A stretch of 64,000 nt of DNA, from contig NW_025941463.1 of the NCBI RefSeq assembly GCF_000764305.2, positions 419,841-483,840 on the forward strand, written 5' to 3'. This DNA is from Hyalella azteca. Its lineage: Eukaryota > Arthropoda > Malacostraca > Amphipoda > Hyalellidae. The translations under genes were made by a program, and so were the position numbers. Position 1 is the stretch's first letter. Each line of letters starts with the position of its first letter. The notes under the pieces are model-generated. The model saw only the letters and a program-made list of their open reading frames with translations. It was not told the DNA's origin and did no database searches. Positions 1-64,000 of this stretch are shown here, piece by piece.

Positions 1-18
1 TAAAATAATCAGTATTTC

Positions 19-289
19 CAGTGGTGGGCACAATCCGCTTATCCGCTAACCGCTTATTAGCGAGGCTGACGTTTATTTTAGCCGGTGTGCCACAATCATT
101 GCTGACTACAACATATGTACGTCAACCAATCACGTCTTGTGTAAACTATCACATCTTTTGTTACACAAAACGTGATTGGTTAACGTACATATGTTGACGT
201 AGTCAGACATCAGTGTGGCATACCGGCTAAGGAAAACGTCATCTTCACTAATTAACGGTTAGCGGATTAGCAAACTGTACCCACCACTG
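19..289. mobile_element. hAT-like foldback MITE with 8-bp target site duplication
   Basis: The ends are inverted: CAGTGGTGGG at 19 and CCCACCACTG ending at 289. The inversion continues inward (CCGCTAACCG against CGGTTAGCGG) and through a central palindrome at about 104-209 containing CATATGTACGT. The 8-bp direct repeat AGTATTTC flanks it at 11-18 and 290-297. An 8-bp duplication and CAGTG-type ends are typical of hAT transposons. There is no coding capacity, so it is a non-autonomous MITE. It lies in a calpain intron just after the exon at 343-477. Confidence 0.88.
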
Positions 290-342
290 AGTATTTCCAA
301 TATGCTAATAATTTACAATGGCCTATACGAGTGCTATCGTAC

Positions 343-477
343 TTAGCATAGGCCTTCTCCAGCAGGGCGGACCAATATTCGTTGCGCTCATCGGAGTGCA
401 TGAAGACGAGCTTGCCGTAGTACGTCGGCAGACGGTCGTCTATCACGACGTCCACCCAGCGCCCGTACTGCCAGAAC
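343..477 (-). CDS. Calpain protease-core exon (FWQYGRW...LLEKAYAK)
   Basis: The acceptor is ACGTCGCAG with the exon starting at 477, and the donor is AA|GTACGA with the exon ending at 343. The 135 bp are 1 + 44 codons + 2. The frame reads [20 protein letters not shown] and, after [24 protein letters not shown]. This is the highly conserved calpain segment just before the catalytic-His half of the protease core. It is the last exon of this gene visible in the window. Confidence 0.93.
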
Positions 478-3400
478 CTGCGACGTGCGGGCACGTTAGA
501 AACATAACCCTGGGTAATAACCTTACCCATTACAATGCCCCAGCCCATTACCATGAGGGAGGGCACGGAAATGGAGGGAATGGTTTTGAAGGCAACTCTC
601 TTCATCTACGTCTAGCAGCCTCACCCTTTCCCTACAGCAGCCCAAATAAAAATTAAGGGTGGGGCATCGATGATTATATTTGGCAATGGTAGATTACAGG
701 CGTCGTAACGGTTTGTGAACAGATCTGCCAAAAATCGACAATAAAACACCAATAAATCGAGTGGGGGGAGCATAGCTGGCAGTCATTATATTAGGCTAGA
801 GAAAAATAATGACACGAAGTGATGGAGGCATTTCCCGCCTTACATTTCGAAATCATCGAGTGATGATTCGTTAAAACACGCAATAATATTAGTGGAAAAA
901 TATTTCGAATCGAACCGCTGTTAAAATAGGTGTAATGTTCACATTATGAAACTTCCCTATTTATCAAGCATTTTCCGGTAGCCTTTGCTCTGAGCTGAAC
1001 AATTGTTCGTTATGGACAAACGAAGTATCTTTCAGCGGCTGTTTTCTCGAATGTTGCAGCATGTTCATATAAAATGGCTAATGGAACCATCTAGTCATCA
1101 CAGCTAGTGGTAGTTAGAATTACCTTCTCTCATTGTATGATATTAATAATTGCAATTCTTCAATTGAATATTTTAAAATTACTCGACAGCCATGTCCTTT
1201 CTGATAGCACAACGGTAGAGGCTTGGCTTCGCGTGAGAGACCAGAGTTCGAATCCTGCAGGCAGGGACTTTCTCCAACTCGATTTCTCACGAGGTACGTC
1301 TATAGTACTTTGATAATTTGTTTCTGCAATATGTCTGACATTGATACTTGTACAGACAGGATGGATTTGCATACGTAGTCCTCAGAATACGATCGACTGG
1401 AGCAATATCAGTGAATGCAAAAGCATCGGATATGAAGCTAGAGGAAAATTTGTTATCGACTTCATTTTAAATGTGGCCATCGGTGCCTCATCGATGCGCA
1501 ACCGGTGCCAATGGGCAGTTATTGATGGAAGAAGAGCTTTTACGGGTAGGGTGTCCATGGCCGAAGGCACGTCATAGGTGGAACATAGGCCGGAAACGCC
1601 ATAGATGACGCATCGATGCGCAATCGGTGCTCTACCTAAAATTTTCACCTGTAGTCAACAATATTCATCGATGCTCCACCAATAATTTTTATTTGAGAGG
1701 TATCCATTTCGTCCTAACAGATGCAACATGCCCCCCCCCCCTTAACAGATGCACCAGGTCCCCAACCTGAAGGGAAAGCCCAAGTGTAGTTGTCCCCTTG
1801 TACAGACACAACAGGTCCCCAGCAGGTGACCCAGTAGGTGCATCCGCTGCCGGAGCAGATGCTGCAGCTCATTTCCCATCCTACATATTCAACAAATCCC
1901 TCCCTTAGCAGGTGCATCAGGTGCCCTAGCAGGTGCCCCAGCAGGCGCAACAGTTCACCTGAAGTGGAAGGCCCCAGCGTAGTTGTCCCCCCTTACAGAC
2001 ACAACAGGTCCACTACCTGTCTCTTATACACATCTTGAGANGTATCATCTAGAGAGGCAGGAGAGGAGTATCATCTGTCTCTTATACACATCTAGATGTG
2101 TATAAGAGACAGACTTTACATCGTTCATTATATAAAGGATAAGTGGTTAATTACCGTTATTATTCGTATATACTTTACATTGTTTATTATATAAAGGATA
2201 AGTGGTTAATTACCGTTATTATTCGTATATACTTTACATTGTTTATTATATGCAGGATAAGCGGTTAATTGTGTAGTTAATTTTTTAATTATATACTTTA
2301 TATTGTTCATTTATATACAGGATAATATAATTAATATATTCTCATAGATAATATCAATTATTATTCGTATATACTATATATTGTTAATTATATACAGGAT
2401 ATTATCCTATATATATTCTAATTGATAATATAAATTATTCTTAAATACTATATATTGCTTATTATAAACAGGATAATATCCTACATTTATTCGAATTGAT
2501 AATGGTATAAAATTTCTCATATTATGATAATATCGAATATCTCGTATTGAAAAATTGTAGCTATTGATATTATCGATTAATATCATTATTATTGATTAAT
2601 AATAATTTTTGTTACCTATTTATTGTTATTATCGGAAATCACGACTATGAATACAAAATGCTTGAAAATGAAGTGATTATATTTACAAGAAAATGCCAAT
2701 TATAATAGTCAAATAATTGTTTTAATTTCAAAATATCCATTGTTATAGGCCAAAATAAATTGGACATAATAATTAGGATAATATAATGTTAATTGTGAAT
2801 AAACATATTCAAATTAGGATTTTAATTTGCCAGTTAACATCAAGGGGACAATCTTAATTGAATTAAGGGGACAATCTTAATTAAATTCATTACCTAATTG
2901 ACAAAATAAATAAGATGTGAATAATTGAATGAATTTTATTATGAATGGGATCATTCTGTCCATTCACTTATATAGGTCATATAATATATTATGAATCGGA
3001 AGAATTCGTTTATATATGTCAACTTATATAATGAATGATAATTAAACATAATTAATATATATATTATGATAATATATCATGATAATTAAAATTCCGTAAA
3101 TTACAATAGTATCCATAACTATGATATACAATTAATATAAAAGTCCTGGCCTATGTCAGGGCTAAATAATCATTTAGAATTGAAATTATTTCAATTTTAA
3201 AATTTATATTTCATTCCATTTTCAGACTTTAAACAAATTTCGAATTTTGTACTATTAAAGAAATGATTTGCAGAACGAAAGAAAAATAGGCCAAAAAAAT
3301 TTGATGGTCTACATTATTTTTACAATAAATGTACTGTATCATTCAGCAAACTTTGCTGAATCATTAAAACATCAGCCCGCAGGTTCCCTAATCTTGAATA

Positions 3401-6400
3401 ATCTAATATATAGGTTAAAATATATAAATATTATTATAATGTTCATAATAACAATAATTAACATCATTATTATTACTATATTGATATATTCCAGTAATAT
3501 AATATAGCACTATCATTATAACATTGATAATTAAAATCATTTTAATTACTATACTAATATACTACGCTAATATAATATATTGTTATTATTATTATTATAA
3601 TGTTGACAATAATGTTAATTAAAATTATTATTTTAATATATTATACTTACATAATATATTATTATTATAAAACATAACCAGCTCACCCAGCTCGCCCTGC
3701 TTGACGTCAAACCGCGACGCGCCGTCCACGAACAACTGCGGGTCCCCGCTGATCTCCTGGTGAACACAACGCCTGTCAACACCTGCCAACACTAGGCAAA
3801 AACAGTTGAAAACAGCTGGCAACAGCCATAGGTGGCATGTGGCAACAGCCATAGGTGGCATGTGGCAACAACCATAGGTGGCATGTGGCAACAGTCATAG
3901 GTGGCATGTGGCAACGGCCATAGGTGTCATGTGGCAACAGCCATAAGTGGCATGTGGTAACAGCCATTGGTGGCATGTGGCAACAGCCACAGGTGGCATG
4001 TGGCAAAAGTTTACGGCAAGGCAAAGAACGACTACAGAAGCAAGCTGGATATTTGGCAGAGGAGGCGAGTGCATCATCTATTGTAATTAGGAGTATCATC
4101 TAGAGGGGCAGGAGAGGAGTATCATCTAGAGAGGCAGGAGAGGCGTATCATCTAGAGGGGCAGGAGAGGAGTATCATCTAGAGAGGCAGGAGAGGAGTAT
4201 CATCTAGAGAGGCAGGAGAGGAGTATCATCTAGAGNNNNNNNNNNNNNNNNNNNNNNNNNNNNNNNNNNNNNNNNNNNNNATCTAGAGGGGCAAGAGTAT
4301 CATCTAGAGGGGCAAGAGTATCATCTAGAGGGGCAAGAGTATCATCTAGAAGGGCTAGAGTATCTAGAGGGGCAAGAGTATCATCTAGAGGGGCAAGAGT
4401 ATCATCTAGAGGGGCAAGAGTATCATCTAGAGGGGCAAGAGTATCTAGAGGGGCAAGAGTATCATCTAGAGGGGCAAGAGTATCATCTAGGGTAAATAGG
4501 AGTATCATCTAGAGGAGCAAGAGTATCATCTAGGATGACAGGAGCAGATAACAAAATCATCTAACCAAGACAGGGCATCATCTAGGGCAGTGGTTCAGAA
4601 AGTGGGCGGTAGGGGATAGGACAAGTGGGATCTTTCCCCCTGGGGGCGATGGAAAGATCTGGAGTAGCGGTGAGGTTCAAATTGCAGCATGCCAAATATC
4701 AAGAAAAAGGTGTTTGTTTCCACATGTGTCGGTGGGGGGGGCACTAGGAATTCACTGGCAAAACAAGGGGGCGCCAGCCTGCAGAAGTTTGGGAACCATT
4801 GATTCCAGGGGGATCTGGAGTATCATCTAGTGAAGCCTAAAGTATCAATAGGGAAGGCATCAGTATCGTCTAGGGACGAGTGCATCATCCAGCTAAGGCA
4901 TTGTCTTGAGAAAGCAAGTGCATCATCCATTGGAAGCAAGTGTTGTCTCTAAGTGCAGGTGCACCCTAAAGGTGCAGGTGCACCCTAGAGGTGCAGGTGC
5001 ACCCTAAAGGTGCAGGTGCACCCTAAAGGTGCAGGTGCACCCTAAAGGTGCAGGTGCACCCTAAAGGTGCAGGTGCACCCTAAAGGTGCAGGTGCACCAC
5101 TAAGATGCAATATATAATAAAACTCACCCGAAGCGCCGAGATCTCCTTTAAGCAAGAGGAAGTGACATGTGGCCGGTTATTAATTAACATTTTATCATTT
5201 TCCCAAGATCCATTTTTATATTGTCTAGAAAAAATTGAATAATATACAAATTACTTGACATATTAACATTTTCTTGAGGTCCTTTTGTATATTATCAAGA
5301 AAAAAACAGGACAATATACAAATTACAAACTATACCCGGCAAAATTACAAACTATTCAAGACATGAAAACTAGTTTAGAACTAGAGAAGAGCCAATAAAA
5401 TGTTCCCTTCTCGGGGAAGGCATGAAATTCCGTTCGTATTCATGACATGATAACAAAAATTCCCCACAAATGTTCCCCTAAAATGTTCAAAGAGTGTTAA
5501 AAGAAGTTCATTATATATTCCTCGCTGTCGGGGATAACTCCCCAAACTTTGAGTGGTAATAGCCAATGAAAAAATCCCCCGTAAAAATATGATTTACATG
5601 GGGACGCTTTCACTGGAAGGGCTTGGAGGGACTTACATGGGGACGCTTCCACTCGAAGGACTTGGGGACATACATGGGGACGCTTCCACTCGAAGGGCAT
5701 GAGGGACTTACATAGGGACGCTTCCATTGGAAGGGCTTGGGGGGACTTACATGGGGACGCTTCCACTGGAAGGGCTTGGGGGGCCTTACATGGGGACGCT
5801 TCCACTGGAAGGGCTTGGGGGGCCTTACATGGGGACGCTTCCACTCGGAGGGGCTTGGGGACTTACATGGGGACGCTTCCACTCGAAGGGCTTGGGGGGA
5901 CTCTTGCTGAAGAAGATCGAGGAGTCCTGAGCGGGGAAGGCAGGATCCTCGAACAGGACGCCGTTCTCGAGGCAGTAGTCCCGGATGCGCTCGAAATCCT
6001 GCACCTCCTCCCCACGACCATGCAGGCCGGAGCCCCGCTCCCCGAACTGTGGGGAAGAATAATTAATATGTTTTATAAATATTATCATTTTTTAAGTGTT
6101 GAAATATCAATATATTCAAATAAATATATTTTAAAATACAACCCAAGTAAAACGATATCTAGCAACCTAAAGAAGGGTTTTAGACACACCTAGCCCTATC
6201 TCTAACCCTAACCTAACGAGGTTGGCGTTTTTTATGTCCGGTGAAGTAGTTCATTTATTTTCGCGTCCGATTTTTGAGTACAAACTAATTGCAGAGTTAA
6301 TAACCGGACGCGATTTTGTCCGGTTATTGTTAAACTTATATATTTTATATATTTATATATAAATACATTTAAATATATATATTTAAATATCAATATATTT

Positions 6401-9400
6401 TAGAAATAAATAAATGAAATATAATTAAATGATAAAATAATGAGTTATAATCTTTTAAAAATGTTGAATGCAAGAATTTCTTCCCCAGGAACGTTTAGCC
6501 CCGAACTCTGTCCCAAAAACTGCTATGGGGGAAGAATAATGAATTAATTACCTACATATTATTGAAGAATCTAATTTAAACTTATATTTGAATTATAAAT
6601 AAATTATAATTGCAAATACTTCTGCCGCACGCCCATGCTGGCTTCCCTCCAAACTAAGGTGGGAGACATAATTATTAAATTTTACATAATATAATTGAAG
6701 AAATAGAAATACTCGTATAGAAAAAAATATAAGTAATGGCATTGAATTTATTAAAAATTGCCAGTGCAGAAATAGATTTTTATCTAACTTTGTTTCCCGC
6801 CAAAAACATCAATTCAAATTACATATACGTACATATTAATCGTTAAATATTAACTTAAATTAAATATAAATGCGAATAAACTGAAAAAAATGAATTGGAT
6901 CGTCAAAATAGCGGTCCGACCTTTGTTTGACATACGATGAAATATTAGTGTACTATACATTGAAAACACAGCTAAATTATATGTTATGAATCGACATGTA
7001 CGAAAGTTGATGAAAATAACGTACGTGACTTCCCTGAAATTACCTGAAGTCACGCCTGTTACGGCTGAATATTCACCATATTAACATTGAAAAGACGTAC
7101 AAATGAATAAGTTAGCTTATAATTATTTCCAGAATTATGTATTGTGTATGATGTCACCATTGTACGTAGAATACATTAATCGTGACATGAACCAAAACAT
7201 GAGGAATATTGTCGACGAATAAAAATGAAGGCGATAACGATGGCAATAATAAGGAAGATAATACGATAATTATAGACTTTATGATAAATATCTTAAATCG
7301 GAGCGACTTTATGCGTTTTTTTTATCAACAGGATAATGTTTTATTCAGGCTCTAAGTTTTTGTGACGTTATCTAACGTGTGCTTTGATCAAGACGTTGGT
7401 TAACGTTCGTTATGATGAAGACGTTAGCCAACGTTCGTTATGATCAAGACGTTAGCCAACGTTCGTTATGATGAAGACGTTATCCAACGTTCGTTATGAT
7501 CAAGACGTAAGCCAACGTTCGTTATGATCAAGACGTTAGCCAACGTTCGTTATGATCAAGACGTCAGCCAACGTTCGTTATGATCTAGACGTTAGCCAAC
7601 GTTCATTATGATCGAGACGTCACGGACTGCTTGTGTGGGCGCGATAAGGGCGCGTTATCGGCGGCCGCCGGATGCGCGCTCAGCCCAGGCGATACGCTGC
7701 AGCGTCGGCACGCGATAACAATTGATTATAAACCTAATTTACCCTAACTGCTAATTATTATCCCTAATTATGACTAATTAGTAAGGTAACCATAACTATG
7801 GTAACATGGTAGTATTCACGGTGCATTATTTCATGACAAAATAGAGGAATTAGGTAGCATGAAATAATACCATAGGTCCATAGTATTATTTTATATAAAG
7901 TAATACCATCATATTATTGTTGGTTTTAGGATTATTCAGTTTATCCCAAAAGGAAAGTGCGATTATCCCAGAAGGATACTAATGCGGTCTTCACATTGTT
8001 GGGATTGAGCAGAAACTATTGAGCCAAATAGTCTTTCTTATCCGCATTATGGACTCCTCGATCCAAAGCATTTCATCCAAAGAGCAGAATCCTGATATTG
8101 CTTCTTCCATCATCCACACAAAAGTTTTCTCGTCATCCACACACCGACTTTCAATTCTATCATCCACACACCGGTTTTTAATTTTGTCATTTACACACCG
8201 GTTTTTAATTCAAACATCCATACACCGGTTTTCAATTGTTTAATTGTTGTTTTTGTTGTTTATCCACACACCGGTTTTCAATTCAAACATCCACACACCG
8301 GTTTTCAATTCAAACATCCACACACCGGTTTTTCAATTCATTTTTCAATTCTATCATCCACACACCGGTTTTTTTAATTCTATCATTCACACACCGGTTT
8401 TTTCATCATCCACGTACCGGTTGCACGATGTGGTACCGTCCGTCCGCTCCTTGGAAAACGCACCGAAAATTTGATAAAAATTTCCGTCCATTTTTGACGT
8501 TTCTGTATCGCTGCTTGCGGGGATATTTGACAGGAGAAATCGTCATAGGTTTGGAGGCAATATCCAAAATCCGTTTTTTTCAAAGACATTGTGCAAAATA
8601 AGTGCATTGATGAAGTGCAGAAATAACGGTGATGTCCATTGCATTTTTATGGTGAAAATAACGGTAGCAGTGATGACCATTACCGTTTTAACCATTTTCA
8701 ATTGTACCTTTTTAAAAATTGTCAGCCATGACAATTTAAAAAATTGCCAAATGGTTGGCAATTTAAAAAAATTGCCAACCATTTTAGTTTCAAAAATTCA
8801 GCGCATCCAGTGAAAGTTTTTTTTATCATGTCCATGCAAATTGAAATCATCAACCATTGTCGTTAAATTTCAGATAATATACAAAAATCGGTTGAATGTT
8901 GTTGATTGAAATCGGGTCTCCAGTGAGTAATTTGACGTAGAATTTTCAAAAACTTGACTTCGGTTGGTTCACGTTGATTTTACGATAGCTTTTCGCAGGT
9001 TTGTGAAGAATTGCCTCAATTTTTTGGAGAATATTATTGTTGTTCCGAAGAAGTTCATCAGGAATTACAATATTTAAAAAATATTCGCTTCGTTTGTTAT
9101 CGCCGGTCGGAAGAGATGATTGGAGAGTGAAAGGAAAAAATAAAATTAATAATTAATAAAACTAAGAACTGATAAAGTTCGAATGATGAAAAACATTAGA
9201 CAAACAAATGTTGTTAATGATCTAGTAAATATGCTTCAAGTAAAATAAATATTTTCGATCAATAATAAATGAATTATATTTCATTAATATGAACAACATC
9301 GATTCGAATTAATTTGATCTATTAGATCCAATTATAAATAATAAACGGTTATATTTTTTAGGGTGGCGAAATAACTGCGTTTGAGTAGTCATTCATCTGG

Positions 9401-12400
9401 TAAATAAACTATTTATCGAGTCCCTTTAACATATTTACATTTAAATTTACATTAATTATTTAATGATTGAAACTTCAGATCGAAATACCAATATACAAAA
9501 ATGCGCAATACCAAATATATCACGTAAAAATAACTTTTATTTGTTGATAATTAAACAAATACATTGATCAGAGTTAGTATTTTAAGTTCAAGCAATTTAT
9601 CCTATACTGAATAATGAAAATTTAACGAATTATCGAATTATTAATCGTTAATAGTTAAAAAATAAATTGATTAATAGTTTACGCTCACTTTGATTAAATT
9701 TTCTGTAGAGTCTTGAGATTTGTATTTATTTCTCCTCACATCGTTCTTCCCCCTACCGTCATTATACGGTCGCGTATCATTGATATCATCCAGACATTCG
9801 ATCAAATCTTCGATGACGTCCCCCTTTCGAAAATTCGTGTTCGAAGAAATCGGGACAAAACCGACATAATTTCCGCCAATGTCCAAGTTGGGGAAAGGCT
9901 GAACCCCAAAACCAGTGGGCGCATGTGGGGGTTGAGCCCCGAATCCAGTGGGTGCATGTGGGGTTTGAGCCCCAAAACCAGTGGGTGCAGCTGGGGGTTG
10001 AACCCCAAAACCGGTAGGTGCGGGTGGGGGTTGAGCCCCAAAACCGGTAGGTGCAGCTGGGGGTTGAGCCCCAAAACCAGTGGGTGTAGACGGGGATTGA
10101 GCCCCAAATCCGTAGGCTGGATGAGGGGGTTGAGCCCCAAAACCGGGTTGAGCCCCAAAACCGGTGGGTGCATGTGGTGGGGGTTGAGTCATAAAACCAG
10201 TGGGCGCAAGTTGAGGTTGAATCCCAAATTCGGTGGATGCAGTTAGGGGTTGCGTGAACCCCGAAGTCAAGTTGTAGGGTGAAGTTGGGGTTGCGTTTAG
10301 GGTTAAACCCATTGAGGGATGACCAGTATTTCTTATTTGTGGGGGATTTAAATTTTCCCCGCCATAGAGGCTCCTATATTCCCCAGCTGGTACTCCCCAG
10401 CCAGCCATAATTAGGGTAAGATCTATGCAATTTACCCCAAGTTTATAATTTCAAAGCAAAATACTTCGAAGAAAATCTTTCAAATTTACCCTAACTTTAG
10501 GAAAAGAATGTTTTAAGGAAAATCTGTCAATAGACACGAGATGATTGAGAATAGAAATATTGTTTAAAAAAGTTTTAGATGATGAATGGAAAATGAATGT
10601 CAGTGAAACTGACACAGTGAAAGTTAATGTCAGTTAAAAATGTGAAAAATTTGAAAAATGAATGTAAGTGACAGCATTTAAATATTGACTAAAGGAACGA
10701 AAATTTAGGGAAGAGTCGGAAAGAACAGGAAAACATACGAAAAAGTAAATAATAAAAGATTCGGAACCAAGAAAAATGTTCTGAAAAAATTGTACTAACG
10801 GGATACCTGGAATTATATTATTTTTTCATTTCCTACTTTATATATATAGAAATTAATTCTATACATAGAAAAACGTTCTGTTTTTAGAAATTCTGTATAT
10901 AAATAAAGGAATTCTTTCTATAGATAAAAATGTTTTCCAAATCTAGACATTATTCCTACATAGACAAATTCTCTCTATATCCAGAAATACTTTCTATATA
11001 TAGAAATTCTTTCTGTAAATAGAAATTCCTTTACAGATAGAAATTCTTTCTGTTAATAGAAATTCTTCCTATATATATAGAAATCTTTCTTTACACCGAC
11101 GATTAAAGAAAAACATTGATGATCTGCTTCAATCAATCTATCATCCCTGCACTGATAGTGGCACTCAATACAATGATAGCGTTAAATGTTTTCTTTCTAA
11201 AATCCGACAATAATTCGAATGTCACAGTAAATAATGAATTACAAATATTAAATTTCAGAGATGCACGTCCTAGCCACACCACAGAAACTAGTCAACTAAC
11301 CGTCTCTGCGCACCATGCCTTATCTCTGCCGTTATCTTCTCAGGATGATAAGAGATATACAATAATGGGTTCTTATTATAGATCACATATATCCTAATGT
11401 TATATGAGAGGTATCGTAGATTTGGTAACTTATACATTTGAATTATATGAATTATGTATAAACAAATAGATTAGCTAGTCATCCTGAATCCCGTCACCCC
11501 GAATCCCGTCATCCCGAATCCCGTCACCCCGAATCCCGTCATCCCGAATCCCGTCACCCCGAATCCCGTCATCCCGAAGCCAGTCACCCCGAATCCCGTC
11601 ATCCCAAATCCCGTCACCCCGAATCCCGAATTTTATTTCACATTATATCATATTATATATTCTCCATCCTCACCATATAATATAGAACTCCATCCTCGGC
11701 ATATGGCATCGCTGTATGACGTAGGCGCAAGGGGTAACAAATTAAAAAAAACAGGCGCAGATTTTGGCAAAATAGGCGCAAGTACTGGACGAAATAGGCG
11801 CAGTTATGCACGAAATAGGCACAGTATTGGATAGAATAGGGACTTTTTTCGTCCCAATTGTCCAGGAATTGCTATGCCCAATTACATGACCTCATAATAA
11901 AAACGTTGATTGGTTGGCATAATCTCTCAGTACAGCGTACACGAGCCACTAGTCACTGTTTATTTTTTATTAAATATCTAATTTAAATACGGGCGTTCTG
12001 TCCATGGAAATAAATTATTGCTGCTGGTGATCTAGGGTAACTCTGTTTGGATTTAGGGTATTTTCTTCGTTAAAATTTAGAGGATATACATACTTATTAT
12101 TTGCATGTTCTAAGAATTCAGATGAAACCACGAGGCACTCGACGCATGAGTTTTCAGCGGCACAGGTTAGAACGTTAGAGTAAATTCGCAAAATAAACGA
12201 TTTCCAAAATTCCAGATCCGAAAAATAAGCGCAAGTGCTTTCTAAAGATGCTTTACTTCCAAACAAACACAGGCTTTTCGTTATTATCAGCAAAACAAAC
12301 TTGAACTCTTTAAAATTTACCGTGAATAACATTGATGCTCTTGAAGTTATCGTAAAAAGACGGACTTTCCATTAACTCTTAGTAAAACAAACAGAGGCTC

Positions 12401-15400
12401 TTTATAATTAACGTAAAACAAACAAACGCTTTCTATAATTTAACGCAAAACAAACACAGCCTCTTTATAGATTAACACAAAACAAACACAATCTTCATAA
12501 GGTTACGTGAAACAAGCACAGGTTCCCTGTAATTTAACGCAAAACAAACACAGAAATTTTATAATTATTCGCGCAAGTCTATCCATACTTTAATTAAAAA
12601 TGCGCTTTTTCGCAAAATATACGCGGGTTTTGCCAACTCTTTTTGCCAGCAGCGGCGACGCGCGTGCGTTGCCAGAGGCCGGGACAGACTGGAGCCTGTA
12701 GAGACCGTGGCGCTCCAGTGCCAGAAAGAGGGCTCTTTAGTAGCCACGGGATGAAGAGTGAAGGTTGAGAGCCAAAAAGAGGGCTCTTTAGTAGCCACGG
12801 GATGAAGAGTGAAGGCTGAGAGCCAAAAAGAGGGCCCTTTAGTAGCCACGGGATGAAGAGTGAAGGCTGAGAGCCAAATAGAGGGCTCTTTAGTAGCCAC
12901 GGGATAAAGAGTGAAGGTTGATAGCCAAAAAGAGGGCTCTTTAGTAGCCACGGGATAAAGAGTGAAGGCTGAGAGCCAAATAGAGGGCTCTTTAGTAGCC
13001 ACGGGATGAAGAGTGAAGGCTGAGAGCCAAAAAGAGGGCTCTTTAGTAGCCACGGGATGAAGAGTGAAGGAAGAGAGGAGGGGGTGAGGGGGAGGGCGAC
13101 TTGCCGAGGTACTAAATTGATATCTCATTTAGGAACACTCACAAACATTCATGGCTCAAGTTGTCCAAATAGTGTCAAACTTGATGCACGTGTAGCAGTG
13201 ATACGTAACTTTCCAGCCCACGTACACTGGGTTAAGATGACACACATAGGAGTACAAGTGCATCGTTATTTGGACAAAGTCTCGTGATATTCCATGAGTG
13301 TGTAGTGTCAAATGAAAGCTGGTGCACGTGTAGATAACGTTGATAATACATGTTGTTTCATCATATATATGATAAATTACGTTGATAATATACGTTAATT
13401 CAACGAAACCTTGTGTCATCAACAGAAGGCAACATTGGGCCATACATTGAAATTTGATTTTTTTAATTTTTTTTATTGTTTTAAATTATATTTAAATTAT
13501 ATTTAATTTAAATTAAAATTTTATTTAAATTAAATTTAAATTATATGTAAAAACAAATTTAGATGCTACTTAAATAAAATTTATATGTATATAAATTAAA
13601 TTCAAATTGTATTTAATCGTTGAAAATAAAATTTCTCGAATTTTCTAATGTGAGTCAAGCGAAAATTTATTGCTTCATCAGTAATGCAGGTTATGAATCG
13701 GTATATATCTAATTACAAAACACAAGTTTTAGTGTTACAACATAACATAACTCGTAATAACGGGTTTTTTATTATTAATTAATTTAATTATGCCAGTATT
13801 ATTATTGATCCCTTACAATGCTGGGCAAATCGTTATTATACTACCGAAATAATGGAAATTATATTTATGGTTTGGTTTATAAACATTGTATGATATTAAT
13901 CAGTTTTCCATAAAGCCTTAATTGGCATGCCAATGATATATTATTTATGATTTACAATATTATTTACAATAAAAGTATACTACCTTACTATATACTCTAC
14001 TATTTACTACATTATTTAGTACACAAGTCCATAGTCTGCGTATCACTAGATAAATCTGTTAGATATTAAATGCAAATTTATCTCCATCAAATAGAAAGGG
14101 AAGAAAACCTATAGGCTAGATATGTCCTTAGGATATCTACGATATATAATAATAAGATGTAAACAATAATAATAATATTGATAATAATTATAATATAATA
14201 TATAAACAGTTCATAGCCAGAGAAGAATGTTGACACTAAGAGTGTATATCCATAGTAATACATTGCCTCCTACTAACCTACCTCCTGCAGAGTCTTTCTT
14301 TTCCCTGAAATGTCGAAGGTTTGAGTTATTATAAACAAATAAGCTCCATATACTAAACTAAGCCATATAATATACATATACGACCAAACTGAAACGTGCG
14401 CGAGAGGCACGCATTTAGCGCGCCCCAAATCAGGGCGCAAGGCGCACAAATTGGTCGCAAAACTTGAACTTTTATGCAAAAATTAAACCTCGGCTAGCAA
14501 ATTCGGACGCAAAAACACGACGCACGTGGAGATGACAACGTACGACGTACGTGGAGAAGACAACGTACGACGTACGTGGAGATGACAACGTACGACGTAC
14601 GTGGAGATGACAACGTACGACGTACGTGGAGATGATAACGTACGACGTACGTGGAGATGATAACGTAGGACGTACGTGGAGATGATAACGTAGGACGTAC
14701 GTGGAGATGATAACGTACGACTCAACAACTCTTCACATAAATAAATAGGCTGGCAAACGTTTTTTTCAATTTTTTTCCAAGAAAAAATCGGTCACACTCC
14801 GATTATGCTATCAAATTTTCAGAGATATAATATAATACAATAATTAGCAAAACAATCAGATAAATGGAAGATAAATACATGATTTTTTATTTTTCCATAT
14901 TATCTATATCTGATATAATAAAAAATTAGACATAATATCTGTAAGTACATAATATTTATATTTAATTTTATTATATCTGGTATATAATAGTTTGATATAA
15001 AAATTAGCAAAAAAATTCGTATATTCAATATACCTGTACTGTATGTAACTAAGTTTGTAGGTATTGTACTCAAAACATCGATTCTGAGAAAAAAAATGTA
15101 TGAATTCAAAAGAAACACATACACTCAGACAAATAAGTGGAACTTATTTGTCCAAATGTATGCACTTTTTGCCCCCTGATATATTATAGTATAGTATATA
15201 CCACCATATTATTTCTTTTCAGAGATATAATTCAATATAATAATTAGCAAAACAATTAGATATTATAAAATATAACATATAATATATATATTCATTGATA
15301 TGTTATACATAATAGAACAAAAAATTAGATATTATATTTAAAAAAAATCCGTATATTCAGTATACCTGAACAAAAAACCTATTTTACAGCACCTGATAAT

Positions 15401-18400
15401 AAAACTAATTTTAATATAATTAATAATAAATATAACAAATTTTTAATTGTTACTCAAACTGACGATTCTGAGAAAAATAATAGTATGAATTCAAAAGAGA
15501 ACATACACTTAGAGATATAAGTGGGATTTAGTCCAAGTAGCGATGCACTATTTACCCCCCGAAACATCGGTAATATTGACCCAGAAAAATGGCGTATCAG
15601 TGCTACGTGCGCTCTCTGCTCGTGATACGCGTAGGAATTGTGTCACTATTAGGATAATTTGATCCATTCATTTTCTGAGTGTAAGAACGATTCCTGATTA
15701 CTGATATATAATAACGTACGAATATCTGATATATATATTGAAATATGATCATTATGATAATAATAGTGCTCACAATAATAATATTATTATTATTAAATTA
15801 AATAATTAATAAATAAATATAAATATAATAAACTATAATAATATATAATGTAATAAAATAAATCACATAATGATAAATTATATTTTGTGTATATGAGATG
15901 GAATAATCTATAACTATATGAATATATATAAATATATATATATTTATATATTACAGATTATTCTCAGGTAGACCGTCCAGCCCTGAGCTTCTGGAGGTAA
16001 GAAAATCGGGTCTAAATATAACCCTTTTATGTGAAGGGGCTGCGCCCCATCTACCCTAACCCTAACCAACCCTAACCCTGCAGCAGCCCTGACCATTTAC
16101 TAGGATTTGTGGCTTTCTTAAAGATTTTATATTTTAAAAAATTGTGCTATAAATTTCTTAAACAACTTATTTCTCATTAGTTCAATGCTCTACAGGCGGG
16201 TATGTTTCTCAAATTTGAACATGTATTTGTTAAAATTTGTACACGTATTTAATTGAAGTATTTAGATGAATTGGTTACCCAAATCGCAAATTTACCAGGA
16301 ATTTAAAAGCAAAGAAAATAGCAAAAAGTTTTTTGGCTATTTTCTTTGCTTTTCAATTCCTGGTATTTAATTGAATAACTTTGTGTATGTATTCTAGTGA
16401 ACGCATTAGTATCTTCTTAGCATAAGAGAAAAAGACCCACAACATTTTCGCAAAAGTTTTTTTTCCGGCACCAACATTGCAGCAAAAATTACTCAGCATT
16501 CATAGCGGCCAGCCACACCCGCGCGCTACACGCGCACGGCCACTCAAGCCGCGCGGGGTGGACAAGTAGAGGGGAGAAAAAAGAATTTGAATACATTATT
16601 ATTTTATATTATTAGAATTTAATATTTTACATTATTATTATAATATATTATTATTAGAATTTGAATAATATACATGATTATTATATATTATTAAAATTTG
16701 AATATTATACATTATTATTATATTATTTTAATATTTTACATTATTATTATAATATATTATTATTAAAATTTGAATACTATACATTATTATTATATATTAT
16801 TAAAATTTGAATATTATACATTATTATTATATAATATTAAAGTTTTAATATTGAAATCATTCAATTTTATATATTATATATAATATTGAATATTGTAAGG
16901 CTCCCTATGTTTGCAATGCTATTTTATTTTAAGTCAAATTATTATAATAATCAATATATATATATATAAATTATATTTTTATAACATATAAAATAAAACC
17001 TAATAACATATATTATATTTTATGTTATTATATTTTGGTCCAAGATTCAGTTGCGAACTCTAACTTTTCACGTTTACGTAGCCAGTTTACCGCCAGTGAA
17101 CTGGATTGTTCTGTAAACTTTATTGTCCAAAAAAGTTCTATCAGATAATTTAATGTACTGAAGATCCGAAACTACTTGAGTAATTTGACGGAATCTTGCA
17201 TAATCCGATAATGTCATATAAGTTCCGTAGATTATGCTCAATTAGCATACGTTTTCTACAAAATTAACTGCATTTACTAGAAAACGTTGCGATTCTTTTC
17301 ACATGAAATAGATTTTCACGATGGCGACAATTTAAAATTGACAGCGACTGTAATAAATACTATGGTCAACTTCAAGGGAGCATGGAGATATGAGTGAAAA
17401 TAAAGAACATAATTAGTGTAAATCTGTTTTGTGTCCTTGACGACTCACTAATTATTATATTGAGATCTTTTGGAGTCAGATTAACGTAGAAGAGTTTAAC
17501 TTGTGAACACCGGAATTTCGAACTGAGGTCGGATAGATCCTTCCTGCATAGCAATTCAAGATTTAACAACTAATGAATATAATTTCTTCATTACATGTAG
17601 ATAATATTTATATCATTGGATTTATTTTCTTTTTTCATTCATGTTTTTGTTTTATTATTATTAAATGTCATTAGCTAGCGCTGTTATCATTTTATAAGTG
17701 AATCACGCTTACGGTCAATTACCGAGCTAAATTATGACAAATATAAAGTACTTCAATATAAAACCCGCTAAAACATGCGATATATTATTCTGAAGTCATA
17801 AATAAAAACATGAAATAATTGAAATATAGATGGAATAATATTTAAAGTATTTCAAAAATGTCAAGGCAAGCTCTGCCTTTGCGCATTGATGATGGAAGTT
17901 GATGGACGGTAAACAAATATTTCAGTTTACCACAAAAAACGTTTTCTAATCAATGTAGGTGATTTTGAAGAAAACTGGAACTAATTGATCATAGACCACG
18001 GAATTTATGAGACATGATCGGATCATGCAATATTCCGTCTAATTACTCAAGTATTTCTGGATCTTCAAAACAATAAATTATTCGATAGAATTTTGTAGTG
18101 CAATAAAGTTTACGGAAGAATCTATATTGCGCCATTATATCAATTAATGTTCAGCCGACTTCAAGTTTACCTACTTTTTTTTATTAAATTATGACCTTTT
18201 ACCCGATTGAAAATATGAAACATAATATAGGGAAGAGAGCAAAAGAAGCGAAAATACGATAAAATACATGATAAAAACATTGTATAAGAAGAATAAAAAT
18301 AACCTGAATTTGAATATAACCTCTAACAAATCATATATAAAATAAATTAATGCATATCTGAATAGCTTAGATAGTTTAAAATCTCTGACAAAATAGAGTT

Positions 18401-21400
18401 TGCCCTCATAATTCACGAAAAGTTCAGGAATCGGCAACAGGCCATGGGCCTATTTCTTCAACGCCGACACTTCTATTCTATTCTATAACTATTCTACTTT
18501 ATAAACGCATTTAAAAAAATGGAGCATTTGTCCATATATTGACACACTTCTTCAAACACAACACGAGCAACGAGTGGCTGATTTTCCTTCTCATAGTGAG
18601 TCAAGATGACCCACGATAGGCAAAAAGTGCATCGATATTTTAACAAAGTTCCACACATTTTATTAAGTATAGAAATTAACTCATAATATAGAGCAAAGAT
18701 CGGATGCTGTGAACAGCAGCTGACTTAGAAGCTCTATTTATGCTATTCCTACGAGGATGGCAAGCAACGGCAATGTTATTCCTACGAGGATGGCAAGCAC
18801 ATAATGTCCACTTGGAAGTGCAGTGTCGCTGTAATGTTATTCCTACCAGAATTGTATGATAATTGCACGGAATTGGGCCAACATGAATAATTTACACCCA
18901 GCACGTCACTCACCCTACACGTCACTCACCCTACACGTCACTCACCTACACGTCACTCACCCTACACGTCACTCACCCTACACGTCACCCTACACGTCAC
19001 TCTACACGTCACTCACCCTATACTTCCTCTTGAAGGAGAAGCACGCCACTTCGTCGCCGTTGTCGTCGTAGAGGCGCACGTCGCAGGAGCCTCTATCGTC
19101 CTGCTGGTGCTCCATCACGTCTTCCACGCCAGGGTCGTCATCTTCGTCATCGTCTTCGTCGTCGCGGTCTTGGGTGCAACGATTCATTGCATTCACGCGC
19201 ACGAAAAAAAACGCTTATCGTTTCCCGCGGTTACGCAAAAATTATTGTTAAAATGTTACCGTTTATTACGTAAGGATCTCCGTTAATATGAAACTTCGCT
19301 TATAAGAAATTCCGTATATGAGATACACGCGCACGGGAAAAAGGCTTATCGTTTTCCGCGATTATACAAAAATTATTTCAATTAAAAATGCTATTGTTGA
19401 TATGAAACCCTCCGCGTCGTGTACAGAAACTCCGTGCTTGAGGAATTAAATTTCTTCATAGAATATTCAAATAAAACGGTTGCCTTCATAATAACGATGG
19501 ATAATGTTTAAAAGTTACCGTTTATTCCGTAAGAAAATCCGCTTTCAAGAAACTCCGCTTTTAAGATACGCATCCCTTTTATAAGAATTCCGTTTATAAG
19601 AATTCGCCGCATACAACGAACATGTGAATAGTTGTAAAAGGACGGCGCTTGAATAAAACCGCATTTACATTTGAAGTAGAGGAGCTAGTTTCAACTAGTA
19701 CTTTTGAAATCGTACATGCGATCCTACAAAAAGTAACCGACGTAATGTTTAAAAAAAAATTTGCGCAGCGGATCCGAAAATGCAGAATTTTGGAACGTCA
19801 CATGAGGTATTGTATATCATCATGAATAGCTTTAACGGCTGATATTATTTATATTGTACAACGACAATCTAATATGATTCGTGTGGTATGGTGCCGGAAA
19901 GCAGTTTATTTTGAGTTTTAGTTGACAAAAACAAATTTCTACGCAATTGCTCAAAATTTTTTTTTATAAAAATGAAGCCCTCGACTCATCGTATAATCTC
20001 ATGATTGGATACTAGAGATAATTTCTCGTGACAGAATATAAAATGCTACGGATTTCTAATTCAAATACCAACTATACTGAAAAAAATAATAAATTCCCGC
20101 TGAATTGGAAAGTTGTTACACATGCAGGATTATATGTCTAATAAATAACTGATTGTCTATAGCTAATTAACGAACGATAATTGATAATTGTGATTTTCGA
20201 ATCCCCATATAACCCATTTTTCATCCACCATTTATCGACCAAAATTAATATATCTTATTTATTGTCCAGTAATTTGTATCCCCCCATTTATCGTCCCACA
20301 TTTATTGTCCCCCATCTGTTGTACCCCATTTATCATCCACTAGTAATCGATAAAAATTTAGCATCTCTCATTTATCGCCCCAATTTGGCGTCCTCCATTA
20401 AACGTCTCCCATCTGTCATCCCCCATTTGCCATCCCTCATTTGCCACCCCCATTTATCATTCCCATTTATCATCCTCCATTTCTCATCCCCCTTTTGTCA
20501 CCCCCGTTTCTCATCCCCATTTAAGCGAGAATTTATTTACCGAGGCGTGTGGGCCCGTTCATGAGCAGCCCAGGGTCGGGCTGCCGCACGACGGGGTCGG
20601 AGGGGTCCGCCTCCCCGGTCTCCGGGGGGTCCGGATCGTCCGGGGTGTCAAAGCAGTCAACTTTTTCCAGCATCGCACGAAACGGAACCGTCAATTTTAT
20701 TTACTGTTTCATAATTTCACTAAATTGGTTGCGGAAATTTTCAAACTTGACGTGTATTTGGCATTTAGATTTGTAAAATAAATCCATAGACTAGGCCAGA
20801 AATTCTTTTCTTGTACAAAGTCTCCTTTGACCGGGGCAAGAAATATCAAAACTGTTAAGAAATTAAAATTGGAAAGTTCCTGTAAATCAACAGAAATTTT
20901 TTTGAAAAGGCAGCTCGAATTCACATCAATGTTAAAAAATTATGTGAACAAAAAAATAAATAAACGAACTATTCAGTCTAAACAGACTATCCAGGATATA
21001 ATAATACGATTGTATCAACACCCCAGCCTTCATTACAGAAATAATAAATTTAATAACGCGGTTTCAGTTTCATTCAAACGCTAAATTTGTCAAATCATCC
21101 TACAGCAAATTGACATCACATGTAACCTCAATATACATCCAAGAAATCAAGTTGTTGGATATCTGACGTTAAATCGACGTTGAATAACGTTTTTTTCGTT
21201 AAATCGAGGTTAATTAAACCTATTTTCAACGTCATTGGAAAGTGGGTATCCAGAGTACACAGGTAGGCTAATTCTACATCACAGCACGAGTGAAAATTGC
21301 ACTTCATGCATCATAAACCGCAGTAAAATCCCGGTATTTCACCACAATGTAAAACTGGCACGCAATATATCATTCAAAATGATACATCATTGGACTTCGA

Positions 21401-24400
21401 TGATAAACTAATACTAATCTCTAATTTGAAAGAAAACTATCATCCAGGAGTGATATGAAAAATTATATCAACAGGTTTGGAAATGACAGATGTAGAAAAA
21501 AGGGTTTAGGAATAACGGCTGAACGTAGAAAGTTTTGAAGCAACGATCGGAAGGAAAATAAGCAACTTTTGACCCGGAAATATTGCCAAGGTTTGCAATC
21601 GATCTTTGGCAGATATAAAAATCGAGATAATGGCTTTAGTGCGGCTCCAAAAAGTCACCTTTCCGCGAAGATAAGGTCAAACGAAAAAAGTTCCATAAAA
21701 TAACGATTGGCTTTACAAGTTCGACTGAGAAACTTCGAACAGAAGAACAAACGAGACTGGCCACCGATACCACGCCCATAATGCTGGGTCCGATACTGGC
21801 CACCGATACCACGACCATAACGCTGAGCCCGAGACTGGCCACCGATACTACGCCCATAATGCTGAGCCTGAGACTGGCCACCGATACCACGCCCATAATG
21901 CTGAACCCAAGACTGGCCACCGATACCACGACCATAACGCTGAGCCCGAGACTGGCCACCGATACTACGCCCATAATGCTGAGCCTGAGACTGGCCACCG
22001 ATACCACGCCCATAATGCTGAACCCAAGACTGGCCACCGATACCGCGCCCATAACGCTGAGCCTGACACTGGCCACCGATACCGCGCCCATAATGCTGAG
22101 CCTGAGACTGGCCACCGATACCACGCCCATAATGCTGAGCCTGAGACTGGCCACCGATACCACGCCCATAATGCTGGGTCCGAGACTGGCCACCGATACC
22201 ACGCCCATAATGCTGAGCCTGATTCTGGCCACCGATACCACGCCCATAATGCTGAGCCTGAGACTGGCCACCGATACCGCGCCCATAATGTTGAGCTCGA
22301 CACTGGCCACCGATACCGCGACTATGATTCTGGACAGGGCTAGACTCAGGACATGACGTGAGAACAAAAGAAGGCCGATAATGTAAAAAAAATATACAAG
22401 AAAAACATAATATACAAGAATATCAACGATCGTTTGTATGGCACACAGCCGCCACGCTTCCGTCAACCTTGAGCAACCGCTCCGAACTTTCCGTGTTTTA
22501 GATCCTTGCTCTACTGAAGGATTTCTTAATACGGTCCGTATTGCGCGCATTTAAATTTTAATAAATAATTATACGGTGAGATTTTTGGTCTGTAAATTTG
22601 GTCACCCAGAGAATTTGTTCTTATGAACATCTTATAAAAAATGAAGTGTTCAAGTTAAGAAAATTTTCATGCAAGATATTCTCATTTTCATTAAATATTT
22701 ATAATTATCTTAAGAGGGTTAATTTTTAATAAGTAGGGTTAATTTCCTCCCATTAACCCCACTGAACCTGATAGATTCTTCGCCTGCTGACCGTAAATAG
22801 TGTTACCGTGCCCTCAGGTACGAATAGCATAGGCAATGGTTAATGTATCCGTAGAAATATTAAATCTTCGTCTTTTAACTGTAAGTATCATTACAAAGCC
22901 TTTAGGAATGAATAGCATCAACCGAAGTTAATAGAACATTTTTCTGCTGATGTTAACCCCGTTGCCATGATTACAGGTAAGAATAGCATAGGCGACGGGT
23001 TACTGCATCTGTAGACAAAGTAATAACATTTGTTTGCTGATAATAACTCTTTCTCAGACCATCAGGTACGAATAGCATAGGTGACGGTTAATGCATCCGA
23101 AGACAAAGTGTTAAGGTTGCATAATAACTTTCCTAGCCATGAGCGGTGCAGTCAACCATCTTTTTGTGCTCCGGTAACCCATCCACGTATCGACCTCACG
23201 TCATTACTCATGTTGCAAGAACAGCTGTATATTATGCGCGGCTTATGGCCGGCCACCAGATGGCATCTGAACGTAAGGATTAGGGTTAACTCGGCTATAA
23301 ATTTTAATACGGAAGAGACTGGCCAGTGGTCGGGTTTCACATCTTTTCGAAATCGTTTTCGAAATCATGCTCTATAATCTTGATCACTACAATTTTTTCG
23401 TAATTTTACCCTATGTATTTCGATAAATAAAAATTATTCGCAATTGTTCCCTGCGGATTTAAATCGATAAATATTTTCGAAATTGTGCCAATGGATCTTG
23501 ATCGATCAAAATTTTAATGCAAATAAAAGCCGCTCGGGGAACTTCACAATTACGACAATAGCAAACATATGATAGAAAACCTCTTCAACAGACGCGCTAA
23601 GAAGCAATTGGAAAGCTAGCTTAACATTGCCTAATTACTCGGTAGAAACCAAAGTATGATCTATATTAATTTAAAAACGAATGAAACCTAATTACGTTCA
23701 CTATTAATGAAAGAATTACGTGTCAAGCGACCAATGAAAGTTTGTAAATCATAGCCCACGTTTAGCACTCAACCAATGAGAAGCTAGGCTAAAATTTTGA
23801 TCACAAAATATGGCAATTTGCCCTATTCTAGTAGGTATATCATAGCTAAGTCATTTTAGTCATTTAGGCAAAATTAAAGCTAGGTTAACACCAACATGAC
23901 AAGCTGTGATACTAGCAAATACTGAAAAATTAGACATAAACCAAAGCTAAAAATTTTTATAGGTTGAGATACCGGTAAATAATATATATTTGAACACGTT
24001 TCGGGAACGTTATCGATTAGTTTATTCAATGAAAGAATTGACGCGTCTTTAAAACTATTTTGCAAAGCTAAAATACGTAAAAAATTAAAAAAGTAATTTT
24101 GCGCCGAATATTTGCTAAGCCAGAGAAGCATATTATAATATTTTGCGACAGTCCACGCAGATATGGCGTCTTTGGTCAGCATGTTTAAATTGTTCAGTTG
24201 TTCAGGATTCAAATTTAGGTTTTTATGAGCACCGTCAACATGTATACGATCATGATACACTATACGGTCACCATACACTATACGGTCACCATACACTATA
24301 CGATCTCTATATATAGTGTCACCAAAGCGCGCCACGTTACACAATCGAGTGACTTTATTTTCGTTGTCGCGGCCTTAACTATACGACGTTACTGTAACGT

Positions 24401-27400
24401 TCCGTTACGACATTCGTACGACATTAAATATATTACGAGTATCTGTATATAAATAACGCAATATATTAATACTCGAAAAAATTCAGTGTACACCGTTGAA
24501 ATTCTCGCTACTATGCCAGTGCGACACTGACAGAAATACCGACAAAGAAACTAATAGAAACACTGACCGGTAAAGGGTCACACAGACACTGACATATACT
24601 AACAGGAACACTAACAGGGACACTGACAGGAACACTGACAGAGACATTGACAGGGACACTGACAGGAATACCGTCAGAGACACTGAATAACACCTCAGGT
24701 CTCGCAACACTGGCAGCAGCGACGACGCTTCACCGTCCGCACGTCAGTCAATACTGACGTGTAGGCCACGGCCAGCCTGCGGTGCGCGGAGGTCGTTTGG
24801 TATCCTGCGACGTGTGACGTGCATACGACGTGTGACGTACACACGACGTGTGACGTGCATACGACGTGTGACGTACACACGACGTGTGACGTGCATACGA
24901 CGTGTGACGTGCATACGACGTGTGACGTGCATACGACGTGCGTGCATACGACACGAACGACTCGCTAAACGAAGTGTGACATGCATCACACATTCAAGTC
25001 AATTGTATTCAATTTCAGACTCGCTCCATCATCAATATCAAATATCACTCAGTAAGATGTATATGTCATATTGTCTTAATATTGACACACTTTCTACATG
25101 TAGCAATGATTCATCCTTTTGCTGCTCAAAGCTACTCCAGGATTGCCCACATTTGGGCAAAAAGTACATCGCAATGACGTCACCAGTACAACGCATCTCC
25201 CACCCAACCCCCTGGGAACGTGAGTATCCTGGTACTCACGTTCAGGGGGCCTTGGCGGGGTTGATGACGTCACAAGTCCTTCACCCACACCCCCTACCTC
25301 CCACCCTCCGCGGTACTCACGTTCCAGACGGCCTTGGCAGGGTTGATGACGTCACAAGTGCTCCGCCCACACCCCTACCCAGACCCCCCCGCGGTACTCA
25401 CGTTCCACACGGCCTTGGCGGGGTTGGTGACGTCACCGATGCTCCTTCCACCACACCCTCAACCCCCCACCCCCTGCGGTACTCACGTTCCACACGGCCT
25501 TGGCGGGGTTGGTGACGTCACCGATGCTCCTTCCACCACACCCTCAACCCCCCACCCCCCACGGTACTCACGTTCCAGACGGCCTTGGCGGGGTTGATGA
25601 CGTCACCGGTGCCGCTCCTTCCGCCCCTCATGATGCGGTTGCGCAGGTGGTACGCGCCCCTGTTCAGTAGCGACGAGATGAGGGAACCTGTGGGGGATGA
25701 GGGTGCGTGGAGATAAGTGAGGGTACGACAAGGCAGGTAGTACGTACACCTACAGAGGAAAAAAATAAACGATGGCGTTCGAAGTGCAGTTGGTAGGAGA
25801 ACAAGATAAGAGAAAAGAAGGTTTAGGTTGAGATACGTGAGGGCAACGAAGGAAACTAACGCAGGAGAATAAAATTAATAAATTTATACGTCACATACAC
25901 ATCAGGTGTACGAAGAAACGTTGTAGGACATCAGGTGTACAGAGAAACGTTGCAGGACATCAGGTGTACAGAGAAACGTTGCAGGACATCAGGTGTACAG
26001 AGAAACGTTGCTGGACATCAGGTGTACAGAGAAACGTTGCAGGACACTTTCAAACACTAACTATATAATACATTATTCATATTGATTCATTATTCCGAAT
26101 ATTTAGTTATTTTTAAGTTGATCTCAATCGTTAGCTTGACATCATGATTAAATGCAGGAAATTTTAATGGTTAGTTAAATTCATTCAACATCAATGAAAA
26201 ATCGTTGCCGTATATAATTAGCATTAAATTTTATTCCACACTAATTATTACTGAAAAAACGTGGTCAGTAAGAAAATGATTACAAATAAAAATTAATAAT
26301 AGTTAATATATTGATGTATACCAACAGGAAATATAGAGAAGAGCAGCTGAATAAATAATAAATACGGAAATTGAAAAGAAAGTCTAAAACATGACAAGAG
26401 GTAAATAAAGGAATAGAGGGAATGTATGAATAGAGCGGATGAATGAATAGAGCGGATGAAGGAATAGAGGGAATGTATGAATAGAGTTGATGAATGAATA
26501 GAGTGGATGAATGAATAGAGTTGATGTATGAAAAATTATATGCACAAGTGCACTAGTTGAAGCATGAGACACGTTCGATGAATATGAATGATATGATGTA
26601 TGGAGGATTTTGAAGGAGCGTAAAGCGTCTGTCGTTTGGTCATTATTTTCCTTCACTGGTAACTTCCATTCATTCATTAATTAATGAATGAAATAAAAAC
26701 GTTTCAAACGTAACGCACGAAATTCTTTTGTAAATTTATAAATAAATTCACTTAAGAAATTTATTCCAGTAATCTTGTAACGTTTCTTTTTCGTGCGGTG
26801 ATTTAAATTTTTTTTCAACCAATTTACATGTTTTTTTACACGCAATTTTTTCCATGTTCCCATACCATCGGGTTCTTCTTCCAGGGGCTCCGAGCCCCCA
26901 CTTCTCCCCACACTTGCACGTAGGTTCCCCACCAAACCCCCCAGGGTTAATCCCCCACCTGCCCCCGGAAGGATCCTCCTCCTGCTGGGGTCGACGGCCA
27001 TCTTGGAGAGGTGCTCGTCCACCGTCCCGTCGTCCTGGGTGGTGTGGGCCTGACCCCTGCGGGGGGAGGGGGGAGGGGTTACAGGGGTTAGAGTGGGAGG
27101 GGGATTAGAGAGGAAGATTTAAGATCTAGATCTAATAGTAAATTTGAATGAATAAATAAATAAATTTCAACAATATTTTTATCTAATTCATTTTACCATA
27201 GCAGTCAGTAATTTTTGTATTGATTTTTTTTGTTTAAACACATTATCTAATTTTGTTACAACATTCGGACAAAATGCTTATTTTAGTGACACATTTTATT
27301 GTAATTTCATGATTAGTAATGCTTATTCTAATATATTTAATGATGATGACGAATGATAAGAATGAAAAAAATTGAAAAAAAATTGATAACAATAATAATA

Positions 27401-30400
27401 ATAATAATAATAATGTTGGCAATAAGAACAATGAAGGCACGAATGATAATAATGATAATAACAACAACAATAAGAAGCATCACCTTAATTAGTAATGCTT
27501 ATTCTAATATATATAATGATGATGACAAATGATAACAATGAAAACAAAATTTATAACAACAATAACAGTCATCACCTGGTGACAGCGCCGATGATGTTGC
27601 TGGCAATGGAGCCCCCAGGCTGGTGGCCGCCCCCGCCCCCCCTGACACACAATATATATAATGTAATATATACCACGATATATTATTGTATATATCGATA
27701 CCACGTTATATACAATATAAATTGTACATCATTATTGCAAGGAACTTAGAATTATTCAAAATAAGAATTGTATTTAATGTATATGGATAAGTATTTGTTT
27801 ATAATAATAACAAAGGTGATACATGAATATACTGCATGTGAAGATTTTTAAAAATATTTATGCATTTAAATTTATTATATGTATTTATATATTAAATATA
27901 AAAAATATTTCTATATTTTTATTTATATAGGTAGACCAATCACATTCAATAATGAATGTGTTATAATATAGACGCTGTATCAAGTATAAAATCAATTTAT
28001 ATCAATTTTATATTATAGACACCTATATACATTTAAATAAATGCATTTTATTGATATAAAAACACATATTTTTTATTAATATATATATTTTTCATATATT
28101 TATATATGTATAGTTTATACATTTATGTAACTAAATATATAATTTATATCCTTAATATATTTAAAATATTTTATAATATTTTAAAAATATATTATATAAC
28201 TAGGTCGATTTTTAGAACGTGGTAGGGTTGACTTGGTTGACATATTAGAACGTGGTAGGGTTGACTTGGTTGACATATTAGAACGTGGTAGGGTTGACTT
28301 GGTTGACATATCGGAACGTAGTAGGGTTGACTTGGTTGACATATCAGAACGTGGTAGGGTTGACTTGGTTGACATATCAGAACGTGGTAGGGTTGACTTG
28401 GTTGACATATCAGAACGTGGTAGGGTTGACTTGGTTGAAATATCAGAACGTGGCAGGGTTGACTTGGTTGACATATCAGAACGTGGTTGGGTTGACTTGG
28501 TTGACATATCAGAACGTGGTTGGGTTGACTCACCCCATAAAGTTCCCGATGAGGTTACTTGCGATGCCACCAAGCACGTCCTGGTTGCCACCACCAGCTC
28601 CCTGTCCACCGCCGCCACTGCAACCATGGTAGTGTTATGGTAGTGACAGGAATGTTTTATTGTATGGCTTTTGTATGGTGTTGTAAGTTGTGTTGTATTG
28701 TATTTTGATGGAGGTCGTTGTATAAATAATGTTATAATTGAAATATATGCAGTTGATATACCCGAGTTATTTATGGTACGTCTTGTAAATTTATTTCTGG
28801 GCTAAATGTAAAATGTATAACTAAGAAAATATGCAAACATGGGTGCATATACACCCTAATAAAATTCAGATGCGTGTGCGAGCCTGCATCAGGGCCGCCT
28901 AGGACTCGGGGAGCACGATAAGTCAGCTTCTCTACGTCAGCTTCGGCTCAGGGTTCGAAAAGCAGCCTCTGGGCAGCTCCCTATTTCGGTATGACTCGGC
29001 CGCGGCCTACTCTTCTCATACTCTCAGGCGACTATAAAGTCGGACAGGAAATTCTGACCAGAAGCTAATTTCGATCTGACGGCCAGACCCAGAATAACTT
29101 TGCGCCGAGTGTAGCGACTATTCGGCCGAAGCATGGGAGGTCCTCGAATTTTTTAGGACTAATATAGAATATTTTCACATTTTGTATACAAATTATACAA
29201 ATATGGGGTATTTTTAATTTCGTCTAGCAAATATACAAATATAGGGTATTTTCTCACATTTTGTATACAAAATATACAAATATTGGGTCTTTCTTCACAT
29301 TTTGTTTACAAGGATCCTCGTAAATCGTAAATACACATGAAATACACAATAAGTATCAAAAAATTATTCTTCACCTGAGCATCTTGCCGATGTACTGGGA
29401 GGCCATACCCGCCACCAGCTGGTTGCTGAAACCGCCACCGCCACCTGCACCGCCGCTGCCGTGCCCGCCTCTAAAATTACATGCAGTGGCGTGCAGGTAG
29501 CAAAATTAAAATTTAAAATATAATCATGAAAAGAGTGTGGCTTCACGAATAAAAATATGAATATGAGTTGTATTTTATTAAAAAATAAAAATAATTTAAA
29601 AAAAGAGATTTCAGGTATAAAAAATGCCTACCTCTAATTAAACAAGCATGGCGCGTACGTGCAGTGGCGTGCAAGTAGCAAAATTAAAATTTAACACATA
29701 ATAAAAAAAGAGTATGGTTTCATATATAAAAATATAAGTATGAGTTGCATTACATAAAAAATAATATTTAATACAAAAATGTGATTTCAAACATAAAACT
29801 CAATGTGTTTTTGGTGTGGTCTATATATTTTATAAAAAATATAAAAGCAACAGTAAAAAAAATATAAAGTATTCCTGGAATAAGGTTATAATATACATAA
29901 TAGAGGAAATAAACATTAATATAAAGCATATATATTCATTGAAGGTTCATTCATCAATCAACTGAAAAAATATTATGTAAAAAATAATTTTATGATTAAT
30001 ACTTTTTTCATGGGACTGATATTGATAATGATTTAAAATTGAAAAATATTCTTTAATTCAATAGAATTTCAAATTTTATAATGTATGATTTTATATAATC
30101 TTACATAGATGTATTTCATCAGATAATGGCAGAAAAATAATCAAAATTTAATATTAATGATTTATAGCCAGTGAAATAATCAATCTATCATTTAATGATA
30201 GCCTGTGGAGAGAAATTGGTTTAATTAAAAAAATAACTGACGGAAATTGGAAAAAAACGGAAAAAAATAAAAACATGCAGATTGAATAACGAAGAAAATT
30301 TAACGGAAAAATGTTTCGAGGTTTATTAATATTAAATATCTATTTGAAGTTCATCCTTAAAAGGAAATATAAGAAATATTTTCTGCGAACTCCAGTTCAA

Positions 30401-33400
30401 TTTATTCAGGGTAACTCAGAAATTCAGAGGGCTTTTCAATGTACTCTTATAACTCGTTCAATAGGGTAACTCGCTTACCCGATTTCAGGGTAAAATAGCA
30501 TGTAAAAAATTAGCAAGCAAGGAAAAACGTTGGGATCACACAACTTATACCATTAGAACTCCAGTTATTAAATGCAATAAAATTTCATGCAAAGAGAAAC
30601 GATTTACCTTTCACGAGCGGCGTTGTATCATGGGGTTAAAACTGGGCAAGTTTAACCGCTCGTCTCGGTTGAACCATTAACTTTGCCTTACCTTAAATGC
30701 ATTGAGAAGAATTTGTAAATTTCGACCAGAATGTTTACAACTAACTGCAAGTTTCGAACCCCCTATGTGACGCATTACATAATTAAGTAATAATATTTTT
30801 TGAAAAAAAACTTGAAAAAGATAGAAAACTATACACTCAGGAAAAAATTGAGTCATATTGTTTAAATGGTGACACACTTCCTGCATGTAGCACCGATATT
30901 TTCTTTTGCAGAGCAAAATAGTGTCAGACTTGGACAAAGGCTCTTACTTTTTCTGATTATAACACAGAATATAACTTATATACGTATAATATACTTAACC
31001 TAATATAACCTTTATATGATAAATAAGCTATAACTATAACCTGATGCCCACGACGACGTCCCGGACGAGGTTGCCTACAAACTCGCTGCTGACGTCACCG
31101 CGCTGCACCGCCTGCAGCTCATCGTCGGCAGCTCCAGAACTGACAGGTTAGTCGTGTTAGTGATATTAGTAGTATTAGTGGTGCTGGAAGTATTAGTAGT
31201 GCAAGTACTGTTAGTAGCGCTGGTAGTAATAGTAGTAGTACATGTAATATTAGTAGCAGTAGTAGTGCGGAAAGCAGTAGTAGGGCTGGAAATATTAGTA
31301 GTGCATGTAGTACTAGTACAGTAGTACAGGAAGGATTAGTAGTGTAGAAAGTATTAGTAATGAATCGCCGTAAAACGATGTTACCGGCACTTCAGTAGCC
31401 AGCCAGCACGTGAAGAAAACGCCATGTCGCCGTTTATTCAATTTTACTCAATAAAGCCGTATCTTATTTGAAAAAAAAACGGCGAAACCGTTTATTTATA
31501 CTGGCAGTCGGCCACTAGAACGACAGTTACACGTTTTTCACGGTTATTTCGAAGAGAATAGTTCACTCGAGCCCACGTTGTAGCCTATGAAAATTTTGTA
31601 TACAAAACGTACATTATAGGGTACACAAAAAAATTGTAAACAAGCATGTAAATTTATACAAACGTCAACATCGACAGCGATGTTGACGGTGGCAAAAATA
31701 AGTCTCACCATAACTACCCGAGAAATTTGCGCAAATGAATCAATATAAAAACAATTCCACCTGATATTATTGATTAAAGATTACAAACAAATATCGGTTG
31801 AGGAATATCTCGACGGAAAAGTTTGTGAGATTAGTCGTTACTTTTTACATTGAGATTTTCTTCAAATTCAGTCATGCCCAGGAGTTCGAATTCTTCTTCG
31901 AATTAAGTCTCAACCCAATCGCCCACGAGGCGATTGGGTTGAGACAAACGAAAAGTATTAGTATTTTTCAGAAATTGTTGCACATTAGGCTCTTAAAATT
32001 GTAATATCTTGTGTTTCAACGAGTAAACTAGTGATATTGTATGTTTTATTTACATATGCAATAATGCAGAAGATATAGGGATTAATTAACTAACACTTCA
32101 CACCAATACAATGTCACAATAGTGAATGATGATGTCCGTATGGTTAGGATTATTAGGATTAGAAACCATTCCTATCCATAGGATTAGGAATGGTAGGATC
32201 CATCCAGGTTCCTATCTTTACTTATATCCTACTCACATAAAAAAATAATCACATTTTACACCTGTATAGAAAAGGTAAAATCGCATTACATACAAACAAA
32301 AGCCACAATAAAATAAAAACTAAGTTTTACAAACTCAAAAATCATGAACACGAAATTACACAAGTTTTTAATAGCATTCAAATTACAAAAATAATAACGC
32401 ATTCGCTTTTAAACACACAAAATGTTAAAAATGAATCGGTTTCAAAATCGTAAAAATTACACACTGTATAAAAACCATACGCATTTAACCTAATATAGAA
32501 TGAAAATCAAACGCGAAGTGAAAAAAAATTTATATGAACTACTTAGAAAATACAAACTTTAAAATATAAATTAGTTTATTCTTATTTAAATAACACATCA
32601 TGGGACAAAATGAAATTGTACATAGACGAAACAAGGATAGAACTCACCCATAAAACAACACAACAACGATTTGACGCAAATAAAAAAAATTGCACCTTAA
32701 TTTTTTAAATTTAAAATTTTTAAAAAATTTAATAAAAAATATAATAATTTTTGCTCAAATAACATGAAAAAACGATGCTACAACAACACCAAAATAAGCT
32801 ACAAGAAAGGTTTTCCACATTAAACCCCAAAAGTAGCTTCTATTAACGCTGTAATAGATTTAACTTAAATAATATGGCAACAATAATAAGAAACATTTCA
32901 TCACCAGGGTCCAGGCTTTCAAAAAAGTTAAGAGATTGTAAGTTCATCAGCCAATCATTGACGGCCTTTCAAGCAAAATCCACTAATCACAGACAAGAAC
33001 ATAGAGCGTAAGTACTTACGTTCACTTAGCGAGTTTTGAAAGTATGACCCCAGATCAATTCATCATTGCGACATTTAATCACTATACCAATTTACGATGA
33101 AATTTCATCATTGCATAGAGCGAATATTGCAAACATAAATACACGTAGGTTCGGTTACTCTGAGAGAAATGGGTAGGTCATTATGATCAAAAAATGGGCA
33201 ATGGAATCGAAAAGGTACAACGCTATCTAAACACGGTTGACTAATCTAATTGGGTCATCCAGACTCACCCATTTGTCTTCGTGTTAGATTAAATTGATAA
33301 AGGTAGGAATGATGAAACGTGTCAACGATGAAACGTGTCCTATGAGTATCCTATGCATCCGAGAGGCGAAATAGGACGCGTGCTTCCTGTATACATTCGG

Positions 33401-36400
33401 TCTGTGTATAATGACGGTAAAAGAGACGTCATTCTATTACGTCAGCAACAGGGTTTTAGTTCAATCTTGCATCTATATACACGTCAGCACACGTCAGCAT
33501 CACCCAGCACACGTCAGCACCACCCAGCACACGTCAGCATCACCCAGCACACGTCAGCACATTTGGAAACACTTGGAGTTCTCTGAAACACTTTGGTGTC
33601 TCGCTCTGGGCACGATCGCTCAGAGAGGCCTTGAAACACTTGAGTGTCTCAAGACAGCGGTCTAATTTGTCTCAGTGCACCTGAGGATGTCGCTGACGAT
33701 GCTGGTGACGATGCTGGAGTTGCGGTTGGGGTCCGCGGTGGACAGGATCTGCTGGTGCGTGTCCTGCCTGCGCTCCCATGAAATAAAAATGCGATGACAT
33801 ACACGATTAATGCGATAAATATAATGCCATGGATAAACAATACCATATATGCTATATAAAACATAATATAATGAAAATGTAATACAATAAATGCTTTGAA
33901 AAATATAATAACAAGAAAATGTAATGCAATAAATGCTATGCAAAATAAAATAACTTGAAAATGTAACGTATGCATAAGTTATATACATATGATACAATGC
34001 ACAAGACGATAATTACCATGACGAGAAGATACTACGTATATTCCTTAGTAATACATATATGACAGAAGATATATAAATATTATTTGAACATTGATACAGC
34101 AAACGAATCAATTTAATTGAACGCACCTCACGACCACCGCACCTCACGACCACCGCACCTCACGACCACCGCACCTCACGACCACCGCACCTCACGACCA
34201 CCGCACCTCATAATCTCACGGATGACCGCTGAAGTTACGGAGGCGATGACGTCATCGTTGACGCTGGCCCCGCCCCCTTGTGGTTTCCCGCCGCTGACAC
34301 ACAAAAACGAAATACGATCATCGTAAGTTATAAAATGGCTAAATACTATTTATATTAATTATATCATTGGATTTTAAACAACATAATTCATATGTATGTT
34401 TCAGTTACATTAAAAACCTAATCACATATCACATCAGGCATTTAACGTTGAAATAACGTTTATTTAGCGTTTTCTCTTCGAAATAAACGTGAAATAAACG
34501 TTTTTTCTATAGATCAGCTCGTAATTGACGTCGTTTCAACATCATTTGCTGAGATGGGTTAAAATATCAGCATCACCATCACCATCATCATTATCATCAT
34601 CATCATCACCCACCTGAGGTTACGAAGCACCTGCCCCACGATGCCCCCCACCGCCCCCTCGTCCAGCCCCGTGCGCTGCTGTACTCCCCCACCCCCACCA
34701 CTGCTCGCAACCCCCACCCCCCCAGAGGGTTAAATAGCGTAGTGGGTGCACATTTTTTGGGGTGGGGTAATTGTGGTTGGGGTATAGGAAGGAGGGGGTG
34801 GTATACATATTTTTTGGAGGGGAGGTCCTATAGTGGTTGTTTGCGGAGGGGGTTGGTACATATATGAAAATTGTGATGTATCATAGAGATAGTTATATAT
34901 AATAGTTAAACATGCAATAGATAAGTTGCATATTGTAAAATACAAAGATCTAAACTTTTTTTTCTGAAATTTAAACATTACAGATTTCAGCGCATAAAAT
35001 AACAAAAAAATCAATCGAAAACTCTAAGGGCCCAGATTCTACACTCAGTATAATGAATGCGTAATATTGCCCAAATAAGTGACAATTTCTTACCCACAGT
35101 ATGAACAGACAGCGGACGTAGCACTGATACGCTTTTTTGCCGTATTAGTATCATAAATCTTTCAAAGTAGAAATTTTCGAACATCTTAAACTTGAAAATG
35201 ATTCAAGTTATACGAATGAAATTTACAGTGTAATTCAGTACTGCAGATATTTACAGACCATTTAAAGTTAAATCGACATGTAAATTTAAAAGTTGTTTCG
35301 GTTCACAGAGTGGGAACAACTAAACAAGAGCTGCATATAACGCAAAAAATATATATACTTGCGTTACATGTAGATATACAAATACTGCATATAACACAAA
35401 AATATATAGACGCGTTATATGCCAAAAATACAAACACTGCATTTGACAAAAAATATATAGCTGCGTCATATGCAAAATACAAACTCTGCATATAACACAT
35501 TAAATATATAGCTGCGTTATATGACAAAAATACAAGGGCTGCATATAACACAAAAAATATATAGATGCGTTATATACCAAAAATACAAACGCTGCATATA
35601 TCGCATATACATATGTATTGCATCAGGAAAACAATCAGCAGCTAACAATCTATAGCGACGTGCACAATCCACACGCAATCACCTGAAGAGACTACCAATC
35701 ATGGCTGACGCTGCCTGGCTCAGCATGGTTGATTGGCCGTGCTGTCCTCCGCCGCTATGTTGGGTAAAAGTGATCGACTATGTAGGGTAAAAGTGGTCGA
35801 CTGTGTAGGGTAAAAGTGGTCTACTATGTAGGGTAAAAGTGGTCTACTATGTAGGGTAAAAGTGGTCGACTATGTAGGGTAAAAGTGGTCGACTATGTAG
35901 GGTAAAAGCGGTCGATTATGTAGGGTAAAAGTGGTCGCCTATGTAGGGTAATAGTGATCGACTATGTAGGGTAAAAATGGTTGACTATGTAGGGTAAAAG
36001 TGGTCGACAGTGTATTGTAAAAAGTGCTCGACTATGTAGGGTAAAAGTGGTCGACTATGTAGGGTAAAAGTGGTCGACTATGTAGGGTAAAAGTGGTCGA
36101 CTATGTAGGGTAAAAGTGGTCGACTATGTAGGGTAAAAGTGGTGGACTATGTAGGTAAAAGTGGTCGACTATGTAACGTAAAAGTGGTCGACTATGTAGG
36201 GTAAAAGTGGTCGACTATGTAGGGTAAAAGTGAACGATTATGTAGGGTAAAGTGGTAGACTATGTAGGGTAAAGTGGTCGACTATGTAGGGTAAAAGCGG
36301 TCAACTATGAAGGATAAAAGTGGTCAACTATGTAGGGTAAAATATGGTCGACTATGTAGGGTAAAAGTGGTCGACTATGTAGGGTAAAATTGTTGACTAT

Positions 36401-39400
36401 GTAGGGTAAAAGCGGTCGACTATGTACGTAGGGTAAAAGTAGGTGGATAGCTATGTTGTAAGTACACACATCAGGACGCATGTGGCGACATAGATTATGT
36501 TGTATGACACAATATACAAGGAAACTTGTCACGAGGGCATTTATATAATACGGATCAATTTATTACATAGGAAATATAATACCTACAATTGCTGCCAGCG
36601 CCTCAGCTTTCATCAAAAAATTAGCACGAAAAATTCAAATAAACAATAAAAGTTATCAGAAAACGTTAACAGTCCGACTAAACTATCATCCAATTACTTA
36701 TTAAGTAATATTAATAATTAATTAATATCATTATGAAACTATCATTAAATAAAACAATCACGCTGAAACGGTAATTTATTAATAATCAAATAATTGTGGC
36801 ACATCCTCATACATATTTTATCGGGCAATCTATTGTAATATAAAAAATATATATCTATTGTAATACAAAAGGACATTGTAATATAAGACAGCACGTTTAC
36901 AATGCGCAAAACGTGTATTTGGTGAGAGAAATAACGATACATTTAATATAAATTTTCACTCACAAACGACATGATAGAAGGAAAAGTAAAATCATATAAA
37001 AACACTAATATTTTTCAGTGCACACCCCTGTTTTGCACACTAAAATAACAGGGACCAACACAAAAAAGCAATAAAGAAATATCTATAACGAAGTGATGAA
37101 TAATCCGTTTTACGCAGTGGGTATTCATTGAAATTAACAACGCATCAACACATAATACAATCGAAAATATCTTTTTTGCAAACTAAATCATACATAAAAA
37201 ATTCCTAGCACATAAAATATTTAAGCATAACAAACGTTTGAGCGCACATAAAATGTTTGAAAACAAAAATTTTCCACGTTACAGGAAAAAATCAAGGAAC
37301 AGGACGCCGCTAAAATTAATCAATTTTTCAATGAGGAAAATCAAATGATTTAAAAAATATAACTCAGTACTCACTGCAGTGACTGACAGAGAGCGCATTT
37401 TCTCTTCGACGAAAATGTGAAGTCACGGACGGATAGACGGACAAACAGTCGGACAGACAGACAGACAAACGGACAGACAGACGGACGGACAGACAGACGG
37501 ACGGACATGGCGAGCACAATAGCGCTTTTTTCTAAAATAATAAAATGCGCTAAAGAATGAGAGCAAGGAGAAATTCATCGCGAATGAAACAGCACGGAGG
37601 GAAAAAATTATTGAACGCTATTCAAAATTTACACAAACTTACTGAAGATTAAAGTAAAGAAATTGAAGACAAATAGAATAATGTACAGAAAAAAACAAGC
37701 AGTAAAGCGCATGCAAGAAACAAGCGAAATATACCAAATTATATAGTAATCTATACATTTTTTGATAATACCGACGTTATAAATATAATGTTTAATTTAG
37801 TTGTAATGACCCAACGTTTTTCATTCGGCATCGCAACTATAAGTTTAATGTGAAATTCAAATTCCGCATAGAAATTCGAACTGAAATTTATGAAAAATTT
37901 ATAAAAAAATATCTTCCAATTTTTCAATCTGAGTGAATAATTAAATTTTTGTTCACAGAATTACATGGGGCCAGAGCAGGCCTATGCCAGGCCCCAGTGG
38001 GGACATGGCAGGCTCAGAAGAGGCGGGGCTCAAGATGAAGTCCTCTAAAAATCATAGCTAGAAATGGGGCTTAAAATGGATTAGATTTAACCAAAATATT
38101 ATGCACTGTAAATACCCTAGTTCTAAATAACCTTGATAGCCTATATAACTTAAGTTCTGTAGACAGGCCTACCCAAACATGCTGCCGATGCCCGAGATGA
38201 GGCCGCTCATGTCCCCACCGCCGCCGTGTTGCTGCTGCCCAGGCTGCTGCTGCCCGCCTCTGTCATACGTACAATAGTTAAATATCAATACAATAGTGTA
38301 ATATACGCGTAAAATATTTCATTTATACATTCAACATATTGCAATGCTTGAATAAAATAATATATGGATACCATACGACTAACATGAAGCACTCTACCAG
38401 AAATCTACAGGGCAAAGTAGTTCCTTTGTAAAGTAGTTACCTAAGACACTTATCATAGTCTTAGCACAAACCTTTCATGCTCTCAGGAAACACTTGTCAT
38501 CCTACCTTGAAATACTATTCATACTCATAGGACACACTTGTCATAATTTCAAGCGACTATGAAGTTGATAAGAAGAATCTTACCAGAAGCTAATGGCGAT
38601 CGGGTGGCTAAGCAAACCCAGATTAACTCTTAACCGAGTGTAGCGACTCCTAGCTTGACAGAAGCCTAGGCGGCACCCAAATTTTGTCAAGACTTTTCAT
38701 AGATACCTTAATATACCTGAGACTTGCATACCATTACACGCGATCTTATCATTACTCACGCTCGTAGCATTACGCACTCTGATCCATTATATATATATAT
38801 ATACTCACCCGCTTAGCATGCCGCCTATAACATTAGAAGCGAAGCCCAGCATGTCGTGTCCACCGCCTTGTCCGCCATGTTGGTCTTGGCCGCCATATTG
38901 GCCTTGGCCTCCGTATTGGCCTTGACCACCGTATTGGCCTTGGCCGCCATATTGGTCTTGGCCACCGTAATATCCTTGACCTCCGTACTGGCCTTGGCCG
39001 CCATATTGGCCTTGACCTCCGTATTGATCGTACTGACTGTAGGACAGCATTAAAGGACAATTGAGATGTAGTTGATTTTGTAAATAACATAGTAGATTGA
39101 AAGCATTTTATTTAAATGGAGCGAAAGATATAACAGCAACATTTTGGTTCAAGCAACAAATCCAAATCTGATAAAAGTTCATAAATTATTTAAAACGAAT
39201 TTAAAGACCAAATCAATAACAATTGCTTTGATTGTTAATTTAAAAATTTAAATATTTTTCTCAGTTAAATAATTTTACAAGTCGAAAGTTCTACAATTCA
39301 CCAAGCTTTCACTAATTTGTTTATTATTATCAAATTTTTAGTTTTTTAGTAAATTTAAGTGACACATTGCAAATTTTCAGAAATATTACTCGATTTATTC

Positions 39401-40621
39401 TGAAACCCAGACATTTGACGCTGAAGTAAGGCTGACACATTAAGACATTTAAAATCAACGTTGAAATAACGTTGAAATAAAGTTCCTTTTGACGTAGTTT
39501 GAAATAAGTGTTGGAATGACTTTGATTACACGTTGTTTCAATGTCAGTTGAAGTAAAAGTTGAAATAACGTTGAAACAACGTTGAAATAACGTAGAAATA
39601 ACGTAGAAATAACGTAGAAATAACGTATAAATAACGTATAAATAACGTATAAATAACGTATAAATAACGTATAAATAACGTACAAATAACGTATAAATAA
39701 CGTATAAATAACGTATAAATAACGTATAAATAACGTAGAAATAACGTATAAATAACGTATAAATAACGTAGAAATAACGTATAAATAACGTATAAATAAC
39801 GTAGAAATAACGTTAAAATAACATTAACATAGCGTTGCTACCACAACATTTGCCTCAGTGGTGGCTGGAACTCACCCGCCAGGAGGAGGCTGCTGACCGG
39901 GCCGCTGTCTGCAGTGTCATTTGAAAAATAAAATTAATAATAAATTTTATGCGAATGAATACATAGTGTTTAATTATACTGAAAAAATATGACAAATATT
40001 ATTCAAATATAAATGTACCATTATACTCCTAGGAACAATATTATGTCCAGTATTGTGATGGCAGTAATGTTATTTTCATTGTTTTTTTTTCAATATGCTT
40101 ATACATTATTGTAGCATATAAATACAATGGAGTGAGTAAAGATTGATAAACTATTCACATATTATAACTCAAAATAAATATAGATTGAGCCAGAGATACA
40201 ATATATAAACATTAGATTTTATCTCTATTATATTGTATCTATGTTATTAAACCGAATAAGTCAAATTTCAATCAAAGTTCTTTATAAGCTGAGATCGATA
40301 TTTAATTATATTAAATTATGTTCATTAATAATATATAATTATCATATTGCATTCTATAATATTATTGAATATCCAATTACGTACGTCTGAAAATAGATAG
40401 GTCAAATTGTCCAAGAAGAGACACACTTGGCACAAATAAGCCCTTTTTTGTCGGGCTAAGCTGGGTCAATTACCTTCACAAAATGGTGAAAAAGTGCATC
40501 GCAATTTGGACAAGAACTCATACATAACTCTGAGTGTACGGATATAATTCATCACTCACCGGCCGCTGTTCTGCGCCTCGTCAAGGATCTCCTTGCCGAC
40601 GTCCTTAAGGAAGTTGAACAT
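343..40621 (-). CDS. Calpain-type cysteine protease with expanded modular Gly-rich N-terminus (discontinuous gene, 3' end outside window)
   Basis: Calpains are cytosolic Ca2+-activated cysteine proteases that cut regulatory and cytoskeletal substrates. The family is identified by three protease-core exons. These are 6046-5867 ([18 protein letters not shown], then [19 protein letters not shown]), 3756-3687 ([20 protein letters not shown]) and 477-343 ([20 protein letters not shown], later [10 protein letters not shown]). The 70-bp and 135-bp exon sizes and phases match conserved calpain gene structure. Upstream, fourteen exons (40621 to 25572) splice in phase into 434 codons of Gly-rich and hydrophobic modules. 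A probable 39-bp-repeat exon and two acidic exons follow. The DCW exon with the catalytic Cys is missing at the chimeric region near 2041, and the catalytic His/Asn and C-terminal domains lie beyond the window. Gly-rich N-termini are known in arthropod calpains and the calpain small subunit, but this many modules is unusual. The family call is secure; orthology to a named arthropod calpain is not. Exons follow as separate entries. Confidence 0.93.
478..1193. other. Calpain intron, no gene seen
   Basis: This is intronic sequence upstream (minus strand) of the 343-477 exon. I see no conserved exon. In particular there is no reverse complement of the expected DCW(L/F)LAA codons. Confidence 0.5.
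1194..1269 (+). tRNA. tRNA-like sequence (pseudo-tRNA or tRNA-derived SINE head)
   Basis: An A-box-like segment (TAGCACAACGGTAGAGG, 1204-1220) is followed at normal spacing by a B-box-like segment (GTTCGAATCC, near 1248-1257). GTCCTTT at the start can pair with CAGGGAC at the end as an acceptor stem. The anticodon and T stems pair poorly and I cannot assign an anticodon with confidence. A decayed tRNA or the head of a tRNA-derived SINE is more likely than a working gene. Confidence 0.4.
1720..2016. repeat. GC-rich minisatellite of AACAGATGCA/CCAGCAGGTGC motifs
   Basis: Short motifs such as CAGCAGGTGC recur. A block containing AAGCCCAAGTGTAGTTGTCC is present twice (about 1775 and 1968) and leads each time into ACAGACACAACAGGTCC. 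The sequence runs directly into adapter at 2017. Confidence 0.6.
2017..2112. other. Residual Nextera (Tn5 mosaic-end) adapters, chimeric assembly junction
   Basis: CTGTCTCTTATACACATCT is present at 2017-2035 and 2075-2093, and its reverse complement AGATGTGTATAAGAGACAG at 2094-2112. The second block is the complete 38-bp mate-pair circularisation junction. A single N at 2041 and a 26-bp-repeat fragment identical in type to 4090-4235 lie between them. This is library sequence, not genome. Confidence 0.97.
2113..2510. repeat. ~60-bp AT-rich tandem repeat
   Basis: About six diverging copies carry TTTACATTGTTTATTATATA, AGGATAAGTGGTTAATTA and TTATTATTCGTATA. The first three are nearly identical and later ones degrade. 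Confidence 0.8.
2511..3686. other. AT-rich calpain intron, no gene seen
   Basis: Mostly A/T-rich low-complexity sequence. No conserved calpain exon is visible, although the catalytic-Cys exon would be expected between 3687 and 477. Confidence 0.5.
3687..3756 (-). CDS. Calpain protease-core exon ([20 protein letters not shown])
   Basis: The acceptor is TTGTGTTCACCAG|GAG and the donor CTGG|GTGAGC. The 70-bp exon is 23 codons + 1 nt and reads [20 protein letters not shown], then GEL and G. It continues in phase from FEWKRPH of the previous exon. In calpains the next residues are D-C-W with the catalytic Cys, and they should start the missing next exon. The 70-bp length is the conserved size for this calpain exon. 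Confidence 0.94.
3820..4010. repeat. 23-24-bp minisatellite (GGTGGCATGTGGCAACAGCC)
   Basis: About eight copies of GGTGGCATGTGGCAACAGCC plus ATAG. The array lies about 60 bp upstream (minus strand) of the 3687-3756 exon. It opens several spurious frames. Confidence 0.9.
4085..4560. repeat. Two related minisatellites (GTATCATCTAGAG core) with a 45-base gap
   Basis: At 4091-4235 the unit is about 26 bp (AGTATCATCTAGAGAGGCAG plus GAGAGG). At 4281-4545 it shortens to about 21 bp (GTATCATCTAGAGGGGCAAG plus A), with some 15-bp variants. Ns occupy 4236-4280. A stray piece of the first unit also sits between the adapters at 2041-2076. Confidence 0.92.
4930..5105. repeat. 19-bp minisatellite (CTAAAGGTGCAGGTGCACC)
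   Basis: Eight to nine near-perfect copies. Each unit contains the palindrome-like GGTGCAGGTGCACC. Confidence 0.92.
5590..5866 (-). repeat. 38-39-bp minisatellite derived from a calpain exon end plus its 5' splice site
   Basis: Read on the minus strand, each unit repeats CCCTTCGAGTGGAAGCGTCC followed by CCATGTAAGTCC, that is, the last codons (PFEWKRPH) of the exon ending at 5867 and its GTAAGT donor. About seven extra copies follow the true junction. Donor variants are GTAAGTCC, GTAAGGCC, GTATGTCC and, in the most distal copy, GTAAATCA. Confidence 0.95.
5867..6046 (-). CDS. Calpain exon starting the protease domain ([12 protein letters not shown]...FEWKRPH)
   Basis: The acceptor is TTCTTCCCCACAG and the exon starts at 6046 with TTC GGG GAG ([17 protein letters not shown]). 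It continues with [20 protein letters not shown], then [19 protein letters not shown]. The 180 bp are exactly 60 codons, phase 0 at both ends, if the first donor (CCCCAT|GTAAGTCC) is used. GERGSG, CL..G.LFEDP.FPA and FEWKRP are standard calpain protease-core landmarks. The donor is the first of about eight copies in the adjacent array; the frame read past it reaches a stop near 5825. Confidence 0.95.
6047..7385. other. Start of the 13-kb calpain intron, no gene seen
   Basis: AT-rich sequence with a short telomere-like CTAACCCTAACCTAACG at about 6202-6218. No conserved exon is recognised. Confidence 0.5.
7386..7625. repeat. 28-bp minisatellite (GACGTTAGCCAACGTTCGTT)
   Basis: About eight copies of GACGTTAGCCAACGTTCGTT plus ATGATCAA. 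The unit contains two AACGTT palindromes. A GC-rich stretch without an obvious ORF follows at 7630-7710. Confidence 0.9.
8110..8425. repeat. ~24-bp minisatellite (CATCCACACACCGGTTTTCA)
   Basis: About eleven copies, with spacing varying through AATTC/TTTTT insertions. Open frames here ([13 protein letters not shown]) are by-products of the repeat. Confidence 0.9.
8748..8786. other. Inverted repeat (ATGGTTGGCAATTT / AAATTGCCAACCAT)
   Basis: The arms AAATGGTTGGCAATTT and AAATTGCCAACCATTT flank a few A residues and can form a hairpin. A second short palindrome (TTGTCAGCCATGACAA) precedes it at about 8719. Role unknown. Confidence 0.6.
9536..9541 (-). promoter_or_regulatory. Candidate poly(A) signal AATAAA
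   Basis: AATAAA on the minus strand, about 130 bp after the stop of the 9671-10408 ORF. The region is AT-rich, so chance occurrence is quite possible. Confidence 0.3.
9671..10408 (-). CDS. Unrecognised 245-aa protein with P-T-G-F-G-A-Q-P-P repeats, nested in calpain intron
   Basis: An uninterrupted ORF with ATG at 10406-10408 (A at -3, G at +4) and stop at 9671-9673. The unique N-terminus ([20 protein letters not shown]) is followed by Thr/Pro-rich sequence. Residues about 70-160 hold nine to ten imperfect copies of the 14-residue unit [10 protein letters not shown] + P/H/A. A non-repeated acidic then basic tail includes [16 protein letters not shown] and ends in KVSVNY. There is no signal peptide, membrane segment or domain I recognise. 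Unlike the other repeat-borne frames here it has a plausible start and unique sequence at both ends. It is antisense-free and in the same orientation as the host calpain. It could be a nested orphan gene, a retro-derived gene or a fortuitous ORF. Confidence 0.45.
   Translation of the reverse strand: MAGWGVPAGEYRSLYGGENLNPPQIRNTGHPSMGLTLNATPTSPYNLTSGFTQPLTASTEFGIQPQLAPTGFMTQPPPHAPTGFGAQPGFGAQPPHPAYGFGAQSPSTPTGFGAQPPAAPTGFGAQPPPAPTGFGVQPPAAPTGFGAQTPHAPTGFGAQPPHAPTGFGVQPFPNLDIGGNYVGFVPISSNTNFRKGDVIEDLIECLDDINDTRPYNDGRGKNDVRRNKYKSQDSTENLIKVSVNY
10840..11095. repeat. Degenerate TTCTTTCTATATATAGAAA repeats
   Basis: About ten loosely spaced copies of a near-palindromic motif around TTTCTATATATAGAAA, between 10840 and 11090. 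Confidence 0.7.
11478..11630. repeat. 15-bp satellite (CCCGAATCCCGTCAC / CCCGAATCCCGTCAT)
   Basis: About ten copies in which CACC and CATC versions alternate, giving a 30-bp higher-order unit. Confidence 0.92.
11720..11850. repeat. Short GAAATAGGCGCAGTA-type repeats
   Basis: Four to five diverged copies of AAATAGGCGCAG with variable spacing (about 11745-11830). Confidence 0.6.
12360..12560. repeat. ~32-bp degenerate repeat (AACGCAAAACAAACACAG)
   Basis: About six copies of AACGCAAAACAAACACAG followed by CTCTTTATAATTT-like sequence. Confidence 0.75.
12715..13075. repeat. 51-bp minisatellite containing a 3'-splice-site-like segment on the minus strand
   Basis: Seven copies. On the minus strand each reads CTACTAAAGAGCCCTCTTTT followed by TGGCTCTCAG, which resembles a branch point, a pyrimidine tract and an acceptor. 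No conserved exon was identified next to it. The 17-residue repeat frame ([17 protein letters not shown]) is a by-product of the 51-bp unit. Confidence 0.9.
13127..13311. mobile_element. TA-type foldback MITE, copy 1
   Basis: The ends ACACTCA and TGAGTGT are inverted. The internal TTGTCCAAATAGTG and CATCGTTATTTGGACAAA are inverted and shared with the other copies listed. Confidence 0.75.
13440..14240. other. AT-rich intron sequence, no gene seen
   Basis: Low-complexity A/T sequence with TTTAAATTA-type simple repeats at 13480-13620. Confidence 0.5.
14505..14725. repeat. 29-bp minisatellite (GACGTACGTGGAGATGACAA)
   Basis: About seven to eight copies of GACGTACGTGGAGATGACAA plus CGTAC. The unit is rich in palindromic TACGTA/GTACGT. 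The frame on the minus strand ([19 protein letters not shown]) is a by-product. Confidence 0.92.
15118..15190. mobile_element. TA-type foldback MITE, copy 2 (partial)
   Basis: TA followed by CACTCAG, then TATTTGTCCAAATGTATGCA; the rest is not recognisable. Confidence 0.5.
15500..15688. mobile_element. TA-type foldback MITE, copy 3
   Basis: TA|CACTTAG at the left and CTGAGTG|TA at the right. GCGTATCAGTGCTACGTGCG (15592-15611) is the inverted form of the family core GTAGCACTGATACGC. Confidence 0.8.
16040..16085. repeat. Telomere-like CCCTAACC cluster
   Basis: CTACCCTAACCCTAACC followed by AACCCTAACCCTG. It is short and interstitial. A similar fragment lies near 6202. Confidence 0.5.
16293..16365. 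ncRNA. Near-perfect 30-bp inverted repeat (hairpin candidate)
   Basis: The arms 16293-16322 and 16336-16365 are reverse complements with one mismatch in 30 and a 13-nt loop (TACCAGGAATT... against ...AATTCCTGGTA). The transcript would form a pre-miRNA-sized hairpin. A young foldback element is the alternative. Confidence 0.4.
16580..16870. repeat. AT-rich ~60-bp degenerate repeat (TACATTATTATTATA)
   Basis: Five to six copies built from TACATTATTATTATA and ATTAAAATTTGAATA. Confidence 0.7.
16880..18500. other. Calpain intron, no gene seen
   Basis: AT-rich with only short frames and no recognisable protein motif. A shared segment near 17140-17220 and 18010-18120 (ATCCGAAACTACTTGAG; complement at ATTACTCAAGTATTTCTGGA) suggests an inverted duplicated element about 1 kb long. 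Confidence 0.45.
18519..18665. mobile_element. TA-type foldback MITE, copy 4
   Basis: Contains TTGTCCATATATTGACACAC, GAGTCAAGATGACCCAC and AAAAAGTGCATCGATATTTT, all family landmarks. Confidence 0.7.
18901..19016 (-). repeat. 16-bp array made of a calpain 5' splice site (TAGG|GTGAGTGACGTG)
   Basis: Seven to eight copies, on the minus strand TAGGGTGAGTGACGTG. The first copy is the true exon end TATAGG and donor GTGAGTGACG of the exon 19017-19168, so each unit repeats a near-consensus GTGAGT donor. Two copies have shortened units (12-15 bp). Confidence 0.95.
19017..19168 (-). CDS. Calpain N-terminal acidic exon
   Basis: The acceptor is TTGCACCCAAG|AC and the donor TATAGG|GTGAGT. The 152 bp are 2 + 50 codons, and entry in phase 1 matches the exit of the exon at 20541. 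It encodes an Asp/Glu-rich stretch ([16 protein letters not shown]) and then [20 protein letters not shown] followed by KYR. Phase 0 exit joins directly to FGERGSG of the protease exon at 6046 across a 13-kb intron. Confidence 0.8.
19200..20540. other. Calpain intron; includes CATTTATCATCCC-type repeats
   Basis: No gene seen at 19200-20260. From 20270 to 20525 there are about 14 degenerate copies of a 15-18-bp CCCATTTATCATC motif. These abut, but are not derived from, the donor at 20540. Confidence 0.6.
20541..20660 (-). CDS. Calpain N-terminal Asp/Pro-rich exon
   Basis: The frame reads [20 protein letters not shown] and then [17 protein letters not shown], ending CTCG|GTAAAT (phase 1), which joins to AC of the next exon. 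The GC-rich codon usage contrasts with its flanks. The 5' boundary is less certain. The only in-frame acceptor after an upstream stop is GGAAAAAG|TTGAC, giving phase 1 entry and a 120-bp exon. Confidence 0.75.
20661..21770. other. Intronic sequence, no gene seen
   Basis: AT-rich with short frames only. AACGTTGAATAACG-like palindromic text near 21165-21240 is not resolved into an element. Confidence 0.45.
21771..22329 (-). CDS. Candidate calpain exon: 14 copies of the 13-residue unit [13 protein letters not shown]
   Basis: A strict 39-bp tandem array. The third minus-strand frame reads [13 protein letters not shown] with variants such as [13 protein letters not shown], similar in flavour to the YGGQGQ repeats of the exon at 38809-39036. 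A CCCTGTCCAG|AAT acceptor (phase 0, as required after the exon at 25572) and G|GTATCGG donors (phase 1, as required before 20660) give 559 bp in frame. The other two minus frames and one plus frame are also open, as expected for a 39-bp repeat, so coding status is an inference from phase and composition. Confidence 0.5.
22380..24230. other. Intronic sequence with diverged ~90-130-bp repeats, no gene seen
   Basis: At 22780-23110 the phrase GGTACGAATAGCATAGG with GGTTAATGCATCCG recurs about four times. The rest is AT-rich. ORFs here lack recognisable motifs. Confidence 0.5.
24235..24310. repeat. 18-bp repeat (ACCATACACTATACGGTC)
   Basis: Four copies, diverging at the ends. Confidence 0.8.
24525..24690. 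repeat. ~12-bp ACTGACAGGAAC repeat
   Basis: About twelve copies of ACACTGACAGGA/GACA variants. The Ser/Val-rich minus-strand frames are by-products. Confidence 0.85.
24808..24960. repeat. 18-bp repeat (ACGACGTGTGACGTGCAT)
   Basis: About eight copies in which GTGCAT and GTACAC endings alternate, giving a 36-bp higher-order unit in the first half. Confidence 0.92.
25044..25175. mobile_element. TA-type foldback MITE, copy 5 (3'-truncated)
   Basis: CACTCAGTAAG, then TTGTCTTAATATTGACACAC, TACATGTAGCAATGATTCA and GGGCAAAAAGTACATCGCAA. Confidence 0.7.
25230..25571 (-). repeat. ~83-bp minisatellite duplicating a calpain exon end and its 5' splice site
   Basis: Four extra copies follow the true junction at 25572. 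On the minus strand each contains CCCCGCCAAGGCCGTGTGGA followed by ACGTGAGTACC, that is, the codons NPAKAVWN and the GTGAGT donor, preceded by GGTGACGTCA. The true exon end and all copies share more than 35 bp of exon sequence. The spacer between copies is a C/T-rich tract. Confidence 0.96.
25572..25687 (-). CDS. Calpain N-terminal exon 14 ([11 protein letters not shown]...NPAKAVWN)
   Basis: The acceptor is CATCCCCCACAG|GTT, phase 1, completing a Gly codon with the previous exon. The donor is TGGAAC|GTGAGT (phase 0). The 116 bp encode [20 protein letters not shown], then [18 protein letters not shown] (residues about 396-434). A hydrophobic/amphipathic helix is followed by a basic Gly-rich link. 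The donor is the founding copy of the adjacent array. Confidence 0.85.
25688..26958. repeat. Intron with two minisatellites (29 bp at 25895-26045; 17-18 bp at 26400-26530)
   Basis: 25895-26045 has five copies of GGTGTACAGAGAAACGTTGC plus AGGACATCA. 26400-26530 has about seven GAATGAATAGAGCGGAT-like units. The rest is AT-rich without a visible gene. Confidence 0.85.
26959..27056 (-). CDS. Calpain N-terminal exon 13
   Basis: The acceptor CCCTCCCCCCGCAG has a strong pyrimidine tract, and the donor is GGGGCAG|GTGGGG. The 98 bp are entered in phase 2 and left in phase 1. They encode [20 protein letters not shown], then [12 protein letters not shown] (residues about 363-396). This is the last exon entered in phase 2 and closes the module series. 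Confidence 0.82.
27576..27641 (-). CDS. Calpain N-terminal module exon 12
   Basis: Acceptor TTGTGTGTCAG|G, donor GTCACCAG|GTGATG. The 66 bp are phase 2 on both sides. Poly-Gly and HQPGG lead into the hydrophobic segment [11 protein letters not shown], the shared module design. Confidence 0.82.
27642..28204. other. AT-rich intron, no gene seen
   Basis: Predominantly TATATA/AATATTTT-type sequence. Confidence 0.6.
28205..28531 (-). repeat. 33-bp minisatellite abutting a calpain donor site
   Basis: About ten copies with GGTTGACTTGGTTGACATAT and CAGAACGTGGTAG. On the minus strand the array starts at +3 of the intron (GTGAGTCAACCC against repeat AAGTCAACCC), so the donor flank is the first partial unit. 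Unlike the other arrays, no exon bases are included and repeat units lack GTGAGT. Frames such as [11 protein letters not shown] are by-products. Confidence 0.9.
28534..28617 (-). CDS. Calpain N-terminal module exon 11
   Basis: Acceptor CATGGTTGCAG|T, donor ATGGG|GTGAGT. The 84 bp are phase 2 on both sides. [13 protein letters not shown] leads into [15 protein letters not shown]. Confidence 0.86.
28618..29374. repeat. Intron with dispersed GC-rich repeat (28870-29150) and ATACAAATATAGGGTATTTT repeats
   Basis: 28870-29150 shares GACCAGAAGCTAATTTCGAT, CCAGACCCAGAATAACT and CCGAGTGTAGCGACTA with 38540-38690, so it is an interspersed repeat of unknown class. 29165-29315 holds three diverged copies of TTCACATTTTGTATACAAA plus TATACAAATATAGGGTAT. 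Confidence 0.75.
29375..29470 (-). CDS. Calpain N-terminal module exon 10
   Basis: Acceptor GTAATTTTAG|A, donor ATGCTCAG|GTGAAG. The 96 bp are phase 2 on both sides. [13 protein letters not shown] leads into [18 protein letters not shown]. Confidence 0.85.
29471..31040. other. Intron with an imperfect ~170-bp tandem duplication; no gene seen
   Basis: 29480-29595 and 29660-29775 share GCAGTGGCGTGCA.GTAGC and AAAATTAAAATTTAA, diverged about 15-20%. The first copy begins at the exon 10 acceptor. The rest is AT-rich. Confidence 0.6.
30833..30955. mobile_element. TA-type foldback MITE, copy 6
   Basis: TA|CACTCAGGAAAAA at the left and TACTTTTTCTGA at the right, with TGACACACTTCCTGCATGTA inside. 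Confidence 0.75.
31041..31139 (-). CDS. Calpain N-terminal module exon 9
   Basis: Acceptor TAACCTGTCAG|T, donor GGCATCAG|GTTATA. The 99 bp are phase 2 on both sides. [18 protein letters not shown] leads into [14 protein letters not shown]. The donor is weaker than its neighbours. Confidence 0.8.
31145..31360. repeat. TAGTAGTGCTGGAAGTATTAG-type degenerate trinucleotide repeat
   Basis: Irregular TAGTAGT/GTATTAG repeats immediately upstream (minus strand) of the exon 9 acceptor. Confidence 0.7.
31907..31945. other. Perfect 17-bp stem hairpin (GTCTCAACCCAATCGCC)
   Basis: 31907-31923 and 31929-31945 are exact reverse complements around a 5-nt loop (CACGA). It is intronic and its function is unknown. 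Confidence 0.6.
32935..33058 (-). mobile_element. LINE 3'-tail copy, inverted relative to 41790-41905
   Basis: GTAAGTTCATCAGCCAATCA, TTGACGGCCTTTCAAGCAAA and ACGTTCACTTAGCGAGTTTT match the reverse complement of 41790-41905, which directly follows the LINE fragment on the plus strand. Confidence 0.75.
33475..33565. repeat. ~20-bp repeat (CACCCAGCACACGTCAGCAT)
   Basis: Four copies. The plus-strand frames are by-products. Confidence 0.85.
33681..33767 (-). CDS. Calpain N-terminal module exon 8
   Basis: Acceptor GGGAGCGCAG|G, donor CATCCTCAG|GTGCAC. Exactly 87 bp, phase 2 on both sides. [16 protein letters not shown] leads into [12 protein letters not shown]. It lacks the Gly-rich linker of most modules. 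Confidence 0.82.
34122..34206 (-). repeat. 16-bp array made of a calpain 5' splice site (GTGAG|GTGCGGTG)
   Basis: Five to six copies of CGCACCTCACGACCAC (plus strand). On the minus strand GAG|GTGCGGTGGTC repeats, and the first copy is the true exon 7 end (ATTATGAG) and donor (GTGCGG). Confidence 0.93.
34207..34293 (-). CDS. Calpain N-terminal module exon 7
   Basis: Acceptor TTTGTGTGTCAG|C, donor ATTATGAG|GTGCGG. 87 bp, phase 2 on both sides. [14 protein letters not shown] leads into [14 protein letters not shown]. Confidence 0.85.
34614..34700 (-). CDS. Calpain N-terminal module exon 6
   Basis: Acceptor TTGCGAGCAG|T (weak, G-rich upstream), donor AACCTCAG|GTGGGT. 87 bp, phase 2 on both sides. 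[15 protein letters not shown] leads into [13 protein letters not shown]. The acceptor was chosen because it is the only one that keeps phase 2 with an open frame. Confidence 0.75.
35040..35160. mobile_element. TA-type foldback MITE, copy 7 (truncated)
   Basis: TA|CACTCAG, TTGCCCAAATAAGTGACA and GTAGCACTGATACGCTTTTT. Confidence 0.7.
35330..35610. repeat. ~55-bp tandem repeat (CTGCATATAACACAAAAA / TGCGTTATATGCCAAAAA)
   Basis: About five copies, each with ATATATAG(A/C)TGCGT followed by TTATATG.CAAAAATACAAA. Confidence 0.88.
35683..35754 (-). CDS. Calpain N-terminal module exon 5
   Basis: Acceptor CTTTTACCCAACATAG|C, donor CTCTTCAG|GTGATT. The 72 bp are phase 2 on both sides. GGGQHGQST leads into [14 protein letters not shown]. 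Its acceptor is the terminal copy of the adjacent 23-bp array. Confidence 0.85.
35755..36445 (-). repeat. 23-bp array (~28 copies) made of a calpain 3' splice site
   Basis: On the minus strand the unit is CACTTTTACCCTACATAG plus TCGAC, a pyrimidine-rich run ending in AG. The last copy, CACTTTTACCCAACATAG, is the true acceptor of exon 5. Almost every unit keeps TACATAG. A few units are shortened by 1-2 bp. Confidence 0.94.
36446..37350. other. AT-rich intron, no gene seen
   Basis: No module-like exon found between exons 4 and 5. Confidence 0.5.
37355..37560 (-). repeat. Interspersed repeat with ACGGACAGAC tract, copy inverted relative to 44180-44345
   Basis: ATATAACTCAGTACTCACTG, GACAGAGAGCGCATTTTCTC, an ACGGACAGAC-type run and ATGGCGAGCACAATAGCGC. 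The reverse complement of these elements occurs in the same order at 44180-44345. Confidence 0.85.
38173..38259 (-). CDS. Calpain N-terminal module exon 4
   Basis: Acceptor ACGTATGACAG|A, donor TTTGG|GTAGGC. 87 bp, phase 2 on both sides. [15 protein letters not shown] leads into [13 protein letters not shown]. Confidence 0.86.
38540..38690. repeat. Second copy of the dispersed repeat at 28870-29150
   Basis: CCAGAAGCTAATGGCGATC, ACCCAGATTAACTCT, CCGAGTGTAGCGACT and GCCTAGGCGGCACCC match the 28.9-kb copy in order. Confidence 0.7.
38809..39036 (-). CDS. Calpain N-terminal exon 3: YGGQGQ repeats plus hydrophobic segment
   Basis: Acceptor GCTGTCCTACAG|T, donor AGCGG|GTGAGT. The 228 bp are phase 2 on both sides (residues about 32-108). 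Nine six-residue units of the form QYGGQG/D (18-bp coding minisatellite) are followed by GGGHD and [14 protein letters not shown]. This is the longest linker of the series; the end has the same design as the other modules. Confidence 0.88.
39550..39835. repeat. 11-bp satellite (ATAACGTATAA)
   Basis: About 25 copies of AACGTATAAAT/AACGTAGAAAT variants in the intron after exon 2, starting about 40 bp into it. Confidence 0.95.
39876..39908 (-). CDS. Calpain N-terminal exon 2 (micro-exon, 33 bp)
   Basis: Acceptor CACTGCAG|A, donor GGCGG|GTGAGT, phase 2 on both sides. It encodes [10 protein letters not shown] between the start exon and the YGGQGQ exon. It is supported by phase and donor quality only. 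Confidence 0.72.
40387..40540. mobile_element. TA-type foldback MITE, copy 8
   Basis: GGTCAAATTGTCCAAGAAGA at the left; GTGCATCGCAATTTGGACAA and CTCTGAGTG|TA at the right. Confidence 0.75.
40560..40621 (-). CDS. Calpain start exon ([20 protein letters not shown])
   Basis: ATG at 40619-40621 in the context CCACGACGATGTT, ending CGGCCG|GTGAGT in phase 2. The 62 bp encode 20 residues forming an amphipathic helix. All following exons to 25572 stay open from this ATG. The sequence 5' of it on the minus strand is AGAACA-rich and may contain a 5' UTR acceptor. Confidence 0.85.
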
Positions 40622-41029
40622 CGTCGTGGATGTTCCCTGTTCTCTCCTGCTGTTCTTTGGAATATATACTCTTGCTAGATCTTATTTTATTCTCTAGCTC
40701 TTCTCCTGCTAGACAGACGTCTCTTCTTGTTCTCCTGTTCGCCTACTAGATGTTCTATTTTCTTCTCTAGTTGTTCTCACTGTTATTATTGTTGTTCTCT
40801 ATCTTGTTCGAGAAGAATGCAAGGCATTACCACAATTACATATACGGGAATTATTATACATTATATTAGGAATGCATGGGTATTATACGGTGACAGTGAT
40901 GAATGGTGAAGTAAATGGTATAAGTCCCACTGCCTTAAGCCGGCCACTGCCAGAGGTGGCATGCTGGTCACCTCTGAGATGGGTTAGCTCGCTACAATGT
41001 TGAAATAAGTAACTGTCTCTGACTGTTTC

Positions 41030-41760
41030 GACCAGTGGTAGCTACGATTCAATGCTACGAAGTGTAAAGTCATGAATCTGGGCCGAAACGACAGTAAGCA
41101 TCCGAATCAAATGAAGAAAGCAAGGGCAAAAATACAACTGGAAGAGACGGCATGCGAAAAAGACCTGGGGGTTCACATGGAGACCTCCCTCAAGTTCCCT
41201 GAGCACTGCCAAAAAGGTTGTCAGTGAGGCAAACCAGATTTTTGGGCTCCAGCGAATATCTTTCGATTTCATCAATAATGAATCACTGAGTCACCTGTAC
41301 AAGGGTTTAGTGCGCACGCACCTAGAATACGACAACGTAGTCTGGTGGCCAGTTTTCAAAAAGGATGCTGTTCTCAAAGAGAATTTTCAGCGCAGAGCTA
41401 CAAACCTAGCACCAGAAGTTATGAAATTGAAGTATGAAGAGAGAGAGACTGAAAGCACTCGAGTTGCCTAGCCTGATGTACAGACTGTTGCGAGGAGATT
41501 TGATCGAAGTTTACAAGATGACCCATGGGTCTACAAAATCAATGTCGTGAGATACCTTCCTCGGCGCACAGGAAACCGAATAAGAGGACACAAGTACACG
41601 ATAAAGAGGAAATCGTCCCGCCTGGAGATTAGGAAGCACTACTTCAGCTTGAGAGTGGTGGACATGTGGAATATACTACCGGAGGATGTAGTGCCCCAAC
41701 GCTGAAAACCATAAAAAACAGGGTGGATGGTTGTTTGGCGGACATCGGTATAGTCGGTTG
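41030..41760 (+). pseudogene. Decayed non-LTR retrotransposon (reverse transcriptase C-terminal part)
   Basis: The plus strand encodes typical LINE C-terminal motifs in more than one frame: CKVMNLGRND, EKDLGVHMETSLKFPEHCQK, then after a frameshift ESLSHLYKGLVRTHLEY, NVVWWPVFKKDAVL and, further on, RLEIRKHYFSLRVVDMWN. At least one stop and several frameshifts break it, so it is dead. The motifs match Jockey/CR1-type elements. The 3' tail continues to about 41905. Confidence 0.88.
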
Positions 41761-41789
41761 AGTTTCCGCTGAACCCAACCTGGGGCCAT

Positions 41790-41905
41790 ACATTCAAAAC
41801 TCGCTAAGTGAACGTAAGTTCTTACGCTCTATTTATTGTCTATGATTGGTGGATTTTGCTTGAAAGGCCGTCAATGATTGGCTGATGAACTTACGATCTC
41901 TTAAC
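41790..41905 (+). mobile_element. LINE 3' untranslated tail
   Basis: Directly follows the RT fragment; an inverted copy lies at 32935-33058. Shared text includes AAAACTCGCTAAGTGAACGT and TTTGCTTGAAAGGCCGTCAA. Confidence 0.75.
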
Positions 41906-41934
41906 TTTATTTTAAGGTATAGGCCCAGGCCTTT

Positions 41935-42145
41935 TAGGCTGTGTTTGACCAACCAGGCTGAACCCAACCAGGCCTTTTTGGCTGTTTTTGACAAACCAGG
42001 CTAAACACAACCAGGCCTTTTTGACGGTTTTTGACCAACCAGGCTGAACCAAACCAGGACTTTTTGGCTGTTTTTGACCAACCAGGCTGAACCCAACCAG
42101 GACTTTTTGGCTGTTTTTGACCAACCAGGCTGAACCCAGCAAGGC
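41935..42145. repeat. ~41-bp minisatellite (GACCAACCAGGCTGAACCCA)
   Basis: Five copies of GACCAACCAGGCTGAACCCA plus ACCAGGCCTTTTTGGCTGTTTTT. Confidence 0.92.
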
Positions 42146-42237
42146 CGACTCAAAAAAAGTCTTATTGCAGAAATAGAAAACCCCAAGTATGAATAAACGC
42201 AGAAACTCAAAAGGCTTAAAGCCTTCAACGAGGATTA

Positions 42238-42567
42238 TCCTGATGAGGAATGAAGCTAAGGCATCACTGAGGTATGAAGACGAGGAATGAAGCTAAGGCA
42301 TCACTGAGGGTATGAAGACGAGGAATGAAGATAAGGCATCACTGAGGTATGAAGACGAGGAATGAAGATAAGGCATCACTGAGGGTATGAAGACGAGGAA
42401 TGAAGATAAGGCATCACTGAGGTATGAAGACGAGGAATGAAGATAAGGCATCACTGAGGGTATGAAGACGAGGAATGAAGATAAGGCATCACTGAGGGTA
42501 TGAAGACGAGGAATGAAGATAAGGCATCACTGAGGTATGAAGACGAGGAATGAAGATAAGGCATCAC
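42238..42567. repeat. ~35-bp minisatellite interrupted by gap (GACGAGGAATGAAGATAAGG)
   Basis: Nine copies ending at the N run. GAGGTATGAA and GAGGGTATGAA versions differ by one G. The array probably extends into the gap. Confidence 0.92.
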
Positions 42568-43423
42568 NNNNNNNNNNNNNNNNNNNNNNNNNNNNNNNNN
42601 NNNNNNNNNNNNNNNNNNNNNNNNNNNNNNNNNNNNNNNNNNNNNNNNNNNNNNNNNNNNNNNNNNNNNNNNNNNNNNNNNNNNNNNNNNNNNNNNNNNN
42701 NNNNNNNNNNNNNNNNNNNNNNNNNNNNNNNNNNNNNNNNNNNNNNNNNNNNNNNNNNNNNNNNNNNNNNNNNNNNNNNNNNNNNNNNNNNNNNNNNNNN
42801 NNNNNNNNNNNNNNNNNNNNNNNNNNNNNNNNNNNNNNNNNNNNNNNNNNNNNNNNNNNNNNNNNNNNNNNNNNNNNNNNNNNNNNNNNNNNNNNNNNNN
42901 NNNNNNNNNNNNNNNNNNNNNNNNNNNNNNNNNNNNNNNNNNNNNNNNNNNNNNNNNNNNNNNNNNNNNNNNNNNNNNNNNNNNNNNNNNNNNNNNNNNN
43001 NNNNNNNNNNNNNNNNNNNNNNNNNNNNNNNNNNNNNNNNNNNNNNNNNNNNNNNNNNNNNNNNNNNNNNNNNNNNNNNNNNNNNNNNNNNNNNNNNNNN
43101 NNNNNNNNNNNNNNNNNNNNNNNNNNNNNNNNNNNNNNNNNNNNNNNNNNNNNNNNNNNNNNNNNNNNNNNNNNNNNNNNNNNNNNNNNNNNNNNNNNNN
43201 NNNNNNNNNNNNNNNNNNNNNNNNNNNNNNNNNNNNNNNNNNNNNNNNNNNNNNNNNNNNNNNNNNNNNNNNNNNNNNNNNNNNNNNNNNNNNNNNNNNN
43301 NNNNNNNNNNNNNNNNNNNNNNNNNNNNNNNNNNNNNNNNNNNNNNNNNNNNNNNNNNNNNNNNNNNNNNNNNNNNNNNNNNNNNNNNNNNNNNNNNNNN
43401 NNNNNNNNNNNNNNNNNNNNNNN
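42568..43423. other. Assembly gap (856 N)
   Basis: Undetermined bases between the 35-bp array and an ATTAT simple repeat (43424-43490). Any frame drawn across it is meaningless. Confidence 1.
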
Positions 43424-43494
43424 ATATTATATTATATTATATTATATAATATTATATTATATTATATTATATTATATTATATTACATTATATAT

Positions 43495-43655
43495 CTGTCA
43501 TAAAAATTAGTGGGTCATGTTGTCCAAATAGTGACCCACTTTCCATACGCTCTATTGCCTGACATTATTTACTGGGTCAGGATGACCCACACAATGGCAA
43601 AAAGTGCATCGCTTTTAAATCAACGACCCGCCTGTTTATCTCATGAGTGCTACAT
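43495..43655. mobile_element. TA-type foldback MITE, copy 9
   Basis: GGGTCATGTTGTCCAAATAG, GGGTCAGGATGACCCACACA and GGCAAAAAGTGCATCGC. Confidence 0.75.
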
Positions 43656-44179
43656 TTGCTATTAATTAATAAATGGAAATAATTATATCATTAATTGAAA
43701 AAATTCGCGCGTGCCACGTACAATACGCAAATAATTATTAATAAAATGATATGAATTATATCATTAATTAAAAGAATTCACATGAGCCACATAAAATACG
43801 CGATTAATAATTAATGAAAAAATTAATTATATAAATAATTTATTAAATTCGCATCTGCCACATCAAACACGCGATTAATAATTAATGAAATTAAATTAAT
43901 TATATAATGCTATAATAATTTATAATATATTTATTCTCGCGTAAATTAATTATTAATAAAATAAATAAATATATATTTGAAGCAAGAAGCCTCCCCCATT
44001 AAAACTGAAGCTTCCTGTTTGTTTATACATGGGTGAGAGATGGACGCCGAGGCGCGTTAATTCAACGCGCTTATAGTTTAATGAAAAAACGTGTCAAAAC
44101 ATGACTCGTTTCATCTACTAGTAGCGCTTTATTACACACAAAGATATGTGTGAGTCATCGTCCGTTGAGTGATGTGTTT

Positions 44180-44345
44180 TTAGCGCATTTTCTCATTTGT
44201 GGGAAAAATGCACTATTGTGCTCGCCATGTCCGTCCGTCCGTCTGTCTGTCCGTCTGTCTTTCCGTCCGTGACTTCACGTTTTCGTCGACGAGAAAACGC
44301 GCTCTCTGTCACTCACTGCTGTGAGTACTGAGTTATATTTTTGGC
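44180..44345 (+). repeat. Interspersed repeat with GTCCGTCTGTCT tract, inverted partner of 37355-37560
   Basis: AGCGCATTTTCTC, GTGCTCGCCATGTCCGTCCG, GTGACTTCACGTTTTCGTCG and GTGAGTACTGAGTTATATTT mirror the copy 6.8 kb away. Confidence 0.85.
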
Positions 44346-44475
44346 ATTTGTATGGGTCAAATTGACCCATTTTATGCCAGAAAAAAAGCGTATACATGCG
44401 TGCACTTGCTCGGGCGGTAGACAATAAAGTGCATAACTATTTGGACAAGATACCTCATACATTTTTCTGAGAATA
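44345..44475. mobile_element. TA-type foldback MITE, copy 10
   Basis: ATGGGTCAAATTGACCCAT, AAGTGCATAACTATTTGGAC and TTTTTCTGAGAATA at the right end. Confidence 0.65.
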
Positions 44476-44479
44476 CGCT

Positions 44480-45180
44480 ACATTACATGGAAATTTTGAG
44501 TTTAACTTTCATAAGATATACAGATATTTATTAATTGTCTTTTAATTCTTAAATTATATTCGCAATTATTATTACTGTTACTAGTATTATAATTACTTAT
44601 TAATATAAATTAAAGCATTATTTAAACATAGCTTTTATATTTAATTTTTCTGAAGAGATCTTTTGTCCACAAAAAAGTTATATTTATGAATTACCTGTCT
44701 CATCGTCGCAATAATTTCAATATGCAACTTAGGATTGCTATAAAATAAAATATTAATTCTTATTATTTACATAGAATTATATCATCCATTGATTCAATTA
44801 TCCACATACCTACTAAATTAACTAATTACTCTAATAATTAAAAAAAACTATAACGAAATCACGAGCATTTATCCACTAGTGGAAATATAATTTATCCATT
44901 AATACATTATAATATTTTATCCATCATTATAAGAATAAATATTCCGAATTATTTTCTATAATTTCAATATAATAATAAATATTTTAATCTCCTACAGAGT
45001 TTTAATTTTTATAATGTGCTTTTGAAGAGTAATTTAAATTTGATAATTGATTGTTAATAAATCAAATTAATCATTTAATTAACATTTAAAATGAAATCAC
45101 TTAAATCATTTAGTTAATTAAGATTTAATTATTGTTTAAATTAAAATTTGTAGAAGCATTTAATTAAGATTTAATTATTG
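44480..45180. other. AT-rich intergenic sequence, no gene seen
   Basis: Low-complexity; short TTTAATTAAGATTTAATTA repeats at 45090-45180. Confidence 0.55.
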
Positions 45181-45249
45181 AACAAAAACAGCAACTCTGC
45201 AGCCGGTGCGAGCGCTGCGACGTCTGGACCCTTGCCAGCCTATGTCGAC

Positions 45250-46440
45250 ACACGCGTCATGCTCATGTCGACATAATTGTCATGTTGACGGAGATATCAT
45301 GTCGATACAGATAACATGTCGATATATATAACATGTCGACATAGATAACATGTCGACATAGATAACATGCCGACATAGATAACATAACGATATAGATAAC
45401 ATGTAGACATAGATAACATGTCGACCTAGATAACATGTCGACATAGATAATATAACGATATAGATAACATAACGATATAGATAACATAACGATATAGATA
45501 ACATGTCGACATAGATAACATATCTACATAGATAACATAACGATATAGATAACATGTCGACATAGATAACATGTCGACATAGATAACATGTCGACATAGA
45601 TAACATATCTACATAGATAACATAACGATATAGATAACATGTCGACATAGAGAACATGTCGACATAGATTACATATCTACATAGATAACATAACGATATG
45701 GATAACATGACGACATAGATAACATGTCGACATAGAAAACATGTCGACATATGTAACATGTCGACATAAATAACATGTCGACATAGGTAACATGTCGACA
45801 TAGATAACATGACGATATAGATAATATGTCGACATAGATACCATGTCGACATAGATAACATGTCGGCATAGATAACATGTCGACATAGATAACATGTCGA
45901 CATAGAAAACATGTCGACATAGATAACATGTCGACATAGGTAACATGTCGACATAGGTAACATGTCGACATAGATAACATGACGATATAGATAATATGTC
46001 GACATAGATAACATGTCGACATAGATAACAAGTCGGCATAGATAACATGTCGACATATATAACATGTCGACATATATAACATGTCTACATAGATGACATG
46101 TCGATATATATATCATGTCGACATAATTGTCATGTTGACATACAAATCATGTCGACATGATTGCCATGTTGACGTGGATATCATGTCGACATAATTTACA
46201 TGTTGACGTAGATATCATGTCGACATAATTGTCATGTTGACGCAGATATCATGTCGACATAATTGTCATGTTGACGTAGGATATCATGTCGACATAATTT
46301 ACATGTTGACGCAGATATCATGTCGACATAATTGTCATGTTGACGCAGATATCATGTCGACATAATTGTCATGTTGACGTAGATATCATGTCGACATAAC
46401 TGTCAAGTTGACAAAGATATCAAGTCGAAAATATATCATG
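45250..46440. repeat. 17-bp satellite (ATGTCGACATAGATAAC) grading into a ~36-bp unit
   Basis: About 50 copies of CATGTCGACATAGATAA with AACGATAT, ATCTACAT and CGGCAT variants to 46090. Then about ten copies of a longer unit combine GATATCATGTCGACATAA and TTGTCATGTTGACG. Long minus-strand frames (CYLCRHVIYVDML) are by-products. The palindrome ATGTCGACAT dominates. Confidence 0.96.
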
Positions 46441-46559
46441 ATAACATAGTTATCATGTTGGCAGAATTGTCATGTTGAATTTTATATTATGTCGATTTAG
46501 ATATCTTGTCGACATAGTTGTTATGTTGGCATAGATATCATGAATATGATTGTAATATC

Positions 46560-47060
46560 GTGTTGACATGATGTCATGTTGACATGATCGTGTTGACATG
46601 ATCGTGCTGACATAGTCGTCTTGACATGATCAGGTTGACATGATCGTGTTGACATGATCGTGCTGACATGATCGTGTTGACATGATCGTGTTGACATGAT
46701 CGAGTTGACATGATCGAGTTGACATGATCGGGTTGACATGATCGTGTTGACATGATCGTGTTGACATGATCGTGTTGACATGATCGTGTTGACATGATCG
46801 TCTTAACATGATTGTGTTGACATGATCGTGTTGACATGATCGTGTTGACATGGTCGTGTTGACATGATCGTGTTGACATGATCGTGTTGACATGATCATG
46901 TTGACATGATCGTCTTAACATGATTGTGTTGACATGATCGTGTTTACATGATCGTCTTAACATGATCGTGTTGACATGATCGTGTTGACATAGTCGTGAT
47001 GACATGATCGTGTTGACATGATCGTGTTTAAATGATCGTGTTTACATGATCATGCTAATA
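46560..47060. repeat. 14-bp satellite (GATCGTGTTGACAT)
   Basis: About 34 copies of CATGATCGTGTTGA. GATCGTCTTAACATGATTGT variants recur at regular spacing, a sign of higher-order structure. Confidence 0.96.
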
Positions 47061-50000
47061 CAATTTTTACGATCGCATTTTTTCATCTTCTTAAAATCGA
47101 AATATTTCGTGCGAAAAAGGCCGTTAACTCTAAACTAAAAAATATTTTAAAAAATCTTGAACAAATACCGCAATTTTGAGTACTTCATAAACCCTAGGCA
47201 AAAGTTTAAGCCTTAGATGAAAGAATCAAACCGCTCATTGAACGATTTATTAGATATGAATTTGAGGGACAATAAGGGTGTGTCCTTGAACTGCTTAGCT
47301 GTCAACTCAGTCCTTAGCAGCCTATTAACACAACATAACCCTTTGATCTGCCATTTGACACATCCCCTCATGAAAAACCTTGAAAGAAGCCTTAGTAGAC
47401 AACCCTTAAAATGCCGACCATCAAAACAGTGACATTTAAAACACAGCAATTAAATACAGCGCTTTAACCAGCCCTTAAAATCGCCCCATTTAAACAGCGC
47501 TTGTAAGCACAGCTTTTAAACGAGCCCTTACACAGCCCCTTCAACACGGCCCTTTAATACGGTGACGTCACGGCCGTTTACACGCACGCCTGCATTCTTA
47601 CGCACGATCACATTCTGAGCTATGACGTCATGCGTTCACCTACGTTGCTTTTCAAACTGCCTTTATATATTTCCTTAATACTTTTTATACATGAAAGTAT
47701 GAATACAGCAAACTGCGATTGGTGTAAAGGCGAGCGTTATTACTGAATTTAAATTAAAAAATACAGAACACACCCGAATGGACAAAAAAGGCGCTGTTGA
47801 ATGCCGTCACCGCAGCAGCGTGAGTTAGCTTGAGCAACACTTCTAATTTTATTACTTCTTTCGCGACATTTTCTGCCACGTATGAGCGAAATTAAGGGAA
47901 GGATTTATAAATAATGCTTGTTTTCATGAGGTAGAAAAAATTATATGAAGCTGTTAATCACTGAAACAGTTACAAAGAGCATACACGTAATGGCCGCGGC
48001 GCGCTATAGCGACAACCTCTCACTTTCACTTCATGTTGCACACTGAATCGTCTGGCCTGTCGAACTCTCCAGTCTCCACAGAGACAATTGCGTCTGAGAA
48101 CCTTCCTGGAGTGTCGTCTTTCAGCTGGCAACAGTTATTTTATTCAATATTCACGTTTATTAAAATAAATCCTAACATTTTTAATAATATTAGTGAACTA
48201 TATAAATGATTGCCTGTGCCATACACGAAATTGGCACCTTGAAAAGCCAGTAGAGCGTTTTTTATAAGGAAAAGAGTAAAAATAAAAGCCATGCAAGCGA
48301 CTGCAGTGGCTGATTCCAGGCCATCCAGCCAGCCAGCCAGCCAGGCAGCCAGCCAGGTGGCTGGTGATAACAGGTTTATGGCAGGAATATCAGGGATGGC
48401 TGGCGATCGCTTCTGCTATGCAGACATTTCCGCACGAATAACTTGTTAGAAGACACATAAAAAAAATTTATTTTATACATCGAGTCCATTTTAATCAGAC
48501 ATTTTACCTTAGGGAAAATATTTTAAAAATCATTTCAAGTGATATGAATTATTTCTTCACAGATGTACTCGGGTTGACTCACTCCAGAATTTTTCAACCA
48601 AAAATTCCATTATTTTGTACATGAATCGTTACTGACTTCAGCATGATAAATTCTCAAATATTTTTTCGCGTAATAAATAAATGTTAAATGTTCTCGCTTT
48701 CGGATGTGGATTAATATAAATTATTCTAAGATTTCCTAAAGATTATCATATTTTATTTATAAGTTTATATACAAATATTATCATATTTGTATATTAACTA
48801 TCAGTGAAAAAATCGCTGTGATGCCTTCGGCGAGGTCAACTGCTACTTTTTTCACTAGTTTACAAGGCCGCGTTTTTATGCATTGATTTAGTTTGTAAGA
48901 AAATAGAAATACTGTAATCCGTGAATATAAAGTGATATGATGAAGTTAAAACGTTAGGTTGTGGTCAATATATCTTTACGTTAATTATATATGTAATGTT
49001 TGGGACTGGAATATTTAGAATAAAGATCAGAAGCATAAATTAACAGCCAAATAAATGATAAATTTGTTTGTCAAATCGTTAAAACATTGCCCGTTTACTT
49101 ATTAACGCATAAACTATCAACTCTTTAAGAAATATACTGTCAATTCATTAAAAATAACCGTCATGTTGCATCATAAGGAAATTAACTACCGGTCACTCAA
49201 TTACGCCGATTATGATGCAATCTTAGGGAATAAGAGGAGATATAATCTAAAAATTTCAATTTTTCGTTTACTTTTATAAAGGAATTTGTCCTAAAGACCT
49301 TTGAAACTATGTAGTCTCGAATTATTCGACACGATGCACGTCAGTTCCATTCTACAATAGCCTACCATGTAACGTTTTCTCTAGGCAAGAGTGACAGAAA
49401 ACTTGGTTACTTTGGTAATCTACTTTAAAATTGAAACCGCGATGTACCAAATAATTTTCGTGACTATATAATAACAGAAATTATTTAGTTAAATTGAGAC
49501 AAGGGCGACTAAATGAGATAGTCAAGATTACCTATGAAAAGTATACATATTGTATAAATTAATAGTTCTAAAAACACTGAAAATGCAGAAATTTCTGGAT
49601 ACGTTTTATGGAAACATACAAACAAAACTTTAATCAATTAACAATGAAATTCAACGGTCTGGAATAAACAAAGACTATGTGTAATATTATGTGATATGAA
49701 TCCTATTTTCGACTTTTTACAATTATTGCCAGTTGAGCCTAGCATAAAAAATGACGACTCATAAGATTTTTATATTATATTATAGAGAAATTATCGAATT
49801 ATGATCATAAAAATTTTGAGCTCCGATGTAGAAAATAAAGGAAAATAAATAAAAAACTTTTGTATCTATCAATTCGATGAAAAAATCGCCGCCATCTTGT
49901 CCCTCAGCCAGCGGAAGAAGCCAGCAACACATTTATTGTTATGAGTGTATGTCAATAGTAGGTTACAAAACAATATTATTCAATATGCATGATAACACAA

Positions 50001-50100
50001 TATACAATGAAGATAATGATTACATCAAAATATACTCATCACAAGGTTAGCAAATAATTAACAATCAAGATCCAATATCGCGCATCATTAAATTTAAATT
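47061..50100. other. Intergenic sequence, no gene recognised
   Basis: GC-richer patches at 47480-47640 (with CCCTTTAA/CACAGC repeats) and 47990-48130, and a GCCAGCCAGCCA tract at 48315-48365. Short frames only; no protein motif recognised. Confidence 0.5.
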
Positions 50101-50149
50101 GTAAACCCTTGGAGTATTCCAAGGAACCAAAACCTTCAAATGAACCCCT

Positions 50150-50490
50150 ACGTCTCACACTAATATCTAGGCCTTCTACTAACTCCCAAAACTTCCATTA
50201 ACCATTTGAGCCTTCAATTATCTATCCAGCCTTCCATCAACCCCCCAGACTTCCATTCACCATCTAAGCCTTCCATTAACCATCTAGGCCTTCCATTATC
50301 TAAGACTTCCATTAACCATCTAAGGTTTCAATCATTTATCCAGCCTTCCATTAACCTCCCTGCCTTCCATTAACCTCCCTGCCTTCCATTAGCCTCCCTG
50401 CCTTCCATTAACCTCCCTGCCTTCCATTAACCTCCCTGCCTTCCTTTAACCTCCATGCCTTCCATTAACCTCCCTGCCTTCTGGGCTCTG
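50150..50490. repeat. ~20-bp repeat (CTTCCATTAACCTCCCTGC)
   Basis: About 14 copies: first a diverged CTTCCATTAACCATCTAAGC form, then a homogeneous CCTTCCATTAACCTCCCTG run. Confidence 0.92.
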
Positions 50491-50910
50491 GGCGACCAGA
50501 ACGCAACCGTCAGCATTTATTTTTGACAATAAAGAATAGAAATGGTATTCTATTATTGTAATTTTAAGAATTTATAATTGTACGATGAGAAACAATTTAA
50601 TTACGCACGTAGTAAATTTTCAATATATATGAACATTTAATGTTGAATCCATGTAAGCGTCAGAGGAGAAGAGGAAAATGATTGAGATGATGGATATGAT
50701 TTAAAGGTGAAAAATAGAATAGAAAAAATAGAAATAGAATCAGAATTAATTCAGACAATACAACCAAATTAGTTTACATTACAAACGATTGTACACAATC
50801 TTGTTAGCAAAGTCATTCAATTTATTATTGAAATGAATTAAAATATATAAATTACGTTATATTAAATGTTATATAACTATTTAGAATAATAAATAATTGT
50901 TTCTACTCAC

Positions 50911-50944
50911 GTATTGGTTCGTCGGCAGCCAATCACAGCCTTAC
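50911..50944 (-). other. Possible 34-bp non-coding exon upstream of calpain
   Basis: On the minus strand TTTACATTCCAG precedes, and GTGAGTAGAA follows, a 34-bp GC-richer segment. It could be a 5' UTR exon of calpain (start exon 10 kb downstream). Evidence is splice-site shape only. Confidence 0.2.
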
Positions 50945-51894
50945 CTGGAATGTAAACAAAACCTCTATTTAATTTATAATCAAAGCCTTTATGTGTAATT
51001 TCATTACCAATGTATTGCAGCCTCCTTTTAACTTGAATGGAAATTCATATAACTTTTATCTCGTTTAACTGATTTTATATATAAATTTAATATTCCCCAA
51101 CTTTAAAATGATTATATTTTTAGTGTTATTGCTGAGAATCTCGCCCGTGGCAATCATATTATCTCAGATATTATATATTGTATATCTGATATCTGATATA
51201 TATCAGATATTTATATATCAAATTACATAAGATATTAATATTATATATCAGATTATATGTTGCTATAAATAAAATTCTGACACGATTGTCATGTTGCGTA
51301 ATTGGCATGTTGATTTTATATCATGTTGACATATAAGCGGAGCTAACATAGTTGATCAACATGCCATGACCAGTTAAAATGTTGATCACAATTTAATTTC
51401 TTATTATTAATCAAGGTTCAAATATATTTGTTAATGTTAAATAACCTGTTTCAACCGGTGATCCGATAAGAGCCTTGGTTTTTATTTATGTTATTTTCTT
51501 CTTTTTATCTGAATTCTACGCTGAATTTACAAAAATTTCATGAAATTTAGTTATCATGGAAGCTCTTTCACTCCTGTATTATCTAAATTTTCTATTTCGT
51601 CACAGAAACTTTACGACCTCAAATAAAGAATAAATAATCGCTGATAATAAATAATATAATAGTCACTGATGATAATTAATATAATAATCATTGATAATAA
51701 ATAATTTAGTGAATAATCATTAAAAATCTTCTGACTCTCGCCAAAAGAAACCTGTAATTTCTTTAAATTTATTTAGAGAAATTACAAAGGGCTAAAAACA
51801 AGGGCGCTGAAAAATAATACTTAATTTAAATAATTAGTTCAATGAATTTTCATTAATGTACAGCATCCTTGGGAGTATAACTTCTGTCAAATTT

Positions 51895-51985
51895 TAGTGC
51901 CGACATAAATGTTGACTGAACGCCTGCAGCGTTAACACGCCTGTTAACAGAGCGCCTGCAGCGTTAACACGCCTGTTGACAGGTA
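51895..51985. repeat. Two-copy 37-bp duplication (GCCTGCAGCGTTAACACGCC)
   Basis: GCGCCTGCAGCGTTAACACG with CCTGTT is present twice in tandem. Confidence 0.8.
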
Positions 51986-52385
51986 TGGTGCCGTGTTGCC
52001 AGCAATGTTGAGTTGGCCCAGTAAGCCATAAATGACACTCATTCTTATCTATTAAGTATCAATCATTCATTTATTATAATAGGTAAGAATTTAATAAATA
52101 TATTTGTAAATAGATTGATTAGATAAGAAAGTTCTTATTTATAATCATAGGTATAAGGTTAATAATATTTTCTTAATAGTTTTAATAGATACAAAGTGCT
52201 TATTTATCATAATAGGTAAGAGTTTAGTAAATAATTTTGATTCATATTTTGATTATATAAAAAAATTTTATTTATCATTATAGGTAAAAGCTTAGTAAAA
52301 ATTTTATTCATTGTTTGATTAGATTGAAAAAGTTTTTTCGTTACCTTCAACGGTGGTGGCCTGGCTGTCGGGCTGCCGGTGTTAT
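51986..52385. other. AT-rich intergenic sequence with ~65-bp loose repeat
   Basis: CTTATTTATCATAATAGGTA followed by AGAGTTTAGTAAATA recurs about four times between 52040 and 52310. Confidence 0.6.
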
Positions 52386-52389
52386 CGAA

Positions 52390-52735
52390 CGAACACTTGT
52401 ATTAACGGAGAACACAGAGCTGTTCTTGGTGGTTGTTCTCTGTAACTGTTCTATTAAAGGAGAACACAGAACTGTTCTTGGGGGTTGTTCTCTGTAACTG
52501 TTCACTGACACTGGTCACTGAAACTGTTCACTGAAACGGTTCACTGAAACTGTTCACTGAAACTGTTCACTGAAACTGTTAACTGAAACTGTTCACTGAA
52601 ACTGTTCACTGAAACTGTTCCTGTCTCTTATACACATCTAGATGTGTATAAGAGACAGCTGAAACTGTTCACTGAAACTGTTCACTGAAACTGTTCACTG
52701 AAACTGTTCACTGAAACTGTTCACTGAGAACAGTC
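52390..52735. repeat. 13-bp satellite (AACTGTTCACTGA) plus a 58-bp pair
   Basis: About 17 copies of AACTGTTCACTGA from 52495. A pair of GGAGAACACAGA.CTGTTCT units precedes it. Mate-pair adapter interrupts it at 52621. Confidence 0.94.
52621..52658. other. Residual Nextera mate-pair junction adapter
   Basis: CTGTCTCTTATACACATCT followed by its reverse complement, a full 38-bp junction inside the 13-bp satellite. It marks an artificial join, so the array length is unreliable. Confidence 0.97.
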
Positions 52736-52739
52736 CACT

Positions 52740-55700
52740 GGCATGTGTTCACTGATAACATAAAAAAAACTCGAATTTATTTTTTGCTAAAAAATGCGTG
52801 AATTTATCACTTTATTGTCCAATATTGAAGAAGGTTATTAAGAATTCATGCTAATATATTTACTAAGGAATAATTTTAAATAATAAGCCTATAAATTACT
52901 CAAGGAAAGAATGTATTTATTTTTATATTAGGCATTTGTGTTGTTATCTTCACTACTAGGAGTTGAATCCTTCTAATATCTGATACACTATTTAATGATA
53001 TAACTGAACCATCATCTTGCAATACACGATTGTGATCAATGGTTATTTAATAAATACAAAGAAGGAAAGTAAATTCATACTGAAAGCAACCTTTCATTTT
53101 CAATTCATTTACACTCTAACAAATCTCTATCAAACTCTTAAAAATCACCACATTTACAATAATTGTACGCGATTTTTATTCACATGGAAATATGCCGACA
53201 TTAACAGACCGTTTTTTCGCTTATTAATTCTTGAATATCCAAGTCTGTGATCTTAAGATAATCTTATGCTGCATATAGAATATATTCTTGCATAAATCAT
53301 CGGGGTCGCATCCAATTTTTTTAATTCAATAGGTGATATTTTTTTAATAAGCGACAGCGCGCTATGATAGTTAAATGTTCGTAGCAAAGTCCGTGGAGTT
53401 TTGCGAGCAATGCGCCCCATGTGCAAGTTTTCCCTAAATTTTGCATATTTATTGTGAAAGAAAATATTACTGCTTTAAATCAATGCTTTATTATTGCTTC
53501 ATTTAAATAGTGTATAACTTTATTTAAGTTCTCATTGGCTATTACTATGTTACAGGAATAAAGATATATTGCAATATTAGCAAATCAAATTGTATTGGTA
53601 TAAATTTCATGAAGTATCCATATATATTATATATTGATTATTATGAATATATGAATAAATTTCAAATTTTTTATGAATCAATTATGCATGGAATGACGGC
53701 CTATGCAATAATTGCATAGGCTGAACGTACAGCGTACTACCAGCGCCGCTGTCGTGCATGCACTGAATGCGCAGAAAAACAAACGATCCGTTCGTGTAGA
53801 GACATTTCAGGGAAATTTTACGCATATTTTCCCTAAAGACAACATGGTTTCATCTCTATAGGGTAATTTGAACAACAGAGACCTAAATGGTCTAAAAAGA
53901 TATTTTTGGAGATCTGTGCAGAATTTACATAATCTTTAACAAAATTGATGGCAGCCGCCAAAAATCAAAAAATTTGCAGTGCAATTATGATTAAATGTTA
54001 TAAACTTAAATTGAAAGTACATAAAATCGAGCAATGTAAATGGTCGTTAAAAAAACAACTTGAAAAAATCTTATAAAATGAATTGTTTTCTAGAATGTGT
54101 AAGACATTATTTAAGAGCTTCTGTTTCGTTGCTCCTGGCCTACGAATTGAAAAAAAATTATTTAAATGCAAGTTCCTGTGAACTTTTGCCGTTAAATAAA
54201 AATGCGCCGTCGTTAATTACACGCACTTTACGACTGTGGCGTGACACGCTTAACCTGGCAGCGCTCTTTAACCTGACACGCGTGACCGGGAGTTCACGAT
54301 CAAAGCTATACGTGAAGGTAAAGGCTGATTACGGTGAAGTTCTATTCAATTTTATTGCATACTTAAAATTACAAATTATTTTCCGACATAAAATTTTCAA
54401 AGTTTTCACGTGAGTTGATTTTCTTGAAATCATTTAAGGTTTTACATTATTTACCGCTAAAGATTCATCACCGTTAATTCTTTTTTGAGTTCAGACTATT
54501 CCAAGACTGTCTGCACTCAGACAGTCCTGAAGTTATCCTGGGGATATCCTAGTTTATTTTAAGTACATTCTATACTAATTTTTATTAGGTGTTACTAGCG
54601 ACTAAGGACTAACTAGGGCTGGAGGCTGGGTAGGGACTATAGTCGAATTAAAGAACTTTTTAATTACAAGTGCAATTTTCTAAAGAGAATATGATCCTTT
54701 TCAGGATATATTACAAGATAACTAAACTTTTGTGTGCTTTAATCAATGAAATAAATTTACAATGCGTGTGGGTTGGAGTTTTAGGTTGAAGTTTCATAAT
54801 ACGTTGCCATGCAGACATTTTTATAAGTTCTGACCACGAAAATCGTGTTTTCTCTATTTCAGCTTATTTCATATCAATATTTTCATTAACTTTATACATA
54901 TATCAATTAATGGCAAGATTAAATGCATCCAAGATATATTCACAGTTTATTTTGCTGTTAAAAACCCCATGAAATGAGAAAGTGACTCATATCGCCCCCC
55001 ACGACTCCGCGTACACCACTCTCGACCGCCAGACGCGCACTGACCTCGCGCTCACTCACCAACCGCGTACAGGGCAGAAAATTCTTGGGATTTTCTCGCA
55101 ATGTTTGTAGAATAATTTGATAATTGCTGGGATCTTTGCGAAATTAGAAGCATTTCAATAATATTAATAATTTAACAAGAAATTTATAAATTTTTCCATT
55201 CATAAATTATTTCCAAAAAGTCATTATTTACTTAAAACTCTGCTGAAATTTTCACATTTTTCCATTTCAATGTTAGTAATAATACATTGAAATAGTTTTT
55301 CAACTAATACAAATTTTGCAATTTGTTTCAGCATGTAAAATTAATAGATTTGAAACATTGTATACCTAGACTAAAATCAATTCATATATAGAAGATTTGA
55401 ATATTGAAAATTATATAGTCAATTAAAATAGTTGTTGGATAGGCAATAATATACTGAAGTCACCCATAGAAAATCTTTTAATTTTCAACGTCGCAGTCCT
55501 TGCGTATTTATGCGTCACATGAGCTCTCCCTACAGATGAGAATTAGATTCAATTTTAATCGAACCGATACAATTTACATTAATTAAAGTTAATTCTAATT
55601 AGAAGAACGTACCATCAAGTTTTTTTGTGTTGTTCGTGTGTAACATGTCCCACAGAATGCAATCAAAAGGTAGTTAATTTTAATTTTATCTTCTCTCCCA

Positions 55701-55850
55701 AAAAGGAGGGAGACATTTGCCATTATTTTGTCCAACATATTTTTTTAGGTGACGTCTTCACGGTACGAACTTCTTAAAGTTACGGTCACCGCAGGCTACG
55801 GCCGCCGTATAGTCCTGAATGTTACAGCGCCAGCCACGCATAGCTGACGT
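52740..55850. other. Intergenic sequence, no gene recognised
   Basis: AT-rich. Contains an 11-bp-arm palindrome around 53699-53721 (GCCTATGCAAT) and a 9-bp-stem hairpin at 54505-54526. The 117-aa frame at 54060-54413 has no recognisable motif. Confidence 0.5.
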
Positions 55851-55859
55851 TTACTGGAG

Positions 55860-56040
55860 AATACATGGATACCAGATGTGCAGGTAGGAATACCATAGAT
55901 ACGAGATGTTCAGGTAGGAATACCATAGATACGAGATGTTCAGGTAGGAATACCATAGAGACGAGATGTTCAGGTAGGAATACCATAGAGACGAGATGTT
56001 CAGGTAGGAATACCATAGAGACGATATGTTCAGGTAAGAA
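55860..56040. repeat. 30-bp minisatellite (ATACGAGATGTTCAGGTAGG)
   Basis: Six copies of ATACGAGATGTTCAGGTAGG plus AATACCATAG. Each unit has CAG|GTAGGA on the plus strand, resembling a donor site, but no exon is identified. Confidence 0.94.
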
Positions 56041-56230
56041 TCACTCAAAAAAACAAATGTTCCATGTTGTACAAATATTGACACATTTTCTCACCAACAG
56101 CGCGAGCAGATTGCAGGCGTAGCACTGATACGCTCTTTTGCCTGGCCAAATTGAGTCAGGATGACCCACACAATGACATGAAGTGTATCATTAATTGTGT
56201 ATTGTCGCATTCATTTAATTGAGTGTAAGA
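56041..56230. mobile_element. TA-type foldback MITE, copy 11
   Basis: TCACTCAAAAAAACA at the left and TTGAGTG|TA at the right, with GTAGCACTGATACGCTCTTT and TCAGGATGACCCACACAATG inside. Confidence 0.8.
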
Positions 56231-56629
56231 CCTGTTGATATAATCCAGATAATAAATAAAATAAATAAAGCGGAAAAAACGAATAATAGATTAATCAGAT
56301 TAGATAATTACAAGCCAATTAGATATTAATCGACTAATTAGATTAGATATTTACAGGACAAGTAGACAATAATCTAATAATTAGAATAAATATGTACAAG
56401 ACAATCAAATAAATTACGTAAACAAAGCAGGTAAACACGCGTGTTAAAGTTAGCCCCCGAGTGCAGCTGTGGTTCCCTCAAGTGTAAACAAGAGGAGCTT
56501 TGTACACAACCCCTGGGTAAATATCCCCACATGAGGAGGGGGTGAGCATCCCCCTGGGGAGGGGGTGGTATCCTCCTTTCTCGGAATTTATTTATTCGTT
56601 TTCATTATTTCTTCTGTGATTATCGGATC

Positions 56630-56720
56630 TACGATAATCTTGAGATCTACGATGATCTTCAGATCTACTATGATCCTAAGATCTAGGATGATCGTAGGTA
56701 TTTGGATTATCAAGGATCTT
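56630..56720. repeat. ~17-bp repeat (GATCTACGATGATCTT)
   Basis: Six diverged copies rich in GATC. Confidence 0.8.
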
Positions 56721-57385
56721 ACGACGAAAATGCAATTTTAAGTTTAACTAAAGACTTAATTAGGTGGAACGGTGGATTTATTCGGGGCTGTTTATCCGTG
56801 GTAAATTGGTCGAGAGTTGCGGTTCTAAATTGGATTAATGGTTGGATTGAATTAATGGTTTGATTGGATTAATGGTTTGGAATATTAATTACTTGATTAG
56901 ATTGACGGTTTTATTAGACCATCAACAGGCGTACGTCCATTGTTTTATATAAGAGATCCACAGACTGGTGCACTCGCATCTGTCCGATGTTTCGAAGGCT
57001 GGTTTCAGAATAAAAAATAAAAATAATTATAATTCAATAATAATATAAATGAAATAATGGTCATTGTTAAGAAATTTTGATTTGCAAATAATATGGTAAA
57101 TGTTATATTTTTCGATAGTTAAACCTTAACTGAGGTGGTTTCGTATCACTAGAAATGTGTGAACAATTAGACTCATTTCAATAGAGACCGACTATTGAGC
57201 GGCGGTGTTAAATGTATTTCATTTAGATAGAATTCATCTAAAAAAAAAAGAAATTCAGTTTTTTATCTCACTTGTAAATGTCGACATGTGTTTGTTTGAG
57301 GCGCATAGCTGCTTTGAAGCTCCAACCGTTTGGCAGCGGAGCGACAGCTGTATGGGGCAGCAGATGTAAGCGCCCATACAACAGA
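56721..57385. other. Intergenic sequence, no gene seen
   Basis: No recognisable coding or RNA feature; includes TTAATGGTTTGATTGGA repeats at 56825-56890. Confidence 0.5.
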
Positions 57386-57389
57386 TGCT

Positions 57390-57660
57390 ATTTACATCTG
57401 CTGCTGGTACTGTGCATCTGCTGCTACTGTGCATCTGCTGCTACTGTGCATCTGCTCCTACTGTGCATCTGCTGCTACTGTGCATCTGCTGCTACAGTGC
57501 ATCTGCTAGCTACTATGCATCTGCTGCTACTCTGCATCTGCTGCTATGCTGCTACTGTGCATCTGCTGCTACTGTGCATCTGCTGCTACTGTGCATCTGC
57601 TGCTACAGTGCATCTGCTGCTACTGTGCATCTGCCGCTGCTGTGCATCTGCTTTGTGTAG
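57390..57660. repeat. 18-bp repeat (CTACTGTGCATCTGCTGC)
   Basis: About 15 copies of GCTACTGTGCATCTGCTG. Related GCATCTGCTGCTA fragments persist weakly to about 58440. The HLLLLCICCYCASA frames are by-products. Confidence 0.93.
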
Positions 57661-58599
57661 CTATATAGCTGCAGGCATCAGATGTTGTTGCCTGTTTGTT
57701 TGTCTATTTGTTGCTTGTATGTACATCTTCAGTAGCCGTTAAATCGCTGGGTGATACTTATGTAATTATGTATAGCTCTACTCGGGTATTATTTGACCGG
57801 GAGGTTAAATTGATATAGAAAAATACACTGAGTTTTTACACGTAGATTTCACAGAACGGATATTTACATTCGTGAAGTTTAGTCTGCACCAGCCCCTATC
57901 CAAACATAAATGAAAAGACTGCGGAAAACTCGAAAAGTGAATGGAACAATAACTATTGAAACTTAAGATTATCACTGATTTAGATATATTAATATTAGTG
58001 CCTAACAGCATCTGTTATTGTCGCTTACGTTATGATAGTGCTTCTGAATGCAAGTGCTTTGGTTCCAATTAGTAGCTACTGCTTGAATATTTTCAGCTAT
58101 ATTTATTATATGCTCCTACAAATGCACCTATATACGTACTGCTGCTCTCGTAGCTGCCTTGCTGCTGCTTGTACAACTGTTAATATAAATGCTAATCAAA
58201 TATTTGCAACTGCATTCATCAGATGCCCCCTAGCTCAGGTGCACTTACTGCTACTCGTGCAGCTGTTGTTCAAATATTTGCAGACACATTTCTCAAGTGC
58301 ATCGCTTCACCACTTCTGTCAGATATCTGCTCAAGATGAGTAGATTTTTAAACCTGTGCAAATTTGCAGCAGCTGTCAACTCCTACAAGCTCTCTGCTAC
58401 AGCTGTCACTGCACACATCTGCTACGTACGGCAGCTATAATAAGAGTATACATCTGCTACAAGGTCGTATAACGCGTCTCATAACATAGACAGATGTAGA
58501 AATCAGCTTCTGATCATCTAGAATGATACAGGAAAGCGGAAAGCGTTGATAGACAGTGACAGAGAAACGAACTATACAATCACAGTATTTATTTATACA

Positions 58600-59920
58600 A
58601 AACTTTTATTTCAATAATACCTGTAATCAAGAAAAAATTTCACGTACTGCACTCAAGCGATCAGTTCTGATGCGGAAGAAGGGTAATTATAATGGAAAAT
58701 ATTTCCGAAAATAATTTTTATTTTCAAATTGAGTCACTGTCACATTAATTCACTGTCAGTCACTAATCTCTCTTAATCCATCCTCATTCATTCATTTTCA
58801 TTCATAGAATTTCATTTACTGACCATCACGATAGACGTGACATTACATCGCCCATCCTGAAACTAAATCTTATAACACGAAAAAATAATACGCCAAGCTT
58901 TCCGCCCACTAAAATGATCAAAAAATGGAAAAATGGAAATATTGCAACGTGCTAAAAACACCAAAAAAGAGATAATTTCTTCCACCGTTAGAAAATACAC
59001 TAAAAATGAGAGCGAATTTTTTATTGTGGGTTAAAAATATGGGACGCAGTATAGACCCCTACATAGCCCTTGCCCACAATTCAATATCTATTCCTTTCCG
59101 CTCGTAATCACGCTAGAGGGCATATTAGCCTGTGCGATTACAGCCAACTGACATTAAGCCACCGAAGCAACAGCCGTGGGCAAATAGCCAAACTGTTGCG
59201 TGCTTGTATTATACACAGCCTGGCGTATTCGCGGCTTTTGAAAATAAGCGCCCGACATAACAGCGCCGTTACGTTACAGCCACTGCTTCATGGCGCTCTA
59301 CTCCACAATGATCCGGCGTGGCCTGCGACCAGTAAGGCTTACGGCGTGTGTAAGAAGTGATAGTACGGGGTAAAATTCTCTGGAGTAGGACCTGTTGACA
59401 ATTGACTATTTGATTCAGCAGGCTGTGGAGTGAGGTAGGTGTTGCTTAAAGTTGGTGTGGGGAGATGACTCAGTTACCTACAGCTTCTTGGGTGTGAGCT
59501 GAGTTTAGTTATTGCATTATAGGGTATTTGAGGTGTAGGGCTGCGCTCCCCACGGGGCTATCTTTGCCAAAATTCGCACTCGATTTACATTCCTTTCCGT
59601 GGGTATTTTAAAAAAGTATTTAACGCCTAATATAATGCTCATATCTCTAGAAAGCATAGCAGCCTATGGAATCAACTGCTCCAAATAGTAGCGCCTTATG
59701 TACACAGCCACCACTTAGACATGCTGAAGGTAAGCATGGCAAAACTGCATCTGGCCAAACCTCCTCCAGCCTAGCCTCATCTAGCCTAACCTACGCAAGT
59801 TGCAATTTTCCTTCACCCAAAACAAACCTGAGAGGACCTGACAGAACCTCATTGGCTGCATTAAGTTAGAAAGGCTGTTCATGTGAACTGGTAAAACTAG
59901 TCCTTGATTGCGAAAAGGCT
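58600..59920. other. Intergenic sequence, no gene recognised
   Basis: Composition shifts to a more balanced GC content from about 59000. Several short plus-strand frames are open but lack recognisable motifs. Confidence 0.45.
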
Positions 59921-59924
59921 GTGA

Positions 59925-60170
59925 GCAAGACGGTTGTGAATAGGTTAGGTCGGATTAGGTGCAGCCAAACGCGGAACTATCTGCTTGTGAGCGAGCATGC
60001 TTAGGTATGGGTTGAAGACCTACGACGTTATTATCTTTGAGAAGTGTGTCCCTGATCTGTATTAAAGTGTTGAAGCGTAGTCTACGTCTTTTAGTTCTGT
60101 GGCTGAATAAAGTTATTACTTGCTGAGGCTAGGTGTTGGCGTCAGGAGTTAATGGTTATTCTAGAGTTAA
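59925..60170. repeat. Segmental duplication, copy A (partial)
   Basis: Shares GAGCATGCTTAGG..GGGTT, GTAGTCTACGTCTTTTAGTT and TTGCTGAGGCTAGGTGTTGG with copies B and C. Confidence 0.65.
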
Positions 60171-60199
60171 ATTTGTGGCATTTGGCTGCGCCCCGTCGC

Positions 60200-60375
60200 A
60201 ACCTTGCTTCACTTGTGTTTAGTACCAGAGTCTTGTCCGTTGAAGTAATGCCTTACATGTGCTTAGGATGAGCATCTGGCCCAGTAATTTAGTACCTCAC
60301 ATGTGCATAGGACCAGCGTCTTGTCCAGTGTTGGAATGCCTCACATGTACTTTGGACCGGCATCTTGTTAAGTTA
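60200..60375. repeat. ~53-bp tandem repeat (CTCACATGTGCATAGGACCA)
   Basis: Three to four diverged copies of TACCTCACATGTGCATAGGA plus CCAGCGTCTTGTCCAG. Confidence 0.75.
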
Positions 60376-60424
60376 TGTAATGTCCTTCTGTCTAATTTTG
60401 AAATTGTAATCTTAGTTGAGCTTT

Positions 60425-61105
60425 CATGCCATAATTTACTACCTATGGGCTGTTTTGGGAAAACATGCTTCAGTATGTAGGTATGGATTTAATATCTCAT
60501 TCCCTCATATTCTCATATGTATCATATGACGTACAGAGAGTAATTTCAGGTACTTCTACGGAGTTTTCGCGCAATCTGAGGTATGAATCAGTGGTCGAGA
60601 TTTGGTGATAAATAGATCGTCAGTGATGCTGACGATCTGATAGATCCCACAAAGCCGCCAAACAGTGTTTGGCAAGCTATGTGTGCCATTAGTTTAATCT
60701 TTGCCTAACCTACTACCGTTGCCCGAATGATCGAACATCAACCGATTGCAATCTGAACGGACTTAACCTAACTTTCTTGCTGCATTAAAGTCGAGAGGAG
60801 GGACATGTGGACAAGCAGAGCGGGTCATCAGCTTAAAATAGGATGAGAGTCCAGGCAATGCTAGTAGGTGAGACCAGAGTTGGTTAGGTTAGATGTGGCT
60901 ATGATAATGCTTGAATTGAGCACGCTTAGGAGAGGCTGGGTTTGGAATAACGGCGCTATTAGCTTCAAGCAGGAGAGAATTAGTAAGGCTCATTGTATTC
61001 AAGTGTAGTCTGCGGCTTCTGGCCCTGAGGCTGAGTGTACGTAGTTTTTGCCTGCTGAGGCAAGACGTTGGCTCCAGGGATAAGTTAAGAGTAAGATTCA
61101 TGGCC
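60425..61105. repeat. Segmental duplication, copy B
   Basis: Pairs with 61130-61735 in the same order: AATTTACTACCT, GACGTACAGAGAGTAATTTC, CAGTGGTCGAGATTTGGTGA, GTCCAGGCAATGC, GCTTGAATTGAGCACGCTTA and TTCTGGCCCTGAGGCTGAGT. Confidence 0.8.
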
Positions 61106-61129
61106 CAATGCGTCCATTATTTACTTCTA

Positions 61130-61735
61130 AGCGGTAATTTACTACCTTTCCCTTTTTGGGAAATTTTTTTAACTGTGTATGGGTTTAATAATATTTTCTC
61201 GCGTATTTTCAAATGTAGCTAATGACGTATAGAAATTAAATTCAGGTACATCTGTGGAGATATCTGCATTCTGAGATATGAAACGGTGGTCGAGAATAGA
61301 TGGTAAATGGATGGTCAGTGACGCAAATGCATCGGATTCCCGTTGTCCGACTCTCCACCTAAGCAAACTTGAATGGACTTAAAATGGCCATATTGGCTGC
61401 GGAAAGTGGAGAGGCGGGGCAAACGAACGGGCATAGCGGATCATTGATTGAAAGAAGGAGAGGAGTCCGGGTAACGCGAATAGGCTAGGCTACAGTTGGT
61501 TATGTCAGATATGATTATGCCAGTGCTTGAATTTAGCATGCTTAAGCGGTGCTTGTGGACACAGTGCCCTGATGAGTTCTAACAGTCAGGAACTGGACTG
61601 GCGTACAGGGTTCTAGCGCATTCTGTGGCTTCTAGCTTTGAGTCTGAGTGTGGTTAGTGCTTGCTGAGGTAAGGCTTTCGCTTCAGGGCTAACTGAGTTT
61701 GGAAATTGCCAACTTAATGATTTTTTGGTGATTTT
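61130..61735. repeat. Segmental duplication, copy C
   Basis: AATTTACTACCT, GACGTATAGAAATTAAATTC, CGGTGGTCGAGAATAGATGG, GTCCGGGTAACGC, GCTTGAATTTAGCATGCTTA and TTCTAGCTTTGAGTCTGAGT, diverged from copy B by roughly 20-25% by eye. Confidence 0.8.
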
Positions 61736-62150
61736 TGGACAGTGCCTATCTAATTCGATTTCATTCATATAGATCCTGTACAAGAGATATTTTCTGTTAG
61801 TGACACTGACAATTGCGGCATTAATGCTGCTGTTGCATGAAATAACTTCAATTCGTTTCAACAATTCCGCTCCGCAGAAGTTCCGCCCAGTAGTTCAGCA
61901 TTGCTTGACATTCAAATGGCAGAAAGCCATTTCATTGTTCTTCTCTCTGATCCTAAGTGATTCATTAAGGACATATCTCGCAATAGGATGCATACTGGAG
62001 ATCAGCACAGCACAAATGCACACTGACTTCATTTTTATTACCGCAGATAAGCACAATGGAAGGACTAGTATAAAACTAGGTGTTGTTAAGCCCTTAGAGT
62101 ATCCGAATCGTGATTAATAAAGTAGCAGAGAAGACAACCTGGGATCCCAC

Positions 62151-63287
62151 ATGGCTGGAAGTCATAGTAGTGGAAAGCCTTTCAAGTTTCCGCATTGTGA
62201 GTACTCCAGTACTCGACAGCAATCTGTACAACGCCACATTGATGCAAAACATGGCGTTGAATCAAGGGAGTTATCGGCAGTGGATCATGAAATTCCCTAT
62301 TCATGTCAGCAATGTGATTTTTATTGTTCTACAGTTGAAGAATTTGAAACTCACGTGGCATACGTACATTCAATTGAAATTTTGTTCAGGTGTCCGGAGT
62401 GTGAGTACTCCAGTGGCCAAGAAGAGAACCTGATATCCCATATGGCTAGCGAGCATCGTAACGAGAAGCCTTTCAAATGTCCGTATTGTGAGTACTCCAG
62501 CAACCGAAAACAATCTGTACTACGCCACATAGCTACAAAACATGGCGTTGAATCAAGCAAGTTATCGTCGGTGGCTCATAAGATTCGCTATTCATGTCAG
62601 CAATGTGATTTCTATTGTTATACAGGAGAAGAATTGGAAATTCACGTGGAATCCATACATTCTACTGAAATTTTGTTCAGGTGTCCGCAATGTGAGTACT
62701 CCAGTGGCAGAGAAGAGAACCTAAAATCCCACATGATTCTCAAGCATCGTGGTGAAAAGCCATTCAAGTGTCCGCATTGTGAGTACTCTAGTGGCAGAGA
62801 AGAGAACCTAAAATCCCACATGGTGCTCAAGCATCGTGGTGAAAAGCCATTCAAGTGTCCGCATTGTGAGTACTCCAGTGGCAGAGAAGAGAACCTAAAA
62901 TCCCACATGGTGCTCAAGCATCGTGGTGAAAAGCCATTCAAGTGTCCGCATTGTGAGTACGCCAGTAGTCGACAATATCACCTGAAATCCCACATGGCTA
63001 GCAAGCATAATGGTGAAAAGCCTTTCAAGTGCCAGCAATGTGAGTACGCATGTAAACGAAAGCGATACCTGAAATACCACGTGGCTGCTAAACATAGGGA
63101 TGAAAAGCTGTTCAAGTGTCATGAGTGTGGGAGCACGTGTAAATTAAAAACCGCCTTGATATCTCATATTGCATACATGCATTCAAGTGAAAAGCCCTAC
63201 AATTGTGCGGAATGCGGGTACTCGTGTTTTCGAAAATATCACTTGCAACGCCACGTGGAAGCCAAGCACTCAAATAGACAACCCTAA
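62151..63287 (+). CDS. C2H2 zinc-finger protein (about 12 fingers)
   Basis: A 378-aa ORF almost entirely of C2H2 fingers joined by H.GEKPF-type linkers, implying a nuclear nucleic-acid-binding protein. Its first finger (FKFPHCEYSS, residues about 10-33) has lost the first Cys to Phe. Fingers 1-3 with the long linker GVES.ELS.V.H.I repeat as fingers 4-6, a three-finger block duplication. Fingers 6-8 share FKCPHCEYSSGREENLKSHM almost exactly, a recent 84-bp amplification. The C-terminal fingers are more diverged (YNCAECGYSCFRKYHLQRHV last). Upstream of the ATG the same frame reads SSREDNLGSH, the tail of another finger, back to a stop at about 62115. The real exon therefore probably begins at a splice acceptor there with more fingers in an upstream exon, and ATG 62151 is only the first Met. 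The stop is at 63285. Confidence 0.85.
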   Translation: MAGSHSSGKPFKFPHCEYSSTRQQSVQRHIDAKHGVESRELSAVDHEIPYSCQQCDFYCSTVEEFETHVAYVHSIEILFRCPECEYSSGQEENLISHMASEHRNEKPFKCPYCEYSSNRKQSVLRHIATKHGVESSKLSSVAHKIRYSCQQCDFYCYTGEELEIHVESIHSTEILFRCPQCEYSSGREENLKSHMILKHRGEKPFKCPHCEYSSGREENLKSHMVLKHRGEKPFKCPHCEYSSGREENLKSHMVLKHRGEKPFKCPHCEYASSRQYHLKSHMASKHNGEKPFKCQQCEYACKRKRYLKYHVAAKHRDEKLFKCHECGSTCKLKTALISHIAYMHSSEKPYNCAECGYSCFRKYHLQRHVEAKHSNRQP

Positions 63288-63426
63288 ATCTGTTTGAAAA
63301 ATTAGCCGAAAACAAGACGTGGATCTTCACTTGTCATTCGAAGAAAGCCACCACGTCTATCCTTTATATAAGTAACTATGGAAAGTCTAAAGGGATAGGG
63401 ATGTTATTCTGAGTTGGATTACCATG

Positions 63427-63432
63427 AATAAA
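63427..63432 (+). promoter_or_regulatory. Candidate poly(A) signal AATAAA of the zinc-finger gene
   Basis: AATAAA lies 140 bp after the stop codon on the coding strand. No other evidence for the 3' end. Confidence 0.5.
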
Positions 63433-64000
63433 ATTCCTCCCATCCGTCTACTAATACCCATGGGAAGTTTTGACTTCGTAGGTGTGGAATTCAAGCACTA
63501 ACCTTGGTTGTGTTCTGCCAAGTATTCAAAAAGATGCTGTAACAACTAACAAATTGAATGAAGGAATAATTCTGGGTTTAATATCGTATGTTAGCAATTG
63601 CATGGATAAATTTTCTACGGATTTTTATAGTTTCGGAAAGTCATGATTGAATTGGGATACAATTCGACTCAACCAGCCACGAAAACTTTGTGTACACTAA
63701 CGGAGTAAAAAATGTTGTTTTCGCGGGAGAATAAATACATTTCTTGCTCTGACTGCAAAGGCAGCAATGTCATCGGCACTTGTTCGAAGCTCATGCATGG
63801 TGGAAATGCTGACAAAACAATCGCTCATTGAGACATTCGTGGTCAAAAGTCTCAAAACCCTCTTATATATACTTTTGTGATGGGTGAAAACTTCCGGAAA
63901 TGAAAACCGAGTAGAATACAAGTTGAATGATCACGGTGTGTTAATACAAATTTTCTTTCTTGTGATCACGGATATGCGATGTTGGAAAGTCATCTTAATA
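63433..64000. other. Sequence downstream of the zinc-finger gene, no gene seen
   Basis: Short frames only; nothing recognisable. Confidence 0.5.

Follow-up and report, generated by a model that had tools for sequence, protein, structure and literature searches.

Splice-donor minisatellites and the polarity of tandem arrays toward donors in an amphipod calpain gene

The minus strand of the window (the whole stretch of DNA analyzed, 64,000 nucleotides from Hyalella azteca) encodes an arthropod calpain of the CalpA/B type, and tandem arrays crowd the donor ends of its introns. What exceeds chance is this polarity toward donors, not the number of splice junctions that the arrays cover. Four arrays resemble donor-spanning minisatellites of the ABCA7/CBS type, each being contiguous with an exon and carrying its donor in the unit. 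An open reading frame results only from the exon-proximal splice site.

The calpain gene and the arrays at its exon ends

The ends of the 17 calpain exons were set by reading frame, splice consensus and homologues, and arrays were located with Tandem Repeats Finder (TRF). The spliced protein contains a Peptidase_C2 domain (PF00648, E 1.5e-40, in two stretches) and also matches calpains in the PDB. Exon E13 shares 70-75% identity with calpains P0001, P0002, P0011 and P0023, and exon E12 is without homologue support. A tblastn search of the 64-kb window gave no match for the calpain exon with GDCWLLAA, and the window stops inside the gene. The expected place of that exon is an assembly region with adapter debris. 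Coding exon E1 itself holds an array with an 18-nt unit (38865-39026).

Table 1. Exons and arrays of the calpain gene, in window positions (a slash in a unit marks the exon-intron border)
Feature	Positions	Strand	Description
Exon E14	3687-3756	-	AT-rich array in following intron
AT-rich array after E14	3429..3668	-	18 nt inside intron
Microexon EISALR, 18 nt	5132..5149	-	Homologues: EILALK in Penaeus (P0002), EIMAIK in Oratosquilla (P0023)
Array after microexon EISALR	4953-5103	-	Begins 28 nt past donor
Exon E13 (FGERGSG...)	5867..6046	-	Donor directly after base 5867; Peptidase_C2 match of spliced protein
Donor array 1	5594..5902	-	39-nt unit, about 33 exon nt plus GTAAGT; 8 units including exon copy; overlaps last 36 bases of E13
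Alternative N-terminal exon E12 (...FSFKRKYR)	19017..19168	-	Donor after 19017; phase fits E11 and E13
Donor array 2	18895..19020	-	16-nt unit TAGG/GTGAGTGACGTG, 4 exon plus 12 intron nt; overlaps last 4 bases of E12
Alternative first exon E11	20541-20673	-	Array 17 nt into following intron
Array after E11	20282..20523	-	17 nt inside intron
Exon E10 (...INPAKAVWN)	25572..25687	-	Donor after 25572; homology to P0001 and P0002
Donor array 3	25231..25612	-	85-nt unit, at least 41 exon nt plus intron; overlaps last 41 bases of E10
Inverted copy of donor stretch	25199..25260	.	Distal end of donor array 3; 28-nt arms, 75% complementary, 6 nt apart
Gly-rich exon E8	28534..28617	-	Donor GTGAGT; 60% identity to P0001 over 30 aa
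Array downstream of E8	28214..28530	-	Starts at intron base +4; units without donor GT
Gly-rich N-terminal exon E5	34207..34293	-	Donor after 34207; frame and phase agree with neighboring exons
Donor array 4	34122..34210	-	16-nt unit TGAG/GTGCGGTGGTCG, 5.6 copies, 100% matches; overlaps last 4 bases of E5
Exon E4	34614-34700	-	GAT microsatellite downstream
GAT microsatellite	34566..34608	-	Begins after 5 intron bases past E4
Gly-rich exon E3	35683..35754	-	Acceptor directly before base 35754
Acceptor array	35755..36426	-	23-nt unit TCGACCACTTTTACCCTACATAG, 29 units; abuts exon E3

The initial annotation had named six arrays (the four donor arrays, the acceptor array and the array downstream of E8), and described five of the junctions as founding copies of arrays that carry the splice site in every unit. 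The site is indeed present throughout donor arrays 1 (GT in 8/8 units, which gives seven extra donors), 3 (GTGAGT in 5/5) and 4 (6/6), but GTGAGT is kept in 6/8 units at 19017, where the remaining two are truncated, and 26/29 units of the acceptor array at 35754 end in AG. At both 5867 and 25572, the copy in the exon is coding sequence that is conserved in other arthropods, and because the units there contain this sequence, that copy is the founder; at 19017 and 34207, where the units include only about 4 exon bases, the same claim is not solid. Although the acceptor array does abut its exon, its unit is wholly intronic, and it is thus not an acceptor-spanning minisatellite with exon sequence and AG in the unit. 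An array was correctly noted beside the E8 donor, but it does not start at intron base +3. Intronic copies in donor array 1 contain indels and a stop. TRF percent matches are 100 for the 34122 array, 88 for the 5594 array and 83-86 for those at 18895 and 25231, a spread that suggests several array ages.

The first 100 nt of introns are crowded by arrays that lack exon sequence as well. A short blastn comparison (E <= 0.05) of the 87 arrays with the 17 exons, each taken together with 20 nt of flank, matched the six named arrays to their neighboring exons, and likewise the E4 microsatellite and the E1 coding array; among the other arrays five gave matches, all of 11-15 nt. An Rfam search of the window returned nothing at gathering scores.

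Distances of arrays from donors and acceptors

Arrays cover 24% of the window, and thus arise readily in this region. They cover no more junctions than chance would give, with 4 observed and 3.96 expected by rotation. If arrays are shrunk to one founder unit, 1.49 junction contacts are expected (P 0.065 for at least 4 and 0.018 for at least 5), and with only the 35 stronger minisatellites the expectation is 1.09 (P 0.025 and 0.0053, respectively). It is in the distances that a polarity appears. Ten of the 16 donors have an array that starts no more than 35 nt away, compared with 2.80 expected by rotation (p 0.0011) and 1.69 expected from placement within introns, where the observed value was reached in 0 of 20000 placements. 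Within-intron placement predicts 1.6 acceptors with an array at <=35 nt, and there is 1 among 15. For 12 introns out of 14, the intron end that lies nearer to an array is the donor (Wilcoxon p 0.021), and the donor-side excess holds at TRF score cut-offs of 30-150 and in two separate exon subsets. An excess of arrays at exon-intron borders is thus supported on the donor side; a general preference for such borders is unsupported because acceptors are at chance level. All of these statistics rest on one gene, which was picked because it is striking.

With the six named arrays removed, 5 donors still have an array within 35 nt (1.30 expected, p 0.0058) and 7 have one within 100 nt (3.43 expected, p 0.027). 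The corresponding counts at <=5 nt (1 versus 0.23, p 0.21) and <=150 nt (8 versus 4.89, p 0.061) are not significant. Array birth driven by GC content was also considered, and the comparison is not decisive (mean 41% GC in 50 minisatellites with usable flanks versus 37% in the flanks, p 0.09).

Reading frame and competing explanations

None of the downstream unit donors in the four donor arrays leaves an open frame (0/21), and none of the upstream AGs of the acceptor array leaves an open in-frame product (0/29). Thus, the earlier idea that these duplications are tolerated because any of several identical splice sites can be used is unsupported. Use of a second donor copy breaks the reading frame, as it does in ABCA7.

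The best reading of these observations, which we hold with moderate confidence, is recurrent local tandem duplication that is tolerated at donors since the exon-proximal donor stays intact. The calpain gene lies in a part of the genome that is very rich in repeats, and local tandem duplications at the 5' ends of its introns, or just inside them, would have given rise to minisatellites repeatedly and at various times. Where the first duplication took in the exon end and the donor, both would have been copied in all later units; the exon would retain its own last bases and donor, and the copies would end up in the intron, hidden by splicing at the exon-proximal donor. A mirror event at an acceptor would put extra AGs, stops and frame shifts before the exon, and might be kept less often. 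We infer, in other words, that the arrays were born by duplication, that splicing uses the exon-proximal donor, and that arrays are purged at acceptors. Against such purging, acceptors are near chance (3/15 with an array at <=100 nt, 4.1 expected from within-intron placement), and the human CBS 844ins68 variant, a duplicated intron-exon junction, is tolerated through use of the distal site (PMC2630376). Furthermore, tolerance alone predicts arrays anywhere in introns, not a surplus at the intron start, and the crowding of exon-free arrays in the first 100 intron nt is left unaccounted for.

A tentative alternative is a directional process by which this genome makes or keeps arrays at the 5' ends of its introns. 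It might consist, for example, of slippage seeded by the donor motif (GTGAGTGA, in itself a short repeat) or of breaks close to the donor that are linked to transcription. Such a process would fit the lack of enrichment at acceptors, the enrichment at 35 and 100 nt that survives without the six named arrays, and the growth of the E4 GAT microsatellite and an E1 TA run (too short to be listed by TRF) from donor letters. It fits less well with arrays that lie 17-120 nt downstream and lack donor letters, or with the loss of significance at 5 and 150 nt, and its evidence comes from one gene only. It is likewise conceivable, if rather doubtful, that introns in this lineage grow from their 5' ends through donor- or transcription-linked seeding of arrays genome-wide. 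If so, exon ends and donors would be copied into introns, within the first 100 nt, as a routine form of lengthening. If the polarity toward donors held genome-wide, it would reveal that introns have a directional source of growth, and the tandem identical donors would offer a natural test bed in which the choice of copy is readable from RNA. It would also be a warning that gene predictors encounter numerous equal donors at a single exon. If limited to this gene, the pattern would be a curiosity of a repeat-rich genome.

Pure chance is unlikely. A quarter of the sequence consists of tandem arrays and a striking gene was chosen, circumstances with which the count of junctions covered and the founder model with all arrays (P 0.065 for at least 4) agree, but the donor distances are improbable under both nulls (p <=0.0011 at <=35 nt) and in both exon subsets. 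It is very improbable that the arrays are useful, with repeated donors that bind U1 snRNP and strengthen the exon, or that guard long AT-rich introns against premature polyadenylation. A scan of 36 stronger minisatellites in positions 1-40000 with a donor score matrix showed that half or more of the units carry a donor-like site (score >=7) in the four donor arrays and in the array at 8133-8405, all on the sense strand. However, at scores 8 and 9 only the 19017 array is left, copies that derive from a donor will retain it for a while without selection, and the E8 array has no donor. An assembly artefact is the most remote of these explanations. Nextera adapter letters occur at 2017-2112, a stretch that also holds one N, and at 52621-52658, runs of N occur at 4236-4280 and 42568-43423, and all four damaged places are in or beside arrays. 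The six named arrays, however, contain neither N nor an exact adapter copy, their units vary by substitutions and indels (except in the 34122 array), and the exons on both sides of them stay in frame.

Precedents in other genes

Donor-bearing minisatellites are already known singly in human genes, but a single gene in which they crowd like this is unusual. The initial annotation knew of no described system of this kind, but several are known. In the human ABCA7 intron 18 VNTR, the unit is 25 bp and the first GT is the canonical exon 18 donor; retention of one unit through a second donor leads to a frameshift and a stop, and the VNTR is not silent, since longer arrays accompany exon 19 skipping (PMC5954066). 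The calpain donor arrays are similar in that they directly follow an exon and carry its donor in the unit. They differ in that the ABCA7 VNTR is one array in one gene, is polymorphic, splicing-changing and disease-linked, and has a unit that starts at GT without exon sequence, whereas the calpain donor units include exon bases.

The human CBS 31-bp VNTR, c.1444_1467+7, has a unit that by its name spans 24 exon and 7 intron bases, and it is a single array of 16-21 copies (PMC2630376). The calpain arrays at 5867 and 25572 resemble it, except in this singleness, in that their units cross the donor. A 1995 paper, by its title, concerns an interferon-induced transcript in which a minisatellite gives multiple splice donor sites; this would be human 6-16 (IFI6), reportedly with a short, 12-bp unit and with several of the donors used in mRNA. 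A survey of human segmental duplications describes minisatellites, with units of 30 bp on average, that alter gene structure at exon-intron boundaries, including 27 intron modifications; these repeats differ in belonging to recent paralogues, and the available portion of the survey describes no donor-versus-acceptor polarity (PMC2812944). Similarly, tandem duplication within the potato RdRp gene has altered introns, although there a new intron was gained, whereas calpain introns that were already present grow (PMC4974935). No report of donor-side enrichment of tandem repeats was found among the titles, abstract openings and passages searched.

A palindrome or template-switch signature common to the arrays was considered and rejected; inverted repeats of at least 10 nt are present at donor array 3 alone and in none of the other five named array regions. 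The array at 25231 is also the only one with a striking richness in G along its sense strand, and G-quadruplexes are reported to be enriched near splice junctions (PMC9065059).

The calpain gene and its assembly

The window, which is eukaryotic and has a GC content of 36%, carries the 5' portion of a calpain gene on its minus strand. Seventeen exons were placed by reading frame, splice consensus and phase, and two joins are free of stops: E1 to E10 with E13 and E14, and E11 and E12 with E13 and E14. The spliced product carries a Peptidase_C2 domain (Pfam E 1.5e-40) and matches PDB calpains at 4e-44. Arthropod calpains are the closest named proteins among the 120 matches listed (7986 candidates scored, 3318 at E <= 0.001). 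The microexon, an optional and conserved calpain exon, corresponds to EILALK of Penaeus and to EIMAIK of Oratosquilla. This match points towards a malacostracan, but the catalytic part, for which insect and crustacean proteins score alike, does not decide the group. Exons E11 and E12 encode an acidic alternative N-terminus, in phase with E13, that apparently starts from the internal first exon E11. E1 holds an in-frame 18-nt coding array (38865-39026, QYGGQG repeats).

Calpain exons placed in the window
Exon	Position	Strand	Support
E1	38809-39036	minus	frame and phase only
E2	38173-38259	minus	frame and phase only
E3	35683-35754	minus	frame and phase only
E4	34614-34700	minus	frame and phase only
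E5	34207-34293	minus	frame and phase only
E6	33681-33767	minus	frame and phase only
E7	29375-29470	minus	frame and phase only
E8	28534-28617	minus	direct homologue alignment
E9	26959-27056	minus	direct homologue alignment
E10	25572-25687	minus	direct homologue alignment
E11 (alternative first exon)	20541-20673	minus	frame and phase only
E12	19017-19168	minus	frame and phase only
E13	5867-6046	minus	direct homologue alignment
Microexon (18 nt, EISALR)	5132-5149	minus	counterparts in Penaeus, Oratosquilla
E14	3687-3756	minus	direct homologue alignment
E15	1959-1991	minus	matches DNYAGxFHFR stretch of homologues; start in damaged assembly
E16	about 343-477	minus	direct homologue alignment

Tandem arrays (87 after merging 150 Tandem Repeats Finder rows) occupy 24% of the window length. 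Nextera transposon-end adapter letters (2017-2035, 2075-2112, 52621-52658) and runs of N (2041, 4236-4280, 42568-43423) show a damaged or gapped assembly, in every case in or next to an array. The six arrays named in the initial annotation, at E13, E12, E10, E5, E3 and E8, are free of all these defects, but array copy numbers should still be treated with care. The exon with the catalytic Cys is absent from the assembly near 2.0 kb, where the adapter letters (2017-2112) lie on both sides of a segment similar to the 4089-4235 array. Long open frames recorded on both strands at 42568-43423 arise from a run of 856 N. Elsewhere, a 39-nt array (21752-22317) is open in several frames, its minus strand reading 13 amino acids, and a Pfam scan of one frame, the 304-aa minus frame, gave no match; a plus-strand coding array of C2H2 zinc fingers lies at 62121-63284.

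Array positions relative to splice junctions

Whether arrays meet junctions more often than by chance depends on the question asked. The exons offer 33 junctions (E11 lacks an acceptor), or 32 once the E16 donor near the window end is dropped. When the 61 arrays of positions 1-40000 were rotated 20000 times, leaving uncounted those reaching at least 100 nt into an exon, 4 junctions were covered against 3.96 expected, and thus coverage as such shows no excess. If each array is reduced to one founder unit, 1.49 contacts are expected, with P = 0.065 for at least four and 0.018 for at least five, the abutting acceptor being counted; restricting the set to the 35 stronger minisatellites lowers the expectation to 1.09 (P = 0.025 and 0.0053). 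These and all other p-values concern one gene singled out beforehand, a selection that lies outside the statistics.

The proposed preference of arrays for exon-intron borders holds for donors but not for acceptors. By rotation, an array lies within 35 nt of 10 of the 16 donors (2.80 expected, p 0.0011) and of 1 of 16 acceptors (2.79 expected); the 36 stronger minisatellites give 8 donors against 1.93 (p 0.0025). A second null, which shuffled the arrays within their respective introns and cut back any overlap, gave 1.69 expected donors and never reached ten in 20000 placements, although it is biased to small p for exon-overlapping arrays; acceptors stood at 1/15 against 1.62. The intron end nearer to an array is the donor in 12 of 14 array-bearing introns (Wilcoxon p 0.021; the count omits the E10-E11 stretch and a 15th intron in which no array lies). 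The excess persists across TRF score cut-offs of 30, 50, 100 and 150, and it appears both in the seven introns or segments that follow donor exons backed by homology (5 against 0.76) and in the nine others (5 against 0.91). Without the six named arrays, donors with an array nearby number 1 within 5 nt (0.23 expected, p 0.21), 5 within 35 nt (1.30, p 0.0058), 7 within 100 nt (3.43, p 0.027) and 8 within 150 nt (4.89, p 0.061).

Array units and the use of their copies

An exon-derived founder is seen at E13, where the 39-nt unit joins about 33 exon nt (12 amino acid letters) to GTAAGT. This exon stretch is conserved across other species, while indels occur in some of the seven intronic copies and a stop in one, which marks the exon copy as the founder. 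The 85-nt unit at E10 also holds exon sequence, ending INPAKAVWN; a palindromic inverted donor copy at the distal end of this array (25199-25260) possibly came from a template switch. For E12 and E5 the case for an exon founder is reasonable though weak, because the 16-nt unit includes only about 4 exon nt beside 12 of intron. The 23-nt unit at E3 is intronic throughout and repeats the 3' splice site, with AG ending 26 of 29 units, slightly short of a splice site in every unit. The E8 array begins at intron base +4, rather than +3 as first described, and its units lack GT.

The suggestion that any of several identical sites could be used finds no support in the reading frame. None of 21 unit donors downstream of E13, E12, E10 and E5 leaves an open frame (19 shift it, and two are in frame but hit a stop), a count that leaves out a weak, truncated site at E12 and sites arising by chance. 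Likewise, use of any of the 29 AGs that precede the genuine E3 acceptor would bring in a stop, either within the extra sequence or within E3 itself. For the arrays to be harmless, therefore, splicing must pick the exon-proximal site or the wrong products must be removed by decay.

Possible origins and known systems

The most likely mechanism is local tandem duplication, which would be frequent in this genome, with tolerance at donors. Duplication across a donor would leave the exon its intact end and donor while the copies turn into intron, whereas duplication across an acceptor would place additional AGs and stops before the exon; junction-spanning arrays would thus be found at donors. Arrays that contain no exon sequence are crowded at intron starts as well, however, lying 17 nt after the donor of E11, 18 after E14, 28 after the microexon, 31 after E1, 63 after E7 and 82 after E3. 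Duplication with tolerance gives no account of these, and a directional cause that may place arrays at intron starts therefore remains a candidate.

In the portions available of the literature on tandem repeats at splice junctions, no account turned up of a gene with several junction arrays or of polarity towards donors. Single junction arrays are of an already known kind. The ABCA7 intron 18 VNTR opens with the donor of exon 18; keeping one unit in the transcript brings a stop, and exon 19 skipping accompanies longer arrays (PMC5954066). As in four of the calpain arrays, the repeat sits at an exon's donor and use of a further copy leaves no open frame. An interferon-induced transcript whose minisatellite supplies multiple splice donors was described in 1995 (cited in PMC3618361, PMC2915984), and human duplications have been surveyed for repeats at exon-intron boundaries (PMC2812944). 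The numbering of the CBS 31-bp VNTR runs across an exon end, and a 68-bp duplication of a CBS intron-exon junction is tolerated because splicing favours the distal site (PMC2630376), which argues against any strict exclusion of duplications at acceptors.
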